This document shows, one piece after another, positions 1-64,000 of a stretch of 64,000 nucleotides of DNA. This DNA is from Sulfitobacter sediminilitoris (lineage in GTDB: Bacteria > Pseudomonadota > Alphaproteobacteria > Rhodobacterales > Rhodobacteraceae). The notes under the pieces are model-generated. The model saw only the letters and a program-made list of their open reading frames with translations, made no database searches and was not told the origin of the DNA. Each line of letters starts with the position of its first letter. The first letter of the stretch is position 1. Where the stretch lies: positions 1 through 64,000 of the forward strand of contig NZ_JAABNT010000006.1 in assembly GCF_010667575.1 (NCBI RefSeq), in the 5' to 3' direction. The position numbers and the translations under genes were made by a program.

Positions 1-1001
1 TGGCGGGAAGGCGAAGAACGGTATGACCTCCTGCCATGCGCGCCGCCAGCTTGGGGCGATTGAGGGGTATTTCTGGCCCCATTCCGCCTCGAAATCAGCC
101 AGTGCCTTCTCGGCCTCGACATCATCCATGGCCTGATAAACCCGCTTCAGATCTTTGGCGACATTCTTGCGGTCTTTCCAACCACAGAAGTTCAGGGAAT
201 GGCGCACAAGGTGCACCATGCAGGTCTGGACGGTCGTATCAGGGAAGGCTGCATTGATGGCATCAGGCAAGCCCTTGAGGCCGTCAACCACAGCGATGAG
301 GATGTCCTCAACTCCGCGATTGCGCAGGTTGTTCATCACAGAGAGCCAGAATTTGGCCCCTTCGTTGTTGGCAACCCATAGCCCCAGAACCTCACGTTCG
401 CCCTCAGGAGTGACCCCCAGGGCCACATAAACGGCCTTGTTTTTGACCTGACGGCTTTCGCGTCGCGGATTTTGACCCGAAGCGCATCAAGAAAAACGAT
501 CGGATACATCGGTTCCAAGGCGCGGTTTTGCCAGTCCGACACCTCCTCCAGAACGGCATCCGTGACACGGCTGATAAGATCGGCTGACACCTTCAGGCCG
601 TAGACCTCCTCAAGGTGGGCCCGGATGTCGCGGGTCGATAATCCGGCTGCATAGAGGCCAATGATCTTGTCATCCATGCCGTCAATGCGGGTCTGTCCCT
701 TCTTGATCAGCTCAGGCTCAAAACTGCCCTCACGGTCGCGGGGGACATCAATCGGCAGCGCCCCATCATTGCCCTTCAGCGTCTTGCGCGACGTGCCATT
801 GCGACGGTTACTCTGCTGGCTCGCGGGTTGGGTGTCCGACTCATAGCCGAGATGTTCGGTCAGTTCCGCGCCCAACATCCGCTCCATCAGGCGAACCTTG
901 AGCTCCTTCATCAAGCCCTGATCGCCCAGCAAATCATCCGCGTTCTTAACGCCGTTAAGCAGCTCGTCTAAAAGTTCCTTGGAAATCGTCATTGTCGTCA
1001 T
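1..1001 (-). pseudogene. IS256-family transposase, frameshifted and cut by the left window edge
   Basis: The minus-strand frame from about 1001 reads as the N-terminal half of an IS256/MULE-type DDE transposase, with the motif IRAHLEEVYGLKVSADLIS and the first catalytic Asp in VFLDALRV. At 440-444 the coding strand has five A. Adding one A restores the family sequence (AVYVALG, then AVVDGLKG with the second Asp), and that frame continues to base 1 through WRRAWQEVIPFFAFP. The uninterrupted frame instead ends at 336 after unrelated residues. A good AAGGAG site precedes ATG 1001 and ATG 992. The catalytic Glu would lie beyond the window. It is therefore a pseudogene by a single-base deletion, unless the deletion is a sequencing error in a homopolymer. 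Confidence 0.85.
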
Positions 1002-1288
1002 GCTCCTTCGTTGGTGAAGCATCGGCCAAATTACTCATACACAGAAGATCGGACACTCTCGCTCACCCCCCTACAAAACAAAGTCTCTCCTGCAAGATCT
1101 CACCCAAAGCACGTCCACAGGCTCACCCCACCTGTTCTTACTTCAAACGCTTGCACGGTCGGCGTTCCGCAATACAAATCAAACGCAAACTGGGCTTCAC
1201 CTGCGCCAAGCGTCGCAAAACACCCGAATCCGCTTGACCTTTAGGGCTGCACTCTGTTGAACCACCCTAGTTTTCTACAGACATTCAG
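1002..1288. other. Gap between transposase and yidC, probable IS terminal region
   Basis: I see no convincing gene in these roughly 290 bases. The segment near 1240-1268, read on the minus strand as GGGTGGTTCAACAGAGTGC, has the character of an IS256-type end, but the opposite terminus lies outside the window and cannot be compared. In related bacteria rpmH and rnpA usually precede yidC. They are not recognisable here and would be expected on the far side of the insertion sequence. Confidence 0.35.
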
Positions 1289-1300
1289 GTGGCGGTCCCT

Positions 1301-3157
1301 ATGGACGAACAGAACAAAAATCTAATACTTGCGACAGCACTCAGCTTTGTTGTGATCCTGGTTTGGTTTGTCCTGTTTCCCCCTCCAGAAACAGAAGCCC
1401 CATTGGATGGAACGCTCCAGACCAGTACCGGTGATCCCGCTGATGCAACAGTGCCAGCCGCGCCAGCAACGGGCGCCGCACCGGCTGCAATTGGCACCGA
1501 AACACAGACTGCTGCCGCAAGCCTTGAAAATGCCCCTCGTGTGCAGATTGAAACACCTCGCCTTACCGGGTCCATCTCTCTTGTTGGTGGCCGCATCGAT
1601 GATCTGAAACTCAAGGATTACCGCACCACGGTGGATGATGGCGCGCCCATCGTAACCATGTTGTCGCCCCAAGACACGGTTGACGCATACTACGCTTTGC
1701 AAGGCTGGGCAGCAGGCAGCGGCATTGACGCAGATGCCGTACCCGGTCCCGACACGAATTGGACGCTTGCCTCGGGCGAAACGCTTGGCGTGGACAGTCC
1801 CATCACCCTGACTTGGGACAATGGTACAGGCCAAGTCTTTGGCCGCACAATCTCGGTCGACAAGGACTATATGTTCTCGCTCACGCAAACGGTCACGAAC
1901 GAGGGCGAAGCCCCTGTGACGCTTGCGCCTTACGGTATGATCGTCCAGCACACGCAGCCCGATGATCTTGAAAATTTCTTCATCCTTCACGAAGGCGCGG
2001 TTGCCATCGCAGATGGCGAACTGGCCGAAACCGATTGGGACGATATCGCAGAGGCTGAAGTGAATGCAGCCTGGGGGCGTCAGGCGATTGTTCAGACAGG
2101 TGTAACCGAAGGCTGGATCGGCTTCACCGACCATTTCTGGCAGGCCATCCTGATCCCGAGTGCCGGGCAAACCTTCGATCAAGCCCTGACTTATGATGCG
2201 CGCACCGACATCTACCGCGCCGTCACGCGCCTGCCCACGCAGACCGTTGCCGCCGGCGCATCAACGGAGGTGACAACGCAACTTTTCGCAGGGGCGAAAG
2301 AGTGGGCCATCCTGCGCGAGTACGAATCCGCCGGTGTCGCGAAATTCATCGACAGCATTGACTGGGGCTGGTTCTTTTTCCTGACCAAGCCAATTTTCTG
2401 GCTGCTGCACGAACTGAACAAGCTGATCGGCAACATGGGCTGGGCGATCATCGGCCTGACCCTGATCATCAAGGCCGTACTTTTCCCGCTCGCGTACAAG
2501 TCCTACGTCTCTATGGCCAAGATGAAAGAGCTTCAGCCGCAGATGGAAAAGCTGAAAGAGGCGGCTGGCGATGACCGCCAGAAGATGCAGCAGGGCATGA
2601 TGGAACTTTACAAGAAGGAAAAGGTGAACCCCGCCGCAGGTTGTTTGCCGATCCTTCTGCAGATCCCGATATTCTTCTCGCTCTACAAGGTGATCTTTGT
2701 CACCATCGAACTGCGCCATGCACCGTGGTTCGGCGTGTTTCAGGATCTTTCGGCCCCTGACCCCACCTCGATCTTCAACTTCTACGGTCTCCTGCCCTGG
2801 GACGCACCGGAGCCCGCCAGCTTCATGGCGCTGATCTTTATCGGTATTCTTCCCCTTCTGCTGGGTATCTCCATGTGGCTGCAGCAAAAGCTGAACCCGG
2901 CACCCACCGACCCCACGCAGCAGATGATCTTTGCGTGGATGCCATGGGTGTTTATGTTCATGCTTGGCGGTTTTGCCTCCGGGCTCGTGGTATACTGGAT
3001 TGCAAACAACACAATCACCTTCACCCAACAGTATCTGATCATGCGCAGCCAAGGCTACAAACCTGACCTGTTGGGCAACATCAAATCGAGCTTCAAACGG
3101 AAATCGAAAGAGACCGCGACAGACAGCAAAGCACCTGCGAAAAAGGGCGGGAAGTAA
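1301..3157 (+). CDS. yidC: Membrane protein insertase YidC (Oxa1 family)
   Basis: This 618-residue protein inserts and folds inner-membrane proteins, alone or with SecYEG. It has an N-terminal anchor (about residues 7-25, ending in LFPPPETEAP), a large periplasmic P1 domain to about residue 340, and then the conserved Oxa1 core. The core starts at WGWFFFLTKPIFWLL and includes the cytoplasmic hairpin KMKELQPQMEKLKE. The C-terminus is Lys-rich, as expected for ribosome contact. ATG 1301 is preferred to the in-frame GTG at 1289 because MDEQNKN is the usual roseobacter N-terminus. The stop overlaps the next ATG (TAATG), so translation of the MOSC gene is probably coupled. An IS256-type element lies directly upstream, so its promoter context may be altered. 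Confidence 0.98.
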   Translation: MDEQNKNLILATALSFVVILVWFVLFPPPETEAPLDGTLQTSTGDPADATVPAAPATGAAPAAIGTETQTAAASLENAPRVQIETPRLTGSISLVGGRIDDLKLKDYRTTVDDGAPIVTMLSPQDTVDAYYALQGWAAGSGIDADAVPGPDTNWTLASGETLGVDSPITLTWDNGTGQVFGRTISVDKDYMFSLTQTVTNEGEAPVTLAPYGMIVQHTQPDDLENFFILHEGAVAIADGELAETDWDDIAEAEVNAAWGRQAIVQTGVTEGWIGFTDHFWQAILIPSAGQTFDQALTYDARTDIYRAVTRLPTQTVAAGASTEVTTQLFAGAKEWAILREYESAGVAKFIDSIDWGWFFFLTKPIFWLLHELNKLIGNMGWAIIGLTLIIKAVLFPLAYKSYVSMAKMKELQPQMEKLKEAAGDDRQKMQQGMMELYKKEKVNPAAGCLPILLQIPIFFSLYKVIFVTIELRHAPWFGVFQDLSAPDPTSIFNFYGLLPWDAPEPASFMALIFIGILPLLLGISMWLQQKLNPAPTDPTQQMIFAWMPWVFMFMLGGFASGLVVYWIANNTITFTQQYLIMRSQGYKPDLLGNIKSSFKRKSKETATDSKAPAKKGGK

Positions 3158-3909
3158 TGCAGGTCACCGCGCTCTATCGGCATCCGATCAAGAGCCACGG
3201 GCGCGAATGTCTTGACGCTGTCACGCTGGTGACAGGGCAGACCATTCCCTGGGACCGAACGTGGGCCGTGACGCATGAGGCCAGCAAAGCAGATGCGGCA
3301 GAGACCGCGTGGGTCGCATGCCACAATTTCATGATCGGGACACGGACCCCTGCATTGGCCGGTATTTGGGCCAAGTTGGATGAGGTTGAGCGTCGCGTGA
3401 CATTGACCCATCAGGACCTGGAAGAGCTGACTTTCTGCCCCGATGATCCAGAAGACGTGGCAGAATTCCTCAACTGGGTCGCACCACTGTGTCCGGAAAA
3501 TCGCGCGTGCCCGACTGGCATCGTAACGGCAGGTACGCGCGGCATGACTGACTCGGACTATCCGTCGGTGTCACTTATGAACGTCGCTTCGCATCGCGCG
3601 ATCGAGCAGGCAATTTCAGGCCCATTGGAGCTGGAGCGCTGGCGCGGCAATATCTGGATTGATGGCGCCGCCGAGTGGGAAGAATTCGGCTGGCTGGGAC
3701 GCGATATCCAGATCGGAGAGGCGACCCTGCGCCTTCGCGAACCGATTGAGCGCTGCGCGCATACATCCGCGAACCCGCGCACGGGACAGCGTGACGCGGA
3801 CACGCTGGGTACGCTTGAAAGCGACTTTGGCCATCAGGACTTTGGCATCTATGCCGAAGTCGTCAACGGTGGGGAAATCCGTATAGGCGACAAGGCAGTG
3901 CTGCAATGA
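3157..3909 (+). CDS. MOSC domain-containing protein
   Basis: This 250-residue protein has an N-terminal MOSC_N-type beta-barrel segment opening with LYRHPIKS, followed by a MOSC domain. MOSC domains occur in molybdenum-cofactor sulfurases and in mARC/YcbX-type reductases; YcbX itself carries a fused ferredoxin domain that is absent here. Conserved-looking features are RWRGNIWIDG and the Cys-bearing stretch EPIERCAHTSANP, where such proteins hold the cofactor ligand. It overlaps yidC by one base and engB by four (ATGA), so it is made from the same message. The substrate is unknown. A role in Moco-dependent redox or sulfur handling is inferred from the family only. Confidence 0.9.
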   Translation: MQVTALYRHPIKSHGRECLDAVTLVTGQTIPWDRTWAVTHEASKADAAETAWVACHNFMIGTRTPALAGIWAKLDEVERRVTLTHQDLEELTFCPDDPEDVAEFLNWVAPLCPENRACPTGIVTAGTRGMTDSDYPSVSLMNVASHRAIEQAISGPLELERWRGNIWIDGAAEWEEFGWLGRDIQIGEATLRLREPIERCAHTSANPRTGQRDADTLGTLESDFGHQDFGIYAEVVNGGEIRIGDKAVLQ

Positions 3910-4559
3910 CGACCCTTCCATTTCCCATCGCCGAAGAGCCTGATCCGCAAGCCCTCGAACAGGGACGTCTTCTTTTTGCGGGCGAGACTGAATTTGTAAA
4001 AGGCGTCGTTGCCATGTCAGGTCTGCCCGACCCTGACCGTATGGAAGTCTGCTTTGCCGGACGCTCGAACGTTGGCAAATCCAGTCTGATCAATGCACTG
4101 ACCGGAATGAAGGCTTTGGCGCGCGCGTCAAACACACCCGGCCGGACACAAGAGATCAACTTTTTCACCGCAGGTGAAAGCCACTACCTCGTGGACCTCC
4201 CCGGCTATGGCTATGCCAATGCGCCCGTGGCTGTTGTTGAAAAGTGGCAGCGCCTTCTGAAAAAATACCTCAGTGGTCGTCAGACTCTGCGCCGCGCCTT
4301 TGTTTTGATTGACGCGCGACACGGCGTCAAAAAGGTGGACGATGAAATTCTGAGTCTGCTCGACAGCGCAGCGGTTACCTTTCAGGTGGTCCTGACCAAG
4401 GCCGATAAGGTCAAGGAAAAGGAACGCGCCAGAATCCTGGATCAAGTGCGTGCCGCCCTTTCCAAACATCCGGCCGCCTACCCGGAGATTGTCGTGACCT
4501 CTTCAGAAAAGGGCTGGGGCATCCCCACACTTCGTGCCATCATCGCGACGCTCGAATAA
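3906..4559 (+). CDS. engB: Ribosome biogenesis GTPase EngB (YihA/YsxC)
   Basis: This 217-residue TRAFAC-class GTPase is required for late assembly of the 50S subunit. The GTPase motifs are visible in order: G1 GRSNVGKSS, G3 DLPGYGYA, G4 TKADK and G5-like TSSEKGWG. Its length matches the family. The start overlaps the MOSC stop in ATGA, and argB follows after 12 bases. Placement behind yidC in one operon is common in Rhodobacterales. Confidence 0.97.
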   Translation: MTTLPFPIAEEPDPQALEQGRLLFAGETEFVKGVVAMSGLPDPDRMEVCFAGRSNVGKSSLINALTGMKALARASNTPGRTQEINFFTAGESHYLVDLPGYGYANAPVAVVEKWQRLLKKYLSGRQTLRRAFVLIDARHGVKKVDDEILSLLDSAAVTFQVVLTKADKVKEKERARILDQVRAALSKHPAAYPEIVVTSSEKGWGIPTLRAIIATLE

Positions 4560-4571
4560 CAAACCGAAGCC

Positions 4572-5435
4572 ATGAGAAAACAAGACATGAACCGCGATTG
4601 GATCGCCACCGCGCAGACCCTGTCACAGGCGCTGCCGTACCTGCAACGCTATGCAGACGCTACTGTCGTTATCAAGTTGGGCGGGCACGCCATGGGCAGT
4701 GACGAGGCGATGGAGGAATTCGCCCGTGACGTCGCACTGATGCGGCAGGTCGGGGTGAACCCTGTGGTCGTCCATGGCGGCGGACCGATGATCAACGACA
4801 TGTTGAAACGGCTCGATATCAAATCCGAGTTTGTGAACGGCAAGCGAGTGACTGATGCGGCGACCATGGAAGTGGTCGAAATGGTGTTAAGCGGCTTGGT
4901 CAACGCACGCATCGTTCAGGCAATCAGCGAACAGGGCGGACGCGCCGTGGGCCTGTCGGGCAAGGACAGCAAGCTGATCATGTGCGAGACCGAAGACCCG
5001 GCTTTGGGTCTGGTGGGCAAGCCCGTCAAAGTCGATCCACGTGTGCTGCGCGATTTTGCTGAAAAGGGTATCATCCCGGTGATCGCACCGCTTGGCATGG
5101 GAACCCAGGGAGAGACGTTCAATATCAACGGGGACACCGCCGCTGGCGCCATCGCGGCGGCTTTGCAGGCGGACCGTCTTTTGCTTTTGACCGATGTGGC
5201 AGGCGTCAAGAATGCCGATGGTGACGTACTCACCGAACTGACGGCCACCCAGATCAATGACATGATTTCCGATGGTACCATCGCAGGGGGCATGATCCCC
5301 AAGGTACAGACGGCGCTGGATGCGCTATCCGGCGGCGTGCGCGCTGCTGTCATCCTTGACGGCCGCGCACCCAACGCATGTCTGCTTGAGCTTTTCACCG
5401 AACATGGTGCAGGCAGCATCATCCGGCGCGGATGA
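4572..5435 (+). CDS. argB: Acetylglutamate kinase (arginine biosynthesis)
   Basis: ArgB phosphorylates N-acetyl-L-glutamate, the second step of arginine synthesis. Amino-acid-kinase-fold motifs are clear: [11 protein letters not shown] near residue 32, VVHGGGPMI, the [12 protein letters not shown] nucleotide-site segment and [14 protein letters not shown] near the C-terminus. The length of 287 is normal. ATG 4572 is listed; ATG 4587 ([10 protein letters not shown]) is a plausible alternative, and neither has a strong ribosome-binding site. It lies in the yidC operon and runs into the Fe-S protein gene without a gap. Confidence 0.97.
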
Positions 5436-5452
5436 CCTACGAAGGGTTAGAG

Positions 5453-6085
5453 ATGGCCGTGAAGGCACGCCATCTGACCCTGCTCGGTGGATTTCACCCG
5501 ACTCAACAGGATGATGTGCCGCAAGGCTGCCGCACCCTGCTGATGCTTGGCCCGGATGAACCGCATTTTTGGCCTGCCTTCATGCAAAGCCCCGAATGGC
5601 TGGACGGCGATGATGACCCGATGGACCGATGCTCGACCCGTGTGATCGGTGAATGGGCGGGAGAACTGGGCGCAGAGGCACTTTATCCCTTCGGTGGTCC
5701 GCCGTTCAAACCCTGCTACAGCTGGGCACTGCGCACCGGGCGCATTCACAGCTCTCCCGTGCAGTTGCTGGTCCATGACACCGCCGGCCTGTTCGTATCT
5801 TTTCGAGGCGCACTGGCCGTCCGGGAAGAGATCGTGCTGCCCCATGCACCATCCAGTCCCTGCATCCACTGCACCAGCAAACCTTGCACCACCGGGTGTT
5901 TATCATCAGCTTTGACCGTCGAAGGCTATGACGTGCCGATGTGCAAGGATTTCCTTGGCACGCCAGCAGGGACCGAAAACATGACACTAGGCTGCAACGT
6001 GCGCCGCGTATGCCCGGTTTCACAGTGCTTTGGCCGCATGCCCGCGCAATCCGCCTATCACATGCGCCAGTTCAAAGGAGCCTGA
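5453..6085 (+). CDS. Ferredoxin-like Fe-S protein of unknown role
   Basis: This 210-residue protein carries a Cys cluster CIHCTSKPCTTGC (Cys137, 140, 145 and 149 from this start). Further Cys residues lie at 164, 181, 187 and 192, the last group in GCNVRRVCPVSQC. The spacing suggests one or two [4Fe-4S] clusters and vaguely recalls the C-terminal cluster domain of QueG-like proteins, but no catalytic domain is recognisable. ATG 5453 is chosen because GAAGGG lies at good spacing; ATG 5432 overlaps the argB stop but has no ribosome-binding site. Its location between argB and a SixA-like phosphatase gives no firm functional clue. Confidence 0.8.
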   Translation: MAVKARHLTLLGGFHPTQQDDVPQGCRTLLMLGPDEPHFWPAFMQSPEWLDGDDDPMDRCSTRVIGEWAGELGAEALYPFGGPPFKPCYSWALRTGRIHSSPVQLLVHDTAGLFVSFRGALAVREEIVLPHAPSSPCIHCTSKPCTTGCLSSALTVEGYDVPMCKDFLGTPAGTENMTLGCNVRRVCPVSQCFGRMPAQSAYHMRQFKGA

Positions 6086-6086
6086 T

Positions 6087-6575
6087 ATGAAACGTCTGAT
6101 CCTTATGCGTCATGCGAAATCCGACTGGTCCGGGGGCGGCAATGACCATAACCGGCCCCTCAATCCGCGAGGCCGCAAAGCGGCGGCGGCGCTTGGTGAC
6201 TGGCTGCGGGCTCACGACCTGCTGCCGGATCAGGTGCTCAGTTCATCGTCCATGCGTACACATGAGACTTTCGTGCGTCTGGATTTGCCACAAGACATCG
6301 ATGTGATCTTCACTCGCGCCCTGTACTTGGCAACGCACGACGAAATCCTGAAGGCGATGCGCAATGCATCAGGGGACACGATCCTGACGCTTGGGCACAA
6401 TCCCGGATCAGGTATTGCGGCATCTCAGATCTTGGCGTCCCCCCCAGATCACCCTCAGTTCCAACAGTATCCAACCGGTGCGACGCTGGTGGCCGATTTC
6501 GACATCGACGACTGGAAAGATGCGGACTGGGGAAAAGCAATCGCGCGACACTTTGTAGTGCCGCGCGACTTGTGA
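6087..6575 (+). CDS. SixA-like histidine phosphatase
   Basis: This 162-residue protein has the phosphoglycerate-mutase-like RHG motif as LMRHAKSDW near the N-terminus and the second catalytic His in LTLGHNPGSG. Its short length and the HAKSDW signature fit the SixA subgroup, which in E. coli removes phosphate from phosphohistidine of phosphotransfer proteins. Substrate assignment here is inference. ATG 6087 follows AAAGGAG at good spacing. It is the last gene of the yidC operon, and a stem-loop with a T-run follows immediately. Confidence 0.9.
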   Translation: MKRLILMRHAKSDWSGGGNDHNRPLNPRGRKAAAALGDWLRAHDLLPDQVLSSSSMRTHETFVRLDLPQDIDVIFTRALYLATHDEILKAMRNASGDTILTLGHNPGSGIAASQILASPPDHPQFQQYPTGATLVADFDIDDWKDADWGKAIARHFVVPRDL

Positions 6576-6579
6576 TGTG

Positions 6580-6606
6580 AAAGGTGCTGTAAGTCAGCAC
6601 CTTTTG
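6580..6606 (+). terminator. Rho-independent terminator of the yidC operon
   Basis: The arms AAAGGTGCTG and CAGCACCTTT enclose a 5-base loop and are followed by T residues on the plus strand. The stem lies between the convergent SixA-like gene and aapP. Confidence 0.8.
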
Positions 6607-6635
6607 TCAGGTGAATGTCTTGATCACCCGAATTC

Positions 6636-7403
6636 TCAGTGGCCCAAAATCTGGCTGAGGAACAACTGCGTCCGAGGCGACTGTGGGTTATTAAAGAACT
6701 CTTCAGGCTCGTTCTGCTCAACGATCTGACCTTCATCCATAAAGATGACCCGGTTTGCCACCTGCCGGGCAAAGCCCATCTCGTGGGTCACACAAAGCAT
6801 GGTCATGCCTTCTTCGGCGAGCTCGATCATCGTATCCAGAACCTCTTTGATCATCTCGGGGTCCAGCGCCGATGTCGGCTCGTCGAACAACATGATGCGC
6901 GGCTTCATGCACAGCGACCGAGCAATCGCCACACGCTGTTGCTGGCCACCGGACAGCTGACCAGGATACTTGTGCGCCTGATCCGGAATCTTCACCTTTT
7001 CAAGGTAGTGCATCGCTACTTCTTCGGCTTCTTTCTTGGGCGTTTTGCGCACCCAGATCGGAGCCAACGTCAGATTCTCAAGAATGCTCAGATGCGGGAA
7101 CAGGTTGAAGTGCTGAAAGCACATGCCTACCTCGGACCGGATCCTGTCGATGTTCTTGAGATCCGAGGACAGCAGCGTGCCATCCACTTCGATTGAGCCT
7201 TTCTGATGCTCTTCCAGAGCGTTGATGCAGCGAATGAGCGTTGATTTACCGGACCCCGAAGGCCCGCAGATCACGATCCGCTCACCGCGATAGACCGTCA
7301 GGTCAATGTCGCGCAGCACGTGGAAAGACCCGTACCACTTGTTCATGCTCTGAATAGAGATCGCGACTTCGTCGGATACTTTCATCTGTGCAGTATCGGC
7401 CAT
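6636..7403 (-). CDS. aapP: General L-amino-acid ABC transporter, ATP-binding protein AapP/BztD
   Basis: This 255-residue ATPase drives the polar amino-acid importer encoded upstream. Walker A is GPSGSGKST, the Q-loop [10 protein letters not shown], the signature LSGGQQQR, Walker [14 protein letters not shown] and the H-loop VTHEMGFA. It belongs to the GlnQ/HisP/AapP subfamily. It is the last gene of aapJ-Q-M-P, 15 bases after aapM. It probably works as a dimer on the cytoplasmic face of AapQ-AapM. Confidence 0.96.
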
Positions 7404-7418
7404 GTTTCTAGCCCTTTC

Positions 7419-8717
7419 TTAACGATGATCTGTCGCAAGGCGGCGTTCCAGCCACTGCGAGTATTGTGAGATGCTGTAGCAAACGACGAAGAACACGACG
7501 CAAGCAAAGAGGAAGAGTTCCCAATAGAGACCGTTCCATTCGGTAGAGGCGAGGATCGGCCCGCGGATCATGCCGATGATATCGAACATCGAGATGACCG
7601 AAACCAGCGTAGTATCCTTGAACAGACCCACCGCCACGTTCACGATCCCCGGAATGGAAATCTTGAGCGCCTGCGGCAGGATGATCAGGCGCATCGCCTG
7701 AGCGTAATCAAGGCCCAATGAATCCGCCGCCTCGTACTGACCCTTTGGCAAGGCAGCCAGGCCACCGCGGATCACCTCGGCGATATAGGCCGCCGAGAAC
7801 ATGGTGATCATGATAACCACGCGCAGGAACAGGTCCACAGTTGCCTCAGGCGGGAAGAAATACGCCAGCATCACGCTTGCCACGAACAGCAGTGTGATCA
7901 GCGGCACGCCGCGAATGAATTCGATGAAGATCACGCAAATCCATTTGATCAGCGGCATCGAAGACTGCCGCCCCAACGCCAGTGCGATGCCCAAAGGTAC
8001 AGAGAGCGACACACAGGTCACACCCAGCATCATGTTCAGCATGTACCCGCCCAGATCACGGGACGGGACAGCAGGCAAAAACGTTTCCTCTGGTGCAAGC
8101 GAAGGCAAGATGGAGCTGGAGATGGCCCAAACAACAATCGCTGCCGCCACGCCGCCAAAGAAACCGAAGGCAAAGCTGCGGGTCACGAAGCGCGAGTAAA
8201 CAAGATAACCAACAACAAACCCCAAAAGCGCAAAGATCGGTGTCCAGATGGTCCCGCCCCAGATCAGCCAGTAGGCGACAAAAGGGAACAGCCCGGTGAT
8301 CACCAACATCTTGCGCGGCAAGTCAAAGAACAGCACCGGCGCAAGTGCCGCGAACATCAGCAGAAACGCCAGAGTGGGGCGCCAGTATTCCTCGGAAGGA
8401 TACTTGAAGCCAAAGATCAACTGGGGCCAGCGTTCCGTCAGAACAGCAAAGCAAGCGCCCTTCGTTCCATCCAAAATCTCCCGACACTCAGACAGACTGC
8501 TGGCATTCCAGACGCCATTTAGAATCCAGGGGACGGTTGCGGACAGTATCAGGTAGATAAAAAAGATCGCCGCCAGTGTCAGGATCCCGTTGGGGATCGT
8601 CGCGAACAGGTTGTCGCGCATCCACTTGACCGGGCCCGCCGCATTAGACGGTGCCGGTGATGGCGGGATCGCTGTTTCGCGAACAAAGGAGACGGTTTGT
8701 GCGTGTGTATCGGACAT
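7419..8717 (-). CDS. aapM: General L-amino-acid ABC transporter permease AapM/BztC
   Basis: This 432-residue inner-membrane permease has the long N-terminal extension with extra helices typical of AapM/BztC. It ends in the His/Glu/Gln/Arg-type permease domain with the cytoplasmic coupling segment EAADSLGLDYAQAMRLIILPQALKI cut across residues of that loop. It pairs with AapQ to form the channel. It follows aapQ after a single base and precedes aapP by 15 bases, so one message is expected. Confidence 0.95.
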   Translation of the reverse strand: MSDTHAQTVSFVRETAIPPSPAPSNAAGPVKWMRDNLFATIPNGILTLAAIFFIYLILSATVPWILNGVWNASSLSECREILDGTKGACFAVLTERWPQLIFGFKYPSEEYWRPTLAFLLMFAALAPVLFFDLPRKMLVITGLFPFVAYWLIWGGTIWTPIFALLGFVVGYLVYSRFVTRSFAFGFFGGVAAAIVVWAISSSILPSLAPEETFLPAVPSRDLGGYMLNMMLGVTCVSLSVPLGIALALGRQSSMPLIKWICVIFIEFIRGVPLITLLFVASVMLAYFFPPEATVDLFLRVVIMITMFSAAYIAEVIRGGLAALPKGQYEAADSLGLDYAQAMRLIILPQALKISIPGIVNVAVGLFKDTTLVSVISMFDIIGMIRGPILASTEWNGLYWELFLFACVVFFVVCYSISQYSQWLERRLATDHR

Positions 8718-8718
8718 A

Positions 8719-9957
8719 TCAGCGCTCCTTCAGCTTCATGGCGTTGTTGTAGACGTTCATGAACGCAGAGATCAGCAAGCTGATCACGAGGTAGAACAAC
8801 ATCAGCAAAAGGACGCATTCAATCGCGCGACCTGTCTGGTTCAACGTGATGCCGCCCAGCGTCGCCGTGATGTCCGCATAGCCGACTGCAATCGCAAGGG
8901 ACGAGTTCTTGGTGATGTTGAGATACTGCGAAATCAGCGGTGGGATGATCACGCGCAGCGCCTGCGGCAGAACCACCAGGCTCATCACGCGGTTGGGACG
9001 CAGGCCAAGGGCGGATGCCGCTTCGGTCTGTCCCTTGGACACCGCCTGAATACCCGCACGTACGTTCTCGGCAATGAAAGCACCCGTGTAAATCGACAGC
9101 GCGAACCACAGCGCAATTAGCGGACCACCGACCTTGATACCACCGCCAAAGTTGAACCCCTTGAGTTCTGGGATCTCCCACTTAAGGCCCAAAATGAACA
9201 AAAGTGCTAAGATCGGTACAAACCAAATTGCAAGGTTTGTCCAAAGCGTCTTTGGACGGACACCCGTAGCAGCCTGCGTGGCGTTGGCCCGTGCGGTGAC
9301 CATTCGCGTGGCGAACAGCGATCCCAACAAAGTTGCGATCACCAGCAACCAATTGATCACGCTGCCATCTGCGCCACCGATCCCGCGGGCAAAGTACGGC
9401 CCCGGAATATAAACACCACGATTGGTGAAGGCGAACAGATCAAGCAGCATCGTCGAGGCTGGATCGTCGCCCCTGAATGCGCGCGGGCTGGGCATCACCG
9501 CTGTCATGATGGTAAAGATAATGATGATCCAGATCAGCACCGGGATGTTACGGAAGATCTCGACGTAAAAGGCCATCAGCTTGCGCACAAGCCAGTTGTT
9601 TGACAGCCGTAATACGCCAGCAAGAACACCGAAGACAGTCGCCGTGATGCAGGCCAAAAAGGCCACCAGCAATGTGTTGAGGATACCGACAACCGCCGCC
9701 CTGATATTTGAGGACTGACTGTTGTAGTCGATCAATGTCTGGTTGATATCATACCCCGCCGGAGAGGTCAGAAACTCGAACGAAATGTTCAGGTCTTGCG
9801 CCCTCAGGTTGGCCAGCAGATTGGAGATGATGTATCCGATTGAGACGGCCAGTAGAATTGCAGCGATGGCTTGTAAGGTCAGTGACCGATAGCGCGTATC
9901 GTTCAACAGCATGGATAGCCGGAACGAGCCCCCTTGAGGGTCGGTGGTTGTTGACAT
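8719..9957 (-). CDS. aapQ: General L-amino-acid ABC transporter permease AapQ/BztB
   Basis: This 412-residue partner permease has several hydrophobic segments and the permease coupling loop EAASALGLRPNRVMSLVV. ATG 9957 (MSTTTDPQGG) is chosen over the longer open frame because the upstream 57 codons read across the aapJ-aapQ spacer and its stem-loop, and a GGGGAAC sequence lies just upstream. In Rhodobacter the homologous Bzt system imports glutamate, glutamine, aspartate and asparagine; that range is assumed here by homology. Confidence 0.95.
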   Translation of the reverse strand: MSTTTDPQGGSFRLSMLLNDTRYRSLTLQAIAAILLAVSIGYIISNLLANLRAQDLNISFEFLTSPAGYDINQTLIDYNSQSSNIRAAVVGILNTLLVAFLACITATVFGVLAGVLRLSNNWLVRKLMAFYVEIFRNIPVLIWIIIIFTIMTAVMPSPRAFRGDDPASTMLLDLFAFTNRGVYIPGPYFARGIGGADGSVINWLLVIATLLGSLFATRMVTARANATQAATGVRPKTLWTNLAIWFVPILALLFILGLKWEIPELKGFNFGGGIKVGGPLIALWFALSIYTGAFIAENVRAGIQAVSKGQTEAASALGLRPNRVMSLVVLPQALRVIIPPLISQYLNITKNSSLAIAVGYADITATLGGITLNQTGRAIECVLLLMLFYLVISLLISAFMNVYNNAMKLKER

Positions 9958-10043
9958 CAAATTGTTCCCCGTTGCCCAGCCGTTGATTTTTATCAGCGCC
10001 TTGTGACGCCCGTGCCAGGTGAATTCGTTGGTCGTCTTATGCG

Positions 10044-10073
10044 CAGGGGGCGCGGAGTGATCCGCGCCCCCTG
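10044..10073 (-). other. Strong stem-loop between aapJ and aapQ
   Basis: The arms CAGGGGGCGCGGA and TCCGCGCCCCCTG are perfect 13-base complements around a 4-base loop. On the aap message no U-tract follows the stem. It is therefore more likely a 3'-end stabiliser or partial attenuator that raises binding-protein yield over the permeases than a full terminator. Confidence 0.75.
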
Positions 10074-10085
10074 GCCTTTTGGTTC

Positions 10086-11102
10086 TTAGCGGAACGGTGG
10101 GCTGTAAAGCAGGCCGCCGTCTGTCCACTGTGCGTTCAGGCCGCGGGCCAGACCGATGGGTGTCTCTTCGCCGATGTTAGTGGCAAAGATTTCACCGTAG
10201 TTGCCCTGTGTTTCGATTGCGCGCTTGGCCCAATCAGCGTCCAGGCCCAGCATCTCACCAAGGGTACCTTCGGTACCGAGCAAACGCGCAACTTCGGGGT
10301 TATTCGTGGAAGACGCCATCTCGGCCACGTTGGCAGAGGACACGCCCAGCTCTTCGGCTGTGATCAGCGCGTTCAGAGTCCAGCGAACGACATCGCCCCA
10401 CTCGTTATCGCCGTGACGGACCAGCGGGCCCAGAGGCTCTTTGGACACGATCTCGGGCAGCAGTACGTGGTCGCCTGGGTTCTCGAAAGTTGCACGTGTC
10501 GCCGCCAGACCGGAAGCGTCCGTGGTGTAAACGTCACATGCGCCAGCAAGATACTGCTGCTGCGCTTCGGCGTTTGTTTCGATTGGCACAGGCTCGTAGT
10601 TGATGTTGTTGGAACGGAAGAAGTCCGCAAGGTTCAGCTCGGTTGTTGTACCGGTCTGAATGCAGACGGTCGCGCCATCAAGATCTTTCGCGGAGGAGAC
10701 GCCAAGGTTCTTTGGAACCATGAAGCCCTGACCGTCGTAGTAGTTCACGCCAACAAAGTCGAACTTAAGGTCGACATCGCGGGAGAATGTCCATGTGGTG
10801 TTACGCGCCAGCATGTCGATCTCGCCGGAAGCGAGCGCTGTGAAGCGTGTCTTACCGGTCGTTGGAACAAACTCGACGGCTGTTGCGTCGCCCAGCACCG
10901 CTGCGGCAACCGCACGGCATACTGAAACGTCAAAGCCTTTCCACTCACCATTTGCGTCGGGTGCAGCAAAGCCAACCAGACCGGTTGTCACACCGCAGTT
11001 CAGCTTGCCACGTGCCTTTACGTCGTCCAGCGTGCCAGCCGCCGCAGCGCCTGCAGCCAGACCGGCGACTGTCAGTGCGCCGAAAAGTACAGATTTTTTC
11101 AT
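10086..11102 (-). CDS. aapJ: Periplasmic L-amino-acid-binding protein AapJ/BztA
   Basis: This 338-residue solute-binding protein has a Sec signal peptide (MKKSVLFGALTVAGLAAG, cleavage near AAA|GTLDDV). The mature part has the family-3 binding-protein signature GFDVSVCRAVAAAVLGD and the TTGKTRFTALASGEIDML segment. ATG 11102 is preceded by AAGAGG and gives a clean signal peptide; nine upstream codons are excluded. It delivers polar amino acids to AapQM. It is the first gene of the operon, and I could not identify its promoter firmly. Confidence 0.96.
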   Translation of the reverse strand: MKKSVLFGALTVAGLAAGAAAAGTLDDVKARGKLNCGVTTGLVGFAAPDANGEWKGFDVSVCRAVAAAVLGDATAVEFVPTTGKTRFTALASGEIDMLARNTTWTFSRDVDLKFDFVGVNYYDGQGFMVPKNLGVSSAKDLDGATVCIQTGTTTELNLADFFRSNNINYEPVPIETNAEAQQQYLAGACDVYTTDASGLAATRATFENPGDHVLLPEIVSKEPLGPLVRHGDNEWGDVVRWTLNALITAEELGVSSANVAEMASSTNNPEVARLLGTEGTLGEMLGLDADWAKRAIETQGNYGEIFATNIGEETPIGLARGLNAQWTDGGLLYSPPFR

Positions 11103-11307
11103 TGTTACCTCTTCCTGATAATCCGCCACATTTTTTGGGCGGTTGAACCGGCACCAATTAGCACCGGAGGCGATACCTTCCGAGTGTCCTCGGTCAGTGG
11201 CCGATAGTTTGGGCGGATTCCTGTTTGAAGGTCAAGGGTAGCTTGCTCAAAAAACCCGCATTAACAGGGTCAGTTCCTCACGAAAGCCTGCCCGTTGAGC
11301 ATCCGGC

Positions 11308-12024
11308 CTAGTGGTCAGCGCAACAAAGGGTGAACATATGTCCTGCATGCAGAAAGCTGGTCTTTTTGATTGCGACCATAGCCTCTGCCTCTTCGTCCCT
11401 GCCCCACTGCTCGGCCTGCCAGATTTCATCCAGCCGGGAAATGTCCCAGAGCTCGTCCAGTGGCCGTGCCTTTGCGGCTGCAGCAAAGCCGAGGATCAGT
11501 GATCCGGAAAGGCTCACAAGGTCGTGAAAAGCCGCTAGTTCAAAGGCTGACAATGCGTGTGTCTGCGCGCTCAGTTTCTTCAACGCATCCGGATGTTGTG
11601 GGGCATGTATCACGCCGGTCCGTGGCTCCAACCGAACGCCAAATTCTTCAGCACCCCATTCAAGCATCGGATCCCATTGTTCAGCCTGCCGCGCAACCAA
11701 TCCTTCGGGCCTGTCCGCACGGTAACACAACAGATCGCTATCTCCGTATGCCGCGAGCATGTCGGCGACTTCCGCGTGCTGGGTTGCAACCTTGTCGATG
11801 GCTGCATTCGCGGTCCTTGTCGCGGGCATCAGGTGCGGTTTGATTTCGTCTTCCTGCGCGTCCCATTCGGCTGCAACAACCTCGGCCATCGGACGCGTTG
11901 GCAGGATCAGCGCCCGCTTGGCCGGCGTTTTGACCGGGCGGCCATCAAGTTTGACCGTGAAGCCGCCGTCGGCATCTTCCACGGCCGCTTCTTTCCAGAA
12001 CCGTTTGGCCTTCCACTCGCTCAT
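11308..12024 (-). CDS. ATP12-family F1-ATPase assembly chaperone
   Basis: This 238-residue protein has the ATP12 pattern: an N-terminal KRFWKEAAVEDADGGFTVKLDGRPVKTPAKR, which is split here only for mention, and a helical C-terminal part with LSGSLILGFA. In mitochondria ATP12 binds F1 alpha for assembly, and alphaproteobacteria share the family. ATG 12024 overlaps the upstream HAD stop (ATGA). Homology supports an assembly role for ATP synthase, although the atp operon is not in this window. Confidence 0.9.
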   Translation of the reverse strand: MSEWKAKRFWKEAAVEDADGGFTVKLDGRPVKTPAKRALILPTRPMAEVVAAEWDAQEDEIKPHLMPATRTANAAIDKVATQHAEVADMLAAYGDSDLLCYRADRPEGLVARQAEQWDPMLEWGAEEFGVRLEPRTGVIHAPQHPDALKKLSAQTHALSAFELAAFHDLVSLSGSLILGFAAAAKARPLDELWDISRLDEIWQAEQWGRDEEAEAMVAIKKTSFLHAGHMFTLCCADH

Positions 12025-12704
12025 GCGGATACGCTCCAATTCTTATCCAAAGTGCTTTGCAAACCGCTGTAATCGTCAACAATCTGCTTGGCTTGATGTA
12101 GTCTGTCCCGATCGTGATAGCCCCAGCTGACCCCGATGCCGTGCACACCCGCGGCTGCAGCCATCTCCATGTCAAAGCTGGTATCACCGATCATCACCGT
12201 GTCCTGCGCCGCGACCCCAACGTCCGCCATCGCTTGCAGGATCATCGAAGGATGCGGTTTGGACGGGTGATGGTCAGCCACCTGCTGGGTCAGGAACATG
12301 CCTTCCAATCCATGTCCTTCAATCAATTTGTCGAGGCCACGGCGCGACTTGCCAGTCGCCACACCAAGCAAAACCTCCGGTACGGCATGCAGCGCCTGCA
12401 ATGTCTCAAGGGCACCGGGATATAACGGCGAGGATTGCGCCACACCTGCTTTGGCCCGCAATTCCATGTACGCGTTCTTGTAAGCTTCAACCATTTGACG
12501 ATGCGCTGAGGCAGGCAAGTTGGGCTGAAGGATTGGGAAAATCACGTCCAAAGACAGGCCGACGACGCTCAGCACGTCCTTGCGCGGAAGCATTGGCCTG
12601 TCCACTGAAGCAAACGCGGCGGCCATAGCAGCCACGATATCCCCCTGACTGTCCACCAAGGTGCCGTCGACGTCGAAGATCACCAACTTCAGCGGTGCGC
12701 TCAT
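12021..12704 (-). CDS. HAD-superfamily hydrolase (phosphoglycolate phosphatase-like)
   Basis: This 227-residue HAD-IA hydrolase has the nucleophile motif FDVDGTLVDS near residue 9 and motif IV GDTSFDMEMA. The helical cap lies between them. Likely substrates are small phosphorylated metabolites such as phosphoglycolate, but substrate cannot be read from the sequence. It overlaps rluC upstream by four bases and ATP12 downstream, forming part of a chain of ATGA-coupled genes. Confidence 0.9.
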   Translation of the reverse strand: MSAPLKLVIFDVDGTLVDSQGDIVAAMAAAFASVDRPMLPRKDVLSVVGLSLDVIFPILQPNLPASAHRQMVEAYKNAYMELRAKAGVAQSSPLYPGALETLQALHAVPEVLLGVATGKSRRGLDKLIEGHGLEGMFLTQQVADHHPSKPHPSMILQAMADVGVAAQDTVMIGDTSFDMEMAAAAGVHGIGVSWGYHDRDRLHQAKQIVDDYSGLQSTLDKNWSVSA

Positions 12705-13747
12705 TGCAGCGCCTCGAAGGGGTCTTCCTCCGCCAGATCTTCGGTCCAGCCAAAGGTTTCCCAGCTCAGTGCCATATGCTCAGGCAGTTCCGCAGTCACG
12801 GTGATGATCTTGCGCGTCTCAGGATGCTCAAACCGCATCATACGTGCGTGCAAGTGGAGTTTTTTAGAGATGATCCCACCCAGTTGCGCGCCCCATCCAT
12901 CGCCAAGGTTTTCTTGACCGGACCCACCATATTTGCCGTCCCCGATGATCGGATGCCCGATCTCGGCCATATGCGCGCGCAACTGGTGCGTGCGGCCCGT
13001 CACAGGCTCCATCGCGACCCATGCGGCGCGTGATGCCACACGGTAAAGCGTCGCATAAAGCGTATGCGCGCGCTTGGCTCCGGGCGTGTCATCAATATCG
13101 CGCGGATGGACGGCGATCATCTTCTCGCCCTCGCCGCCTTTGCCGTGACCGCCAGCCTTGACTAGACCGTATTTGATCTCTCCCAGATACGGGGTCGGCA
13201 CGCCTGCGACGAGTGCCCAGTAAATTTTGCGCGTTTCCCGGTGCCGCATTGCCGCCGTCAGCGCCTTGGCAGCCGCGCGTGTCCGCGCCAGCAACAGAAC
13301 ACCTGACGTGTCCTTGTCCAACCGATGCACAAGGCGCGGCTTCTCCTCAAGGTCGAACATCAGTGCCTCAGACAAGGCGTCCACATGACGGTCCGACTGC
13401 CCTGATCCACCCTGTACGGCCAGACCGGGCGGCTTGTTCAGTGCGATCACGTGATCATCTTTGTAAATGACACAGGAACGGATCATCTTGGCATCAGCAT
13501 CAGAGATATGCGTGCGCTTGGGCGGCGGCGGTGGAGCGGTATCCGGCAGCGGCGGAATGCGCACCTGCTGCCCCACTTCCAGCCGGGTTGATCCTTTGAC
13601 CCGTCCGCCATCCACCCGGATTTCACCCTTGCGACACATCTTCTCAATGCGCCCCTGCGGGATTTGGGGGAACATGCGCTTGAACCAGCGATCCAGCCGC
13701 TGATCCCCGTCACCTTCCGCTACTGTAAGCGTCTGTACTTTACTCAT
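12701..13747 (-). CDS. rluC: Ribosomal large-subunit pseudouridine synthase, RluC/RluD type
   Basis: This 348-residue protein has an N-terminal S4 RNA-binding domain (RIEKMCRKGEIRVDGGRVKG) and a catalytic domain with the active-site motif VHRLDKDTSGVLLLAR, whose Asp is the nucleophile. It isomerises uridines in 23S rRNA. Proline-rich residues (TAPPPPPKR) link the domains. RluC-type is favoured, but RluD-type is not excluded. It overlaps crcB (ATGA) upstream and the HAD gene downstream. Confidence 0.92.
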   Translation of the reverse strand: MSKVQTLTVAEGDGDQRLDRWFKRMFPQIPQGRIEKMCRKGEIRVDGGRVKGSTRLEVGQQVRIPPLPDTAPPPPPKRTHISDADAKMIRSCVIYKDDHVIALNKPPGLAVQGGSGQSDRHVDALSEALMFDLEEKPRLVHRLDKDTSGVLLLARTRAAAKALTAAMRHRETRKIYWALVAGVPTPYLGEIKYGLVKAGGHGKGGEGEKMIAVHPRDIDDTPGAKRAHTLYATLYRVASRAAWVAMEPVTGRTHQLRAHMAEIGHPIIGDGKYGGSGQENLGDGWGAQLGGIISKKLHLHARMMRFEHPETRKIITVTAELPEHMALSWETFGWTEDLAEEDPFEALQ

Positions 13748-14124
13748 GCGAACACACTCCGTGCCATCAGCAGGCCCAGCATCAGCGCACCAATCGACAA
13801 AATAACCGACACGGCCACATAAAGCCCTGCGGCACCGTAATCGCCCCGCTCCATCAGCGTGATGGTCTCAAGAGAAAAGGCTGAAAAGGTCGTAAACCCA
13901 CCAAGAATACCCGTCATCACGAAGGGACTGAGATGCGTGAGCCCCTTATGCGCCGCAGCAACAACGAACACGCCCATCAGGAACGAACCCAAGACGTTGA
14001 CCGTGATGATTGCCAATGGGAAGTCCTGCGGACCAGTCAGACGCAGCATCGCAACCCCGGAAAGGAAGCGGAGCGCGGCACCTATGGCACCACCTAAGGC
14101 AACAAGAAGGACGGTTGAAAACAT
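13744..14124 (-). CDS. crcB: Fluoride exporter CrcB/Fluc
   Basis: This 126-residue, four-helix membrane protein has family motifs GGAIGAALRF near the N-terminus and GILGGFTTFSAFSLE at the pore. Fluc proteins act as dual-topology dimers that let fluoride out. I saw no fluoride riboswitch-like leader in the 48 bases between rarA and crcB, consistent with constitutive expression in the rarA-rluC run. Confidence 0.95.
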   Translation of the reverse strand: MFSTVLLVALGGAIGAALRFLSGVAMLRLTGPQDFPLAIITVNVLGSFLMGVFVVAAAHKGLTHLSPFVMTGILGGFTTFSAFSLETITLMERGDYGAAGLYVAVSVILSIGALMLGLLMARSVFA

Positions 14125-14172
14125 TGCCGTTCTGTCACGGTTTGGAGCCGGATTGTCAAGTTGACCAGCAGA

Positions 14173-15489
14173 TCAGCCCTGATCATCGCGCCGTGTCCGG
14201 AGTTTGCTGAAATAATCGAGACGCTTCTTCAATTCACGTTCAAAGCCGCGCTCAACCGGTGCGTAGAGCACCGGTCGCTTCATCGTTTCAGGAAAGTAGT
14301 TCTGCCCCGAAAACCCGTCTTCGGCATCATGGTCATAGGCGTAGCCTTCGCCATAGCCTTGCTCTTTCATCATTTTTGTTGGGGCGTTCAGAATATGCTT
14401 GGGTGGTGGCTCTGATCCGGTTTCCTTGGCCGCCTTCCGGGCCCCTTTGTACGCGACGTAGGCCGCATTCGATTTCGGCGCCAGGGCCAGATAGGTCACC
14501 GCCTGCGCCAGCGCCAGTTCGCCCTCGGGCGATCCAAGCCTCTCGTAGGTTTCCCATGATTGCAGACAGACGGCCTGCGCCTGCGGATCGGCCAGACCGA
14601 TGTCCTCGACCGCCATCCGCGTGATCCGCCGCGCCAGATACCGCGGGTCTTCCCCGCCCTCCAGCATCCGGGCAAACCAGTAGAGTGCCGCATCCGGGTC
14701 CGATCCACGCACCGATTTGTGCAATGCCGAGATCAGGTTGTAATGCGCATCACCACTCTTGTCGTATTGGGCTGCGCGCCGCGTCAGGCGCGAACCAAGC
14801 GCGGCGGTGTCGAGCTTGCCTTCGACCTTCCATGCTGAAACCTGCTCGATCAGGTTCAAAAGAGCCCGCCCATCGCCATCCGCCATCTCAAGCAGTGCCT
14901 CGCGCGCCAGCCCATCCAACGGCAGCGCTTTGCCCAGTTCCTTTTCCGCGCGTTGCGCCAGCAATTCCAGCTCGGCAAGCGACAAACGCTCCAGAACCAT
15001 GACCTGCGCGCGGCTCATGACCGCAGCATTCAATTCAAAACTGGGGTTTTCAGTCGTGGCCCCGACAAGAAGAATGGTCCCATCCTCCATGTGCGGCAGG
15101 AACCCGTCCTGCTGCGCCTTGTTGAACCGATGAATTTCGTCGACGAACAGCAACGTTCCCTGCCCGTTTTGCCGCCTGATCCTGGCCGCCTCGAACACCT
15201 TGCGCAGTTCCGGCACGCCAGAGAAAATCGCGCTGATCTGTACGAAATGCAGGTCCGTTTCATCGGCCAGCAATCGCGCGATTGTGGTCTTGCCGACCCC
15301 GGGTGGCCCCCAGAGAATAAGCGACGACAGCGTGCCAGACGAAAGCATCGTTGTCAGTGGGGCGTCGGGGCCCAGCACCTTTTGCTGCCCAATCACGTCA
15401 ACCAATGCCTTGGGCCGCAAGCGGTCCGCGAGCGGGCGATGGCTGGTTTCGGACACGCGCGCGGCACCGTTGTCAAAAAGATCAGCCAC
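14173..15489 (-). CDS. rarA: Replication-associated recombination protein A (RarA/MgsA)
   Basis: This 438-residue AAA+ ATPase of the clamp-loader clade acts at stalled replication forks. Walker A is GPPGVGKTT, Walker B LLFVDEIHR and sensor 1 GATTENPSFE. The C-terminal tetramerisation region includes YNLISALHKSVRGSDPDAAL and ends near KRLDYFSKLRTRR. The length fits the family. It starts three bases after the htrA stop. Confidence 0.95.
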   Translation of the reverse strand: MADLFDNGAARVSETSHRPLADRLRPKALVDVIGQQKVLGPDAPLTTMLSSGTLSSLILWGPPGVGKTTIARLLADETDLHFVQISAIFSGVPELRKVFEAARIRRQNGQGTLLFVDEIHRFNKAQQDGFLPHMEDGTILLVGATTENPSFELNAAVMSRAQVMVLERLSLAELELLAQRAEKELGKALPLDGLAREALLEMADGDGRALLNLIEQVSAWKVEGKLDTAALGSRLTRRAAQYDKSGDAHYNLISALHKSVRGSDPDAALYWFARMLEGGEDPRYLARRITRMAVEDIGLADPQAQAVCLQSWETYERLGSPEGELALAQAVTYLALAPKSNAAYVAYKGARKAAKETGSEPPPKHILNAPTKMMKEQGYGEGYAYDHDAEDGFSGQNYFPETMKRPVLYAPVERGFERELKKRLDYFSKLRTRRDDQG

Positions 15490-15492
15490 CGG

Positions 15493-16869
15493 TCAAACCC
15501 TGAACCGCACGAAGGTGCGCTGACTGCCGCGCTGCACCACCATCTCTATTGTGCGCAGTTGACCGTCCAAAATGGTCGCGACCTCGTCGGGATGCGCAAT
15601 CTCGATCCCGTTGACAGCGACGATCACATCGCCGTTGCGCAACCCGACCCTTGCGGCAAACCGGCCGGTGTCGATCACAGCAACGCCTTCTGTTTCCAGC
15701 AGCAGGTTCAGTTCGGAAATCACTGCCGGATTGACGCGCACAAGGGTCAGACCGGGCAACAAGCTGCGATTCCCCAGCACCGTTTCATCGCGCGATGGTT
15801 CATCCGGCGCCGCGATCAGGGCGACATCATTTTGCCGAACCTCCCCACGGCGCAAATACGTGACCACCGCTGCCTTGCCGAGCCCCGCGACCGACATGCG
15901 GTAAACCATCTCGGCCGGGGTGTTCACCGGCTGACCATCCACTTGCGTGATCACGTCGCCCACCTCCAGCCCCGCTGTACGAAAGGGACTAGCTGTGTGC
16001 AGACCCGACACGATGATCCCGCCGGGTCGATCCAGCCCGAGCGGCCCCGCCATGTCCGCATCAACCGGTTGCCCGCTGATCCCGGCCCATGGGCGGCCAA
16101 ACACCGTCAGCCCCGCACGGGCCTGATCCACGAAAGCACGGACAAGATCGGCAGGAATGGCAAAGCCGATCCCGTTCGACCCCCCAGAGCGGGTCAGGAT
16201 CGACGTATTAATGCCAATCAACCGCCCCGCCATATCAATCAGCGCGCCCCCGGAATTGCCCGGATTGATCGGTGCATCGGTCTGGATGAAATAGCCGAGA
16301 CCGGAATGGTTGCCCCCTGTCCGGGACCGCGCCAGCCCCGAAACGATCCCGCTGCTGACAGTCTGACCCACGCCAAAGGGATTCCCGATAGCCAGCGCCA
16401 GCTCGCCCACCTCGACCGTCTCGCTTTCGCGCAATTCCAAGAACGGCAGCGCCTCATCCGCCTCGATCTTCAAAATCGCCAGATCAGCCTCCTCGTCCCC
16501 CAGAAGCACCCGTGCGCTGAACTCCCGCCGGTCGTTCAGGACCACGCGGATTTCCGTGGCCATGCCGACCACATGGTAATTCGACACCACGATCCCATCC
16601 TCGGACAGGATCACACCCGAGCCAAGCGAGTTCTGAACCCGGGGCCTCTCCGCGAACGGATCGCGAAAGAAACGCTCGAAAAACGGATCGCGCTGCAGGG
16701 GCGTGCGCCGCGGCTCTGACATGATCTTGGCGTATATGTTCACCACCGCGGGCGCAGCCTCACGCACCAGCGGCGCAAAGCTGAGCTGCATCTGCGCAAC
16801 CGAAGTCGGTACCTGCTGGGCATGAAGCGGCAGGGCAAGAAGACATAGCAGGAAAAAAAGACGTCGCAT
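15493..16869 (-). CDS. Periplasmic serine protease, HtrA/DegP family
   Basis: This 458-residue protease has a signal peptide (MRRLFFLLCLLALPLHA|QQ), a trypsin-like domain with the triad His99 (SNYHVVG), Asp129 (EEADLAIL) and Ser206 (NPGNSGGAL), and then two PDZ-like regions. ATG 16869 is chosen because it begins a clean signal peptide; the upstream in-frame extension has none. It degrades or refolds damaged envelope proteins. It follows rplQ after a terminator and leads the htrA-rarA-crcB-rluC-HAD-ATP12 run. Confidence 0.93.
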   Translation of the reverse strand: MRRLFFLLCLLALPLHAQQVPTSVAQMQLSFAPLVREAAPAVVNIYAKIMSEPRRTPLQRDPFFERFFRDPFAERPRVQNSLGSGVILSEDGIVVSNYHVVGMATEIRVVLNDRREFSARVLLGDEEADLAILKIEADEALPFLELRESETVEVGELALAIGNPFGVGQTVSSGIVSGLARSRTGGNHSGLGYFIQTDAPINPGNSGGALIDMAGRLIGINTSILTRSGGSNGIGFAIPADLVRAFVDQARAGLTVFGRPWAGISGQPVDADMAGPLGLDRPGGIIVSGLHTASPFRTAGLEVGDVITQVDGQPVNTPAEMVYRMSVAGLGKAAVVTYLRRGEVRQNDVALIAAPDEPSRDETVLGNRSLLPGLTLVRVNPAVISELNLLLETEGVAVIDTGRFAARVGLRNGDVIVAVNGIEIAHPDEVATILDGQLRTIEMVVQRGSQRTFVRFRV

Positions 16870-16953
16870 CACCCGATCATATGCGCCCCGACCCTTTGAT
16901 GCGCAACTCCCCCGCTTCATCTTTCCATTATAATTCAAACAAGACGCCACAAC

Positions 16954-16981
16954 AAAAAGCCCCGCCAAATGGCAGGGCTTT
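16954..16981 (-). terminator. Terminator after rplQ
   Basis: On the minus strand AAAGCCCTGCC pairs with GGCGGGGCTTT (one mismatch) around ATTT, followed by T residues. It ends the alpha operon 24 bases after the rplQ stop. Confidence 0.8.
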
Positions 16982-17004
16982 CAACTCGCAAAATGCGAAA
17001 AATC

Positions 17005-17421
17005 TTATTCTGCGGCTTCTTCCGCTTCCAGACGGGCCTTGTCAGCCGCACCTTTGGCGTCGCGGTCGCGGTCCACGAATTCGATGATCGCCATAGGTGC
17101 CATGTCGCCATAGCGGAAACCCGCCTTCAGAACGCGGACATATCCGCCCTGGCGGTCCTTGTAGCGTGGGCCCAGCACGTCAAACAGCTTGGCCACATAA
17201 GCGTCCTGCTTCAGCTTTGCTGCCGCCTGACGGCGTGCGTGCAGGTCGCCGCGTTTGGCAAGTGTGATCATCTTTTCGATGATCGGACGCAGTTCTTTTG
17301 CCTTGGGCAATGTTGTCTTAATCTGCTCATGTTCAATGAGCGAGCCCGCCATGTTGGCCCAGAGCGCCTTGCGGTGCTCATGTGTGCGGTTCAGGCGGCG
17401 GTATCCACGTGCGTGACGCAT
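17005..17421 (-). CDS. rplQ: 50S ribosomal protein L17
   Basis: This 138-residue protein of the large subunit opens with [20 protein letters not shown], the highly conserved L17 start, and ends in an acidic/Ala tail ([12 protein letters not shown]). It is the last gene of the alpha operon rpsM-rpsK-rpoA-rplQ. The 132-base rpoA-rplQ spacer contains a REP-like palindrome. Confidence 0.98.
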
Positions 17422-17521
17422 ATTTCTTCTCCTAATGTGCCCTCTACGGGCTGTTTTGCTTTGTCTGGCTGGCGATGCGTGTCACCAAACTCTCCTTGGG
17501 GCAGGATTGCCCGGTCGTGAT

Positions 17522-17548
17522 GTAGGGCGGGGTGACCCCCGCCTTACG
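17522..17548. repeat. REP-like palindrome, GGCGGGG type (rpoA-rplQ spacer)
   Basis: GGCGGGGTGACCCCCGCC preceded by GTAG and followed by TTACG. The same core occurs at 36750 and 55651. Confidence 0.7.
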
Positions 17549-17553
17549 CGTTC

Positions 17554-18570
17554 TTAAAAGTTGTCTTCGAACTTTTTGGCAAGATCTTCGATGTTGTCCG
17601 GTGGCCAGTCCTCGACGTCCATGCCAAGGTGCAGACCCATACCCGACAGCACTTCCTTGATCTCGTTCAGGGACTTGCGGCCAAAGTTCGGCGTGCGCAG
17701 CATCTCTGCTTCGGTCTTCTGGATCAGATCGCCGATGTAGACGATGTTGTCGTTCTTCAGGCAGTTTGCCGAACGCACAGAAAGCTCCAGCTCGTCCACT
17801 TTCTTCAGCAGCAGCGGGTTGAATTCCAGACCGTCATCCTCATCGGCGCGCGATGCGGACTCAGGCTCATCGAAGTTCACGAAGATGCCCAGCTGGTCCT
17901 GCAGGATACGTGCGGCGAAGGCCACGGCGTCATCCGGCGTGATCGATCCGTCTGTCTCGACCTTCATGGTCAGCTTGTCATAGTCCAGCACCTGACCTTC
18001 GCGGGTCGGCTGCACGTCATAGCTGACTTTCTTGACCGGAGAATAGATCGCGTCGATCGGGATCAGGCCGATCGGCGCATCCTCTGGCTTGTTCTTGTCA
18101 GCAGACACATAGCCCTTGCCGGTATTCACCGTCAGTTCCATGTACACGTCCGCCCCATCGTCGAGGTGGCAGATCACGTGGTCGCGGTTCAGGATCTCGA
18201 TGCCCGCGCTCTCGGAGATATCGCCAGCAGTCACAACGCCCGGACCTTTTGCGGAAATCGACAGGCGCTTGGGCCCTTCGACTTCCATGCGGATCGACAC
18301 GCCCTTGAGGTTCAGAATGATGTCGGTGACATCTTCGCGTACACCGGCAACAGAAGAAAACTCGTGCAGCACGTTGTCGATCTGCACGGATGTGATCGCG
18401 GCACCTTGCAGCGAAGACATCAGCACACGGCGCAGCGCGTTGCCCATGGTCAGACCAAAACCGCGCTCAAGCGGTTCGGCTATCACAGTCGCCTGACGTG
18501 CAGGGTCATTGCCCGGCTTTACGTCCAGCTGCTGAGGTTTAATCAGTTCAGCCCAATTCTTGTGGATCAT
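17554..18570 (-). CDS. rpoA: RNA polymerase alpha subunit
   Basis: This 338-residue protein has the N-terminal dimerisation domain with [20 protein letters not shown] (beta/beta' assembly) and the C-terminal DNA/activator-binding domain with [20 protein letters not shown] and [14 protein letters not shown] 18570 (MIHKNWAEL) follows GGAGGG at good spacing; four upstream codons are excluded. It lies in the alpha operon after rpsK, with a 116-base spacer holding two modest stem-loops. Confidence 0.99.
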
Positions 18571-18686
18571 GTGTCCCTCCATCCTTGTAACAGCCGCATG
18601 TCCGTTCGGCGGTTACGCTCGAGGTTTCAAAAAAGCGGTATGGGGCCTGCATGAAAACACGCAGACCCCGGTCTTAATAATGTCGC

Positions 18687-19076
18687 TTAAACGCGGCGGC
18701 GCTTTGGGGGGCGGCAGCCGTTGTGAGCCATTGGCGTCACGTCGCGGATGGACGTGATGTTAAAGCCAGCAGCCGCCAGAGCGCGCAGCGCAGATTCACG
18801 GCCGGAACCGGGACCCTGCACTTCGACTTCCAGCGTCTTCACACCGTGTTCCTGCGCCTTGCGGCCCGCATCCTCTGCAGCCATCTGGGCCGCATAGGGT
18901 GTGGATTTCCGCGAGCCTTTGAAACCCATGGTGCCGGCAGACGACCATGCGATCGCGTTGCCCTGCACATCCGAGATCAGGATCTTGGTGTTGTTAAAGC
19001 TTGAGTTTACGTGCGCCACACCTGCGGCGATATTCTTGGAGACCTTACGCTTGGTCTTGCGTGCATCGCGTGCCAT
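18687..19076 (-). CDS. rpsK: 30S ribosomal protein S11
   Basis: This 129-residue platform protein contains the conserved [20 protein letters not shown] and ends in the invariant [11 protein letters not shown] tail. It is the second gene of the alpha operon, 15 bases after rpsM. Confidence 0.99.
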
Positions 19077-19091
19077 TTGTTCAGCCCTCCC

Positions 19092-19460
19092 TTATTTCTT
19101 CTTACCGGCAATGGCCTTTGCGGGGCCTTTGCGGGTGCGTGCGTTTGTGTGTGTGCGCTGCCCGCGAACAGGCAGGTTGCGGCGGTGACGCAGGCCACGG
19201 TAGCAACCAAGGTCCATCAGACGCTTGATGTTCATCTGCGTATCACGACGCAGGTCACCTTCGACGGTATAGTTTTCGTCGATATGCTCGCGGATTTTCA
19301 GAACTTCGGCGTCGGACAGTTCGTTGATACGACGGGATGCGTCGATGCCAACAGCCTCGCATATGGACTGCGCGGAAGAGTTGCCGATACCGGTGATATA
19401 TGTGAGGGCGATTGGAACCCGCTTTGCAGTCGGGATGTTTACGCCGGCAATACGTGCCAC
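19092..19460 (-). CDS. rpsM: 30S ribosomal protein S13
   Basis: This 122-residue head protein contacts the P-site tRNA. It starts (V/M)[14 protein letters not shown] and ends [15 protein letters not shown]. The start is GTG 19460, giving the canonical N-terminus. An AAGGA sequence lies upstream, and the longer frame adds 17 non-conserved residues. It is the first gene of the alpha operon and has its own promoter at 19617-19645. Confidence 0.97.
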
Positions 19461-19616
19461 GTGTGCATTTCCTTTTCGTTGCGGGTCCGTGATGCCAGAC
19501 CCTTTTTTCACAACACAAGCCCGAGGCGTTGATGGCCACCGGGCTAAGGCTGATCAGGTGATCTCGCGCAGCAGGAGCGACCCGCATTGCGAATTGATTC
19601 TCAATCGAGATAGCGC

Positions 19617-19645
19617 TGACTATGGGGTTTTTAGCGAGGCGTCAA
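19617..19645 (-). promoter_or_regulatory. Sigma70-type promoter for rpsM-rpsK-rpoA-rplQ
   Basis: The -35 is TTGACG (19645-19640), the spacer exactly 17 bases, and the -10 TAGTCA (19622-19617). It sits in the 264-base adk-rpsM spacer, oriented toward rpsM, leaving a leader of about 150 bases. Confidence 0.6.
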
Positions 19646-19724
19646 CCCAAGCGCATCGCTTGATTGCCAGGGCTCTGGTTGTCCAATGAATTCAAGGCTG
19701 ACTGTGTGACCGAACCGCGCCGTA

Positions 19725-20372
19725 TCAGGCATCCAGAATGGCTGCGATTTCGCCACGCACTTCATCAATCGCACCAAGACCGTTGACCCGCGAAAGCATC
19801 TCTTTGGCATAGTAATAGCCAATTAGCGGCGAGGTTTGTTTGTAATAGGCCATGAGCCGGGTCTTGAGGCTTTCTTCATTGTCATCCGCACGGCGGGTGA
19901 ACTGATTTTCCGCACCGCAGTTTGTGCACGTCTTGTCCGCCGGAACAGGCTGGGTGTTGTCATTGTAAACCTCACCGCACGCACCGCAGGTCGAACGCGC
20001 TGTGATCCGGTCAACCAAAGCTTCGTCATCGACACGCATCTCAATCACGGCATCAAGCGTTTGACCCTCATCCGCCATCAACTGGCCAAGCGCATCGGCC
20101 TGCTCAAGTGTGCGTGGAAAGCCGTCAAAAATGAAACCGCCCTTGTTATCACCTTCCAGCTTCTCGCGGATCAGGCCGATCACAATCTCATCCGTAACCA
20201 ATTCACCACGTGCCATCACACCGGCGACCATCTTGCCCATCTCGGTGCCAGAATCTTTCGCCTCACGCAGCATATCGCCGGTGGACAATTGCACCATGTT
20301 CCGGGTTTCTACGAGGTGGCGCGCTTGCGTGCCTTTGCCAGCGCCCGGAGGCCCAAGAAGAATAATGTTCAT
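19725..20372 (-). CDS. adk: Adenylate kinase, zinc-LID type
   Basis: This 215-residue enzyme interconverts ATP, ADP and AMP. The P-loop is GPPGAGKGT, and the AMP site includes STGDMLREA and FDGFPRT. The long LID carries four Cys (129, 132, 149, 152) in CGACGEVYN and CTNCGAE, the zinc-binding form usual in Gram-positives and many alphaproteobacteria. Its start overlaps the secY stop (ATGA). It ends the rplO-secY-adk segment. Confidence 0.98.
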
Positions 20373-21739
20373 CGACGTACGGGGCTCCGTTTCTTGCGGG
20401 TAGTTTTGCCTTTGCCCTTGCCGCGCAGCTGGGACTTTTCAAGCAGGCCTTCGTATTGGTGTGCCAGAAGGTGGCTTTGCACCTGTTGGATCGTGTCCAT
20501 GGTCACGGATACAACGATCAGAACGCTTGTACCGCCGAAGTAGAACGGAATCGCGAATTGACCGCGCAGGATTTCCGGGAACACACAGACCAGCGCCAGA
20601 TAACCAGACCCCAGCACCAGAACGCGGTTTACCACGTATTCAAGATACTCCGCCGTCTTCTTTCCCGGACGGATGCCAGGAACAAAACCATTCTGGCTTT
20701 TGAGATTGTCGGCGACTTCTTCTGGTTTGAAGCTTACGTTGAAGGTGTAAAAATACGCGAAGAAAACGATCATCGCGATGAAGAACAACAGATAAAGCGG
20801 CTGACCGGGGCCAAAGTTCGCCAGCAGAACTGACATAACCGGACCGGTGGAATTACCCGAAAACGTGCTGATCGTGATCGGCAGCAACAGCAGCGACGAT
20901 GCAAAGATCGCCGGAATAACGCCCGATGGATTGACCTTGACCGGCAGGTGGCTTGACCCCCCGTCATACATCTTCATCCCCACCTGACGGCGCGGATACT
21001 GGATGTGGATCTTGCGCAGTGCCCGTTCCATGAAGACAACAAACATGATCGTTACCACCACCATCACCAGCACACCCACGATCACCGCAGGGCTGATCGC
21101 GCCGGACCGGCCAGAGGCAAAGAACTGCGCAATCGCGGCGGGTACTTCGGCGATAATGCCCACGAAGATGATCAGGGAAATACCATTGCCGATGCCGCGT
21201 GCGGTGATCTGCTCACCCAGCCACATCAGGAACATCGTGCCGCCGACCAAGGTGATCATGCAGGCGATGCGGAAATACATGCCCGGATCAGCCGCGATGT
21301 CGCCTGCTTCAAGCGATACCGCAAGGCCATAAGACTGCAACGTTGCAAGGGCAACCGTGCCGTAGCGGGTGTATTGGTTCAGCTTCTTGCGCCCCTGCTC
21401 ACCCTCTTTCTTCAGCTGCTCCCAAGGGCCGTACATGGACCCAAGAAGCTGCACGATGATCGAGGCCGAGATATAAGGCATGATGCCAAGCGCGAAGATG
21501 CCCATCCGCCCCAGCGCACCACCGGTGAACATCGAGACCATGCCGCCGATACCCTGGCCCGCGCTGTCCATAAAGTCGCGCAGCGCCTGACCGTCGATGC
21601 CGGGTACAGGAATGAAAGTACCAAGGCGGTAGACGATCAACAGACCAAGCGTGAACAGGATGCGATTGCGCAGGTCCGTGGCCTTGCCCAGTGCGGACCA
21701 GCTTGTGTTGGCGGCCATATTTTCGACGGCTGATACCAT
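20369..21739 (-). CDS. secY: Preprotein translocase subunit SecY
   Basis: This 456-residue, ten-helix channel of the Sec translocon includes [12 protein letters not shown] near the N-terminus and [19 protein letters not shown], the cytoplasmic loop that contacts SecA and ribosomes. ATG 21739 ([11 protein letters not shown]) gives the usual roseobacter start; 32 upstream codons are excluded because they run through the intercistronic stem-loop. It is preceded by rplO and overlaps adk. Confidence 0.98.
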
Positions 21740-21763
21740 TTTCGGGTCTCTTTTGTTGTTATG

Positions 21764-21803
21764 CAAACGCCGCCCGGGCTGTTTTCCAGCAGGGCGGCGT
21801 TTG
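21764..21803 (-). other. Intercistronic stem-loop between rplO and secY
   Basis: CAAACGCCGCCC and GGGCGGCGTTTG are perfect 12-base complements around a 16-base loop. There is no clear U-tract, so this is a probable attenuator or processing/stability element between a ribosomal and a membrane-protein gene. Confidence 0.7.
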
Positions 21804-21862
21804 GGAAAACTCGAAAGACTATGTAAGCGGGTCACAGCCCGCTCACAAGCCTTAAGGCAGGT

Positions 21863-22342
21863 TTACTCTGCCGCCGCCTCAGCTTTCGCTGCAACGGTCA
21901 CGCTGCCGCCTGCCTTCTCGACCGCTTCGATTGCGGATTTGGAAGCGCCTGCGACGTGAAGATCTACCTTGGCAGAGATGTCGCCCTTGGCCAGCACACG
22001 AATGCCGTCCAGTTCACGACGGACCAGACCTGAGGCAACCAAAGCGGCACCATCGATCGGCTTTTTCGGGTCCAGTTTCTTGGCATCGACGAATTTCTGG
22101 ATCAGGCCCAGGTTCACAACAGCGAAAGACTTGCGGTTTGGCTTATTGAAGCCACGCTTTGGCAGACGCTGGTAAAGTGGCATCTGGCCACCTTCGTAGC
22201 CGTTGATCGCCACACCTGAGCGGGATTTCTGACCTTTGATGCCACGGCCACCCATTTTACCGGTGCCGGAACCGGGACCACGACCAACGCGCTTGCGTTT
22301 CTTGGTGGCGCCTGGATTGTCAGACAGTTCATGCAGTTTCAT
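21863..22342 (-). CDS. rplO: 50S ribosomal protein L15
   Basis: This 159-residue protein opens [20 protein letters not shown] and contains the conserved [15 protein letters not shown]. It is normally next to rpmD. Here it is separated from rpmD by about 1.4 kb holding an acyltransferase gene, and it begins its own segment with secY and adk behind a promoter at 22438-22466. Confidence 0.98.
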
Positions 22343-22437
22343 GTCGCTTCTCCTTTTGCCGGAAATGCGCCCCAGCGACGGGAGTGCGCAAACGCGGCGT
22401 TTACAGTTAGGGCGGCCGGAATCGGGGCCACTGGGCG

Positions 22438-22466
22438 CGTATAGGGGATGCTAAGTCCGGGATCAA
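22438..22466 (-). promoter_or_regulatory. Sigma70-type promoter for rplO-secY-adk
   Basis: The -35 is TTGATC (22466-22461), the spacer 17 bases ending CCCC, and the -10 TATACG (22443-22438). It lies just after the acyltransferase stop, facing rplO. The CCCC-TATA join recurs at rpsL and rpsJ, and CTCC-TATA occurs at rpmC. Confidence 0.7.
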
Positions 22467-22508
22467 GGGCCGCGTTCCGTACCCTACAACACTGCCACAA
22501 CAAGGGGC

Positions 22509-23558
22509 TCAGACGCGGGTACAGAACCCCAGAATCTTGCCAATGTGCAGTCTATGGCTGACCCAGACCAACAGGATAGGGCCGATCAGCCCCACCAGTG
22601 TCGCCACCAGCAGATGCACGCTCAACATCTCGACGCCAGAAGACCGTAGCGCGATACGGAATGCCGCCGAAAAGATCGTATGAGCAAGAAAGATTGGTAG
22701 GGAATACAATCCCAGAATGCGCAAAAGTGTAATTGGCACGGACGCATCTTCGGTGTTCGGATCAAGCCGAAAAGTGACGAAGCACGCCAAAACAGTCAGC
22801 AGCAGCGAGACCAAGAGTGAACCCCATGCGTACGGGGTATTGTAGATCAGCAGCGCAAATAGCACCGCGGCCGCCAAGGCAAGCCACAATGGCGGTCTTT
22901 TATGCGCGACGCCCCCAAGGGCCATGCCTGCGATAAAATAGGGAAAATGTTCGATCGCCGCCCCGAATAGTGGCGAAGGCACATAGAAAAAAGGGATCAA
23001 GAGCGTCAGCATCACGGCCGTAATCCCAAGGCACAACCGCATCTGCGCTATGTTCAACACTTCTCTGACCGCCATGAAAGCGACCAATACAATCACCTGC
23101 GCCAAAAACAGCGCCCAAAGGAACCACAGATGCTCATAGGGCGGCAACGGGATCAGAGGGAAATCAGCAAGGCTCACGGGGTGATTGGCAGCGCTCCCCG
23201 CCAGAAGCTTGATTCCGAAAAACAGCCAGGTCCAAATGGCGAGCGGCCAAAGCAGACGGCGAAAGCGGCTGGCAAAAAAGGGTCCTGCCGCCACTTTTTG
23301 AAGAACATTCAGATAGAGCAGACCAGATAGTAAGAAGAAAAGCGGCATGTGCCACGTGTAGATCAGGCTGTCGACTGTGCGAAAAAGCACCTCATCAGGC
23401 AGGAGCCCTGCATCATAACCCCCGCGCCAGGCGTGACCGAAGACAACAAGGATGATGCCGACACCCTTCGCCGTATCAATGGCATGTAGCCTACCGGAAC
23501 TGCCCGCAATGCTTTTACCTGTGCAACTCACGCCAATATGTGAACTAATGAAAACCAA
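22509..23558 (-). CDS. Acyltransferase family 3 membrane protein (inserted between rpmD and rplO)
   Basis: This roughly 349-residue multi-pass protein contains RLHAIDTAKGVGIILVVFGHAW, the N-terminal His-bearing motif of acyltransferase-3/fucose-4-O-acetylase-like enzymes, and about ten hydrophobic segments. Such enzymes O-acetylate surface or secreted glycans; the substrate is unknown. The longest frame starts with TTG 23558, and GTG 23531 is an alternative; neither has a convincing ribosome-binding site. It lies in the same orientation as the spc genes but between a stem-loop after rpmD and a promoter for rplO. It is therefore cargo in the ribosomal cluster. Confidence 0.85.
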   Translation of the reverse strand: MVFISSHIGVSCTGKSIAGSSGRLHAIDTAKGVGIILVVFGHAWRGGYDAGLLPDEVLFRTVDSLIYTWHMPLFFLLSGLLYLNVLQKVAAGPFFASRFRRLLWPLAIWTWLFFGIKLLAGSAANHPVSLADFPLIPLPPYEHLWFLWALFLAQVIVLVAFMAVREVLNIAQMRLCLGITAVMLTLLIPFFYVPSPLFGAAIEHFPYFIAGMALGGVAHKRPPLWLALAAAVLFALLIYNTPYAWGSLLVSLLLTVLACFVTFRLDPNTEDASVPITLLRILGLYSLPIFLAHTIFSAAFRIALRSSGVEMLSVHLLVATLVGLIGPILLVWVSHRLHIGKILGFCTRV

Positions 23559-23707
23559 ACGTTCTTACCAAGTCACTTCAAGTATTATTCCCGCGAAAAC
23601 ATAACAGGGGATCTACATACCTAATCATAATTAACAGGTGTGGCCCAAATAAGGCGAGAATTGGGCAGTTGACCAGCCTGAACCAGAGTAAGGCCATTCT
23701 GCGAAAG

Positions 23708-23747
23708 CAAGAACGCCCCACCGTTACCGGCAGGGCGCTAATTCTTG
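23708..23747 (-). terminator. Stem-loop after rpmD, probable terminator
   Basis: The outer arms are CAAGAA/TTCTTG, with inner GCCC-type pairing and CCG GTAA CGG at the top, 36 bases after the rpmD stop. The U content downstream is modest, so it may be a Rho-assisted end or a stability element. Confidence 0.55.
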
Positions 23748-23782
23748 AAGTACATTGTCGCGTTCTGACAATGAGGGCCTGA

Positions 23783-23971
23783 TCAGCCCTTCTCCTCCAC
23801 GATCTCCACCATGTGCGAGATCGAATTAATCATGCCGCGCACGGACGGCGTATCTTCCAACTCACGCACACGATGCATTTTGTTCAGCCCCAAGCCGATC
23901 AGCGTTGCACGCTGTTTCGCAGGGCGGCGGATCGGAGAACCGATCTGCTTGATAACAATTGTCTTAGCCAT
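23783..23971 (-). CDS. rpmD: 50S ribosomal protein L30
   Basis: This 62-residue protein, [20 protein letters not shown] at the start, matches the short bacterial L30 with GLGLNKMHR. It ends the contiguous rpmC-to-rpmD run, three bases after rpsE. The following gene in most bacteria, rplO, is displaced by the acyltransferase insertion. Confidence 0.98.
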
Positions 23972-23974
23972 GGT

Positions 23975-24544
23975 TTAGGCCTCCTCGGTCGCAGGTGCAG
24001 CGGGTGCATCTGTCTTGGGCAGGATGTCCGCAACCTTCTTGCCACGACGCTGTGCAACGGAACGTGGGGAAGATTCTTTCTTCAGCCCGTCCATCGTGGC
24101 GCGGATCATGTTATATGGGTTCTGCGAGCCGATGGACTTGGAAACCACGTCCTTCACACCCAGCATTTCGAACACGGCACGCATTGGACCACCAGCAATG
24201 ATACCGGTACCTTCTGGTGCTGTGCGCATAACGACCTTACCGGCACCGTGACGGCCTTCCATGTCGTGGTGCAGTGTGCGGCCTTCGCGCAGCTGGACGC
24301 GGATCATCTGGCGCTTGGCCTGCTCGGTGGCCTTCCGGATCGCCTCGGGCACTTCTTTCGCTTTACCCTTGCCAAAGCCGACGCGACCTTTCTGGTCACC
24401 AACAACGACAAGCGCGGCAAAGCCAAAACGCTTACCACCCTTAACTGTTTTGGACACGCGGTTGATGGCGACCAGACGGTCGGCAAATTCCGGTGTTTCG
24501 TCACGATCGCGGCGCGGGCCGCGACGGTTTTCACGTTCTGCCAT
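23975..24544 (-). CDS. rpsE: 30S ribosomal protein S5
   Basis: This 189-residue protein has the N-terminal double-stranded-RNA-binding domain with [20 protein letters not shown] and the C-terminal domain with [18 protein letters not shown]. It takes part in decoding fidelity. ATG 24544 (MAERENRRG) follows AAGGAAG; five upstream codons are excluded. Confidence 0.98.
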
Positions 24545-24650
24545 GAGAACTTCCTTCATATGGTGGGCAAGCGCCCGGTTTTCTCGATCCCAGTCAGCCG
24601 CTCTGGCTCCCGGATCATCGAGGCGGCCCCATAAGAGCCGCCTACAAGTC

Positions 24651-25010
24651 TTAGATCTTCAGACCGCCCTCGCGGGCCGCATCTGCAAGTGCCTTAACCT
24701 TGCCGTGGAACAGGAAACCGCCCCGGTCAAAGTAAGCTGTCTCCACACCGGCCTTCTTGGCACGCTCGGCAATCGCTGTGCCGACCTTGGTCGCCGCTTC
24801 GATGTTGTTCTTGCCGACCATACCCAGACCCTTCTCAAGCGAGGAGGCGGAGGCCACTGTCTTGCCGTTCACATCGTCGATCAGCTGGGCGCTTATGTTC
24901 TTGTTTGAACGGTGCACGCTCAGGCGCATGCGGCCTGCGTTGGTGCGGCGAAGTTTGTTCCGAACGCGCAGGCGGCGTTTGATGAACAGTTGTCTTTTGC
25001 TGTTTGCCAT
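24651..25010 (-). CDS. rplR: 50S ribosomal protein L18
   Basis: This 119-residue 5S rRNA-binding protein has [33 protein letters not shown] and the [20 protein letters not shown] tail. It lies between rplF and rpsE in the usual spc order. Confidence 0.98.
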
Positions 25011-25022
25011 GTCCTTGCGTCC

Positions 25023-25556
25023 TTACTTCTTCTTGCCTTCTTTGCGGAAGACGAATTCACCTTTATAGCGGATGCCTTTGCCCTTGTAGGGCTCGGGCTT
25101 GCGCCATGCACGGATGTTCGCTGCGACCTGACCAACAAGCTGTTCGTCAATGCCTTCCACAACAACTTCGGTCTGCTTTGGCGCCGTTACAGTCACACCT
25201 TCAGGTGCGGTGTAATCCACGTCATGGGACAGGCCGAGGTTCAGCTTCAATGTGTTGCCCTGCATCTGGGCACGATAACCAACACCCTGAATTTCAAGTT
25301 CTTTCTTGAAACCCTCAGTGACGCCGGTGACAAGGTTGCCGACCATTGTGCGGGACATGCCCCACTGCTGGCGGGCGCGCTTGGACTTGCCGCGGGGCGT
25401 GACAGTAATCACGTTGTCCTCAACTTTGAGATCAACGTCGTCTGTCGCCTTGAAGCTGCGGATCCCCTTGGGGCCCTTCACTTCGATGGTCTGGCCGGAC
25501 ACGCTCGCGGTGACACCGCTGGGCAGTTCGACCGGTTTTTTACCAATACGAGACAT
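25023..25556 (-). CDS. rplF: 50S ribosomal protein L6
   Basis: This 177-residue protein starts [15 protein letters not shown] and ends with the conserved [16 protein letters not shown] segment. ATG 25556 is canonical. The longer frame adds 22 residues that overlap the end of rpsH and is rejected. Confidence 0.98.
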
Positions 25557-25566
25557 CAGATTCTCC

Positions 25567-25959
25567 TTAGAATACGGTGCAGAGCACTTCACCGCCAACA
25601 TTGGCGTTGCGTGCAGCAGCATCCGACATCACACCCTTGGGGGTGGAGACAATCGACACACCAAGGCCCTGACGAACCTGTGGGATGTCCTGTGCGCCCA
25701 TGTAAACGCGACGACCGGGCTTTGAGACCCGCTTCAGCTCGCGAATGACAGGTTCGCCCTCGTAGTACTTGAGGCTGATCTCGATGGCGGGGTGGCCATC
25801 GGCGCCCGTCATCTTTTCATAGCCACGGATGTAGCCTTCGTCAGCCAGCACATCCAGCACCCATGCACGCAGCTTTGACGCTGGTGTTACGACGGTGGAT
25901 TTGCCGCGCATCTGGCTGTTCCGGATACGGGTCAGCATATCTGCGATAGGATCGTTCAT
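25567..25959 (-). CDS. rpsH: 30S ribosomal protein S8
   Basis: This 130-residue protein starts [20 protein letters not shown] and ends with the conserved [19 protein letters not shown]. It binds 16S rRNA helix 21 and in E. coli represses the spc operon by binding its mRNA. Whether that control persists in the split cluster is unknown. Confidence 0.98.
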
Positions 25960-25971
25960 TGCTTGCCCTCC

Positions 25972-26277
25972 TTACCAGCTCGACTTGACCATGCCGGGGA
26001 TCTGACCGGCAGAGCCGAGATCACGCAGCGCGATACGCGAGATTTTGAGTTTACGATAATAAGCGTGCGGACGGCCTGTCAGCTGGCAGCGGTTGTGCAG
26101 ACGCACAGCGCTGGAGTTGCGAGGCAGTTTCGCCAGCTTCAGGGAGGCGCGGAAACGCTCTTCCATCGGCTTGCTCTCATCAGAGACGATCTCTTTCAGA
26201 GCGGCACGCTTTGCGGCGTATTTTTTGACCAGTGCTTCACGCTTCTTCTCGCGTGCGATCATGGATTTCTTAGCCAT
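25972..26277 (-). CDS. rpsN: 30S ribosomal protein S14, zinc-free form
   Basis: This 101-residue protein starts [16 protein letters not shown] and contains [20 protein letters not shown]. There is no CxxC pair, so this is the zinc-independent S14 paralogue common in Proteobacteria. It lies between rplE and rpsH. Confidence 0.98.
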
Positions 26278-26293
26278 ATCTCTTTCCTCCCGA

Positions 26294-26857
26294 TCAGCTG
26301 TTGAAAGGCATGTTGAAAGCTTTCAACAGCGCCTTGGCTTCAGCGTCGGTATTCGCCGTGGTTGCGATCACGATGTCCATTCCCCAGGTCTCATCAACCT
26401 TATCAAAGTCGATCTCGGGGAACACGATGTGCTCTTTCAGGCCCATGGCATAGTTGCCACGGCCATCGAAAGACTTGCCTGAAATGCCGCGGAAGTCGCG
26501 GATACGAGGCATTGCAATCGTGATCAGACGGTCGAGGAATTCATACATACGCTCACCGCGCAGGGTCACTTTCGCACCCAGCGGCATGTCTTCACGTACG
26601 CGGAAGCCCGCGATGGATTTCTTGGCCACGGTGGTCATTGCTTTCTGGCCTGCAATCGCGGTCAGGTCTTCCTGAGCGGATTTGGCTTTCTTGCTGTCAC
26701 GCACGGCTTCGGCACCACAACCGATGTTCAACACGATCTTGTCAAGACGTGGGATCATCATGTCGTTCTTGTAACCGAACTCTTCTTTCATCTTGGCGCG
26801 TACTTCGTCGCGATAGACAGTCAGAAGGCGGGGTGTGTATTTAGCAGTATCAAGCAT
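26294..26857 (-). CDS. rplE: 50S ribosomal protein L5
   Basis: This 187-residue 5S rRNA-binding protein starts [19 protein letters not shown] and includes [20 protein letters not shown]. It overlaps the rplX stop by eight bases. Confidence 0.98.
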
Positions 26858-27161
26858 CGATCACGTCCCCCGTGGTTTTGGCAAAGCGGACTTTCTTGTC
26901 GCCTTCCATCTTGAAACCCACGCGTGTCGCTTTGCCGTTGGCATCCACGATAGCGAGGTTGCTCAGGTCAATCGGCATCGCCTTGGGGATACGACCGCCC
27001 TGGCTTTCCTGGGACTGACGGGTGGCGCGGATGGCAATATTGATGCCTTCCACGATGGCCTTGCCGGACTTTGGATCAACAGACGTGATGCTGCCTGTCT
27101 TGCCTTTGTCCTTGCCGGCCAGAACGATGACCTTGTCACCTTTGCGAAGTTTAGCAGCCAT
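26850..27161 (-). CDS. rplX: 50S ribosomal protein L24
   Basis: This 103-residue KOW-domain assembly-initiator protein starts [20 protein letters not shown] and contains [17 protein letters not shown]. It overlaps rplN (TAATG) upstream and rplE downstream. Confidence 0.98.
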
Positions 27162-27529
27162 TACAGCACCTCCGGCGCAAGCGAGATAATCTTCATGAAG
27201 TTCTTGCCGCGCAGTTCGCGCACAACTGGTCCAAAGATACGTGTACCGATGGGCTCATTGTTGTTGTTCAGGATAACTGCGGCGTTTCGATCAAAGCGGA
27301 TGGCGGTGCCATCTTCGCGACGAACTTCTTTTGCCGTGCGAACGACAACGGCCTTGCGGACGTCGCCCTTTTTCACACGACCGCGCGGGATGGCTTCCTT
27401 GACCGAGACGACGATGATGTCGCCAACGGACGCGTACTTACGCTTGGAACCACCCAGTACCTTGATGCACTGAACACGGCGTGCGCCGCTGTTGTCAGCA
27501 ACATCCAGGTTGGTCTGCATCTGGATCAT
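27161..27529 (-). CDS. rplN: 50S ribosomal protein L14
   Basis: This 122-residue protein starts [20 protein letters not shown] and ends [14 protein letters not shown]. It is separated from rpsQ by 106 bases that include a GC-rich hairpin at 27601-27626 (CCCCG/CGGGG outer pairs). Confidence 0.98.
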
Positions 27530-27635
27530 TTGGTTTCTCCCGACCTTTGGGGGGCGATGCGTGCCTGATCCCCAGGGTTTCGATTAATAGTCATGCGAAG
27601 CCCCGCCTGCCTTGCGGCGGACGGGGTGAAGTACT

Positions 27636-27872
27636 TTAGGCTTCCGCCGTCAGCACTTCCCAACGCTTGGTCTTGGACTTTGGTGCACATTCGATAATGC
27701 GGACAGAATCCCCAACCTTGAATGCGTTGTTCTCATCGTGCGCCCGGTATTTCTTGGACTTACGGATGGTCTTCTTGAGAACCGGATGCGTAAAGCGGCG
27801 CTCTACGGAAACGGTAACGGTCTGTGCATTGGCGTCCGATGTGACGGTGCCTGTCAGAATACGCTTTGGCAT
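27636..27872 (-). CDS. rpsQ: 30S ribosomal protein S17
   Basis: This 78-residue OB-fold protein starts [19 protein letters not shown] and contains [20 protein letters not shown]. It follows rpmC by three bases. Confidence 0.98.
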
Positions 27873-27875
27873 GGA

Positions 27876-28085
27876 TCAGGCTCCTTCGGATGCTGCTGCG
27901 GCAGCTTTTTGGTTCAACACTGTGTGCACACGGGCCACGTCACGCTTCACGCTGCGCAGACGCGCAGGGTTCTCAAGCTGACCTGTGGCCTGCTGGAAAC
28001 GCAGGTTGAAGGCTTCTTTTTTCAGGGTCACAAGTTCGTCGCGGAGCTGGTCCGGCGTCTTGTCATGCAGTTCTTTGGCGTTCAT
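27876..28085 (-). CDS. rpmC: 50S ribosomal protein L29
   Basis: This 69-residue protein, [20 protein letters not shown] at the start, sits at the tunnel exit and binds SRP and trigger factor. ATG 28085 follows AAGGAT; the long upstream extension is not conserved. In most bacteria it directly follows rplP. Here 4.6 kb of other genes intervene, and it has its own promoter at 28165-28193. Confidence 0.97.
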
Positions 28086-28164
28086 TGACGCTATCCTTTT
28101 CAACATCACCAGCGAGCCCCAAAGGGGTGACCCGTGATTCTGGTGGAGTGGGTTCGAAGTGCGC

Positions 28165-28193
28165 CGTATAGGAGGGTTTGCTATGTGGTGCAA
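28165..28193 (-). promoter_or_regulatory. Sigma70-type promoter for the rpmC-rpmD segment
   Basis: The -35 is TTGCAC (28193-28188), the spacer 17 bases, and the -10 TATACG (28170-28165). It lies 80 bases upstream of the rpmC start, on the rpmC side of the inserted genes. Confidence 0.7.
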
Positions 28194-28293
28194 CCCCCTT
28201 GGGCGATAAGCCTGCAAAAGCCCTGACAGCACGCAGACGTACCACAAAATATGGGGTACAATGTGTTTTTTACAGATCACCACGGAACCCGCC

Positions 28294-28704
28294 ATGCTCT
28301 TGCGCCTTCTCACCGCACTGTGCTTTCTAAGCTCTACCGCCAGCGCCGATGTCTGGTCCTTCGCGACGCCGTCTGGAAACATCGAATGCTGGGTCGGCGA
28401 AGACTTCAACGGCTCTGACATCTCCTGTACCATATTCGATCGCAGCAAACCCGCTGCCGTCCCCCAGCTTCAGACCTGCCCGCTTCATCGCGGCATCACC
28501 GTCAAGATGCTGGACCGGGGATATGTCGAGGCGAGCTGCACCCCGGCAGGAGACAGGCCATCGGGCGGACAAAGCGTGGCAGATTACGGCGTCACCGGCA
28601 CCTTTGGCGGTTTTGCCTGCCATTCCTCAACCCGCGGGCTCGAGTGCCGGAACGAAGACGGACACGGCTTCTTTCTCTCCCGCGCCGTTCAACGGGTCTT
28701 TTGA
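28294..28704 (+). CDS. DUF6636-type secreted protein
   Basis: This 136-residue protein has a signal peptide ([21 protein letters not shown]). The Cys-rich mature part has [40 protein letters not shown] and GHGFFLSR, resembling the small DUF6636 family. Six or so Cys residues suggest disulfides in the periplasm. ATG 28294 is preferred to ATG 28261 because it starts a proper signal peptide. It is the first gene of the plus-strand cargo between rpmC and rplP. Its function is unknown. Confidence 0.75.
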
Positions 28705-28752
28705 GCACATTTCCATCTCGCGTCCTGCACGCGTCTGCGCTAAAGCGGAAAC

Positions 28753-29373
28753 ATGCCAAAGATCAAAAAACTCTTCGTCACCCCGCTCTATCACGCAGCC
28801 CTGTCAGACATCGGCGGCAGCATCGATCCAGATGAACTTGAAGCCTCCTGCTATGCCATCGCCGAAGACGACGAGGCTGGCCAGCAATGGTCAGAGGAAA
28901 ACGGCTATCCCGGCTACACCTCATACGCGTCGCTAACCGACCTCGGATGGCGTTCCCCGATATTCGCGGACCTGATCAAGCTGCTGGACGCGCATGTCGC
29001 CGCCTTCGCCCGTGACCTCGCCTTTGACCTTGATGGCAAGGAACTGAAGCTCGAGGACATCTGGATCAACATCCTGCCCGAAGGCGGCATCCACACCGGA
29101 CATATCCATCCCCACTCGGTCATCTCCGGCACCACCTACGTGGCTCTGCCCGACGGCTCCGCCTCGATCAAGTTCGAAGACCCACGCCTGCCGATGATGA
29201 TGGCAGCACCCGGCCGGACCAAGGACGCCCCCGAGGAGCTGCGCCAGTTCGCCTATGTTGCGCCCAAGGTGGGCGATGTCCTGTTATGGGAAAGCTGGCT
29301 GCGCCACGAGGTGCCGATGAACATGTCCGAAGACGACCGCCTGTCTGTCAGCTTCAACTACGCTTGGACCTGA
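28753..29373 (+). CDS. Putative 2OG-Fe(II) oxygenase (TIGR02466-like)
   Basis: This 206-residue protein has the region GGIHTGHIHPHSVISGTTYV, with clustered His residues at the expected Fe(II) site, a distal His in WLRHEVPMN and an Arg in DDRLSVSFNY suited to bind 2-oxoglutarate. The pattern fits a family of small double-stranded beta-helix oxygenases of unknown substrate. It lies 48 bases after the DUF6636 gene and 26 before the DUF2848 gene, so the three may be co-transcribed. Confidence 0.8.
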   Translation: MPKIKKLFVTPLYHAALSDIGGSIDPDELEASCYAIAEDDEAGQQWSEENGYPGYTSYASLTDLGWRSPIFADLIKLLDAHVAAFARDLAFDLDGKELKLEDIWINILPEGGIHTGHIHPHSVISGTTYVALPDGSASIKFEDPRLPMMMAAPGRTKDAPEELRQFAYVAPKVGDVLLWESWLRHEVPMNMSEDDRLSVSFNYAWT

Positions 29374-29399
29374 CCACAGCTCTCACAAGGATTTTCGCG

Positions 29400-30095
29400 A
29401 TGCCTCACACCCTCGACCTGATCCTCGACGATGGCAGGGAGGAGACCCGCCTCACCTTCACCCCGCAACGCTTCATCGTCGCCGGCTGGACCGGCCGCGA
29501 CAAGGTGGCGATGGAACATCACATGGCCGAGCTTGAAGCCATCGGCATCAAGCGCCCCACATCCACCCCGGTCTTCTACCGCAATTCGGTCACTCGCCTG
29601 ACGACTACTGACCTCCTCCAAACCCCCGGCCCCGGCTCTTCGGGCGAGGTGGAGTTCGTGCTTTTCAACATCGACGGCGCGATCTGGGTCGGCGTCGGAT
29701 CAGATCACACCGACCGGGACGTAGAGGCCTACAACATCACCGTCTCCAAACAGATGTGCGACAAGCCCATTTGCAAGCGTCTCTGGCCTCTGGACAGTCT
29801 GTCGGACAACTGGGACACGCTGAAGGTAGAAAGCCGCGCGGTGATCGACGATGCCGAAGTCGTCTACCAACAAGGCACCGTCGCCGCCATGCTCGCCCCC
29901 TTGCACCTCATCGCGGCATTCGAGGCGGAGACCGGGACAAGCTTTGGTCCCGGCGACGTGATGATGGGCGGCACTCTAACCGCGATTGGCGGGGTGCGGG
30001 CGGCCGCCCGGTTCAGCTTTTCACTGACAGATCCGCAGACAGGTGCGCGGTTGGCGCATGGGTATGATGTCGAGGTGCTTGAGAACGTGGGCTGA
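29400..30095 (+). CDS. DUF2848 family protein
   Basis: This 231-residue protein has the family-like stretches FIVAGWTGRDKVAMEHHMAE, TPVFYRNS, GVGSDHTDRDVEAYNITVSK and the single-Cys region KQMCDKP. The fold and terminal part recall fumarylacetoacetase-like proteins. ATG 29400 follows AAGGAT at good spacing. The function is not known. It is the last gene of the first cargo block. Confidence 0.75.
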   Translation: MPHTLDLILDDGREETRLTFTPQRFIVAGWTGRDKVAMEHHMAELEAIGIKRPTSTPVFYRNSVTRLTTTDLLQTPGPGSSGEVEFVLFNIDGAIWVGVGSDHTDRDVEAYNITVSKQMCDKPICKRLWPLDSLSDNWDTLKVESRAVIDDAEVVYQQGTVAAMLAPLHLIAAFEAETGTSFGPGDVMMGGTLTAIGGVRAAARFSFSLTDPQTGARLAHGYDVEVLENVG

Positions 30096-30169
30096 GCGCC
30101 TGACCCAAGCCTGCATACTGCAGTCATTCCATCAGAGTGATCGCTGCCCGAACGCAGAGCGTCAAAAAG

Positions 30170-30346
30170 CTACTTCGCCTTCTTCGCCGCCTTTTCTTCT
30201 TTGGTCAGCTTGTTGCCCCAGACATTGTTGCTGATCCCCATACTGTCAGGCATCGGCTTGGTCTTGCCCTTGCTGATACTGCCACCGTTATCAAGAAACT
30301 CCTGGATCAACGCGTCATCCGTGGTCGGCTTGGGAACCTGCTTCAT
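30170..30346 (-). CDS. Small Lys-rich conserved-looking protein
   Basis: This 58-residue frame starts MKQVPKPTTDDALIQEFLDN and ends in a Lys-rich tail (KEEKAAKKAK). It has a clear AAGGAA site eight bases before ATG 30346, so I regard it as real despite its size. It has no membrane segment or Cys. It stands alone on the minus strand between the DUF2848 gene and the TetR-controlled operon. The family is not recognised; a nucleic-acid-linked role is possible from its charge but unproven. Confidence 0.65.
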   Translation of the reverse strand: MKQVPKPTTDDALIQEFLDNGGSISKGKTKPMPDSMGISNNVWGNKLTKEEKAAKKAK

Positions 30347-30568
30347 GGTTGTTTCCTTCAGGGCTGGGGGTCGGGGCGTGAAGCTATCGTAGGGAAGGAT
30401 GCGCTATATAGCCAGGGATATGGACTGGAATGACCGGATAGCGGGACGAAGCAGACAATGGAGTGAGGAACTCCTTGTTTTTCTTTTATCCGATACGTGA
30501 CACGCTTCAAGAAAAGACTAATCACTTCAGGTCCGTCAATTTTGATCCCCAAGGCTTTTGGGAAAATT

Positions 30569-30583
30569 GTGAACATTGTTTAC
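30569..30583. promoter_or_regulatory. Operator O1, GTGAACA-T-TGTTTAC
   Basis: A 15-base inverted repeat with one mismatch relative to the perfect copy at 30623. It ends eight bases upstream of the candidate -35 box. It is the probable binding site for the TetR protein encoded at 31847. Confidence 0.65.
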
Positions 30584-30591
30584 AAAATGAC

Positions 30592-30620
30592 TTGCGCAAA
30601 AGAAGTTTACTCACTACGAA
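30592..30620 (+). promoter_or_regulatory. Candidate promoter between the two operators
   Basis: The -35 is TTGCGC (30592-30597), the spacer 17 bases, and the -10 TACGAA (30615-30620). It is weak by consensus but bracketed by the two palindromes. Confidence 0.45.
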
Positions 30621-30622
30621 TT

Positions 30623-30637
30623 GTGAACATTGTTCAC
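30623..30637. promoter_or_regulatory. Operator O2, perfect palindrome GTGAACA-T-TGTTCAC
   Basis: A perfect 7+1+7 inverted repeat immediately downstream of the -10 box, 54 bases (about five helical turns) from O1. The flanks also match (TT before, A-rich after). Confidence 0.7.
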
Positions 30638-30653
30638 GAAAGGATGATAAACC

Positions 30654-30983
30654 ATGACTATTTGCCTCACTGGTCTGTCTTTGATTGCCATCGTATGTGC
30701 TGTCCTCTCGTTTGCAGGCCAAAGCGGACAGCATTCTGCGAAAGCTGCCGGTCATAGCAGTCAAGCAGCAAGTCACGGCTCTGCAGCCCTTGCCACCGGC
30801 ACGGCCGCAGTCGTTGCGGTCCCCATTGTTGTATTTGGAGCCGGTCTCGCGATTTCCGGCGCGGCGATTGCAGATGTCGGCGTTGGCCGCGTCGCGCTTG
30901 GCAATGACCTGTCCCGCGTCGGGACCGGCCAACCGGTCTTGCAGCAGGGCATAACGCCAGATCCTGTCCCCACCCTCGATTGA
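30654..30983 (+). CDS. Small membrane protein of the TetR-controlled operon
   Basis: This 109-residue protein has an N-terminal hydrophobic segment (LTGLSLIAIVCAVLSFAG), a Ser/His/Ala-rich stretch (HSAKAAGHSSQAASHGSAAL), then a second hydrophobic segment around AAVVAVPIVVFGAGLAISGA. The tail is polar and contains Pro. AAAGGAT precedes ATG 30654. It is the first gene downstream of the O1/O2 promoter and 22 bases before the DUF2145 gene. I do not recognise the family. Confidence 0.65.
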   Translation: MTICLTGLSLIAIVCAVLSFAGQSGQHSAKAAGHSSQAASHGSAALATGTAAVVAVPIVVFGAGLAISGAAIADVGVGRVALGNDLSRVGTGQPVLQQGITPDPVPTLD

Positions 30984-31005
30984 TCTGCATTCCAAGGAGA
31001 ACGCT

Positions 31006-31806
31006 ATGAAACGTCTATTTTCCTTCGTGTTGTTCGTGTGGATTACCCTGTTACCCTCCGTTTCGTTTGCTGGTAGCAGCGAGGCTGGCAAAGCGAAGCT
31101 TCCTGCGGCCGAGGTCGCAGCATTCGCCAACCGGGTTCAACAGGACCTTGCGGCGCGCGGTGCACATGTCGCCATCGTTTCACGGGTTGGGCGCGACCCG
31201 CGGCAACTGCCCTCCGGCGTCAACTATACGCATGTCAGCTTTTGGGTGTACTCGCACATCAAGCACGCTGATGGCAGAACCGGTCGCGGATATCGGGTCT
31301 ACAACCTCTACCAGAAGAACGACAACCAAACGCGCAGCCACCTCGTGCAGGACAGCCCGGCGGATTTCTTTTCCGGCGCGCACAAGCTGGATGCGGGCGT
31401 CATCATCCCAGACGTCAGGCTACAGAAAAAGCTTTTGAAAGTGATCGCCAGCCCAACCTATGCGGCCTTGCATAATGCAAGCTACTCCGTGCTTGCCAAC
31501 CCAAACACGAACCAGTTTCAAAACTGCACAGAGCACACGCTGGATGTTCTCTTTGCAAGCCTTTACGACACGAAAAATGTCAACCAGATCAAGGCGAACA
31601 TGGCGGCGCATTTCCAGCCACAAGTTATCCGCATCGGTGGTTTCAAACGATTGCTGGCTCCTGCAGTCTCGCAAGCGCTGACAACTGCGGATCATGACGA
31701 AAAGATCGCAACCGCGACATTTGGGGCCATTGCGCGCTTTATGGAGACAAACAAACTTGCAAAGGTCATTTACAGGATTGACCCTGCAAGGGCTATCAGC
31801 TTCTAG
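31006..31806 (+). CDS. DUF2145 family secreted protein, possible permuted NlpC/P60-like fold
   Basis: This 266-residue protein has a signal peptide (MKRLFSFVLFVWITLLPSVSFA|GSS). The mature part has YTHVSFWVY (His76) followed much later by QNCTEHTLDVL (Cys174). A His preceding a Cys in this order, with the NCTE context, recalls circularly permuted NlpC/P60 or LRAT-type hydrolases such as YiiX. The DUF2145 assignment rests on these motifs, and enzymatic activity is inference. CAAGGAG precedes ATG 31006. It sits between the small membrane protein and the TetR regulator. Confidence 0.7.
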   Translation: MKRLFSFVLFVWITLLPSVSFAGSSEAGKAKLPAAEVAAFANRVQQDLAARGAHVAIVSRVGRDPRQLPSGVNYTHVSFWVYSHIKHADGRTGRGYRVYNLYQKNDNQTRSHLVQDSPADFFSGAHKLDAGVIIPDVRLQKKLLKVIASPTYAALHNASYSVLANPNTNQFQNCTEHTLDVLFASLYDTKNVNQIKANMAAHFQPQVIRIGGFKRLLAPAVSQALTTADHDEKIATATFGAIARFMETNKLAKVIYRIDPARAISF

Positions 31807-31846
31807 AGATTGGGCGCGCCATCAAGACAACCTCATTGATCCGAAA

Positions 31847-32452
31847 ATGACAAAAGAGAAACCACTGTCCCGACGGGACCGCAACCTCGCCAACATTCGC
31901 GAAACGGCCGTACCGGTTGCAGAGCGCATCGTCCTAGAAGAGGGGGTCGATGCGCTCAACGCGCGTCGGCTCGCCGGCGACATCAGCGTGTCTGTCGGCT
32001 CGCTGTACAATGCCTTTGGCGATCTCGATGCGGTTCTACGGGCTGTCATCGAAAAATCGGCGTTGATGCTGTCACGCACATTGCATGCGGCGATCGAGCA
32101 GCCCGCGCTGGACGAACGAACCCGCCTGATTACATTGGGCGAGGCATATCTCGATTTTGCCATCGCGGAGCCGCAGCGTTGGTGGCTGCTGTTCGAGTAT
32201 AACTCGAACAATCCACCCGATGACAAGGCGCAGGAATTCCAGCTCGGCCTTCTGGAAATGCTTGTCGAGGCTGGCGGTGGTGACCCGAAGTCAGACCAGC
32301 ATCGACAGATATTCCTGTTATTGTGGGCATCCGTTCATGGCCTTGTGACCCTCGCATGCCGACCGACGATCATAGCACTCAATCCCGAGGTCGCGCGGAC
32401 CTACATAGCTGAGTTGGTAGATACAGGTCTCAAAAGTTTCCCAATCGGTTAA
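31847..32452 (+). CDS. TetR/AcrR family transcriptional regulator
   Basis: This 201-residue protein has an N-terminal helix-turn-helix (residues about 20-60: AERIVLEEGVDALNARRLAG then SVGSLYNAFGDLDAVLRAV), followed by a helical ligand domain with QRWWLLFEYN. ATG 31847 is chosen because it begins just before the DNA-binding domain; the upstream frame overlaps the DUF2145 gene. It is the last gene of the operon. The palindromes at 30569 and 30623 are likely its own operators, implying autorepression. Confidence 0.85.
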   Translation: MTKEKPLSRRDRNLANIRETAVPVAERIVLEEGVDALNARRLAGDISVSVGSLYNAFGDLDAVLRAVIEKSALMLSRTLHAAIEQPALDERTRLITLGEAYLDFAIAEPQRWWLLFEYNSNNPPDDKAQEFQLGLLEMLVEAGGGDPKSDQHRQIFLLLWASVHGLVTLACRPTIIALNPEVARTYIAELVDTGLKSFPIG

Positions 32453-32584
32453 GCCATCTGCGGCGGGCCAAATTATCCAGCGGAATCAACAAAGCCGAGC
32501 AGCAAAAGCTGGTGGAAATATTGCCCTTTGCCGCGGATCCCGTCAGCTCTGGGCTCAGACCAGACATTAACCAAAAACGCAAAA

Positions 32585-32608
32585 CCCCCGCTGATCACTC
32601 AGCGGGGG
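32585..32608. terminator. Bidirectional terminator between the TetR gene and rplP
   Basis: CCCCCGCTGA and TCAGCGGGGG pair perfectly around TCAC. The plus strand continues CTCTTTATTT and the minus strand TTTTGCGTTTTT, so it can end both the cargo operon and the rplB-rplP message. Confidence 0.85.
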
Positions 32609-32687
32609 CTCTTTATTTCACCGGGGCCGGAACGGGCATTTGCAAGCAAATTCCCTGCCTACGGCTGATCGCGCTAATGCGCGACCG

Positions 32688-33101
32688 TCACCAGTCCTCG
32701 CGGACCACGACGCGTGTCTTGATCGGCAGCTTCATCGCTGCAAGACGCAGCGCTTCACGCGCGATATCCTCGTTCACGCCGTCGATCTCGAACATAACGC
32801 GGCCGGGCTTCACCTTGGCCGCCCAGAAATCCACGGAACCTTTACCTTTACCCATCCGAACTTCGACAGGCTTGGAGGTTACAGGCACATCCGGGAAGAT
32901 GCGGATCCACACACGGCCCTGACGCTTCATGTGACGCGTCATGGCACGACGTGCGGCTTCGATCTGGCGTGCGGTTACACGTTCGGGCTGCAGCGCCTTC
33001 AGGCCGTAGGTGCCGAAGTTCAGGTCAGACCCGCCCTTCGCCAGACCCTTGATCGAGCCTTTGAACTGCTTGCGGAATTTCGTCCGTTTTGGCTGTAGCA
33101 T
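32688..33101 (-). CDS. rplP: 50S ribosomal protein L16
   Basis: This 137-residue protein starts [20 protein letters not shown] and contains [20 protein letters not shown]-like residues in [15 protein letters not shown], with the [14 protein letters not shown] loop near the A site. It is the last gene of the rplB-rplP segment. The usual next gene, rpmC, is 4.6 kb away beyond a terminator and inserted genes. Confidence 0.98.
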
Positions 33102-33112
33102 TTATCTACTCC

Positions 33113-33820
33113 TTACCGGCGACCGCCAGCACCACGAGGGGCCGGGCCGTCTTGAAGTTCCTGTAACTTGCGATCATGGGCAGAGGGATCATGTTCCATG
33201 ATCTCTCCTTTGAAGATCCACGTCTTGATGCCGATTATGCCGTAAGCAGTCTGCGCTTCAACGTGTGCATAATCAATGTCAGCACGCAGGGTGTGCAGTG
33301 GCACGCGGCCCTCACGATACCATTCGGTACGCGCGATCTCTGCACCGCCCAGACGGCCGGCAAGGTTCACGCGGATGCCCAGGGCACCCATGCGCATGGC
33401 GTTCTGAACCGCACGCTTCATGGCGCGGCGGAAAGACACCCGGCGCTCCAGCTGCTGTGCAATGCTCTCACCAACCAGTGCCGCATCCAGCTCGGGCTTG
33501 CGGACCTCAACGATGTTGAGGTGCAGCTCCGAGGACGTCATCTTGGCGATCTTCTGACGCAGACCTTCGATGTCTGCCCCTTTCTTGCCGATGATGACAC
33601 CGGGGCGGGCTGTGTGGATCGTCACGCGGCACTTCTTGTGCGGCCGTTCGATGATCACACGGGCCACACCGGCCTGCTTGCACTCTTCCTTGATGAAGCC
33701 GCGGATGGCGAGGTCTTCGAGCAGAAGATCACCATAGTCCTTCGTGTCGGCGTACCAGCGGCTGTCCCAAGTGCGGTTAACCTGCAGGCGCATGCCGATC
33801 GGGTTTACTTTGTTACCCAT
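33113..33820 (-). CDS. rpsC: 30S ribosomal protein S3
   Basis: This 235-residue protein, [20 protein letters not shown] at the start, has the KH domain with [20 protein letters not shown] and lies at the mRNA entry site. The start overlaps the rplV stop (TAATG). Confidence 0.98.
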
Positions 33821-34200
33821 TATGCTTGCTCCTCAACTTGACGCACGACGATGGTGACTTCGGCAAATGGCTTCATGATCTTGCCAAACCGGCCACGGGC
33901 ACGTGGACGACCACGCTTCATGGTCAGGTTCTTACCGACATAGGCTTCGGCGACGACCAGCTCATCCACATCAAGGTTGTGGTTGTTCTCGGCATTGGCA
34001 ATCGCCGACTGAAGGCATTTCTTCACGTCCTGCGCGATCCGCTTCTTGGAGAAGGTCAGCGCGGTCAGTGCGCTATCCACCTTCTTGCCACGGATCAGAC
34101 CGGCGACGAGGTTCAGTTTCTGCGGCGACGTCTTCAGCATGCGCAGCTTGGCACGTGCTTCGTTGTCTGCCACGCGGCGGGGATTCTTATCCTTGCTCAT
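33820..34200 (-). CDS. rplV: 50S ribosomal protein L22
   Basis: This 126-residue tunnel-lining protein includes [20 protein letters not shown] and the extended loop with [18 protein letters not shown], the region where macrolide-resistance changes arise in other bacteria. It follows rpsS by three bases. Confidence 0.98.
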
Positions 34201-34203
34201 GGC

Positions 34204-34482
34204 TTATTTCCGCTTCGCTTTTTTGTCCGCGGCATGACCGTAGTAGGTCCGCGTTGGCGAATATTCACCAAACTTCTGACCGATCATGTCTTCGCTGACG
34301 TTAACAGGGATATGCTTGTGACCGTTGTAGACACCGAATGTCAGGCCAACAAACTGCGGGAGGATCGTGCTGCGACGCGACCAGATCTTGATCACTTCGT
34401 TACGGCCACTCTCGCGGGACGCTTCGGCCTTTTTGAGGACATAAGAGTCAACAAAAGGACCTTTCCATACTGAACGAGACAT
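34204..34482 (-). CDS. rpsS: 30S ribosomal protein S19
   Basis: This 92-residue head protein starts [20 protein letters not shown] and contains [20 protein letters not shown]. It lies three bases after rplB. Confidence 0.98.
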
Positions 34483-34485
34483 AGA

Positions 34486-35328
34486 TTAACGCCCCTTCTT
34501 CTTGGCGTGGCGCGATCTGATGATCAGACTGCTTGACGCTTTTTTCTTGTTCCGGGTTTTTGCACCCTTTGTCGGCTTGCCCCATGGCGTCACCGGGTGA
34601 CGACCACCGGATGTACGGCCTTCACCACCACCGTGCGGGTGGTCGATCGGGTTCATCACGACACCACGCACAGACGGGCGGATGCCCTTGTGACGCATGC
34701 GGCCCGCTTTACCGTAGTTCTGGTTTGAGTTGTCGGGGTTGGACACGGCACCAACGGTAGCCATGCATTCCTGACGCACCAGACGCAGTTCGCCGCTGCT
34801 CAGACGGATCTGAGCGTAGCCACCGTCACGGCCCACGAACTGGGCGTATGTACCGGCGGCACGTGCGATCTGACCACCCTTGCCGGGCTTCATCTCGATG
34901 TTGTGGATGATTGTACCGATGGGCATGCCGCTGAAAGGCATTGCGTTACCGGGCTTGATGTCTGCCTTCTGGGAGGCAATCACCTTGTCGCCAACTGCAA
35001 GACGCTGAGGGGCCAGGATATAGGCCTGCTCGCCATCTTCGTACTGGATCAGGGCAATGAATGCTGTCCGGTTCGGGTCATATTCGATCCGCGCCACAAC
35101 AGCGGACATGTCCAGCTTGTTGCGCTTGAAATCAACGATACGGTAGAGGCGCTTTGCCCCACCGCCTTTGCGACGCATCGTGATCCGTCCGGTGTTGTTC
35201 CGTCCGCCGTGCTTGGTAAGTCCCTCAGTGAGGGCCTTGACAGGGCGACCTTTCCAAAGCTCCGAACGGTCGATCAGTACCAGCCCACGCTGGCCCGGCG
35301 TCGTCGGTTTGTACGACTTGAGTGCCAT
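34486..35328 (-). CDS. rplB: 50S ribosomal protein L2
   Basis: This 280-residue protein needed for peptidyl transfer and subunit joining contains [20 protein letters not shown] followed by the conserved [20 protein letters not shown], which includes the key His. It is normally contiguous with rplW. Here about 2.1 kb of inserted material separates them, and rplB begins a new segment with its own promoter at 35485-35513. Confidence 0.98.
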
Positions 35329-35409
35329 GTTGTCTGTCTTCCGTTTTGCTTACGCCACGCTGTGGTGGCTATGGTATGAAGGGCCCCGAAGGTCCCCAGG
35401 TGGTGTGCC

Positions 35410-35433
35410 GTAGGGTGCGCATTCATGCGCACC
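35410..35433. repeat. REP-like palindrome, GTAGGGTGCGCA type, left flank of AT-rich cassette
   Basis: GTAG followed by GGTGCGCATTCATGCGCACC. A close copy lies at 36524 on the other side of the cassette, in the same orientation. Confidence 0.65.
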
Positions 35434-35449
35434 GGAGCGACAACAGACA

Positions 35450-35471
35450 AGCCCCGGACGAATCCGGGGCT
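35450..35471 (-). other. Stem-loop at the 5' end of the rplB transcript
   Basis: AGCCCCGGA and TCCGGGGCT pair perfectly around four bases. It lies just after the expected start point of the 35485 promoter. It could end read-through from the upstream cassette (T-rich TTGTCTGTTGTC follows) or protect the rplB mRNA 5' end. Confidence 0.6.
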
Positions 35472-35484
35472 GTGCCTAGCGGTG

Positions 35485-35513
35485 CGTTTAGGGTGTGTGG
35501 GGGATGGGGTCAA
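35485..35513 (-). promoter_or_regulatory. Sigma70-type promoter for rplB-rpsS-rplV-rpsC-rplP
   Basis: The -35 is TTGACC (35513-35508), the spacer 17 bases ending CCC, and the -10 TAAACG (35490-35485). The -35 overlaps the stop region of the cassette gene at 35510. Confidence 0.65.
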
Positions 35514-35911
35514 GGGGTTGCAAAAACACTTGGCCAATCCCACTCCAACAAATCTCCGAGGACGTTCTTGTTAAATATGTAGTTCGCTTCAGCAGCAGAA
35601 AACAAGCTCCCGATAACGTGCATGTCAGACGGCGCAGAAGCCAACCGCACTTCTTCGAAATTCTCCGAACTGAAGATGCTAAAGTCATTTCCATTGGTCC
35701 AATAGAATTCGTCGTCGTCAACATAGTGTCTGCCACGTGTTTCGGACACAACGTACTTTTTATCTTTGATTGGGCATTGATAAGACCTGTCTACTTCAGT
35801 CCAAGCGTCTGCCTTAAAGAGATCACTCAATTCCCAGGTAATCTCATTCTTTGATGTTTTCTTTATTAAGCTTGTGATGGCCTTCCGCCAATCATCTGGA
35901 CTATAGCTCAT
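35510..35911 (-). CDS. Hypothetical cytosolic protein of AT-rich cassette
   Basis: This 133-residue acidic, aromatic-rich protein (SYSPDDWRKAITSLIKK at the start, then DDDEFYWTNGNDFSIF and LLEWDWPSVFATP) has no signal or membrane segment. The base composition is clearly poorer in GC than the ribosomal genes, with many A/T third positions. It overlaps the upstream membrane-protein gene in ATGA, so the two are translationally coupled and probably function together. The family is not recognised. Confidence 0.7.
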   Translation of the reverse strand: MSYSPDDWRKAITSLIKKTSKNEITWELSDLFKADAWTEVDRSYQCPIKDKKYVVSETRGRHYVDDDEFYWTNGNDFSIFSSENFEEVRLASAPSDMHVIGSLFSAAEANYIFNKNVLGDLLEWDWPSVFATP

Positions 35912-36454
35912 AGACTTGCTTGCGCTCCTTTATCGTAAGCGTCAATCTCATCCGCCAATTCGTTGAGTGCGCTGAAGAGGTTCCAATATGGGATCAGATC
36001 GTTTGCAATTTCATCAGAACTACTCTCATCTCGGAGCTTAGCTTGAACTTCAGAATGAAAGGTCTCTGCCTTTTTGGTAACTTCTGAGAAACCGGAAACC
36101 TTAGTCTTGGTGATCTGTCTTATCACCACCGCAGTTTCACTCATGAATCGCTCAGTGCGAAGATCGCCCAATTTAGAGCTAGAAAGCGAAGTCATGCTTT
36201 TCGTGATTTTTTCAAGCTGTTTCTTGAACTCTGGTAATCTCTGCTTCGCAAAGTAGCGATTAGACAGACTTCTCACCTCCATAACCGCAAAGACTGAAAA
36301 TAAGAATCCGAGATACCCAAAAAGCGCTCCAACAACATTCCAGGAAAGAGTTGCGTCTATTCCATTATCACCGAAAAGCAAGTCGGGCCGCAAAAAATGC
36401 AGCTAGTGCAACTAGAATCGGGAAAGCTCCGAGTATAGTTAAGATTAATTTCAT
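35908..36454 (-). CDS. Hypothetical membrane protein of AT-rich cassette, apparent frameshift at a T6 run
   Basis: Two overlapping frames cover this gene. ATG 36454 opens MKLILTILGAFPILVALAAF, a membrane helix that stops after 28 residues at 36368. The main frame from TTG 36393 gives 161 residues with a helix around WNVVGALFGYLGFLFSVFAV, then a charged, coiled-coil-like cytoplasmic part (RLPEFKKQLEKITKSMTSL). One base fewer in the T6 run at 36392-36397 would fuse them into a 181-residue two-helix protein. This could be a mutation, slippage-dependent expression or a sequencing error. The GC content is low like its partner at 35510. Confidence 0.6.
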
Positions 36455-36523
36455 ATAATTTGCTCGAGCCTCACGGAAATTGCTTACCCCAGACCGTATC
36501 AAACGCTGCGTGCGAAGCAAACC

Positions 36524-36552
36524 GTAGGGTGCACATTCACTGCGCACCCTAC
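36524..36552. repeat. REP-like palindrome, GTAGGGTGC type, right flank of AT-rich cassette
   Basis: GTAGGGTGCACATTCA followed by CTGCGCACCCTAC. It is similar in sequence and orientation to 35410-35433. Confidence 0.65.
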
Positions 36553-36565
36553 CCCCACGTTCCAT

Positions 36566-36718
36566 TCAACCGATCTCGCCCGGATCAACGGCAACCAACT
36601 CCACCCGAAACCCATCCTCCCGCACAATCACAACCTCCACCCCACGCAACACCGCATCCACCAATCGCTCAAAACCCGCCTGAGCCTCCTCTACCGTCAT
36701 TACAATCCGTTCCACCAT
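36566..36718 (-). CDS. Orphan Phd/YefM-like antitoxin
   Basis: This 50-residue frame has MTVEEAQAGFERLVDAVLRG and VEVVIVREDGFRVELVAVDP, the beta-alpha-alpha-beta pattern of Phd/YefM ('prevent-host-death') N-terminal domains. GGAG lies at good spacing before ATG 36718. The C-terminal toxin-neutralising tail is very short, and no RelE, PIN or Doc toxin lies next to it. It could therefore be a relic or a solitary regulator. It is sited between cspA and the AT-rich cassette. Confidence 0.6.
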   Translation of the reverse strand: MVERIVMTVEEAQAGFERLVDAVLRGVEVVIVREDGFRVELVAVDPGEIG

Positions 36719-36749
36719 TCCGATATCTCCGTCACCCAATCACACCAAA

Positions 36750-36773
36750 GGCGGGGTCAAACCCCGCCCTACC
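36750..36773. repeat. REP-like palindrome, GGCGGGG type
   Basis: GGCGGGGTCAAACCCCGCC followed by CTACC. On the minus strand this is the same GTAG-GGCGGGGTTTGACCCC core as at 17522 and 55651. Confidence 0.65.
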
Positions 36774-36804
36774 CTCGACGGCAAAAACACTTCAATCCCC
36801 CAAA

Positions 36805-36838
36805 CAAAAAACGGGCGCAGCCTCTCGGCCACGCCCGT
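36805..36838 (-). terminator. Terminator after cspA
   Basis: On the minus strand ACGGGCG and CGCCCGT enclose a partly paired 14-base loop and are followed by a run of T. It lies about 35 bases after the cspA stop. Confidence 0.8.
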
Positions 36839-36871
36839 CCAATTCTTCATCCCCCGAAGGGGATCGCCAGC

Positions 36872-37078
36872 TTATGCCAGCGCGAGGTTCGTTGCGCTCT
36901 CGCGGCCGTCGCGGCCGGGCTCGATCTCGAACGTGACTTTCTGGTCATCGCTCAGGCCGGTCAGGCCCGCTTGCTCAACGGCAGAGATGTGTACGAACAC
37001 GTCCTTGCTGCCGCCGTCAGGGGCGATAAACCCGAAACCTTTTGTTGTGTTGAACCATTTGACGGTGCCATTGGCCAT
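36872..37078 (-). CDS. Cold-shock protein, CspA family
   Basis: This 68-residue OB-fold RNA chaperone starts MANGTVKWFNTTKGFGFIAP, contains the RNP1-type KGFGFI and RNP2-type VFVHI motifs, and has normal length. It is a monocistronic unit with its own terminator, lodged between rplW and rplB. Regulation is probably post-transcriptional, as for other csp genes, but I did not identify a cold box. Confidence 0.95.
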   Translation of the reverse strand: MANGTVKWFNTTKGFGFIAPDGGSKDVFVHISAVEQAGLTGLSDDQKVTFEIEPGRDGRESATNLALA

Positions 37079-37374
37079 CGTCGTACTCCTAGATAAATCC
37101 TGCCCGCAGAATGCGGCAAGTCGGCTAAGTCAGTGAAAGATCGTAAGACTGAGCCGTAAGGAGCAGAAATGCCGATAGTGTAAAAACGTCGCGTGCTACC
37201 TATGCGCCTTTTCCCAGACCATAGCAAGCACTATTCTGCCGCGCCGCAGCATAAGCCATGATATACCCCCGTTTCGGACGTCACAGCCCCATCCGCGCCA
37301 AGGGTCGCACCTATGCCTGCGCAGTTTGCGCCCGGTACAGGGCGTGTGATCAATAAATAATGGGTCAAAACGCG
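37079..37374. other. cspA upstream region
   Basis: This roughly 300-base gap holds the cspA leader and presumably its promoter, but no convincing -35/-10 pair could be chosen. A 32-codon plus-strand frame at 37258-37356 lacks support. Confidence 0.4.
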
Positions 37375-37402
37375 AAAAGGCCCCCGAACATCGGGGGCCT
37401 TT
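37375..37402 (-). terminator. Terminator after rplW
   Basis: AAAGGCCCCCGA and TCGGGGGCCTTT pair perfectly around three bases and continue TTCG on the minus strand. It ends the rpsJ-rplC-rplD-rplW segment before the cargo region. Confidence 0.85.
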
Positions 37403-37424
37403 CCAAACTCATAACGAACCGAAC

Positions 37425-37721
37425 TTACAGCCCGGTTGAGACGTCGATCGTGTTGCCTTCTTCAAGCGTCACGTAGGCCTTCTTCACGTCCTTCCGCTTG
37501 CCCAACTGGCCGCGGAAACGCTTGACCTTGCCTTTGGTGATGGTCGTATTCACGGCCTTCACCTTGACCCCAAAGAGCGCCTCGACGGCCTCCTTGATCA
37601 TCGGCTTGTTGCTCTCCATCGCCACTTCGAAAACAACCGCGTTGGCTTCTGATGCCATGGTCGCTTTCTCGGTGATGATCGGCTTGCGGATCACGTCGTA
37701 GTGTGTGTGCTTGGCGCTCAT
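37425..37721 (-). CDS. rplW: 50S ribosomal protein L23
   Basis: This 98-residue tunnel-exit protein, the docking site for trigger factor and SRP, contains [20 protein letters not shown] and [20 protein letters not shown]. The start overlaps the rplD stop (ATGA). A terminator follows, so it is the last gene of the first S10 segment. Confidence 0.98.
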
Positions 37722-38335
37722 TTCAAACGGGCCTCCAATGCTTCGACGCCCGCCTTCGTGATCACCAGGGTGTCACGCTTGAGGATGTCATATACGTTTG
37801 CACCCATTGTCGGCAGGATATCCAGACCTTCTATGTTGCGTGCGGCTTGGGCGAAGTTCTCATTCACCGATGCGCCGTCGATCACAAGCGCGCGCTTCCA
37901 GCCCAACGCATTGATCTGCTTGGCCAGTGCGGCGGTCTTGCCTTCGGACGTCGCCTCGTCAATCACCACCAGCTGACCGGCTTTCGCCTTGGCGGACAGC
38001 GCGTGGCGCAGACCCAGCTTGCGGAACTTCTTGGTCAGCTCGTGACCATGAGAGCGCACAACCGGACCCTTGTACACACCACCCCCACGGAAGATCGGAG
38101 CAGAACGTGCGCCGTGGCGTGCGCCGCCGGTGCCCTTCTGACGATAGATCTTCTTGGTGGAGTAGCTGACTTCGGACCGTGTCTTGACCTTGTGTGTACC
38201 GGCCTGCGCGTTGTTACGCTGCCAGCGCACGACGCGGTGCAGGATGTCGGCGCGCGGCTCAAGGCCGAACAGAGCCTCGTCCAGATCTACCGAACCGGCC
38301 TTGCCGCCGTCGAGTTTGATGACATCGAGTTTCAT
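37718..38335 (-). CDS. rplD: 50S ribosomal protein L4
   Basis: This 205-residue protein has the extended tunnel loop [20 protein letters not shown]. In E. coli it also represses the S10 operon by acting on the leader RNA. Here that control could reach only the rpsJ-rplW segment. It overlaps rplC and rplW by four bases each. Confidence 0.98.
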
Positions 38336-39204
38336 GCGTCACCTTCTTTCTTGTCTGCATCGTCAGCTTCGGGCGTTGCACCCTCTTCTGCGATTTCGGC
38401 TTCTGCTGCCTTCAGCGCTTCGGCTTCGGCTGCGGCCTGCTCTTCTGCCAGACGTGCTGATTCGGCCTCGGCCTCGGCTGCTGCGGCGGCTGCTGCTTCT
38501 TCAGCGGCTTTGGCGGCTTCTTCAGCGGCGGATTTCAGAGCGGCAGGCAGGATCGCATTCTCAGGGAACGGCTTTTTCACCGCGTCCTTGACGGTGACCC
38601 AGCCACCCTTGGAGCCTGGAACAGCGCCTTTGACCATGATCAGACCACGTGCGGTGTCTGTCTTGACCACTTCAAGGTTCTGCGTTGTCACGCGGGCAGC
38701 ACCCATGTGACCGGCCATTTTCTTGCCTTTGAAAACCTTGCCGGGATCCTGACACTGACCTGTCGAACCGTGCGAACGGTGAGAGATGGAAACACCGTGC
38801 GAGGCCCGCAGACCGCCAAAGTTGTGGCGCTTCATCGCACCGGCAAAACCTTTACCGATGGATGTGCCTGCAACGTCAACGTACTGACCTGCGAAATAGT
38901 GATCCGCGATGATCTCTTCACCCACGGGCAGCATCGCATCCGCGTCAACGCGGAATTCTGCGACCTTGCGCTTGGGTTCAACCTTGGCAGCGGCAAAGTG
39001 GCCGCGCATGGCTTTGGAGGTCCGCTTCGCTTTCGCAGAGCCGGCACCAAGCTGAACAGCCGTGTAGCCGTCCTTCTCAGCGGTACGCTGTGCAACCACC
39101 TGAAGTTTGTCGAGTTGGAGAACGGTCACAGGAATCTGCTTTCCGTCTTCCATGAAAAGGCGGGTCATCCCGACCTTTTTTGCAATAACGCCTGAGCGCA
39201 ACAT
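38332..39204 (-). CDS. rplC: 50S ribosomal protein L3 with long Ala/Glu-rich C-terminal extension
   Basis: This 290-residue protein has a normal L3 core to about residue 220, with [18 protein letters not shown] holding the Gln that PrmB methylates in E. coli (also position 150 here). From about residue 222 a low-complexity, helix-forming tail runs ([20 protein letters not shown] and onward), ending acidic ([12 protein letters not shown]). The usual bacterial L3 is about 210 residues. The tail should project from the 50S surface. Confidence 0.97.
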
Positions 39205-39222
39205 AAAGAAACCCTCCTACGC

Positions 39223-39540
39223 TTATGACTGCAGCTTGATCTCAACGTCCACACCAGCGGCCAGGTCGAGCTTCATCAGCGCGTCCACGGTCTGGGGGGT
39301 TGGATCAACGATATCCAGCAGACGCTTGTGCGTGCGGATCTCGAACTGGTCACGGGATTTCTTGTCAACGTGTGGCCCACGCAGAACGGTGAATTTTTCA
39401 ATCTTGTTCGGCAGCGGAATCGGGCCGCGAACGGATGCGCCGGTACGCTTGGCGGTGTTGACGATCTCTTGTGTGGAAGTGTCCAGCACACGGTAGTCAA
39501 ACGCCTTGAGCCGGATGCGGATATTTTGGCTTTGTGCCAT
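39223..39540 (-). CDS. rpsJ: 30S ribosomal protein S10
   Basis: This 105-residue protein starts [20 protein letters not shown] and includes [20 protein letters not shown]. It acts in the 30S head and with NusB in antitermination. ATG 39540 is preferred over the position three codons upstream. It is the first gene of the S10 segment, about 120 bases downstream of the promoter at 39663. Confidence 0.98.
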
Positions 39541-39662
39541 ATGTATCATCCCTTGTCAGGGCTTCAGCGGATTGGAGGATATACGCTCATCGCACACCCT
39601 CTTCGCGCCTTTGTGTCAACTCAAACGGGGCACGCAAAAGCGCACCCCGGTTAGATAGGGGT

Positions 39663-39691
39663 CGTATAGGGGGAGTCGGAATGCGTGGCAA
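39663..39691 (-). promoter_or_regulatory. Sigma70-type promoter for rpsJ-rplC-rplD-rplW
   Basis: The -35 is TTGCCA (39691-39686), the spacer 17 bases ending GACTCCCCC, and the -10 TATACG (39668-39663). The GACTCCCC-TATA join is shared with the rpsL promoter. Confidence 0.75.
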
Positions 39692-39797
39692 GGGGGATTT
39701 GCAGGTTTGTGCGCGCGGGCGGACCAATCCGATAATCAGTGCCTGAGCGCAATCTGGCCCGTGCGCCGAAATACTGGGCCTTTTACTATCGTTAAGG

Positions 39798-39825
39798 TTG
39801 ATTTAATGGAGTCCAAGGATATGTA
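39798..39825 (+). promoter_or_regulatory. Possible promoter for the glycosyltransferase gene at 39858
   Basis: TTGATT, a 16-base spacer and TATGTA, 33 bases before the gene start. It is an unverified match. Confidence 0.3.
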
Positions 39826-39857
39826 ACCCTTACTAAATCAAAAAAAATCGAGCAATC

Positions 39858-40739
39858 ATGGCAGATCCGACAGTCCAGTTTCTGGGCATTACCCGGTGGT
39901 CCTATCCTGGCACACCCGATGGCTATCGCAAGTCCAGCGAGGATCTCGATGTGCTGCGCGCCAAGCTCTATGCCCCTGAACGGATGGAACATCGGCTGTT
40001 CCTGCTGGAACATCTGGTCCTGCCGTGTCTTCGGGAACAAACCGACCCGACTTTCAAGCATCTCTTCGTTATGGGTGACCAGCTACCCGCCCCATGGCGC
40101 AGCCGTCTTGAAAAACTTCTCGGCACGGTCCCGCAAGCCAGTGCGGTATTTGCCCCCGAAGGTCAGAACATGCGCGAGATGTTCATGGAACTGATCCCCG
40201 AACATCAGGAAAAGCGCCATGACATCCTGGCGCAATACCGGATCGACGACGATGATGCGGTCGCTGTGGATTTCATCGAAGAAAGCCGCCGCATCTTTTC
40301 GAACCTGCATCCGTTCTATGAAACCGAAGGCATTGCGGGTCTGGATTATACCCGGGGTTTCATTATGGAGACGTCGCCGGAAGGGGTCGAGTTTCGCCCG
40401 GTTTCCGCCCGGCACTGGGCGCCGGGTCTTGTGGTTTTTCAGGCCAACAAAGAAGCGCAATCGCTATTTGAATTTCCCCATCTGAGGATCTGGCATTCCA
40501 TGCCTACGCTGACCTTTCGCGAAACGCCGATGTACATCCGCGGCGCGCATCACGACAACGACAGTCACCTCGACAGTTTTGCCCGGCGGACCAAGACATT
40601 TCGATTCAATCCGAGAAACAAGCGGCGGTTCCTACAGCGTCGTTTTGCATTCGATAGCCGCGAAATGCAAAACATCTGGTTGGAAAACTATGAGAAATTC
40701 GCAGGCGATGGCGCAGCGGGTCTTCGGACGGGGACCTGA
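39858..40739 (+). CDS. Putative rhamnosyltransferase-like protein (Rhamno_transf family), copy 1
   Basis: This 293-residue protein has VQFLGITRWSYPG, LYAPERMEHRLFLLEHLVLP and an acidic cluster QYRIDDDDAVAVDF (Asp130-133) that could act as a DxD-type metal/nucleotide-sugar site. The pattern is that of the 'putative rhamnosyl transferase' family. Two further copies lie at 47544 and 49219. No signal or membrane segment is seen. The acceptor is unknown; cell-surface glycan work is inferred. It is a lone plus-strand gene between the S10 and str segments. Confidence 0.75.
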   Translation: MADPTVQFLGITRWSYPGTPDGYRKSSEDLDVLRAKLYAPERMEHRLFLLEHLVLPCLREQTDPTFKHLFVMGDQLPAPWRSRLEKLLGTVPQASAVFAPEGQNMREMFMELIPEHQEKRHDILAQYRIDDDDAVAVDFIEESRRIFSNLHPFYETEGIAGLDYTRGFIMETSPEGVEFRPVSARHWAPGLVVFQANKEAQSLFEFPHLRIWHSMPTLTFRETPMYIRGAHHDNDSHLDSFARRTKTFRFNPRNKRRFLQRRFAFDSREMQNIWLENYEKFAGDGAAGLRTGT

Positions 40740-41077
40740 TGTCACTCCAACGGGTCCCAAAACCCTCAGCAGGATCGGGGTTAGGCAAACAAGGTGAAGC
40801 TGCGCCACGGATCCCGAAGGTGTGAGTATCCATGGCGAATATAGCACTGACAACGAAACGTCCGACAGGATTTCGACGGTTCAGACAGAGCATGTTTTCT
40901 CGGCTATCTTTTGCGTTTGACCAAATTCATTTTGAATAATTCGCCCTTCGTTACACCTCGGGCCTGCAACTCTTTCAAACACCGGGGGCAGTTTCAGACA
41001 AGAATGGCCAAAGCCATCAGTACGTGATCCCCGCGTGGCGGGACACCGCTGTGCCGAACATCAATTCGGGAGGATAC
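40740..41077. other. Gap upstream of the RTX hydrolase
   Basis: These 338 bases are A/T-rich between 40900 and 40950. I see no gene and no promoter I would defend. Confidence 0.4.
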
Positions 41078-42700
41078 ATGGAAAACAATTCAGCAACGCA
41101 ACCGACCTACAGCGCACTTTTCGTTTTTGGCGATAGCCTGAGTGACAACGGTGCCGTCTCTGCCTTGACGGCTGGCGCCATTCCGCCATCCGAAATCACA
41201 GGTGTCGATCTCGAAGGGAATCCGGTTGATTTCACCGAACGTGGAATCTTTTACAACGGTCGCTTCACGAACGGTGATGTCTACGCCGATATCACGGCAG
41301 GGCTGCTTGGCATCCCAAGCGATACAAGCACCCTTTATGATGATCTGAGCGGCTCCAATCTGGCCGTTGGTGGCGCAACAGCCACAGACCTTTCGGTCTT
41401 TGGCCGCACTGCCTCAAACACCTATGCAGATCAGCTGGCGGCACTGCAATCCGCCATTGCGGGCCTGCCGGGCAGTGAAGCCGAAAAACTGGCATTCCTC
41501 TCTACCGCTGCCGCTTCGGTCTTTATCGGGCTAAATGACCTTGGCGCTCTTGGCGGTGCCTCCACAGCGACTGGTGTGATTGATCAGGATGTCATCGCGA
41601 CCGGCGTCGCCGCTATCGTGGAGCAATTGTCCACACAGACCCAGGCCTTGGCCCGGACAGGCATGGGTACGATTATCCTCAATACCTTGCCGGGTGGCAG
41701 TTTCTTTCCCAATGCCAACGGGCTGATTGATTTCTTTGGCCCGGCAACCGCCGATCTCTTCGATGGTGTTTCCGCGCAGGCGAACCAGGGCATCAAGGCC
41801 CTTGCCGAAACCCTTCGGGCAAGCGGTACAAACGTCGAATTCATTGATTTCTTTGGCCTCGCCCAAGAGGTTCAGGCCGATCAGGAAACCTTCGGGTTCC
41901 TGACGCTCGAAAACGCTTTGCCCAGCAGCGCCCCCACAAACACACTGCTGATTGACGATGTCCCAATTGATCAGATCGGCTTTATCAATCCTGTCCATTT
42001 CACCGCAGAACTGCGCGAAACCTTTGGTGCCTTTCAGGCAATGACCCTCGGCAACACGCAAATCGAGGGAGATGACAACGGTGGGATCACCGGCGGCACG
42101 GCAGCAGGCGAAACAATCTTTGCCCAAGAGGGTCGGGATCGTGTGCGCGCCGATGACGGCGATGACATGGTGTTTGCCGGGGCCGACAATGATGTCGTCT
42201 TTGCGGGCGACGGGCACGATGTCGCCTTTGGCGGCACCGGGAACTACGTGCTGTTCGGCGAAAGCGGGGATGACATTCTGTCGGGCGGCTCAGGCAACGA
42301 TGTCATGCTGGGCGGTGACGGAAATGATGTGATCGCTGGCAACCACGGCAATGACTTCGTGAACGGTGGCATGGGTGACGATGTTCTGACGGATGGATTG
42401 GGCAATGATGTGGTGTTTGGCGGCGCTGGCGATGACATCGCACTTTACCTGGCACCAAGCACCCTTGGCGGCAGCGATGGGTCCGACAGCGACGTGTTCT
42501 TTGGCGGGACAGGCACAGATACGCTGCTTGTCGTTTCGGATACCGAGATATCGGATCTTGATGCCTTTCTCAGCGTGAACAACGTCGAGGTCTTTGGGTT
42601 TGAAGCCATCCTTACCATCACAAGTGATGAGCTGGAAACCTACGATTTCGGCGCGGCTGGTGTTCACGTGGCAACGGCGGACCTTTTCGGTTTGGTCTGA
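41078..42700 (+). CDS. SGNH/GDSL hydrolase with C-terminal RTX repeats
   Basis: This 540-residue secreted-type esterase/lipase has block I LFVFGDSLSDNG (Ser20), block II NLAVGGATA (Gly99), block III FIGLNDLG (Asn153) and block V FINPVHFT (His307). The usual Asp three residues before the His is Asn304. Residues about 353-480 are RTX-like nonapeptides such as GGSGNDVMLGGDGNDVIAG, which bind calcium. There is no N-terminal signal, so type I secretion via the C-terminus is likely. GGGAGGA precedes ATG 41078. T1SS genes are not in the window. Confidence 0.88.
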   Translation: MENNSATQPTYSALFVFGDSLSDNGAVSALTAGAIPPSEITGVDLEGNPVDFTERGIFYNGRFTNGDVYADITAGLLGIPSDTSTLYDDLSGSNLAVGGATATDLSVFGRTASNTYADQLAALQSAIAGLPGSEAEKLAFLSTAAASVFIGLNDLGALGGASTATGVIDQDVIATGVAAIVEQLSTQTQALARTGMGTIILNTLPGGSFFPNANGLIDFFGPATADLFDGVSAQANQGIKALAETLRASGTNVEFIDFFGLAQEVQADQETFGFLTLENALPSSAPTNTLLIDDVPIDQIGFINPVHFTAELRETFGAFQAMTLGNTQIEGDDNGGITGGTAAGETIFAQEGRDRVRADDGDDMVFAGADNDVVFAGDGHDVAFGGTGNYVLFGESGDDILSGGSGNDVMLGGDGNDVIAGNHGNDFVNGGMGDDVLTDGLGNDVVFGGAGDDIALYLAPSTLGGSDGSDSDVFFGGTGTDTLLVVSDTEISDLDAFLSVNNVEVFGFEAILTITSDELETYDFGAAGVHVATADLFGLV

Positions 42701-42725
42701 CCTGCCTTCAAAGGACTGCAAACCG

Positions 42726-42752
42726 AAAAAGGCCGCAGCATCGCGCTGCGGC
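42726..42752. terminator. Bidirectional terminator between RTX hydrolase and tuf
   Basis: GGCCGCAGC and GCTGCGGCC type arms flanked by A5 on the left and TTTT on the right. It can serve both convergent genes. Confidence 0.85.
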
Positions 42753-42772
42753 CTTTTGTGTTTGTTCTGTCG

Positions 42773-42790
42773 GCGGGCGTATCGCCCGCC
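42773..42790. repeat. REP-like palindrome after tuf
   Basis: GGCGGGCG and CGCCCGCC around two bases. It lies in the tuf 3' region. Confidence 0.6.
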
Positions 42791-42799
42791 TCACTGGGC

Positions 42800-43975
<1,176 letters not shown>

Positions 43976-44033
43976 GGTGTTGGCTCCTTCAGTTTAGTGT
44001 GTGGGGTGAAGCAATGCTCCACCTTACGGGGTG

Positions 44034-44056
44034 GTAAGGTGGGCGCATCGCCCACC
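44034..44056. repeat. REP-like palindrome between fusA and tuf
   Basis: GGTGGGCG and CGCCCACC around three bases, preceded by GGTAA. Nearly the same unit lies at 46812. Confidence 0.65.
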
Positions 44057-44062
44057 CCTAAA

Positions 44063-46186
44063 TCATGCGAATTTGGCCTGGATCTCGTCCGAGATGTTCT
44101 GTGGCACACCTTCGTAGTGGTCGAACTGCATGGTGAAGTTCGCACGACCCGAAGACATCGACCGCAACGTGTTGATGTAGCCGAACATGTTTGCCAGCGG
44201 CACGAAGGCGTCGATGGCAATCGCGTTACCGCGTGTGTCCTGACCCTGCACCTGACCGCGACGGGATGTCAGGTCACCGATGATGCCACCGGTATACTCT
44301 TCCGGTGTCACAACCTCGACGCGCATGATCGGCTCAAGCAGTTTCGCACCGGCCTTCTTCATGCCTTCGCGCATACCCATACGGGCCGCAATCTCGAACG
44401 CCAGAACAGAAGAGTCCACGTCGTGGAACTTACCGTCAATCAGTGCAACCTTGAAGTCGATGACAGGGAAGCCAGCCAGCGGACCGGAGTCCATGACCGA
44501 ATTGATACCCTTTTCAACACCCGGGATGTATTCCTTCGGAACAGCACCACCAACGATGCGGCTCTCGAAGGAATACCCTTCACCTGGCTCGGTTGGCATC
44601 AGGATCATCTTCACTTCAGCAAACTGACCGGAACCGCCGGACTGTTTCTTGTGGGTGTAGGTGATCTCGGCCTCGCGAGAGATTGTCTCACGGTAAGCCA
44701 CCTGCGGCGCACCGATGTTCGCCTCGACCTTGAACTCGCGCTTCAGGCGATCGACGAGGATGTCGAGGTGTAGTTCGCCCATGCCCTTCATGATGGTCTG
44801 ACCGGATTCGAGGTCAGTTTCCACGCGGAATGAGGGGTCTTCGGCGGCCAGACGGGCCAGACCTGCGGACATCTTTTCCTGGTCGGCTTTGGTCTTGGGC
44901 TCTACCGCGATCTCGATCACCGGATCGGGGAAGGTCATGGTTTCGAGAACCACTGGATCGTTGACAGCACAGAGCGTGTCACCGGTTGTGGTGTCTTTCA
45001 GACCCGCCAGCGCGATGATGTCACCAGCGAAGGCTTCGGTGATCTCCTCACGGTCGTTGGAGTGCATCATCATCATACGACCGACGCGCTCTTTCTTGCC
45101 CTTGGTGGAGTTCAGGAGCGTGTCACCCTTGTTCAGCACACCGGAGTAGACGCGCGTGAATGTCAGCGAGCCAACGAAGGGGTCGTTCATGATTTTGAAC
45201 GCAAGGCCAGAGAACGCCATATCATCGTCCGCACGACGCGGGATGTTACGTGTTTCTGTCTCGTCGCCCGGCTTGAAGCCCATGTAGTCGACAACGTCCA
45301 GCGGGCTGGGCAGATAGTCGATCACAGCGTTGAGCAATGGCTGAACGCCTTTGTTCTTGAACGCGGATCCGCAGAGAACCGGGATAAACTTGATGGCCAG
45401 CGTGCCCTTGCGGATCAGCTTGCGCAGCGTCTCCACATCAGGCTCTCCGCCTTCAAGGTAGGCTTCCATTGCGTCATCGTCCATCTCGACTGCAGTCTCG
45501 ATCAGCGTGGCACGCCATTCGTCTGCCAGGTCCTTCAGGCTGTCGCGGATGTCGCGCTGTTCCCAGGACGCACCAAGGTCTTCACCGGCCCAAACCCATT
45601 CTTTCATGGTCACCAGGTCGATCATGCCTTCAAGCTCGTTCTCGGCACCGATTGGGATCTGAATCGGCGCAGGAATCGCACCTGTGCGGTCCTTGATCAT
45701 CTTGACGCAGTTAAAGAAGTCGGCGCCAATCTTGTCCATCTTGTTGACGAACACGATGCGCGGAACCTTGTAACGGTCGGCCTGACGCCAGACTGTTTCG
45801 GTCTGTGGCTCAACACCGGCGTTAGCGTCCAGAACGGCAACCGCGCCATCCAGAACGGCCAAGGAACGCTCAACCTCGATGGTGAAGTCCACGTGGCCGG
45901 GGGTGTCGATGATGTTCATCCGGTACTTGGTGTCGGATGTGGCATCTGCTGTTGGCTCTTCCTGACGCTGCCAGAAAGTTGTGGTCGCAGCGGACGTGAT
46001 GGTGATGCCGCGCTCTTGTTCCTGCTCCATCCAGTCCATGGTGGCCGCACCGTCGTGCACCTCACCGATGTTGTGGGATTTGCCTGTGTAGTACAGGATG
46101 CGCTCGGAACATGTGGTCTTGCCGGCATCGATGTGAGCCATGATGCCGAAGTTGCGGTAGCGTTGAAGCGGATAATCGCGTGCCAT
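44063..46186 (-). CDS. fusA: Translation elongation factor G
   Basis: This 707-residue translocation GTPase starts [20 protein letters not shown], with AHIDAGKTT as G1, [16 protein letters not shown] as switch 2 and NKMDK as G4, and the usual five-domain length. It lies between rpsG and tuf in the str operon. Confidence 0.99.
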
Positions 46187-46282
46187 TTGTAAAGCTTCCT
46201 CAGAGGTTTTGCTTTGAAAAGGGTCAGGGGCCCGGCGGATCCGAGCCCCGATCTTGAAAGCCGGGGTTGCCCCGACCGAATG

Positions 46283-46834
<552 letters not shown>

Positions 46835-46842
46835 CATGCGGA

Positions 46843-47214
46843 TTACTTAGGACGCTTGGCACCGTACTTGGAACGGCGCTGCTTACGGTCCTTGACACCC
46901 TGGGTATCCAGAACACCGCGCAGGATGTGATAACGCACACCGGGAAGGTCTTTTACACGACCGCCACGGATCAGAACAACGGAGTGTTCCTGCAGGTTGT
47001 GGCTTTCACCGGGAATGTAAGAGATCACCTCGAAACCGTTGGTCAGGCGCACCTTCGCAACTTTCCGCATCGCGGAGTTCGGTTTCTTGGGCGTTGTTGT
47101 GTACACGCGTGTACAAACGCCACGCTTCTGCGGGCATTCCTGCAGGTGCATGGATTTCGATGTTTTGCGCTTTGGCTGCCGCGGCTTGCGGATCAGCTGT
47201 TGGATCGTTGGCAT
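46843..47214 (-). CDS. rpsL: 30S ribosomal protein S12
   Basis: This 123-residue decoding-centre protein contains [20 protein letters not shown] and [20 protein letters not shown], the regions where streptomycin-resistance changes arise. The Lys in TTPKKPN is wild-type, so no resistance allele is seen. It is the first gene of the str operon, with a leader of about 220 bases. Confidence 0.99.
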
Positions 47215-47543
47215 TCAGGATTACCCCGTTCTAAGTCTCACATCAGGTGCACGAGGGTCACCCCATGCGGTTTAAAATTCTGCGCCTGTCTTTTGACAAA
47301 GCGAAAACACCGCAACGTTCCCGTACCGAGGTGAACATGGCGGTGGGGCTACAGAGGACCGGGTCAGCATTAGACCGGGTCTTGACCACTTAAGTTATGA
47401 TTTCGAATGGCAGAGCAAGCCCTGCTGTCGAGATAGCGGGCATATAGGGGAGTCGCGGTAAGGTGTCAACACCGCCAGCCCGGTTGCGTGGAACGGCCGG
47501 GGCTGCGATGGTAGATATCTAGTAACCCAAGGCCGCAACGTCT
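47215..47543. other. Divergent spacer between rpsL and the second Rhamno_transf gene
   Basis: These 329 bases hold the long rpsL leader and its promoter (47441-47469). No further gene is seen. Confidence 0.5.
47441..47469 (-). promoter_or_regulatory. Strong sigma70-type promoter for rpsL-rpsG-fusA-tuf
   Basis: The -35 is a perfect TTGACA (47469-47464), the spacer 17 bases ending GACTCCCC, and the -10 TATATG (47446-47441). Confidence 0.8.
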
Positions 47544-48362
47544 ATGCAAACTATCGGCATCTGCCGCTTTTCCTACCCCGGCGACGGCGGATTTCAAGTC
47601 GAACACGCCAGCCTGCAAGAACGGATGGCATACCTTTACGCCCCTGCCCGCATGGCAGAACGCTTTGCCACGTTTGAGACGATGCTGCTGCCGCCCCTCA
47701 AGGCACAGACAGATGATGATTTCACCCTGCTGATCGTCGTCGGGGACAGCCTGCCTGCTGTCTATCGCGACCGGCTGGAAGCCGCAGTGGAGAACATGCC
47801 GCAAGCAGTCATCAAGGCCTATCCACCTGGCCCTCATCGTAAAGTTATGCAGGACGCCATCAACGAAGTTCGACGTTATGACGGAGAAGCCTGCCTGCAA
47901 TTTCGTATGGATGACGACGACGCCGTCGCAACCACCTATATCAAGCGCCTCAGAGAGACGGCGATCGACGTCCTGCCCTTGGCCGCCAAGCACCGCCATA
48001 TTGCCATCGATTTCAACCAAGGCTACATCGCACGACCGTCGGCGCGTGGCCTTGAAGTCGCGGCAACCAATGCGCCCTATACCACCGCCGGACTTGCATT
48101 GATGTTCAAGCCGGACCTACGCCTGTCAGTTATGAATTTTGCCCACATGAAGGTCGGACAGAAAATGCCGACCGTGACCATCGCTGGTGAAGACATGCTG
48201 ATCCGGGGCCACAACGATTACAACGACTCAAGACAGAAACCAGGTATCCGCACGCCCAAGCTTACGCCGCTTGATCCGACCGGCAAGGCCCACTTCAAAA
48301 CGACGTACAACATCGACGCTGACGCCGTTGCCGCAGCATTTGCAAAGCTGTCAGCCTCCTGA
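47544..48362 (+). CDS. Putative rhamnosyltransferase-like protein (Rhamno_transf family), copy 2
   Basis: This 272-residue protein starts MQTIGICRFSYPGDGGFQ, shares LYAPARMAERFATFETMLLP with copy 1 and carries the acidic cluster FRMDDDDAVAT (Asp123-126). The substrate is unknown. It is divergent from rpsL and tail-to-tail with the EamA gene, overlapping it by 12 bases. Confidence 0.75.
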   Translation: MQTIGICRFSYPGDGGFQVEHASLQERMAYLYAPARMAERFATFETMLLPPLKAQTDDDFTLLIVVGDSLPAVYRDRLEAAVENMPQAVIKAYPPGPHRKVMQDAINEVRRYDGEACLQFRMDDDDAVATTYIKRLRETAIDVLPLAAKHRHIAIDFNQGYIARPSARGLEVAATNAPYTTAGLALMFKPDLRLSVMNFAHMKVGQKMPTVTIAGEDMLIRGHNDYNDSRQKPGIRTPKLTPLDPTGKAHFKTTYNIDADAVAAAFAKLSAS

Positions 48363-49217
48363 CAGCTGCCGTTCGCGGTAAAAACTGAAAGTCCCCGTCG
48401 CCACGACAATCGCCGCGCCGATCAGTGTCATCACTCCGGGCCATTCTCCGAATACAAACCATCCCGCCAGCAAGGCCCATATAAGCCCCGTATAGCGGAA
48501 GGGTGCCGTGAACGATACGTCGCCTGAGCGCATCACCTGGATGGAGAAGAAATATCCGCCCATGATAAAGACCGCCGATCCAACGATCAGCGCCGCCGTC
48601 AGAAGATCAATCGCCACCCATGTCACCCCAAGCGACGCCAACCCCATGGCCACGGCCACCGCGCCCGCAGTCACAAGGGTTACCGTCATGGATGGCACCG
48701 TCGGCGAGAGCTTGCGCGTCACCAGATCGCGTACCGTCACCAGCAGCATGGCGATCACACCATAGAGCGACCAGACGTTAAACCCCTCTGCACCGGGTTT
48801 CACGATCAGCAAAACGCCGCAGAACCCAACCGCAATCGCCAGCATCCGCCGCCATCCCACCGTTTCGCGCAGAACCACGGCAGAGGCGAGCGTCACCGCC
48901 AAAGGCACGACTTGCAAAATGGCGGTCAGGTTCGCCAGCGGCATGTTGAAAAGCGCTGTTAGAAAGAAATAGGCCAGTAAAATTTCGGTCCCGGCACGTA
49001 CTGCGATGATCATCCAGTCCTTCCGCGCGATATCGAAATGCAACGCGCCCAACCGTCCTCGTGTGGCAAGGATCAACCCGAAGGTTATTGTGCTGCGGAT
49101 GAACAGCAACTGGAACAACGGAACCGCCCCCGCTGTCAGCTTGAGCATCGTATCATTCAGCGTGAAACAGGCCATTGAGGCCATCATCAGCAATGCACCG
49201 GCTAGGTTTATCGACAT
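48351..49217 (-). CDS. EamA/DMT family transporter
   Basis: This 288-residue protein has about ten hydrophobic segments in two EamA repeats, with SIACFTLNDTMLKL-type residues in helix 1 (MACFTLNDTMLKL) and the second repeat containing YFFSIQVMRSGDVSF and YTGLIWALLAGW. DMT exporters move amino acids or other small metabolites; the substrate cannot be assigned. It begins one base after the stop of Rhamno_transf copy 3, so the two form an operon. Confidence 0.88.
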   Translation of the reverse strand: MSINLAGALLMMASMACFTLNDTMLKLTAGAVPLFQLLFIRSTITFGLILATRGRLGALHFDIARKDWMIIAVRAGTEILLAYFFLTALFNMPLANLTAILQVVPLAVTLASAVVLRETVGWRRMLAIAVGFCGVLLIVKPGAEGFNVWSLYGVIAMLLVTVRDLVTRKLSPTVPSMTVTLVTAGAVAVAMGLASLGVTWVAIDLLTAALIVGSAVFIMGGYFFSIQVMRSGDVSFTAPFRYTGLIWALLAGWFVFGEWPGVMTLIGAAIVVATGTFSFYRERQLSGG

Positions 49218-49218
49218 G

Positions 49219-50025
49219 CTACAGGTTTTCCAGCATTTCAGGGGTTAACCCAAAGCCGTCCCACAAGACTCGCCTCACGCCTTTCGGCCTCAACGGCCCT
49301 GCCCTGCCCTGTGGAGTAGCGGATGAATCGTTATCCTCATGCACAGAGCGGATCCACATCGGGCGGTCCACCTCGGTATAGCAATCATAATACTCAACAA
49401 GGTTTCGGTGGTTACGCCGAAATACCGTGGCGTGATCCCCTTTGGGCGTCACCATGGCCAAACCAATCCCCAGCGGCGCGCGTTCGTACCACTCCGATAT
49501 CGGCGAGGTCGCCTTTGGGTCGAGGTAGAGGCCGCGGTTGAAGGCGATGACAAAAGGCTTCTTGTCGACCCGTACCTGCAACAGATTATCCGCAACCGCC
49601 CTGATCCGCGCTGTCGTCTGGCGGTGCATCCCGTCATCGTCATCTTGGCGAAAAGTGGCAATGTGGGTGGCCTCCGGCACATCCGGTAAAGCGCTATACG
49701 CGGCTTTGACCGCCTGAATATGCACCATCGGCGGTAACGCCACGATCTGCATCGGGGGGAAATCCCTGATGATATCTTCCAACCGCATGCGCCACGCGTC
49801 GGGAAAGCATTCACCGATCAGCACCGCACAGGAAAAATCAGTGTCGTCCTGCAATGCCATCGTGTGAAATGCCAACCGCTCGAACAACTTGAACCGACGC
49901 TCAAGCCGCGCAGGGTCGTAAAGGACCGCACGCCGCGCATCCAGATCGTCCACAGATTTGGCAAACCCGTTTTCCGAAAGATAGGAAAACCGCATCAATC
50001 CTTTGATCTGCACTTTTGGTGTCAC
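49219..50025 (-). CDS. Putative rhamnosyltransferase-like protein (Rhamno_transf family), copy 3
   Basis: This 268-residue protein has VQIKGLMRFSYLSENGF, LYDPARLERRFKLFERLAF and the acidic cluster FRQDDDDGMH (Asp128-131), matching the other two copies. GTG 50025 is chosen because it places the start where the paralogues begin. An upstream in-frame TTG at 50052 is possible; neither has a clear ribosome-binding site. It is co-directional with the EamA transporter. Confidence 0.72.
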   Translation of the reverse strand: MTPKVQIKGLMRFSYLSENGFAKSVDDLDARRAVLYDPARLERRFKLFERLAFHTMALQDDTDFSCAVLIGECFPDAWRMRLEDIIRDFPPMQIVALPPMVHIQAVKAAYSALPDVPEATHIATFRQDDDDGMHRQTTARIRAVADNLLQVRVDKKPFVIAFNRGLYLDPKATSPISEWYERAPLGIGLAMVTPKGDHATVFRRNHRNLVEYYDCYTEVDRPMWIRSVHEDNDSSATPQGRAGPLRPKGVRRVLWDGFGLTPEMLENL

Positions 50026-50378
50026 GTCTGCGCGCCCTGCTCTTTGGGGCAACGGTAGGGCAATTTACGAGGTACCTAAAGAGGCCTTGGATGTCGTGAC
50101 CCCATCCCGGACCCAAATCCAGTCCGGCCCGACATCGAAACGACCAGAACGCATCCCGCGGTGTTCACTTTCTTCATCCCGTGAGCCTTTGTCGGCTTGG
50201 CTGGCACGGGGGCATAGGCCGCAATATGCCTGCCCGGATTTTGCAGCGGCACGACGCCGAAGCCAGAGGCAATTTCCAGCACGAAATAGCCAGTTCGGAT
50301 CGCCCCGCCAAGCACGCGTTGACCAAGAAACAGCCGCGTTCTTAACCATACGCCTCTTGTCACAAATGGAGACTGACA
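50026..50378. other. Gap between Rhamno_transf copy 3 and the CAP protein
   Basis: These 353 bases lie between divergent genes and should hold both promoters, but none stands out. A 95-codon minus-strand frame here lacks a ribosome-binding site and was not accepted. Confidence 0.4.
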
Positions 50379-51167
50379 ATGTCACAGGCGAATGAAGCAG
50401 AGCGATTCATGCTTGATCTGATCAATGCGGAACGCGCCGCAGTCGGGTTGGATGCGGTTATTCTTGATACCCGTCCGAACGATTCCAGCGAGGACCACAG
50501 CAGTTGGATGCTCGATACATCTACCTTTGCACACAAAGGCGCTGGCGGGTCATCCGCAGGTGACCGGATGAGCGCCGCTGATTTCGACTTTTCCGGCAGT
50601 TCGGGATGGGGTGAAAACATCGCTTGGCAGAGTGCACGCGGAGAGCCAGGCATTTTGGATGATGTTACGGCCCTGCATCAAGGGCTGATGAACAGTCCGG
50701 GCCACCGAGCAAACATCCTCAGCTCGTATTTCGAAGCGCTTGGCATCGGTATCGAGGTTGGCAATTTCGAAGGGTTTGAGGCGGTGATGATAACGCAAAA
50801 CTTTGCCTATACAGAAGGAGAACTGGCACCTGATACGGGGACCACACCGCCTGTTGTTGAAACGCCGGTCACCCCATCCATCGTATCGATCCCCGAGCCG
50901 GAAACACCAATCGATCCGGCTCCGGTTCCCGATCCAGCATCACTGGTTGACCAACAGTCCACGCCGCAACAGCCAGAGCCGCCGCTCGTCAACGTGGATC
51001 AATCGGGTGACATGCCCCTGTGTTCGGCCTTTATCGAATGGGAATTGCAGTGGGAGCCAGCCGCTCCTCAGTCTGCATTCGAAGAGACCGGCGATCAGTT
51101 CCAACCCCTCCTTGATGCAATCCAGTCGTTGTTTGCGGATGCAGGATGGGATTTCTGGGGCTTCTGA
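50379..51167 (+). CDS. CAP/SCP-domain protein
   Basis: This 262-residue protein has an N-terminal CAP domain (AERFMLDLINAERAAVGLDA, SSGWGENIAWQS, HQGLMNSPGHRANILS, with metal-site His and Glu residues). A Pro/Thr-rich linker (around residues 150-205) and a short acidic C-terminal domain follow. There is no signal peptide, so it may be exported by a type I route. CAP domains bind lipids or act on cell-surface components; the function here is unknown. GGAG precedes ATG 50379. It is convergent with rpoC. Confidence 0.82.
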   Translation: MSQANEAERFMLDLINAERAAVGLDAVILDTRPNDSSEDHSSWMLDTSTFAHKGAGGSSAGDRMSAADFDFSGSSGWGENIAWQSARGEPGILDDVTALHQGLMNSPGHRANILSSYFEALGIGIEVGNFEGFEAVMITQNFAYTEGELAPDTGTTPPVVETPVTPSIVSIPEPETPIDPAPVPDPASLVDQQSTPQQPEPPLVNVDQSGDMPLCSAFIEWELQWEPAAPQSAFEETGDQFQPLLDAIQSLFADAGWDFWGF

Positions 51168-51273
51168 CCGCGACATCGGCCCGTTCCATCACAGCTGACG
51201 GCAGAATCGGGTGCACAACAGATCAACGTCACGATGTTGGGATCTGCCCCCACTTCGGACAGTTCATCTGGCG

Positions 51274-51310
51274 AAAAAAAGCCCCCGCAGCATGTTACCG
51301 CTGCGGGGGC
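51274..51310 (-). terminator. Terminator of the rpoBC operon
   Basis: GCCCCCGCAGC and GCTGCGGGGGC are perfect 11-base arms around eight bases, followed on the minus strand by seven T. It lies 27 bases after the rpoC stop. Confidence 0.9.
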
Positions 51311-51336
51311 TTCGATCAATCAAGGCTCAGCACGTC

Positions 51337-55581
<4,245 letters not shown>

Positions 55582-55618
55582 TTTGATACCTCAAATCGGG
55601 TGGGAGTGGGAGCGGCGT

Positions 55619-55672
55619 GGCGGGGAAAACCCCGCCATGCCGATGGGGCCGTAGGGCGGGGTTGACCCCGCC
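55619..55672. repeat. Two REP-like palindromes between rpoB and rpoC
   Basis: GGCGGGGAAAACCCCGCC at 55619-55636 and, after GTAG, GGCGGGGTTGACCCCGCC at 55655-55672. The second matches the units at 17522 and 36750. Confidence 0.7.
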
Positions 55673-55681
55673 GCCGTTGGC

Positions 55682-59821
<4,140 letters not shown>

Positions 59822-59993
59822 GTGTCAAAATACCTTTCGTATCTCTTGCCTGAACGCCGCCACCGGGGCCGTGGCGCGTCCATCAGAGCGGATTAGTCCG
59901 GTCAATGCTGGGCTGCGTCCCACCGCAACCCTTCCGACCTGTGGACCTCTCCAGAAGGGGGCTCTTTGGTCAAAAGCACCCTTCAAGACAGGT

Positions 59994-60026
59994 TTGGCTG
60001 GACAGAGAATCTCTCCATCCAGCCAA
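59994..60026 (-). other. Stem-loop between rplL and rpoB
   Basis: The outer arms TTGGCTGGA/TCCAGCCAA are perfect, with an inner AGAGA-T-TCTCT palindrome. No U-tract follows. The position matches the RNase III-processed/attenuating region between rplL and rpoB known in E. coli. Confidence 0.7.
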
Positions 60027-60106
60027 TGTTTTTGTCGGGGAACACCGAAAACATCTCTGTTTCCGACCGCTTTCTATGAACAAAAGCGATCCCCGTGTTA
60101 ACCGAC

Positions 60107-60481
60107 TTAGGCCAGCTCGACTTCCGCGCCAGCTGCTTCCAGCTTGCCCTTGATGTCTTCTGCTTCGGCTTTGTCGACGCCTTCTTTGATCTTGCCGCCG
60201 GCCTCAACCAGGTCCTTGGCTTCTTTCAGGCCCAGACCGGTGATGCCGCGCACTTCCTTGATCACGTTGATCTTGGATGCGCCCGCGTTCTTCAGAACGA
60301 CGTCAAATTCAGTTTTCTCCTCAGCTGCTGCGCCACCGGCGTCAGCAGGACCAGCCATCATCACTGCGCCGCCTGCTGCGGGCTCGATGCCGTACTCGTC
60401 TTTGAGGATGGTTTTCAGTTCTTGTGCTTCAAGCAGTGTCAGACCAACGATCTCTTCTGCCAGTTTCTTCAGATCAGCCAT
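60107..60481 (-). CDS. rplL: 50S ribosomal protein L7/L12
   Basis: This 124-residue stalk protein starts [20 protein letters not shown], has an Ala/Gly-rich hinge, and has the factor-binding domain with [20 protein letters not shown]. Several copies bind L10. It lies 72 bases after rplJ. Confidence 0.98.
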
Positions 60482-60553
60482 GTTTAGCTCTTTCCGTTAA
60501 CGATATGTGTGTTCCAACGTGTGTGTTCAACCACCCGCCGGCTTGACGATTGC

Positions 60554-61066
60554 TTACGCAGCCTTGTCCTCAATTGTGGACAGGATGGATGCGATGTTGC
60601 TTGCAGGTGCGCCAATGGCCCCGGCGATGTTCGATGCAGGTGCGCCCAGCATGCCCGCGATGGTGGAGATAAGCTCCTCCCGCGAAGGCATCTTGGACAC
60701 GGCTTCGACACCGGCGACGTCCAGAGCATTCTCACCCATGGCACCACCAAGGATAACGAACTTTTGGTTCTCCTTGGCGAATTCCTGAGCAACCTTGGCC
60801 GCGGCCACAGGATCCTCAGAATAGGTCAGAACGGTCATACCCGTCAGCAGGGAAGAAATGCTTTCGCATGGCTTCCCGTAGAGGGCGATTTTGGCGAGCC
60901 TGTTCTTGGCAACACGCACGGCCCCACCAGCGTCGCGTGCGCGCTGACGAAGGTCCTGCATTTCGGCAACTGTCAGACCGGTGTAGTGGGCAACCACAAC
61001 AACGCCAGAGCTTTCAAAGATCTGGCCGAGCTCTTCGACCAGCTGTTCTTTTTGTGCTCTATCCAC
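60554..61066 (-). CDS. rplJ: 50S ribosomal protein L10
   Basis: This 170-residue stalk base protein starts with GTG 61066 ([20 protein letters not shown]), preceded by TGGAGTG at good spacing. It contains [20 protein letters not shown]. In E. coli the L10-(L7/L12)4 complex represses its own leader. The leader here contains several hairpins, so similar control is plausible. Confidence 0.97.
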
Positions 61067-61273
61067 AGTTTCACTCCAGTAAGGGAGGGTTTCCCCTCCG
61101 GCTCAGTTTTGCCGGGACTGATGGTCCCGACATTTCGGGTCCTTACGGGGTCCTGCGCATCGCTGCGGATGGCCCAAGCGGGTGCATCCGAAGAAAATCT
61201 GCTTTTTCCCGTCTCAGGCAGGAATTATGTTGATCAAATCACCAACACCCACCGTCTCGGACGAAAAGCACAA

Positions 61274-61293
61274 AAGCGCGACGAATCGCGCTT
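61274..61293 (-). other. Hairpin at the 5' end of the rplJ transcript, terminator-like
   Basis: AAGCGCGA and TCGCGCTT pair perfectly around four bases and are followed by TTGTGCTTTT on the minus strand, about ten bases after the expected transcription start. It is a possible attenuator or 5' stabiliser. Confidence 0.5.
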
Positions 61294-61308
61294 GGGTACT
61301 TGATGGGT

Positions 61309-61337
61309 GCAATAAACGCTTGACAGGGAATTTCCAA
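61309..61337 (-). promoter_or_regulatory. Sigma70-type promoter for rplJ-rplL
   Basis: The -35 is TTGGAA (61337-61332), the spacer 17 bases, and the -10 TATTGC (61314-61309). The leader to the rplJ GTG is about 235 bases. Confidence 0.5.
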
Positions 61338-61521
61338 CCCCTCCCGCGCGTTTTTCTGCGCACGATGCCAGATCGGGTTGGCGCGATGCCACGCGAGGAG
61401 CGTTGAGCCGTTGCGACAGGGTGGTTCGTGCACCTGCTCGTCTATGGCCGCGGCAATATGTCGCTATGCAATTACCCCAAGCAAAGACCAGCCAAAAGCC
61501 TTCCTCAATCCGCTGTCTGCA

Positions 61522-61535
61522 TTGACCTAGATCAG
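61522..61535 (+). promoter_or_regulatory. FNR/FixK-type anaerobox, TTGA-N6-TCAG
   Basis: TTGACCTAGATCAG matches seven of the eight half-site bases of TTGA-N6-TCAA. A -41.5 placement predicts a start near 61570, and TAGGGT at 61557-61562 is suitably placed as a -10. The regulated gene starts at 61599. Confidence 0.55.
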
Positions 61536-61598
61536 TTGAGCCTTTGCCGCACGGGCTAGGGTTACGGTGTCTGCATCACAACACTGTGGAGAGAACCA

Positions 61599-62048
61599 AT
61601 GGTACTGAAACACATTGTAGAAATTGTAGCGGCCGCAGGTTTGACGGCCTTGTCGCTTTCCAGCCCTAGTCTGGCTCATGATTTGAACCGCTCGAACGGA
61701 TGGCACCAAGGTCATATGTCGGGCTTCGGTCACGGCATGGGACAGGGCCACATGATGGGTCCGGGATACGGCATGGGTCTGGGTCATATGATGGGCCCCG
61801 GTTTCAGTCGACAGGGCAATGTTGCGCCCGGAACGATGCCGTCCCTGCGAGGGAAACTCGATACAGACGATGTCAGGCAAATGATGGAGTATAGACTTCG
61901 CTGGATGGACAACCCGAACATCAAGCTTGGCAAAGTCGAAGTAAGCGACACAGACACCATCACCGCCGAGATTGTCACGCAAGACGGATCGCTTGTGGAG
62001 CGTCTGAAAGTGGATCGCCATACAGGATGGATAGGGCCAAGCCGGTGA
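61599..62048 (+). CDS. Met/His/Gly-rich periplasmic protein, putative metal binder
   Basis: This 149-residue protein has a signal peptide (to about SLA26|HDL), a low-complexity Met/His/Gly region at residues 35-68 with repeated MMGPG and HGMGQGHMM units, and a C-terminal domain (about 85-149) ending VERLKVDRHTGWIG that recalls PepSY-like folds. Met/His-rich tracts of this type bind copper in other periplasmic proteins; binding here is inferred. GGAGAG precedes ATG 61599. An FNR-like box suggests induction at low oxygen. It is inserted between rplA and rplJ. Confidence 0.75.
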   Translation: MVLKHIVEIVAAAGLTALSLSSPSLAHDLNRSNGWHQGHMSGFGHGMGQGHMMGPGYGMGLGHMMGPGFSRQGNVAPGTMPSLRGKLDTDDVRQMMEYRLRWMDNPNIKLGKVEVSDTDTITAEIVTQDGSLVERLKVDRHTGWIGPSR

Positions 62049-62198
62049 CAGCACGTACCACCGTTTGACTTCCGCCCGCCAAATCATGCTGCAAAGGGGA
62101 CAGACAACTGCAAGGCGGTGTCAGTCCGCTCACATGTTTTTCGTGCACGGTTTGCACATGCAGCCATTAGCGGTTCAATCGTTACCGCTTGCAAGAAA

Positions 62199-62228
62199 CA
62201 AAAAAAGGGCGCCGAAAACTCAGCGCCC
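62199..62228 (-). terminator. Terminator after rplA
   Basis: GGGCGC and GCGCCC around a ten-base loop, followed by seven T on the minus strand. It lies 28 bases after the rplA stop. Confidence 0.8.
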
Positions 62229-62256
62229 TCTTCCAATTCTGTACCTGTCCTACTGA

Positions 62257-62961
62257 TCAGGCGTTCTCGGACACCGCATCATCCACGGCAACTGAAATCC
62301 CTGGACCCATGGTTGAGCTCAGGTTGATCTTCTTCATGTACGTGCCCTTGGAACCAGCAGGCTTCGCCTTGGCCACGGCACCCACAAAGGCGCGCACGTT
62401 CTCGACAAGCTTCTTCTCGTCAAAGGACAGTTTGCCGATGCCCGCGTGGACCACGCCACCCTTCTCGGCCTTGAACTGAACTTCACCGCCCTTGGCAGCT
62501 TTGACAGCGTCAGCCACATCCATGGTCACCGTACCCACCTTGGGGTTCGGCATCAGGTTGCGGGGGCCCAGCACCTTGCCCAGACGACCGACGATCGGCA
62601 TCATGTCAGGTGTCGCAATGCAACGGTCAAACTCGATCTTGCCCGACTGCACGGTTTCCATCAGGTCCTCTGCACCAACGATGTCAGCACCAGCGGCCTG
62701 GGCTTCTTCAGCCTTGGGGCCACGGGCAAACACAGCCACGCGCATGGTCTTGCCCGTACCGTTTGGCAGGCCCACAACGCCGCGCACCATCTGGTCCGCA
62801 TGACGTGGGTCAACGCCCAGGTTCATCGCAATTTCGATGGTCTCATCGAACTTGACGTTCGAGTTGGCTTTGATCAGGGCGACGGCCTCTTCAACCGTGA
62901 CGTCCTCTTTGCCGGCAAATGCCTCGCGGGCGGCGGCAAAACGCTTTCCTACTTTACCCAT
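62257..62961 (-). CDS. rplA: 50S ribosomal protein L1
   Basis: This 234-residue L1-stalk protein starts [20 protein letters not shown] and contains [20 protein letters not shown] and [20 protein letters not shown]. In E. coli it represses the L11 operon. It starts one base after the rplK stop. Confidence 0.98.
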
Positions 62962-62962
62962 C

Positions 62963-63388
62963 TTACTTTACCTCGATGCCCATGGACTTCGCAGAGCCCA
63001 GAATGATCTTCATTGCCTGTTCCACGTCATTCGCGGACAGGTCAGCCATCTTCGCTTCTGCGATCTCGCGCAGCTGCTTGGTGGTCACGGAGCCGACGGT
63101 CTCACGCGATGGCGTGTTCGCACCGGATTTCACCTTGGCGGCTTTTTTCAGGTAGTAGGACGCAGGAGGCGTCTTGATGTCCATGGTAAAGGACTTGTCC
63201 TGATAATACGTGATCACGGTTGGGCATGGTGCACCGGGATCCATATCTGCGGTCTTGGCGTTGAACGCCTTGCAGAATTCCATGATGTTGATGCCGCGCT
63301 GACCCAGCGCAGGACCGACAGGTGGGGATGGGTTGGCTTGCCCCGCAGGGATCTGCAACTTCATCGTACCGACGAGTTTCTTGGCCAT
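62963..63388 (-). CDS. rplK: 50S ribosomal protein L11
   Basis: This 141-residue GTPase-associated-centre protein starts [20 protein letters not shown] and contains [20 protein letters not shown], the thiostrepton-site region. It is the first gene of a two-gene rplK-rplA unit. nusG, which normally precedes it, is not present. Confidence 0.98.
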
Positions 63389-63739
63389 TGGCCTTCTCCT
63401 TTTCTCAACACCCTGTCGACGCGTCTTCAGGGCAGGTTATGTTGCGTGGTCAGGTCCAGATATCGCGATACCCTCGCCTCCCACGAATGTGCCGCCGCAT
63501 TGGCGACAGGGCGCCTTACACCGACCGTGACGGCGATGCAAGCCTCGCACCCGCTCGCTCGGCAATGGCGCTCTTCCCCGGCTTTCCAGTGCATCGCCGT
63601 GACGCGCCTATGCCCGGTACCAGGCCCTTCCGAATATTAAACACGTTCTTTTCCAATTCATGCCAACATTCAGCTTTAACAAGATAGCGAATTAGGACCT
63701 TGACGGCTTCGCGTCCCAATACCGACAGGAGGATACAAC
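63389..63739. other. Gap upstream of rplK
   Basis: These 351 bases lie between divergent genes. I looked for tRNA-Trp, secE and nusG remnants and saw none. Promoters for both sides must lie here, but no pair was convincing. Confidence 0.45.
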
Positions 63740-64000
63740 TTGGCGACAACCTTCGAAGTCATTTATCTAGGCACGGCCGCCGATATCGATAAGGTCGAAG
63801 GCAACTTCATCGCCGAGAATTCCGGCGCGCTCAGCGGTCTAACTTTCGGCAGCGAGGCGGACCCGCTGCGTAACCACATCCAGCAATTCGCGCCAGGCAC
63901 CGGCGGCTTTTCGGGCACCAACCCGGCCGGTTACGACCACAACATCAGCAACCACGAAAACTTTACTATCGATGGCGGGGCGGATCAACAGTTCGAACGG
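63740..64000 (+). CDS. N-terminus of a roseobacter Hint-type secreted protein (partial)
   Basis: An AGGAGG site lies six bases before TTG 63740, and the frame is open for 87 codons to the window edge. The start (MATTFEVIYLGTAADIDKVE) and the following AENSGALSGLTFGSEADPL resemble N-termini of roseobacter proteins that later carry a Hint (Hedgehog/intein) domain and are exported without a classical signal. The diagnostic domain is beyond the window, so the call rests on the N-terminal pattern only. Confidence 0.55.
   Translation, partial: MATTFEVIYLGTAADIDKVEGNFIAENSGALSGLTFGSEADPLRNHIQQFAPGTGGFSGTNPAGYDHNISNHENFTIDGGADQQFER

Follow-up and report, generated by a model that had tools for sequence, protein, structure and literature searches.

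Layout of the ribosomal protein cluster and its cargo

The S10-spc-alpha cluster lies in a window of 64,000 nucleotides of Sulfitobacter sediminilitoris DNA (the whole stretch that was analysed), where open reading frames and translations place all of its ribosomal protein genes on the minus strand, at the positions given in the initial annotation. By the same evidence they form four blocks:

37425..39549, minus strand: block A, rpsJ-rplC-rplD-rplW
32688..35328, minus strand: block B, rplB-rpsS-rplV-rpsC-rplP
23783..28088, minus strand: block C, rpmC-rpsQ-rplN-rplX-rplE-rpsN-rpsH-rplF-rplR-rpsE-rpmD
17005..22342, minus strand: block D, rplO-secY-adk-rpsM-rpsK-rpoA-rplQ

The order of the genes is canonical, and the reported presence of cargo at three junctions (about 2.1, 4.6 and 1.4 kb) was confirmed, the gaps being 2099 bp at rplW/rplB, 4602 bp at rplP/rpmC and 1443 bp at rpmD/rplO. 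None of the remaining junctions of the cluster in the window exceeds 250 bp. In block D, about 130 bp separate rpoA from rplQ and about 100 bp separate rpsK from rpoA, leaving no room for rpsD between the latter two genes. The cargo consists of the following:

36872..37078, minus strand: cold-shock protein (PF00313), at rplW/rplB, from a domain scan
35510..36739, minus strand: two hypothetical reading frames (133 and 161 aa) and a 57-aa reading frame, at rplW/rplB
28261..32452, plus strand: DUF6636, 2OG-Fe(II) oxygenase TIGR02466, DUF2848, DUF2145 and TetR proteins, at rplP/rpmC, from domain scans
22509..23558, minus strand: acyltransferase-3 family protein (PF01757), at rpmD/rplO, from a domain scan

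The cargo at rplP/rpmC thus runs on the strand opposite the ribosomal protein genes. The description of the cargo as foreign is apt for one part, as the TetR gene, the two hypothetical reading frames and the 57-aa frame found no match among the other 125 family-type loci, but not for the oxygenase, which is present in 72 of the 103 loci complete at rplP/rpmC. The cold-shock protein was matched in 10/126 family-type loci, nine times at rplW/rplB. The window contains no tRNA gene, and no integrase, transposase or recombinase was detected among its ten cargo proteins that were scanned or the nine that were rescanned. A mobile island was considered and dropped, the window being devoid of tRNA and integrase.

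Comparison with relatives indicated that the same three junctions are expanded in the family. Median spacers are 819 bp at rplW/rplB (107 loci), 1971 bp at rplP/rpmC (103 loci) and 666 bp at rpmD/rplO (75 loci), and spacers longer than 500 bp were found in 60/107, 78/103 and 46/75 family-type loci, respectively. The other junctions of the cluster are tight in relatives, with only adk/rpsM expanding occasionally. The generalization that core ribosomal operons rarely tolerate insertions therefore fails in the Rhodobacteraceae, given the rplP/rpmC figure. Moreover, in 11 inspected genomes the blocks lie apart or are inverted, with breaks at the three junctions only.

Terminator-like and promoter-like signals at the junctions

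Each of the three junctions in the window has a terminator-like hairpin on its upstream side and a promoter-like site on its downstream side, and a further promoter-like site precedes rpsM:

37375..37401, minus strand: GC-rich hairpin with TTTT after rplW, from hairpin analysis and sequence (family mean z -4.0, 71 loci)
32581..32612, minus strand: 14-bp stem with T run after rplP, from the terminator scan
23712..23739, minus strand: 12-bp stem after rpmD, from the terminator scan
35485..35513, minus strand: TTGACC-N17-TAAACG before rplB, from sequence
28165..28193, minus strand: TTGCAC-N17-TATACG before rpmC, from sequence and family comparison
22438..22466, minus strand: TTGATC-N17-TATACG before rplO, from sequence and family comparison
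near 19645, minus strand: TTGACG...CATAGT before rpsM, read by eye

The strong stem-loops that had been placed after rplW (37375), rplP (32585) and rpmD (23708) were thus recovered. The scan for terminator-like sites returned 34 in the window stretch covered, compared with 21.3 (sd 4.0) in shuffles, and it did not pick up the rplW hairpin. The hairpins are also a feature of the relatives, with mean z values of -4.0 after rplW, -4.4 after rplP and -4.0 after rpmD, compared with only -0.3 to -0.9 at control positions after rplB, rpsC and rplE. A run of at least four T residues accompanies the hairpin in 48/71, 44/81 and 47/70 loci, respectively. On the rplP side, positions 32585-32608 score on the plus strand too, the direction in which the TetR gene points.

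As the initial annotation had proposed for the promoters, TTG-N17-TA(T/A) begins exactly at 35513, 28193 and 22466. Judged from the window alone, the promoter-like sites are not above chance, and an E. coli-consensus scan, which is powerless here, listed none of them (7 sites in the window versus 8.1 expected). In the genus and family regions, a promoter-like site was found within 250 bp upstream of rpmC in 53/70 cases, of rplO in 45/57, of rplB in 31/80, of rpsM in 20/44 and of rpsJ in 25/59, with shuffle rates of 0.10-0.16 for these five genes; the same test on seven internal genes gave 1/80 to 9/70 (shuffle rates 0.07-0.14). Where TTG and TATA form a pair, they are spaced by 17 in 39/42 cases at rpmC and 46/47 at rplO. 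Conservation of the junction promoters is therefore clear for rpmC and rplO and less so for rplB. At rpmD/rplO, RT-PCR in Ruegeria pomeroyi revealed no transcript joining rpmD, cargo and rplO, according to the account of this region in PMC3305630. Separate transcription units are the best reading of the cluster, as had been suggested.

Leader RNAs upstream of rplB, rpmC and rplO

A structured element was found at the head of each downstream block:

35331..35397, minus strand: L2-Alphaproteobacteria ribosomal leader RF03142 (56.3 bits)
28083..28147, minus strand: structured leader before rpmC, undescribed (model R2), from a covariance model and family comparison
22340..22402, minus strand: structured rplO leader, undescribed (model R1), carrying the pseudoknot GUCGCU/AGCGAC, from a covariance model and comparison

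The rplB element lies directly upstream of the gene (start 35328) and passes the RF03142 gathering cut-off of 37.8 bits. An L2 leader of rplB, rpsS, rplV and rpsC is listed for Alphaproteobacteria by Eckert and Weinberg (2020, PMC7247131). RF03142 matches 107/149 family genomes and 2/142 class genomes, both of the latter being members of the family. Because only 83/149 family genomes and one of seven loci in a separate scan pass the cut-off, and a promoter was seen in only 31/80 cases, rplB is the weakest of the three cases. The rpmC and rplO elements share with RF03142 the cluster, the lineage and the spot just upstream of a block's first gene, but RF03142 serves only one of the three junctions, and the other two match no Rfam family (Rfam 15, E <= 5, window positions 22300-28400). 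A sub-threshold suhB match (E 3.1) fell elsewhere in that interval, at neither leader. Both elements are absent from the table of 20 leaders in PMC7247131, and no description of either was found in the open-licence PMC literature, supplementary tables aside. Thus, the rpmC and rplO leader RNAs appear to be new.

Model R1 matched 128/149 family genomes (two below 30 bits), with a single match in 126 of the 128, and R2 matched 117/149 (one below 30 bits), with a single match in all 117. Each was strong in 2/142 class genomes, both of the family, and neither had a strong match in the other 140. R1 matches end within 5 nt of rplO in 54/54 cases in one set of loci; the position of R2 5' of rpmC was read from the loci rather than counted by script. 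Among 74 family-type loci, the rplO leader is absent from six and the rpmC leader from 11, all of which have spacers shorter than 130 bp. The covariation score was.479 for R1, compared with.147 in shuffles (0/500; at most.177 when slid), and.322 for R2, compared with.170 (0/500; at most.173 when slid), with the reservation that kinship among sequences can inflate such shuffle controls. For the rplO leader, whose helix P1 is nearly invariant, two of five covariation measures were not clearly beyond shuffles (both-side changes, 158/500; further pair types, 24/500). Single-sequence folding energy did not distinguish either new leader from shuffles (z 0.35 and -0.64), in a low-power test that gave z 0.05 for the accepted L2 leader. 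Both elements have two general attributes of ribosomal leaders, namely a position 5' of a ribosomal protein gene and a covarying structure. Leader-like elements also precede rplN and rpsE, where there is neither promoter nor cargo, so a leader is not equivalent to a boundary. Covariation support for the rplN element is weak (.106 versus.059 shuffled, with a slide of -2 giving.121).

The pseudoknot of the rplO leader pairs the loop of hairpin P2 with the spacer between the Shine-Dalgarno sequence and the AUG, by 5-8 bp in all 69 parsed leaders. Because MAFFT misaligns the P2 loop, it was tested on parsed pieces; 39 of 108 rplO upstream sequences fell outside the parsing pattern. Most of these are outgroup or basal loci; L070 and L074 are also among them, and both are still found by the R1 model (L074 at 23.7 bits). 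Over 53 distinct pairs the mean pairing was 6.42 bp, compared with 5.59 bp when flanks were exchanged (0/2000), although individual exchanged flanks can form as many as 10 bp. Single positions co-vary as well, the observed values being reached in 25, 14 and 19 of 5000 shuffles, with the best CGC anchor per sequence chosen ahead of shuffling. The S4 leader of the alpha operon also forms a pseudoknot in a ribosomal protein mRNA, at the ribosome entry site or close to it. The same is described for the S15 leader in PMC10931766. These leaders belong to a different gene and lineage from the rplO leader, and the likeness is one of general arrangement.

The position of the pseudoknot suggests translational autoregulation of rplO. 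Its ligand is perhaps L15, the likeliest candidate since it is the sole ribosomal protein encoded between rplO and adk; given the promoter-like site before rpsM, a different ligand may act if transcription continues through block D. For the rpmC leader, we infer S8 or L29 as candidates. It could instead be that the leaders are not autoregulatory and merely help translation initiation or mRNA stability at new transcript starts, as both extend to the start codon and include the Shine-Dalgarno region. A covarying pseudoknot that occludes the SD-AUG spacer would, however, be unfavourable for plain translation, and the placement and lineage pattern of the elements resemble those of known ribosomal leaders, including the L2 leader listed for the same cluster in PMC7247131. 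We consider this alternative unlikely.

Block-wise feedback would bear on the argument that the E. coli circuits (L4 on S10, S8 on spc, S4 on alpha) could not operate across the breaks. The rplB, rpmC and rplO leaders have probably re-installed such feedback block by block. S4 control of alpha would not be anticipated in any event, because the E. coli S4 leader needs rpsD in the operon and the Sulfitobacter alpha operon has no room for it. S8 regulation of spc in E. coli involves genes found in block C. There, as outlined in PMC10931766, the S8 site lies at the third cistron and rplO is part of that operon too, whereas in the window rpmC and rplO each have a separate upstream leader.

Cargo turnover and the order of events

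The cargo was initially read as having cut the cluster into separate units. If chance insertions had split the operon, promoters and leaders would have evolved afterwards to rescue the orphaned downstream genes. Leaders and long spacers do coincide, and the rpmC leader is absent from 11 of the 12 spacers shorter than 130 bp. Gene insertions are also said to relax selection for synteny in Gammaproteobacteria and Bacilli in the relevant passages of PMC8046335. However, leaders are present without cargo in spacers of 87-400 bp, at 12 loci (130-400 bp) plus one shorter at rplP/rpmC and at 16 loci plus six shorter at rpmD/rplO. A quick tree of 86 loci gave three changes of state for the rplO leader compared with 8 and 17 for cargo presence, counts in which gain and loss are indistinguishable. 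Because leaders occur in cargo-free spacers and cargo turns over more than the rplO leader, cargo is probably not the cause of the splitting. Independent insertions are, moreover, unlikely to have picked the same three junctions, and we regard insertion as the initiating event as quite improbable. That the junctions are integration hotspots of mobile elements deserves hardly any credence: cargo is highly variable, with 1070/1165 ORF clusters being singletons (all ORFs of at least 70 aa, many spurious), but the tRNA and recombination genes sought in the window and its scanned cargo are missing, and some cargo is an old resident, found on either strand.

The explanation we favor, at a probability of roughly three in four, is that in most Rhodobacteraceae the cluster has been rebuilt as four blocks, rpsJ-rplW, rplB-rplP, rpmC-rpmD and rplO-rplQ. 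At each junction a terminator would close the upstream block, and a promoter with a structured 5' leader RNA would head the downstream one. Through each leader a ribosomal protein of the block would repress its own translation: L15 at rplO, via the pseudoknot of the hairpin loop with the Shine-Dalgarno-AUG spacer, and S8 or L29 at rpmC. Once every block carried its own signals, incoming DNA at the junctions would be harmless to expression, so that cargo could collect and turn over, and the blocks would be free to drift apart on the chromosome. In keeping with this, cargo of more than 400 bp is always accompanied by the junction's leader (50/50 and 46/46 loci, one tree set). Sequence comparison shows the fixed junctions, the conserved terminator-like and promoter-like signals, three lineage-specific leaders, covariation in the two new ones, and the separated blocks of some genomes. 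We give even odds to the stronger statement that the blocks are self-contained modules with autoregulatory leaders, among them the first bacterial uL15 RNA leader known to us (with its loop-to-ribosome-site pseudoknot), and that this modularity admitted both cargo and block separation.

Parts of this picture have precedents. The 2012 study of the roseobacter rpmD/rplO region (PMC3305630) dealt with the same junction, its variable cargo, a predicted terminator and separate R. pomeroyi transcripts, but its treatment of that region concerns one junction, describes no promoter or leader, and does not extend to a family-wide pattern of three. Insertions followed by full separation have also been published, with 77/115 events traced to gene insertions. 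The examples described there are located between operons or within rpoBC (rplL/rsmC), unlike the present case, in which the classical S10 operon is broken twice and spc once.

The rpmC and rplO leaders constitute two concrete candidate control RNAs, one of them with a testable pseudoknot. In the Rhodobacteraceae, the points at which a core operon separates bear signals of their own, which makes what holds core operons together a directly testable question and suggests a route by which a conserved operon may split without loss of control.

Three boundaries in the ribosomal protein cluster

The minus strand of the window carries the cluster in four blocks: A (rpsJ-rplC-rplD-rplW), B (rplB-rpsS-rplV-rpsC-rplP), C (rpmC to rpmD) and D (rplO-secY-adk, then rpsM-rpsK-rpoA-rplQ). 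Other genes, referred to here as cargo, occupy the three junctions between them.

Junctions of the window and their cargo
rplW/rplB, 2099 bp: cold-shock protein, two hypothetical ORFs, 57-aa ORF
rplP/rpmC, 4602 bp: on the opposite strand, DUF6636, 2OG-Fe(II) oxygenase (TIGR02466; 28753-29373, plus), DUF2848, DUF2145, TetR
rpmD/rplO, 1443 bp: acyltransferase-3 protein

The 57-aa ORF (36566-36739, minus) looks by eye like a Phd-type antitoxin, and searches of Pfam and NCBIfam gave no match to it. The hairpins and promoters that the initial annotation assigned to these junctions were found in the window base for base, and its facts stand; their generality across the family Rhodobacteraceae was not anticipated there. 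Lengths of 26 junctions were measured wherever both genes were present, using 80 named loci together with 80 anonymous regions from the genus and family. Among the 126 Rhodobacteraceae-type loci the three split junctions proved not to be peculiar to the window genome.

Spacer lengths in the Rhodobacteraceae-type loci measured
rplW/rplB: median 819 bp; >500 bp in 60/107, <=300 bp in 40/107
rplP/rpmC: median 1971 bp; >500 bp in 78/103, <=300 bp in 25/103
rpmD/rplO: median 666 bp; >500 bp in 46/75, <=300 bp in 25/75

The sole further junction seen above 300 bp in the family was adk/rpsM (up to 901 bp in the regions and 2901 bp in L073). The same three junctions span just 5-126 bp in the outgroups (rhizobial, caulobacteral and other), a few of which are expanded elsewhere: L093 at rpsJ/rplC and rplO/secY, L105 and L113 at adk/rpsM, and L111 at rpsK/rpoA.

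The description of the cargo as foreign fits only part of it. The TetR gene, the two hypothetical ORFs and the 57-aa ORF had no match among the other 125 loci, whereas the oxygenase was found on either strand in 72 of the 103 loci complete at rplP/rpmC. Matches to the cold-shock gene were found in 10 of 126 loci, nine of them at rplW/rplB, and the acyltransferase occurs in three, counting the window. The oxygenase might conceivably modify a ribosomal or translation protein.

In 11 genomes chosen for split-looking match coordinates, breaks fell at the three junctions only, and no block seen whole was broken internally.

Arrangement of blocks in the 11 genomes
G075: B (rplB-rplP) about 200 kb away from contiguous A, C and D
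G157: about 250 kb between A+B and C+D
G174: 17 kb between A+B and C+D
G177, G095: A+B and C+D on different contigs; no rpmC in the examined stretch downstream of rplP
G117: D inverted, about 50 kb from C
G064: C inverted next to B; D at 0.19 Mb versus 2.74 Mb
G166: C on a separate contig
G139: C and D in opposite orientation on one contig, B on another (examined stretches without A)
G039: B inverted relative to its neighbours (examined stretch without A)
G073: D inverted relative to its neighbours (examined stretch without A)

Promoter-like and terminator-like signals

A TTG-N15..18-TA site lies upstream of rpmC in 53/70, rplO in 45/57 and rplB in 31/80 genus and family regions, compared with shuffle rates of 0.10-0.16. 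At internal genes (rplN 5/70, rpsE 3/70, rpsC 1/80, rplE 2/70, secY 4/55, rpsH 3/70, rplR 9/70) its frequency is close to or below the shuffle rates of 0.07-0.14, with rplR slightly above (0.13 versus 0.10). Strong hairpins follow rplW, rplP and rpmD (mean z -4.0, -4.4 and -4.0), accompanied by a run of T in 48/71, 44/81 and 47/70 loci, and a comparable one follows rplQ (z -3.2, T run in 12/15). Mean z is only -0.2 to -0.9 on the 3' side of rplB, rpsC, rplE and secY, -1.5 for rpsQ and -1.3 for rpsJ; a T run alone follows rplB in 24/80, and the hairpin after rplR reaches z -3.4, yet T runs occur there in just 6/70. The account of Ruegeria pomeroyi in PMC3305630 describes two genes between rpmD and rplO that RT-PCR linked to each other and not to rpmD or rplO, a predicted terminator, and variability of this region among roseobacters. 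The RT-PCR result supports the separation at rpmD/rplO, one of the three junctions, whose variability was already on record.

Structured leaders and their possible working

The single Rfam leader match in the cluster is the L2 leader (RF03142), immediately upstream of rplB. Alignment of the regions before rpmC and rplO revealed two more conserved structures, neither with an Rfam match at E 5; the table of 20 leaders in Eckert and Weinberg (PMC7247131) lists no bacterial uL15 or L29 leader. The rplO element has a nearly invariant P1 (GCCG/CGGC) and a P2 of five pairs, all with two-sided changes, followed by the Shine-Dalgarno sequence and AUG. Across 48 distinct sequences 96.5% of cells are paired, the covariation score is 0.479 (0.147 shuffled, slid maximum 0.177) and two-sided changes occur in 65 cells versus 18.6 shuffled; two further covariation measures separate less cleanly from shuffles (158/500 and 24/500). 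The rpmC element consists of a P1 of CACCAG/CUGGUG type, P2 and P3, with 97.3% pairing in 43 sequences, a score of 0.322 (0.170 shuffled, slid maximum 0.173) and all five measures at 0/500.

The P2 loop of the rplO element also pairs with the spacer between Shine-Dalgarno sequence and AUG, forming 5-8 Watson-Crick pairs in all 69 leaders parsed from 108 rplO upstream regions.

Loop/spacer pairs
Window: GUCGCU/AGCGAC
L061: UAUCGCUA/UAGCGAUA
L186: UGACGCUU/AAGCGUCA
L192 and L194: GUCGCA/UGCGAC

Distinct combinations of loop and flank (53) form 6.42 pairs on average, versus 3.60 with loop letters shuffled and 5.59 with flanks exchanged (6.42 reached in 0/2000), the latter being high because a GCG/CGC core is common to the leaders. 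Three positions flanking the core pair in 65/69, 50/69 and 44/69 and co-vary more than shuffled sequences do (observed value reached in 14, 25 and 19 of 5000 shuffles), controls that leave relatedness among sequences in place.

Among 149 family genomes, the rplO model (R1) matched 128, the rpmC model (R2) 117 and RF03142 107 (83 above cut-off), nearly always in single copy; matches below 30 bits account for only two R1 genomes and one R2 genome. One family genome has a second, weak RF03142 match (G036:C55:18672-18729, 26.4 bits, below cut-off). Strong matches in 142 alphaproteobacterial genomes were confined to two, both marked Rhodobacteraceae, most match-free genomes carrying no name or family label; matches in other families (six R1, two R2) were all below 29 bits.

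We propose that each block would be transcribed from its own promoter to its own terminator, and that a leader may let a protein of its block switch off that block's translation. The pseudoknot of the rplO leader would mask the site of ribosome entry, with L15 the most natural candidate ligand, since it is the sole ribosomal protein coded between rplO and adk; for the rpmC leader, S8 (by analogy with E. coli) and L29 (by nearness) are candidates. Neutral single-sequence folding scores of both leaders and their incomplete occurrence count against this scheme.

Further elements were seen in the window.

27527-27582 (minus): before rplN, CGAAACC-UGGGG...CCCCA-AGGUCGGGAG; pattern in 89 Rhodobacteraceae-type loci and 0 outgroups (137 assessable loci)
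24584-24620 (minus): before rpsE, hairpin of CGATGATCCGGG...GGATTGA type, conserved in part of the family; pattern in 39/132 assessable loci, 0 outgroups
19512-19660 and 39550-39700 (minus): before rpsM and rpsJ, promoter-like and leader-like sequence, conserved by eye in <=18 loci
59852-59940 (minus): Rhodo-rpoB RNA (RF03074), 51.4 bits, upstream of a 1379-aa ORF (55682-59821) taken as rpoB

The rplN element, possibly a further ribosomal leader, shows weak covariation and has neither promoter nor cargo; it is also present in basal L184 and L195, both lacking the other leaders.

Order of events

A quick tree of 86 loci was built from nine ribosomal proteins (41 of 83 inner branches starred, 23 open). 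Its deepest family members (L073, L092, L195) have neither leaders nor cargo, and L184, L082 and L083, placed deeper inside the tree, likewise lack both leaders. State changes number 3 for the rplO leader and 7 for the rpmC leader; cargo above 400 bp changes 8 times at rplP/rpmC and 17 times at rpmD/rplO. Among the 74 family-type loci on the tree, the rpmC leader is present in 50/50 with cargo, 12/12 with spacers of 130-400 bp and 1/12 with shorter ones, and the rplO leader in 46/46, 16/16 and 6/12, respectively. This fits leader and spacer arriving together and cargo afterwards, in counts that alone do not separate gain from loss and that leave the relative order of promoter and leader unfixed. 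Cargo had initially been taken as the cause of the cuts into separate transcription units; the relation probably runs the other way, boundaries that carried signals of their own having made the cargo tolerable.
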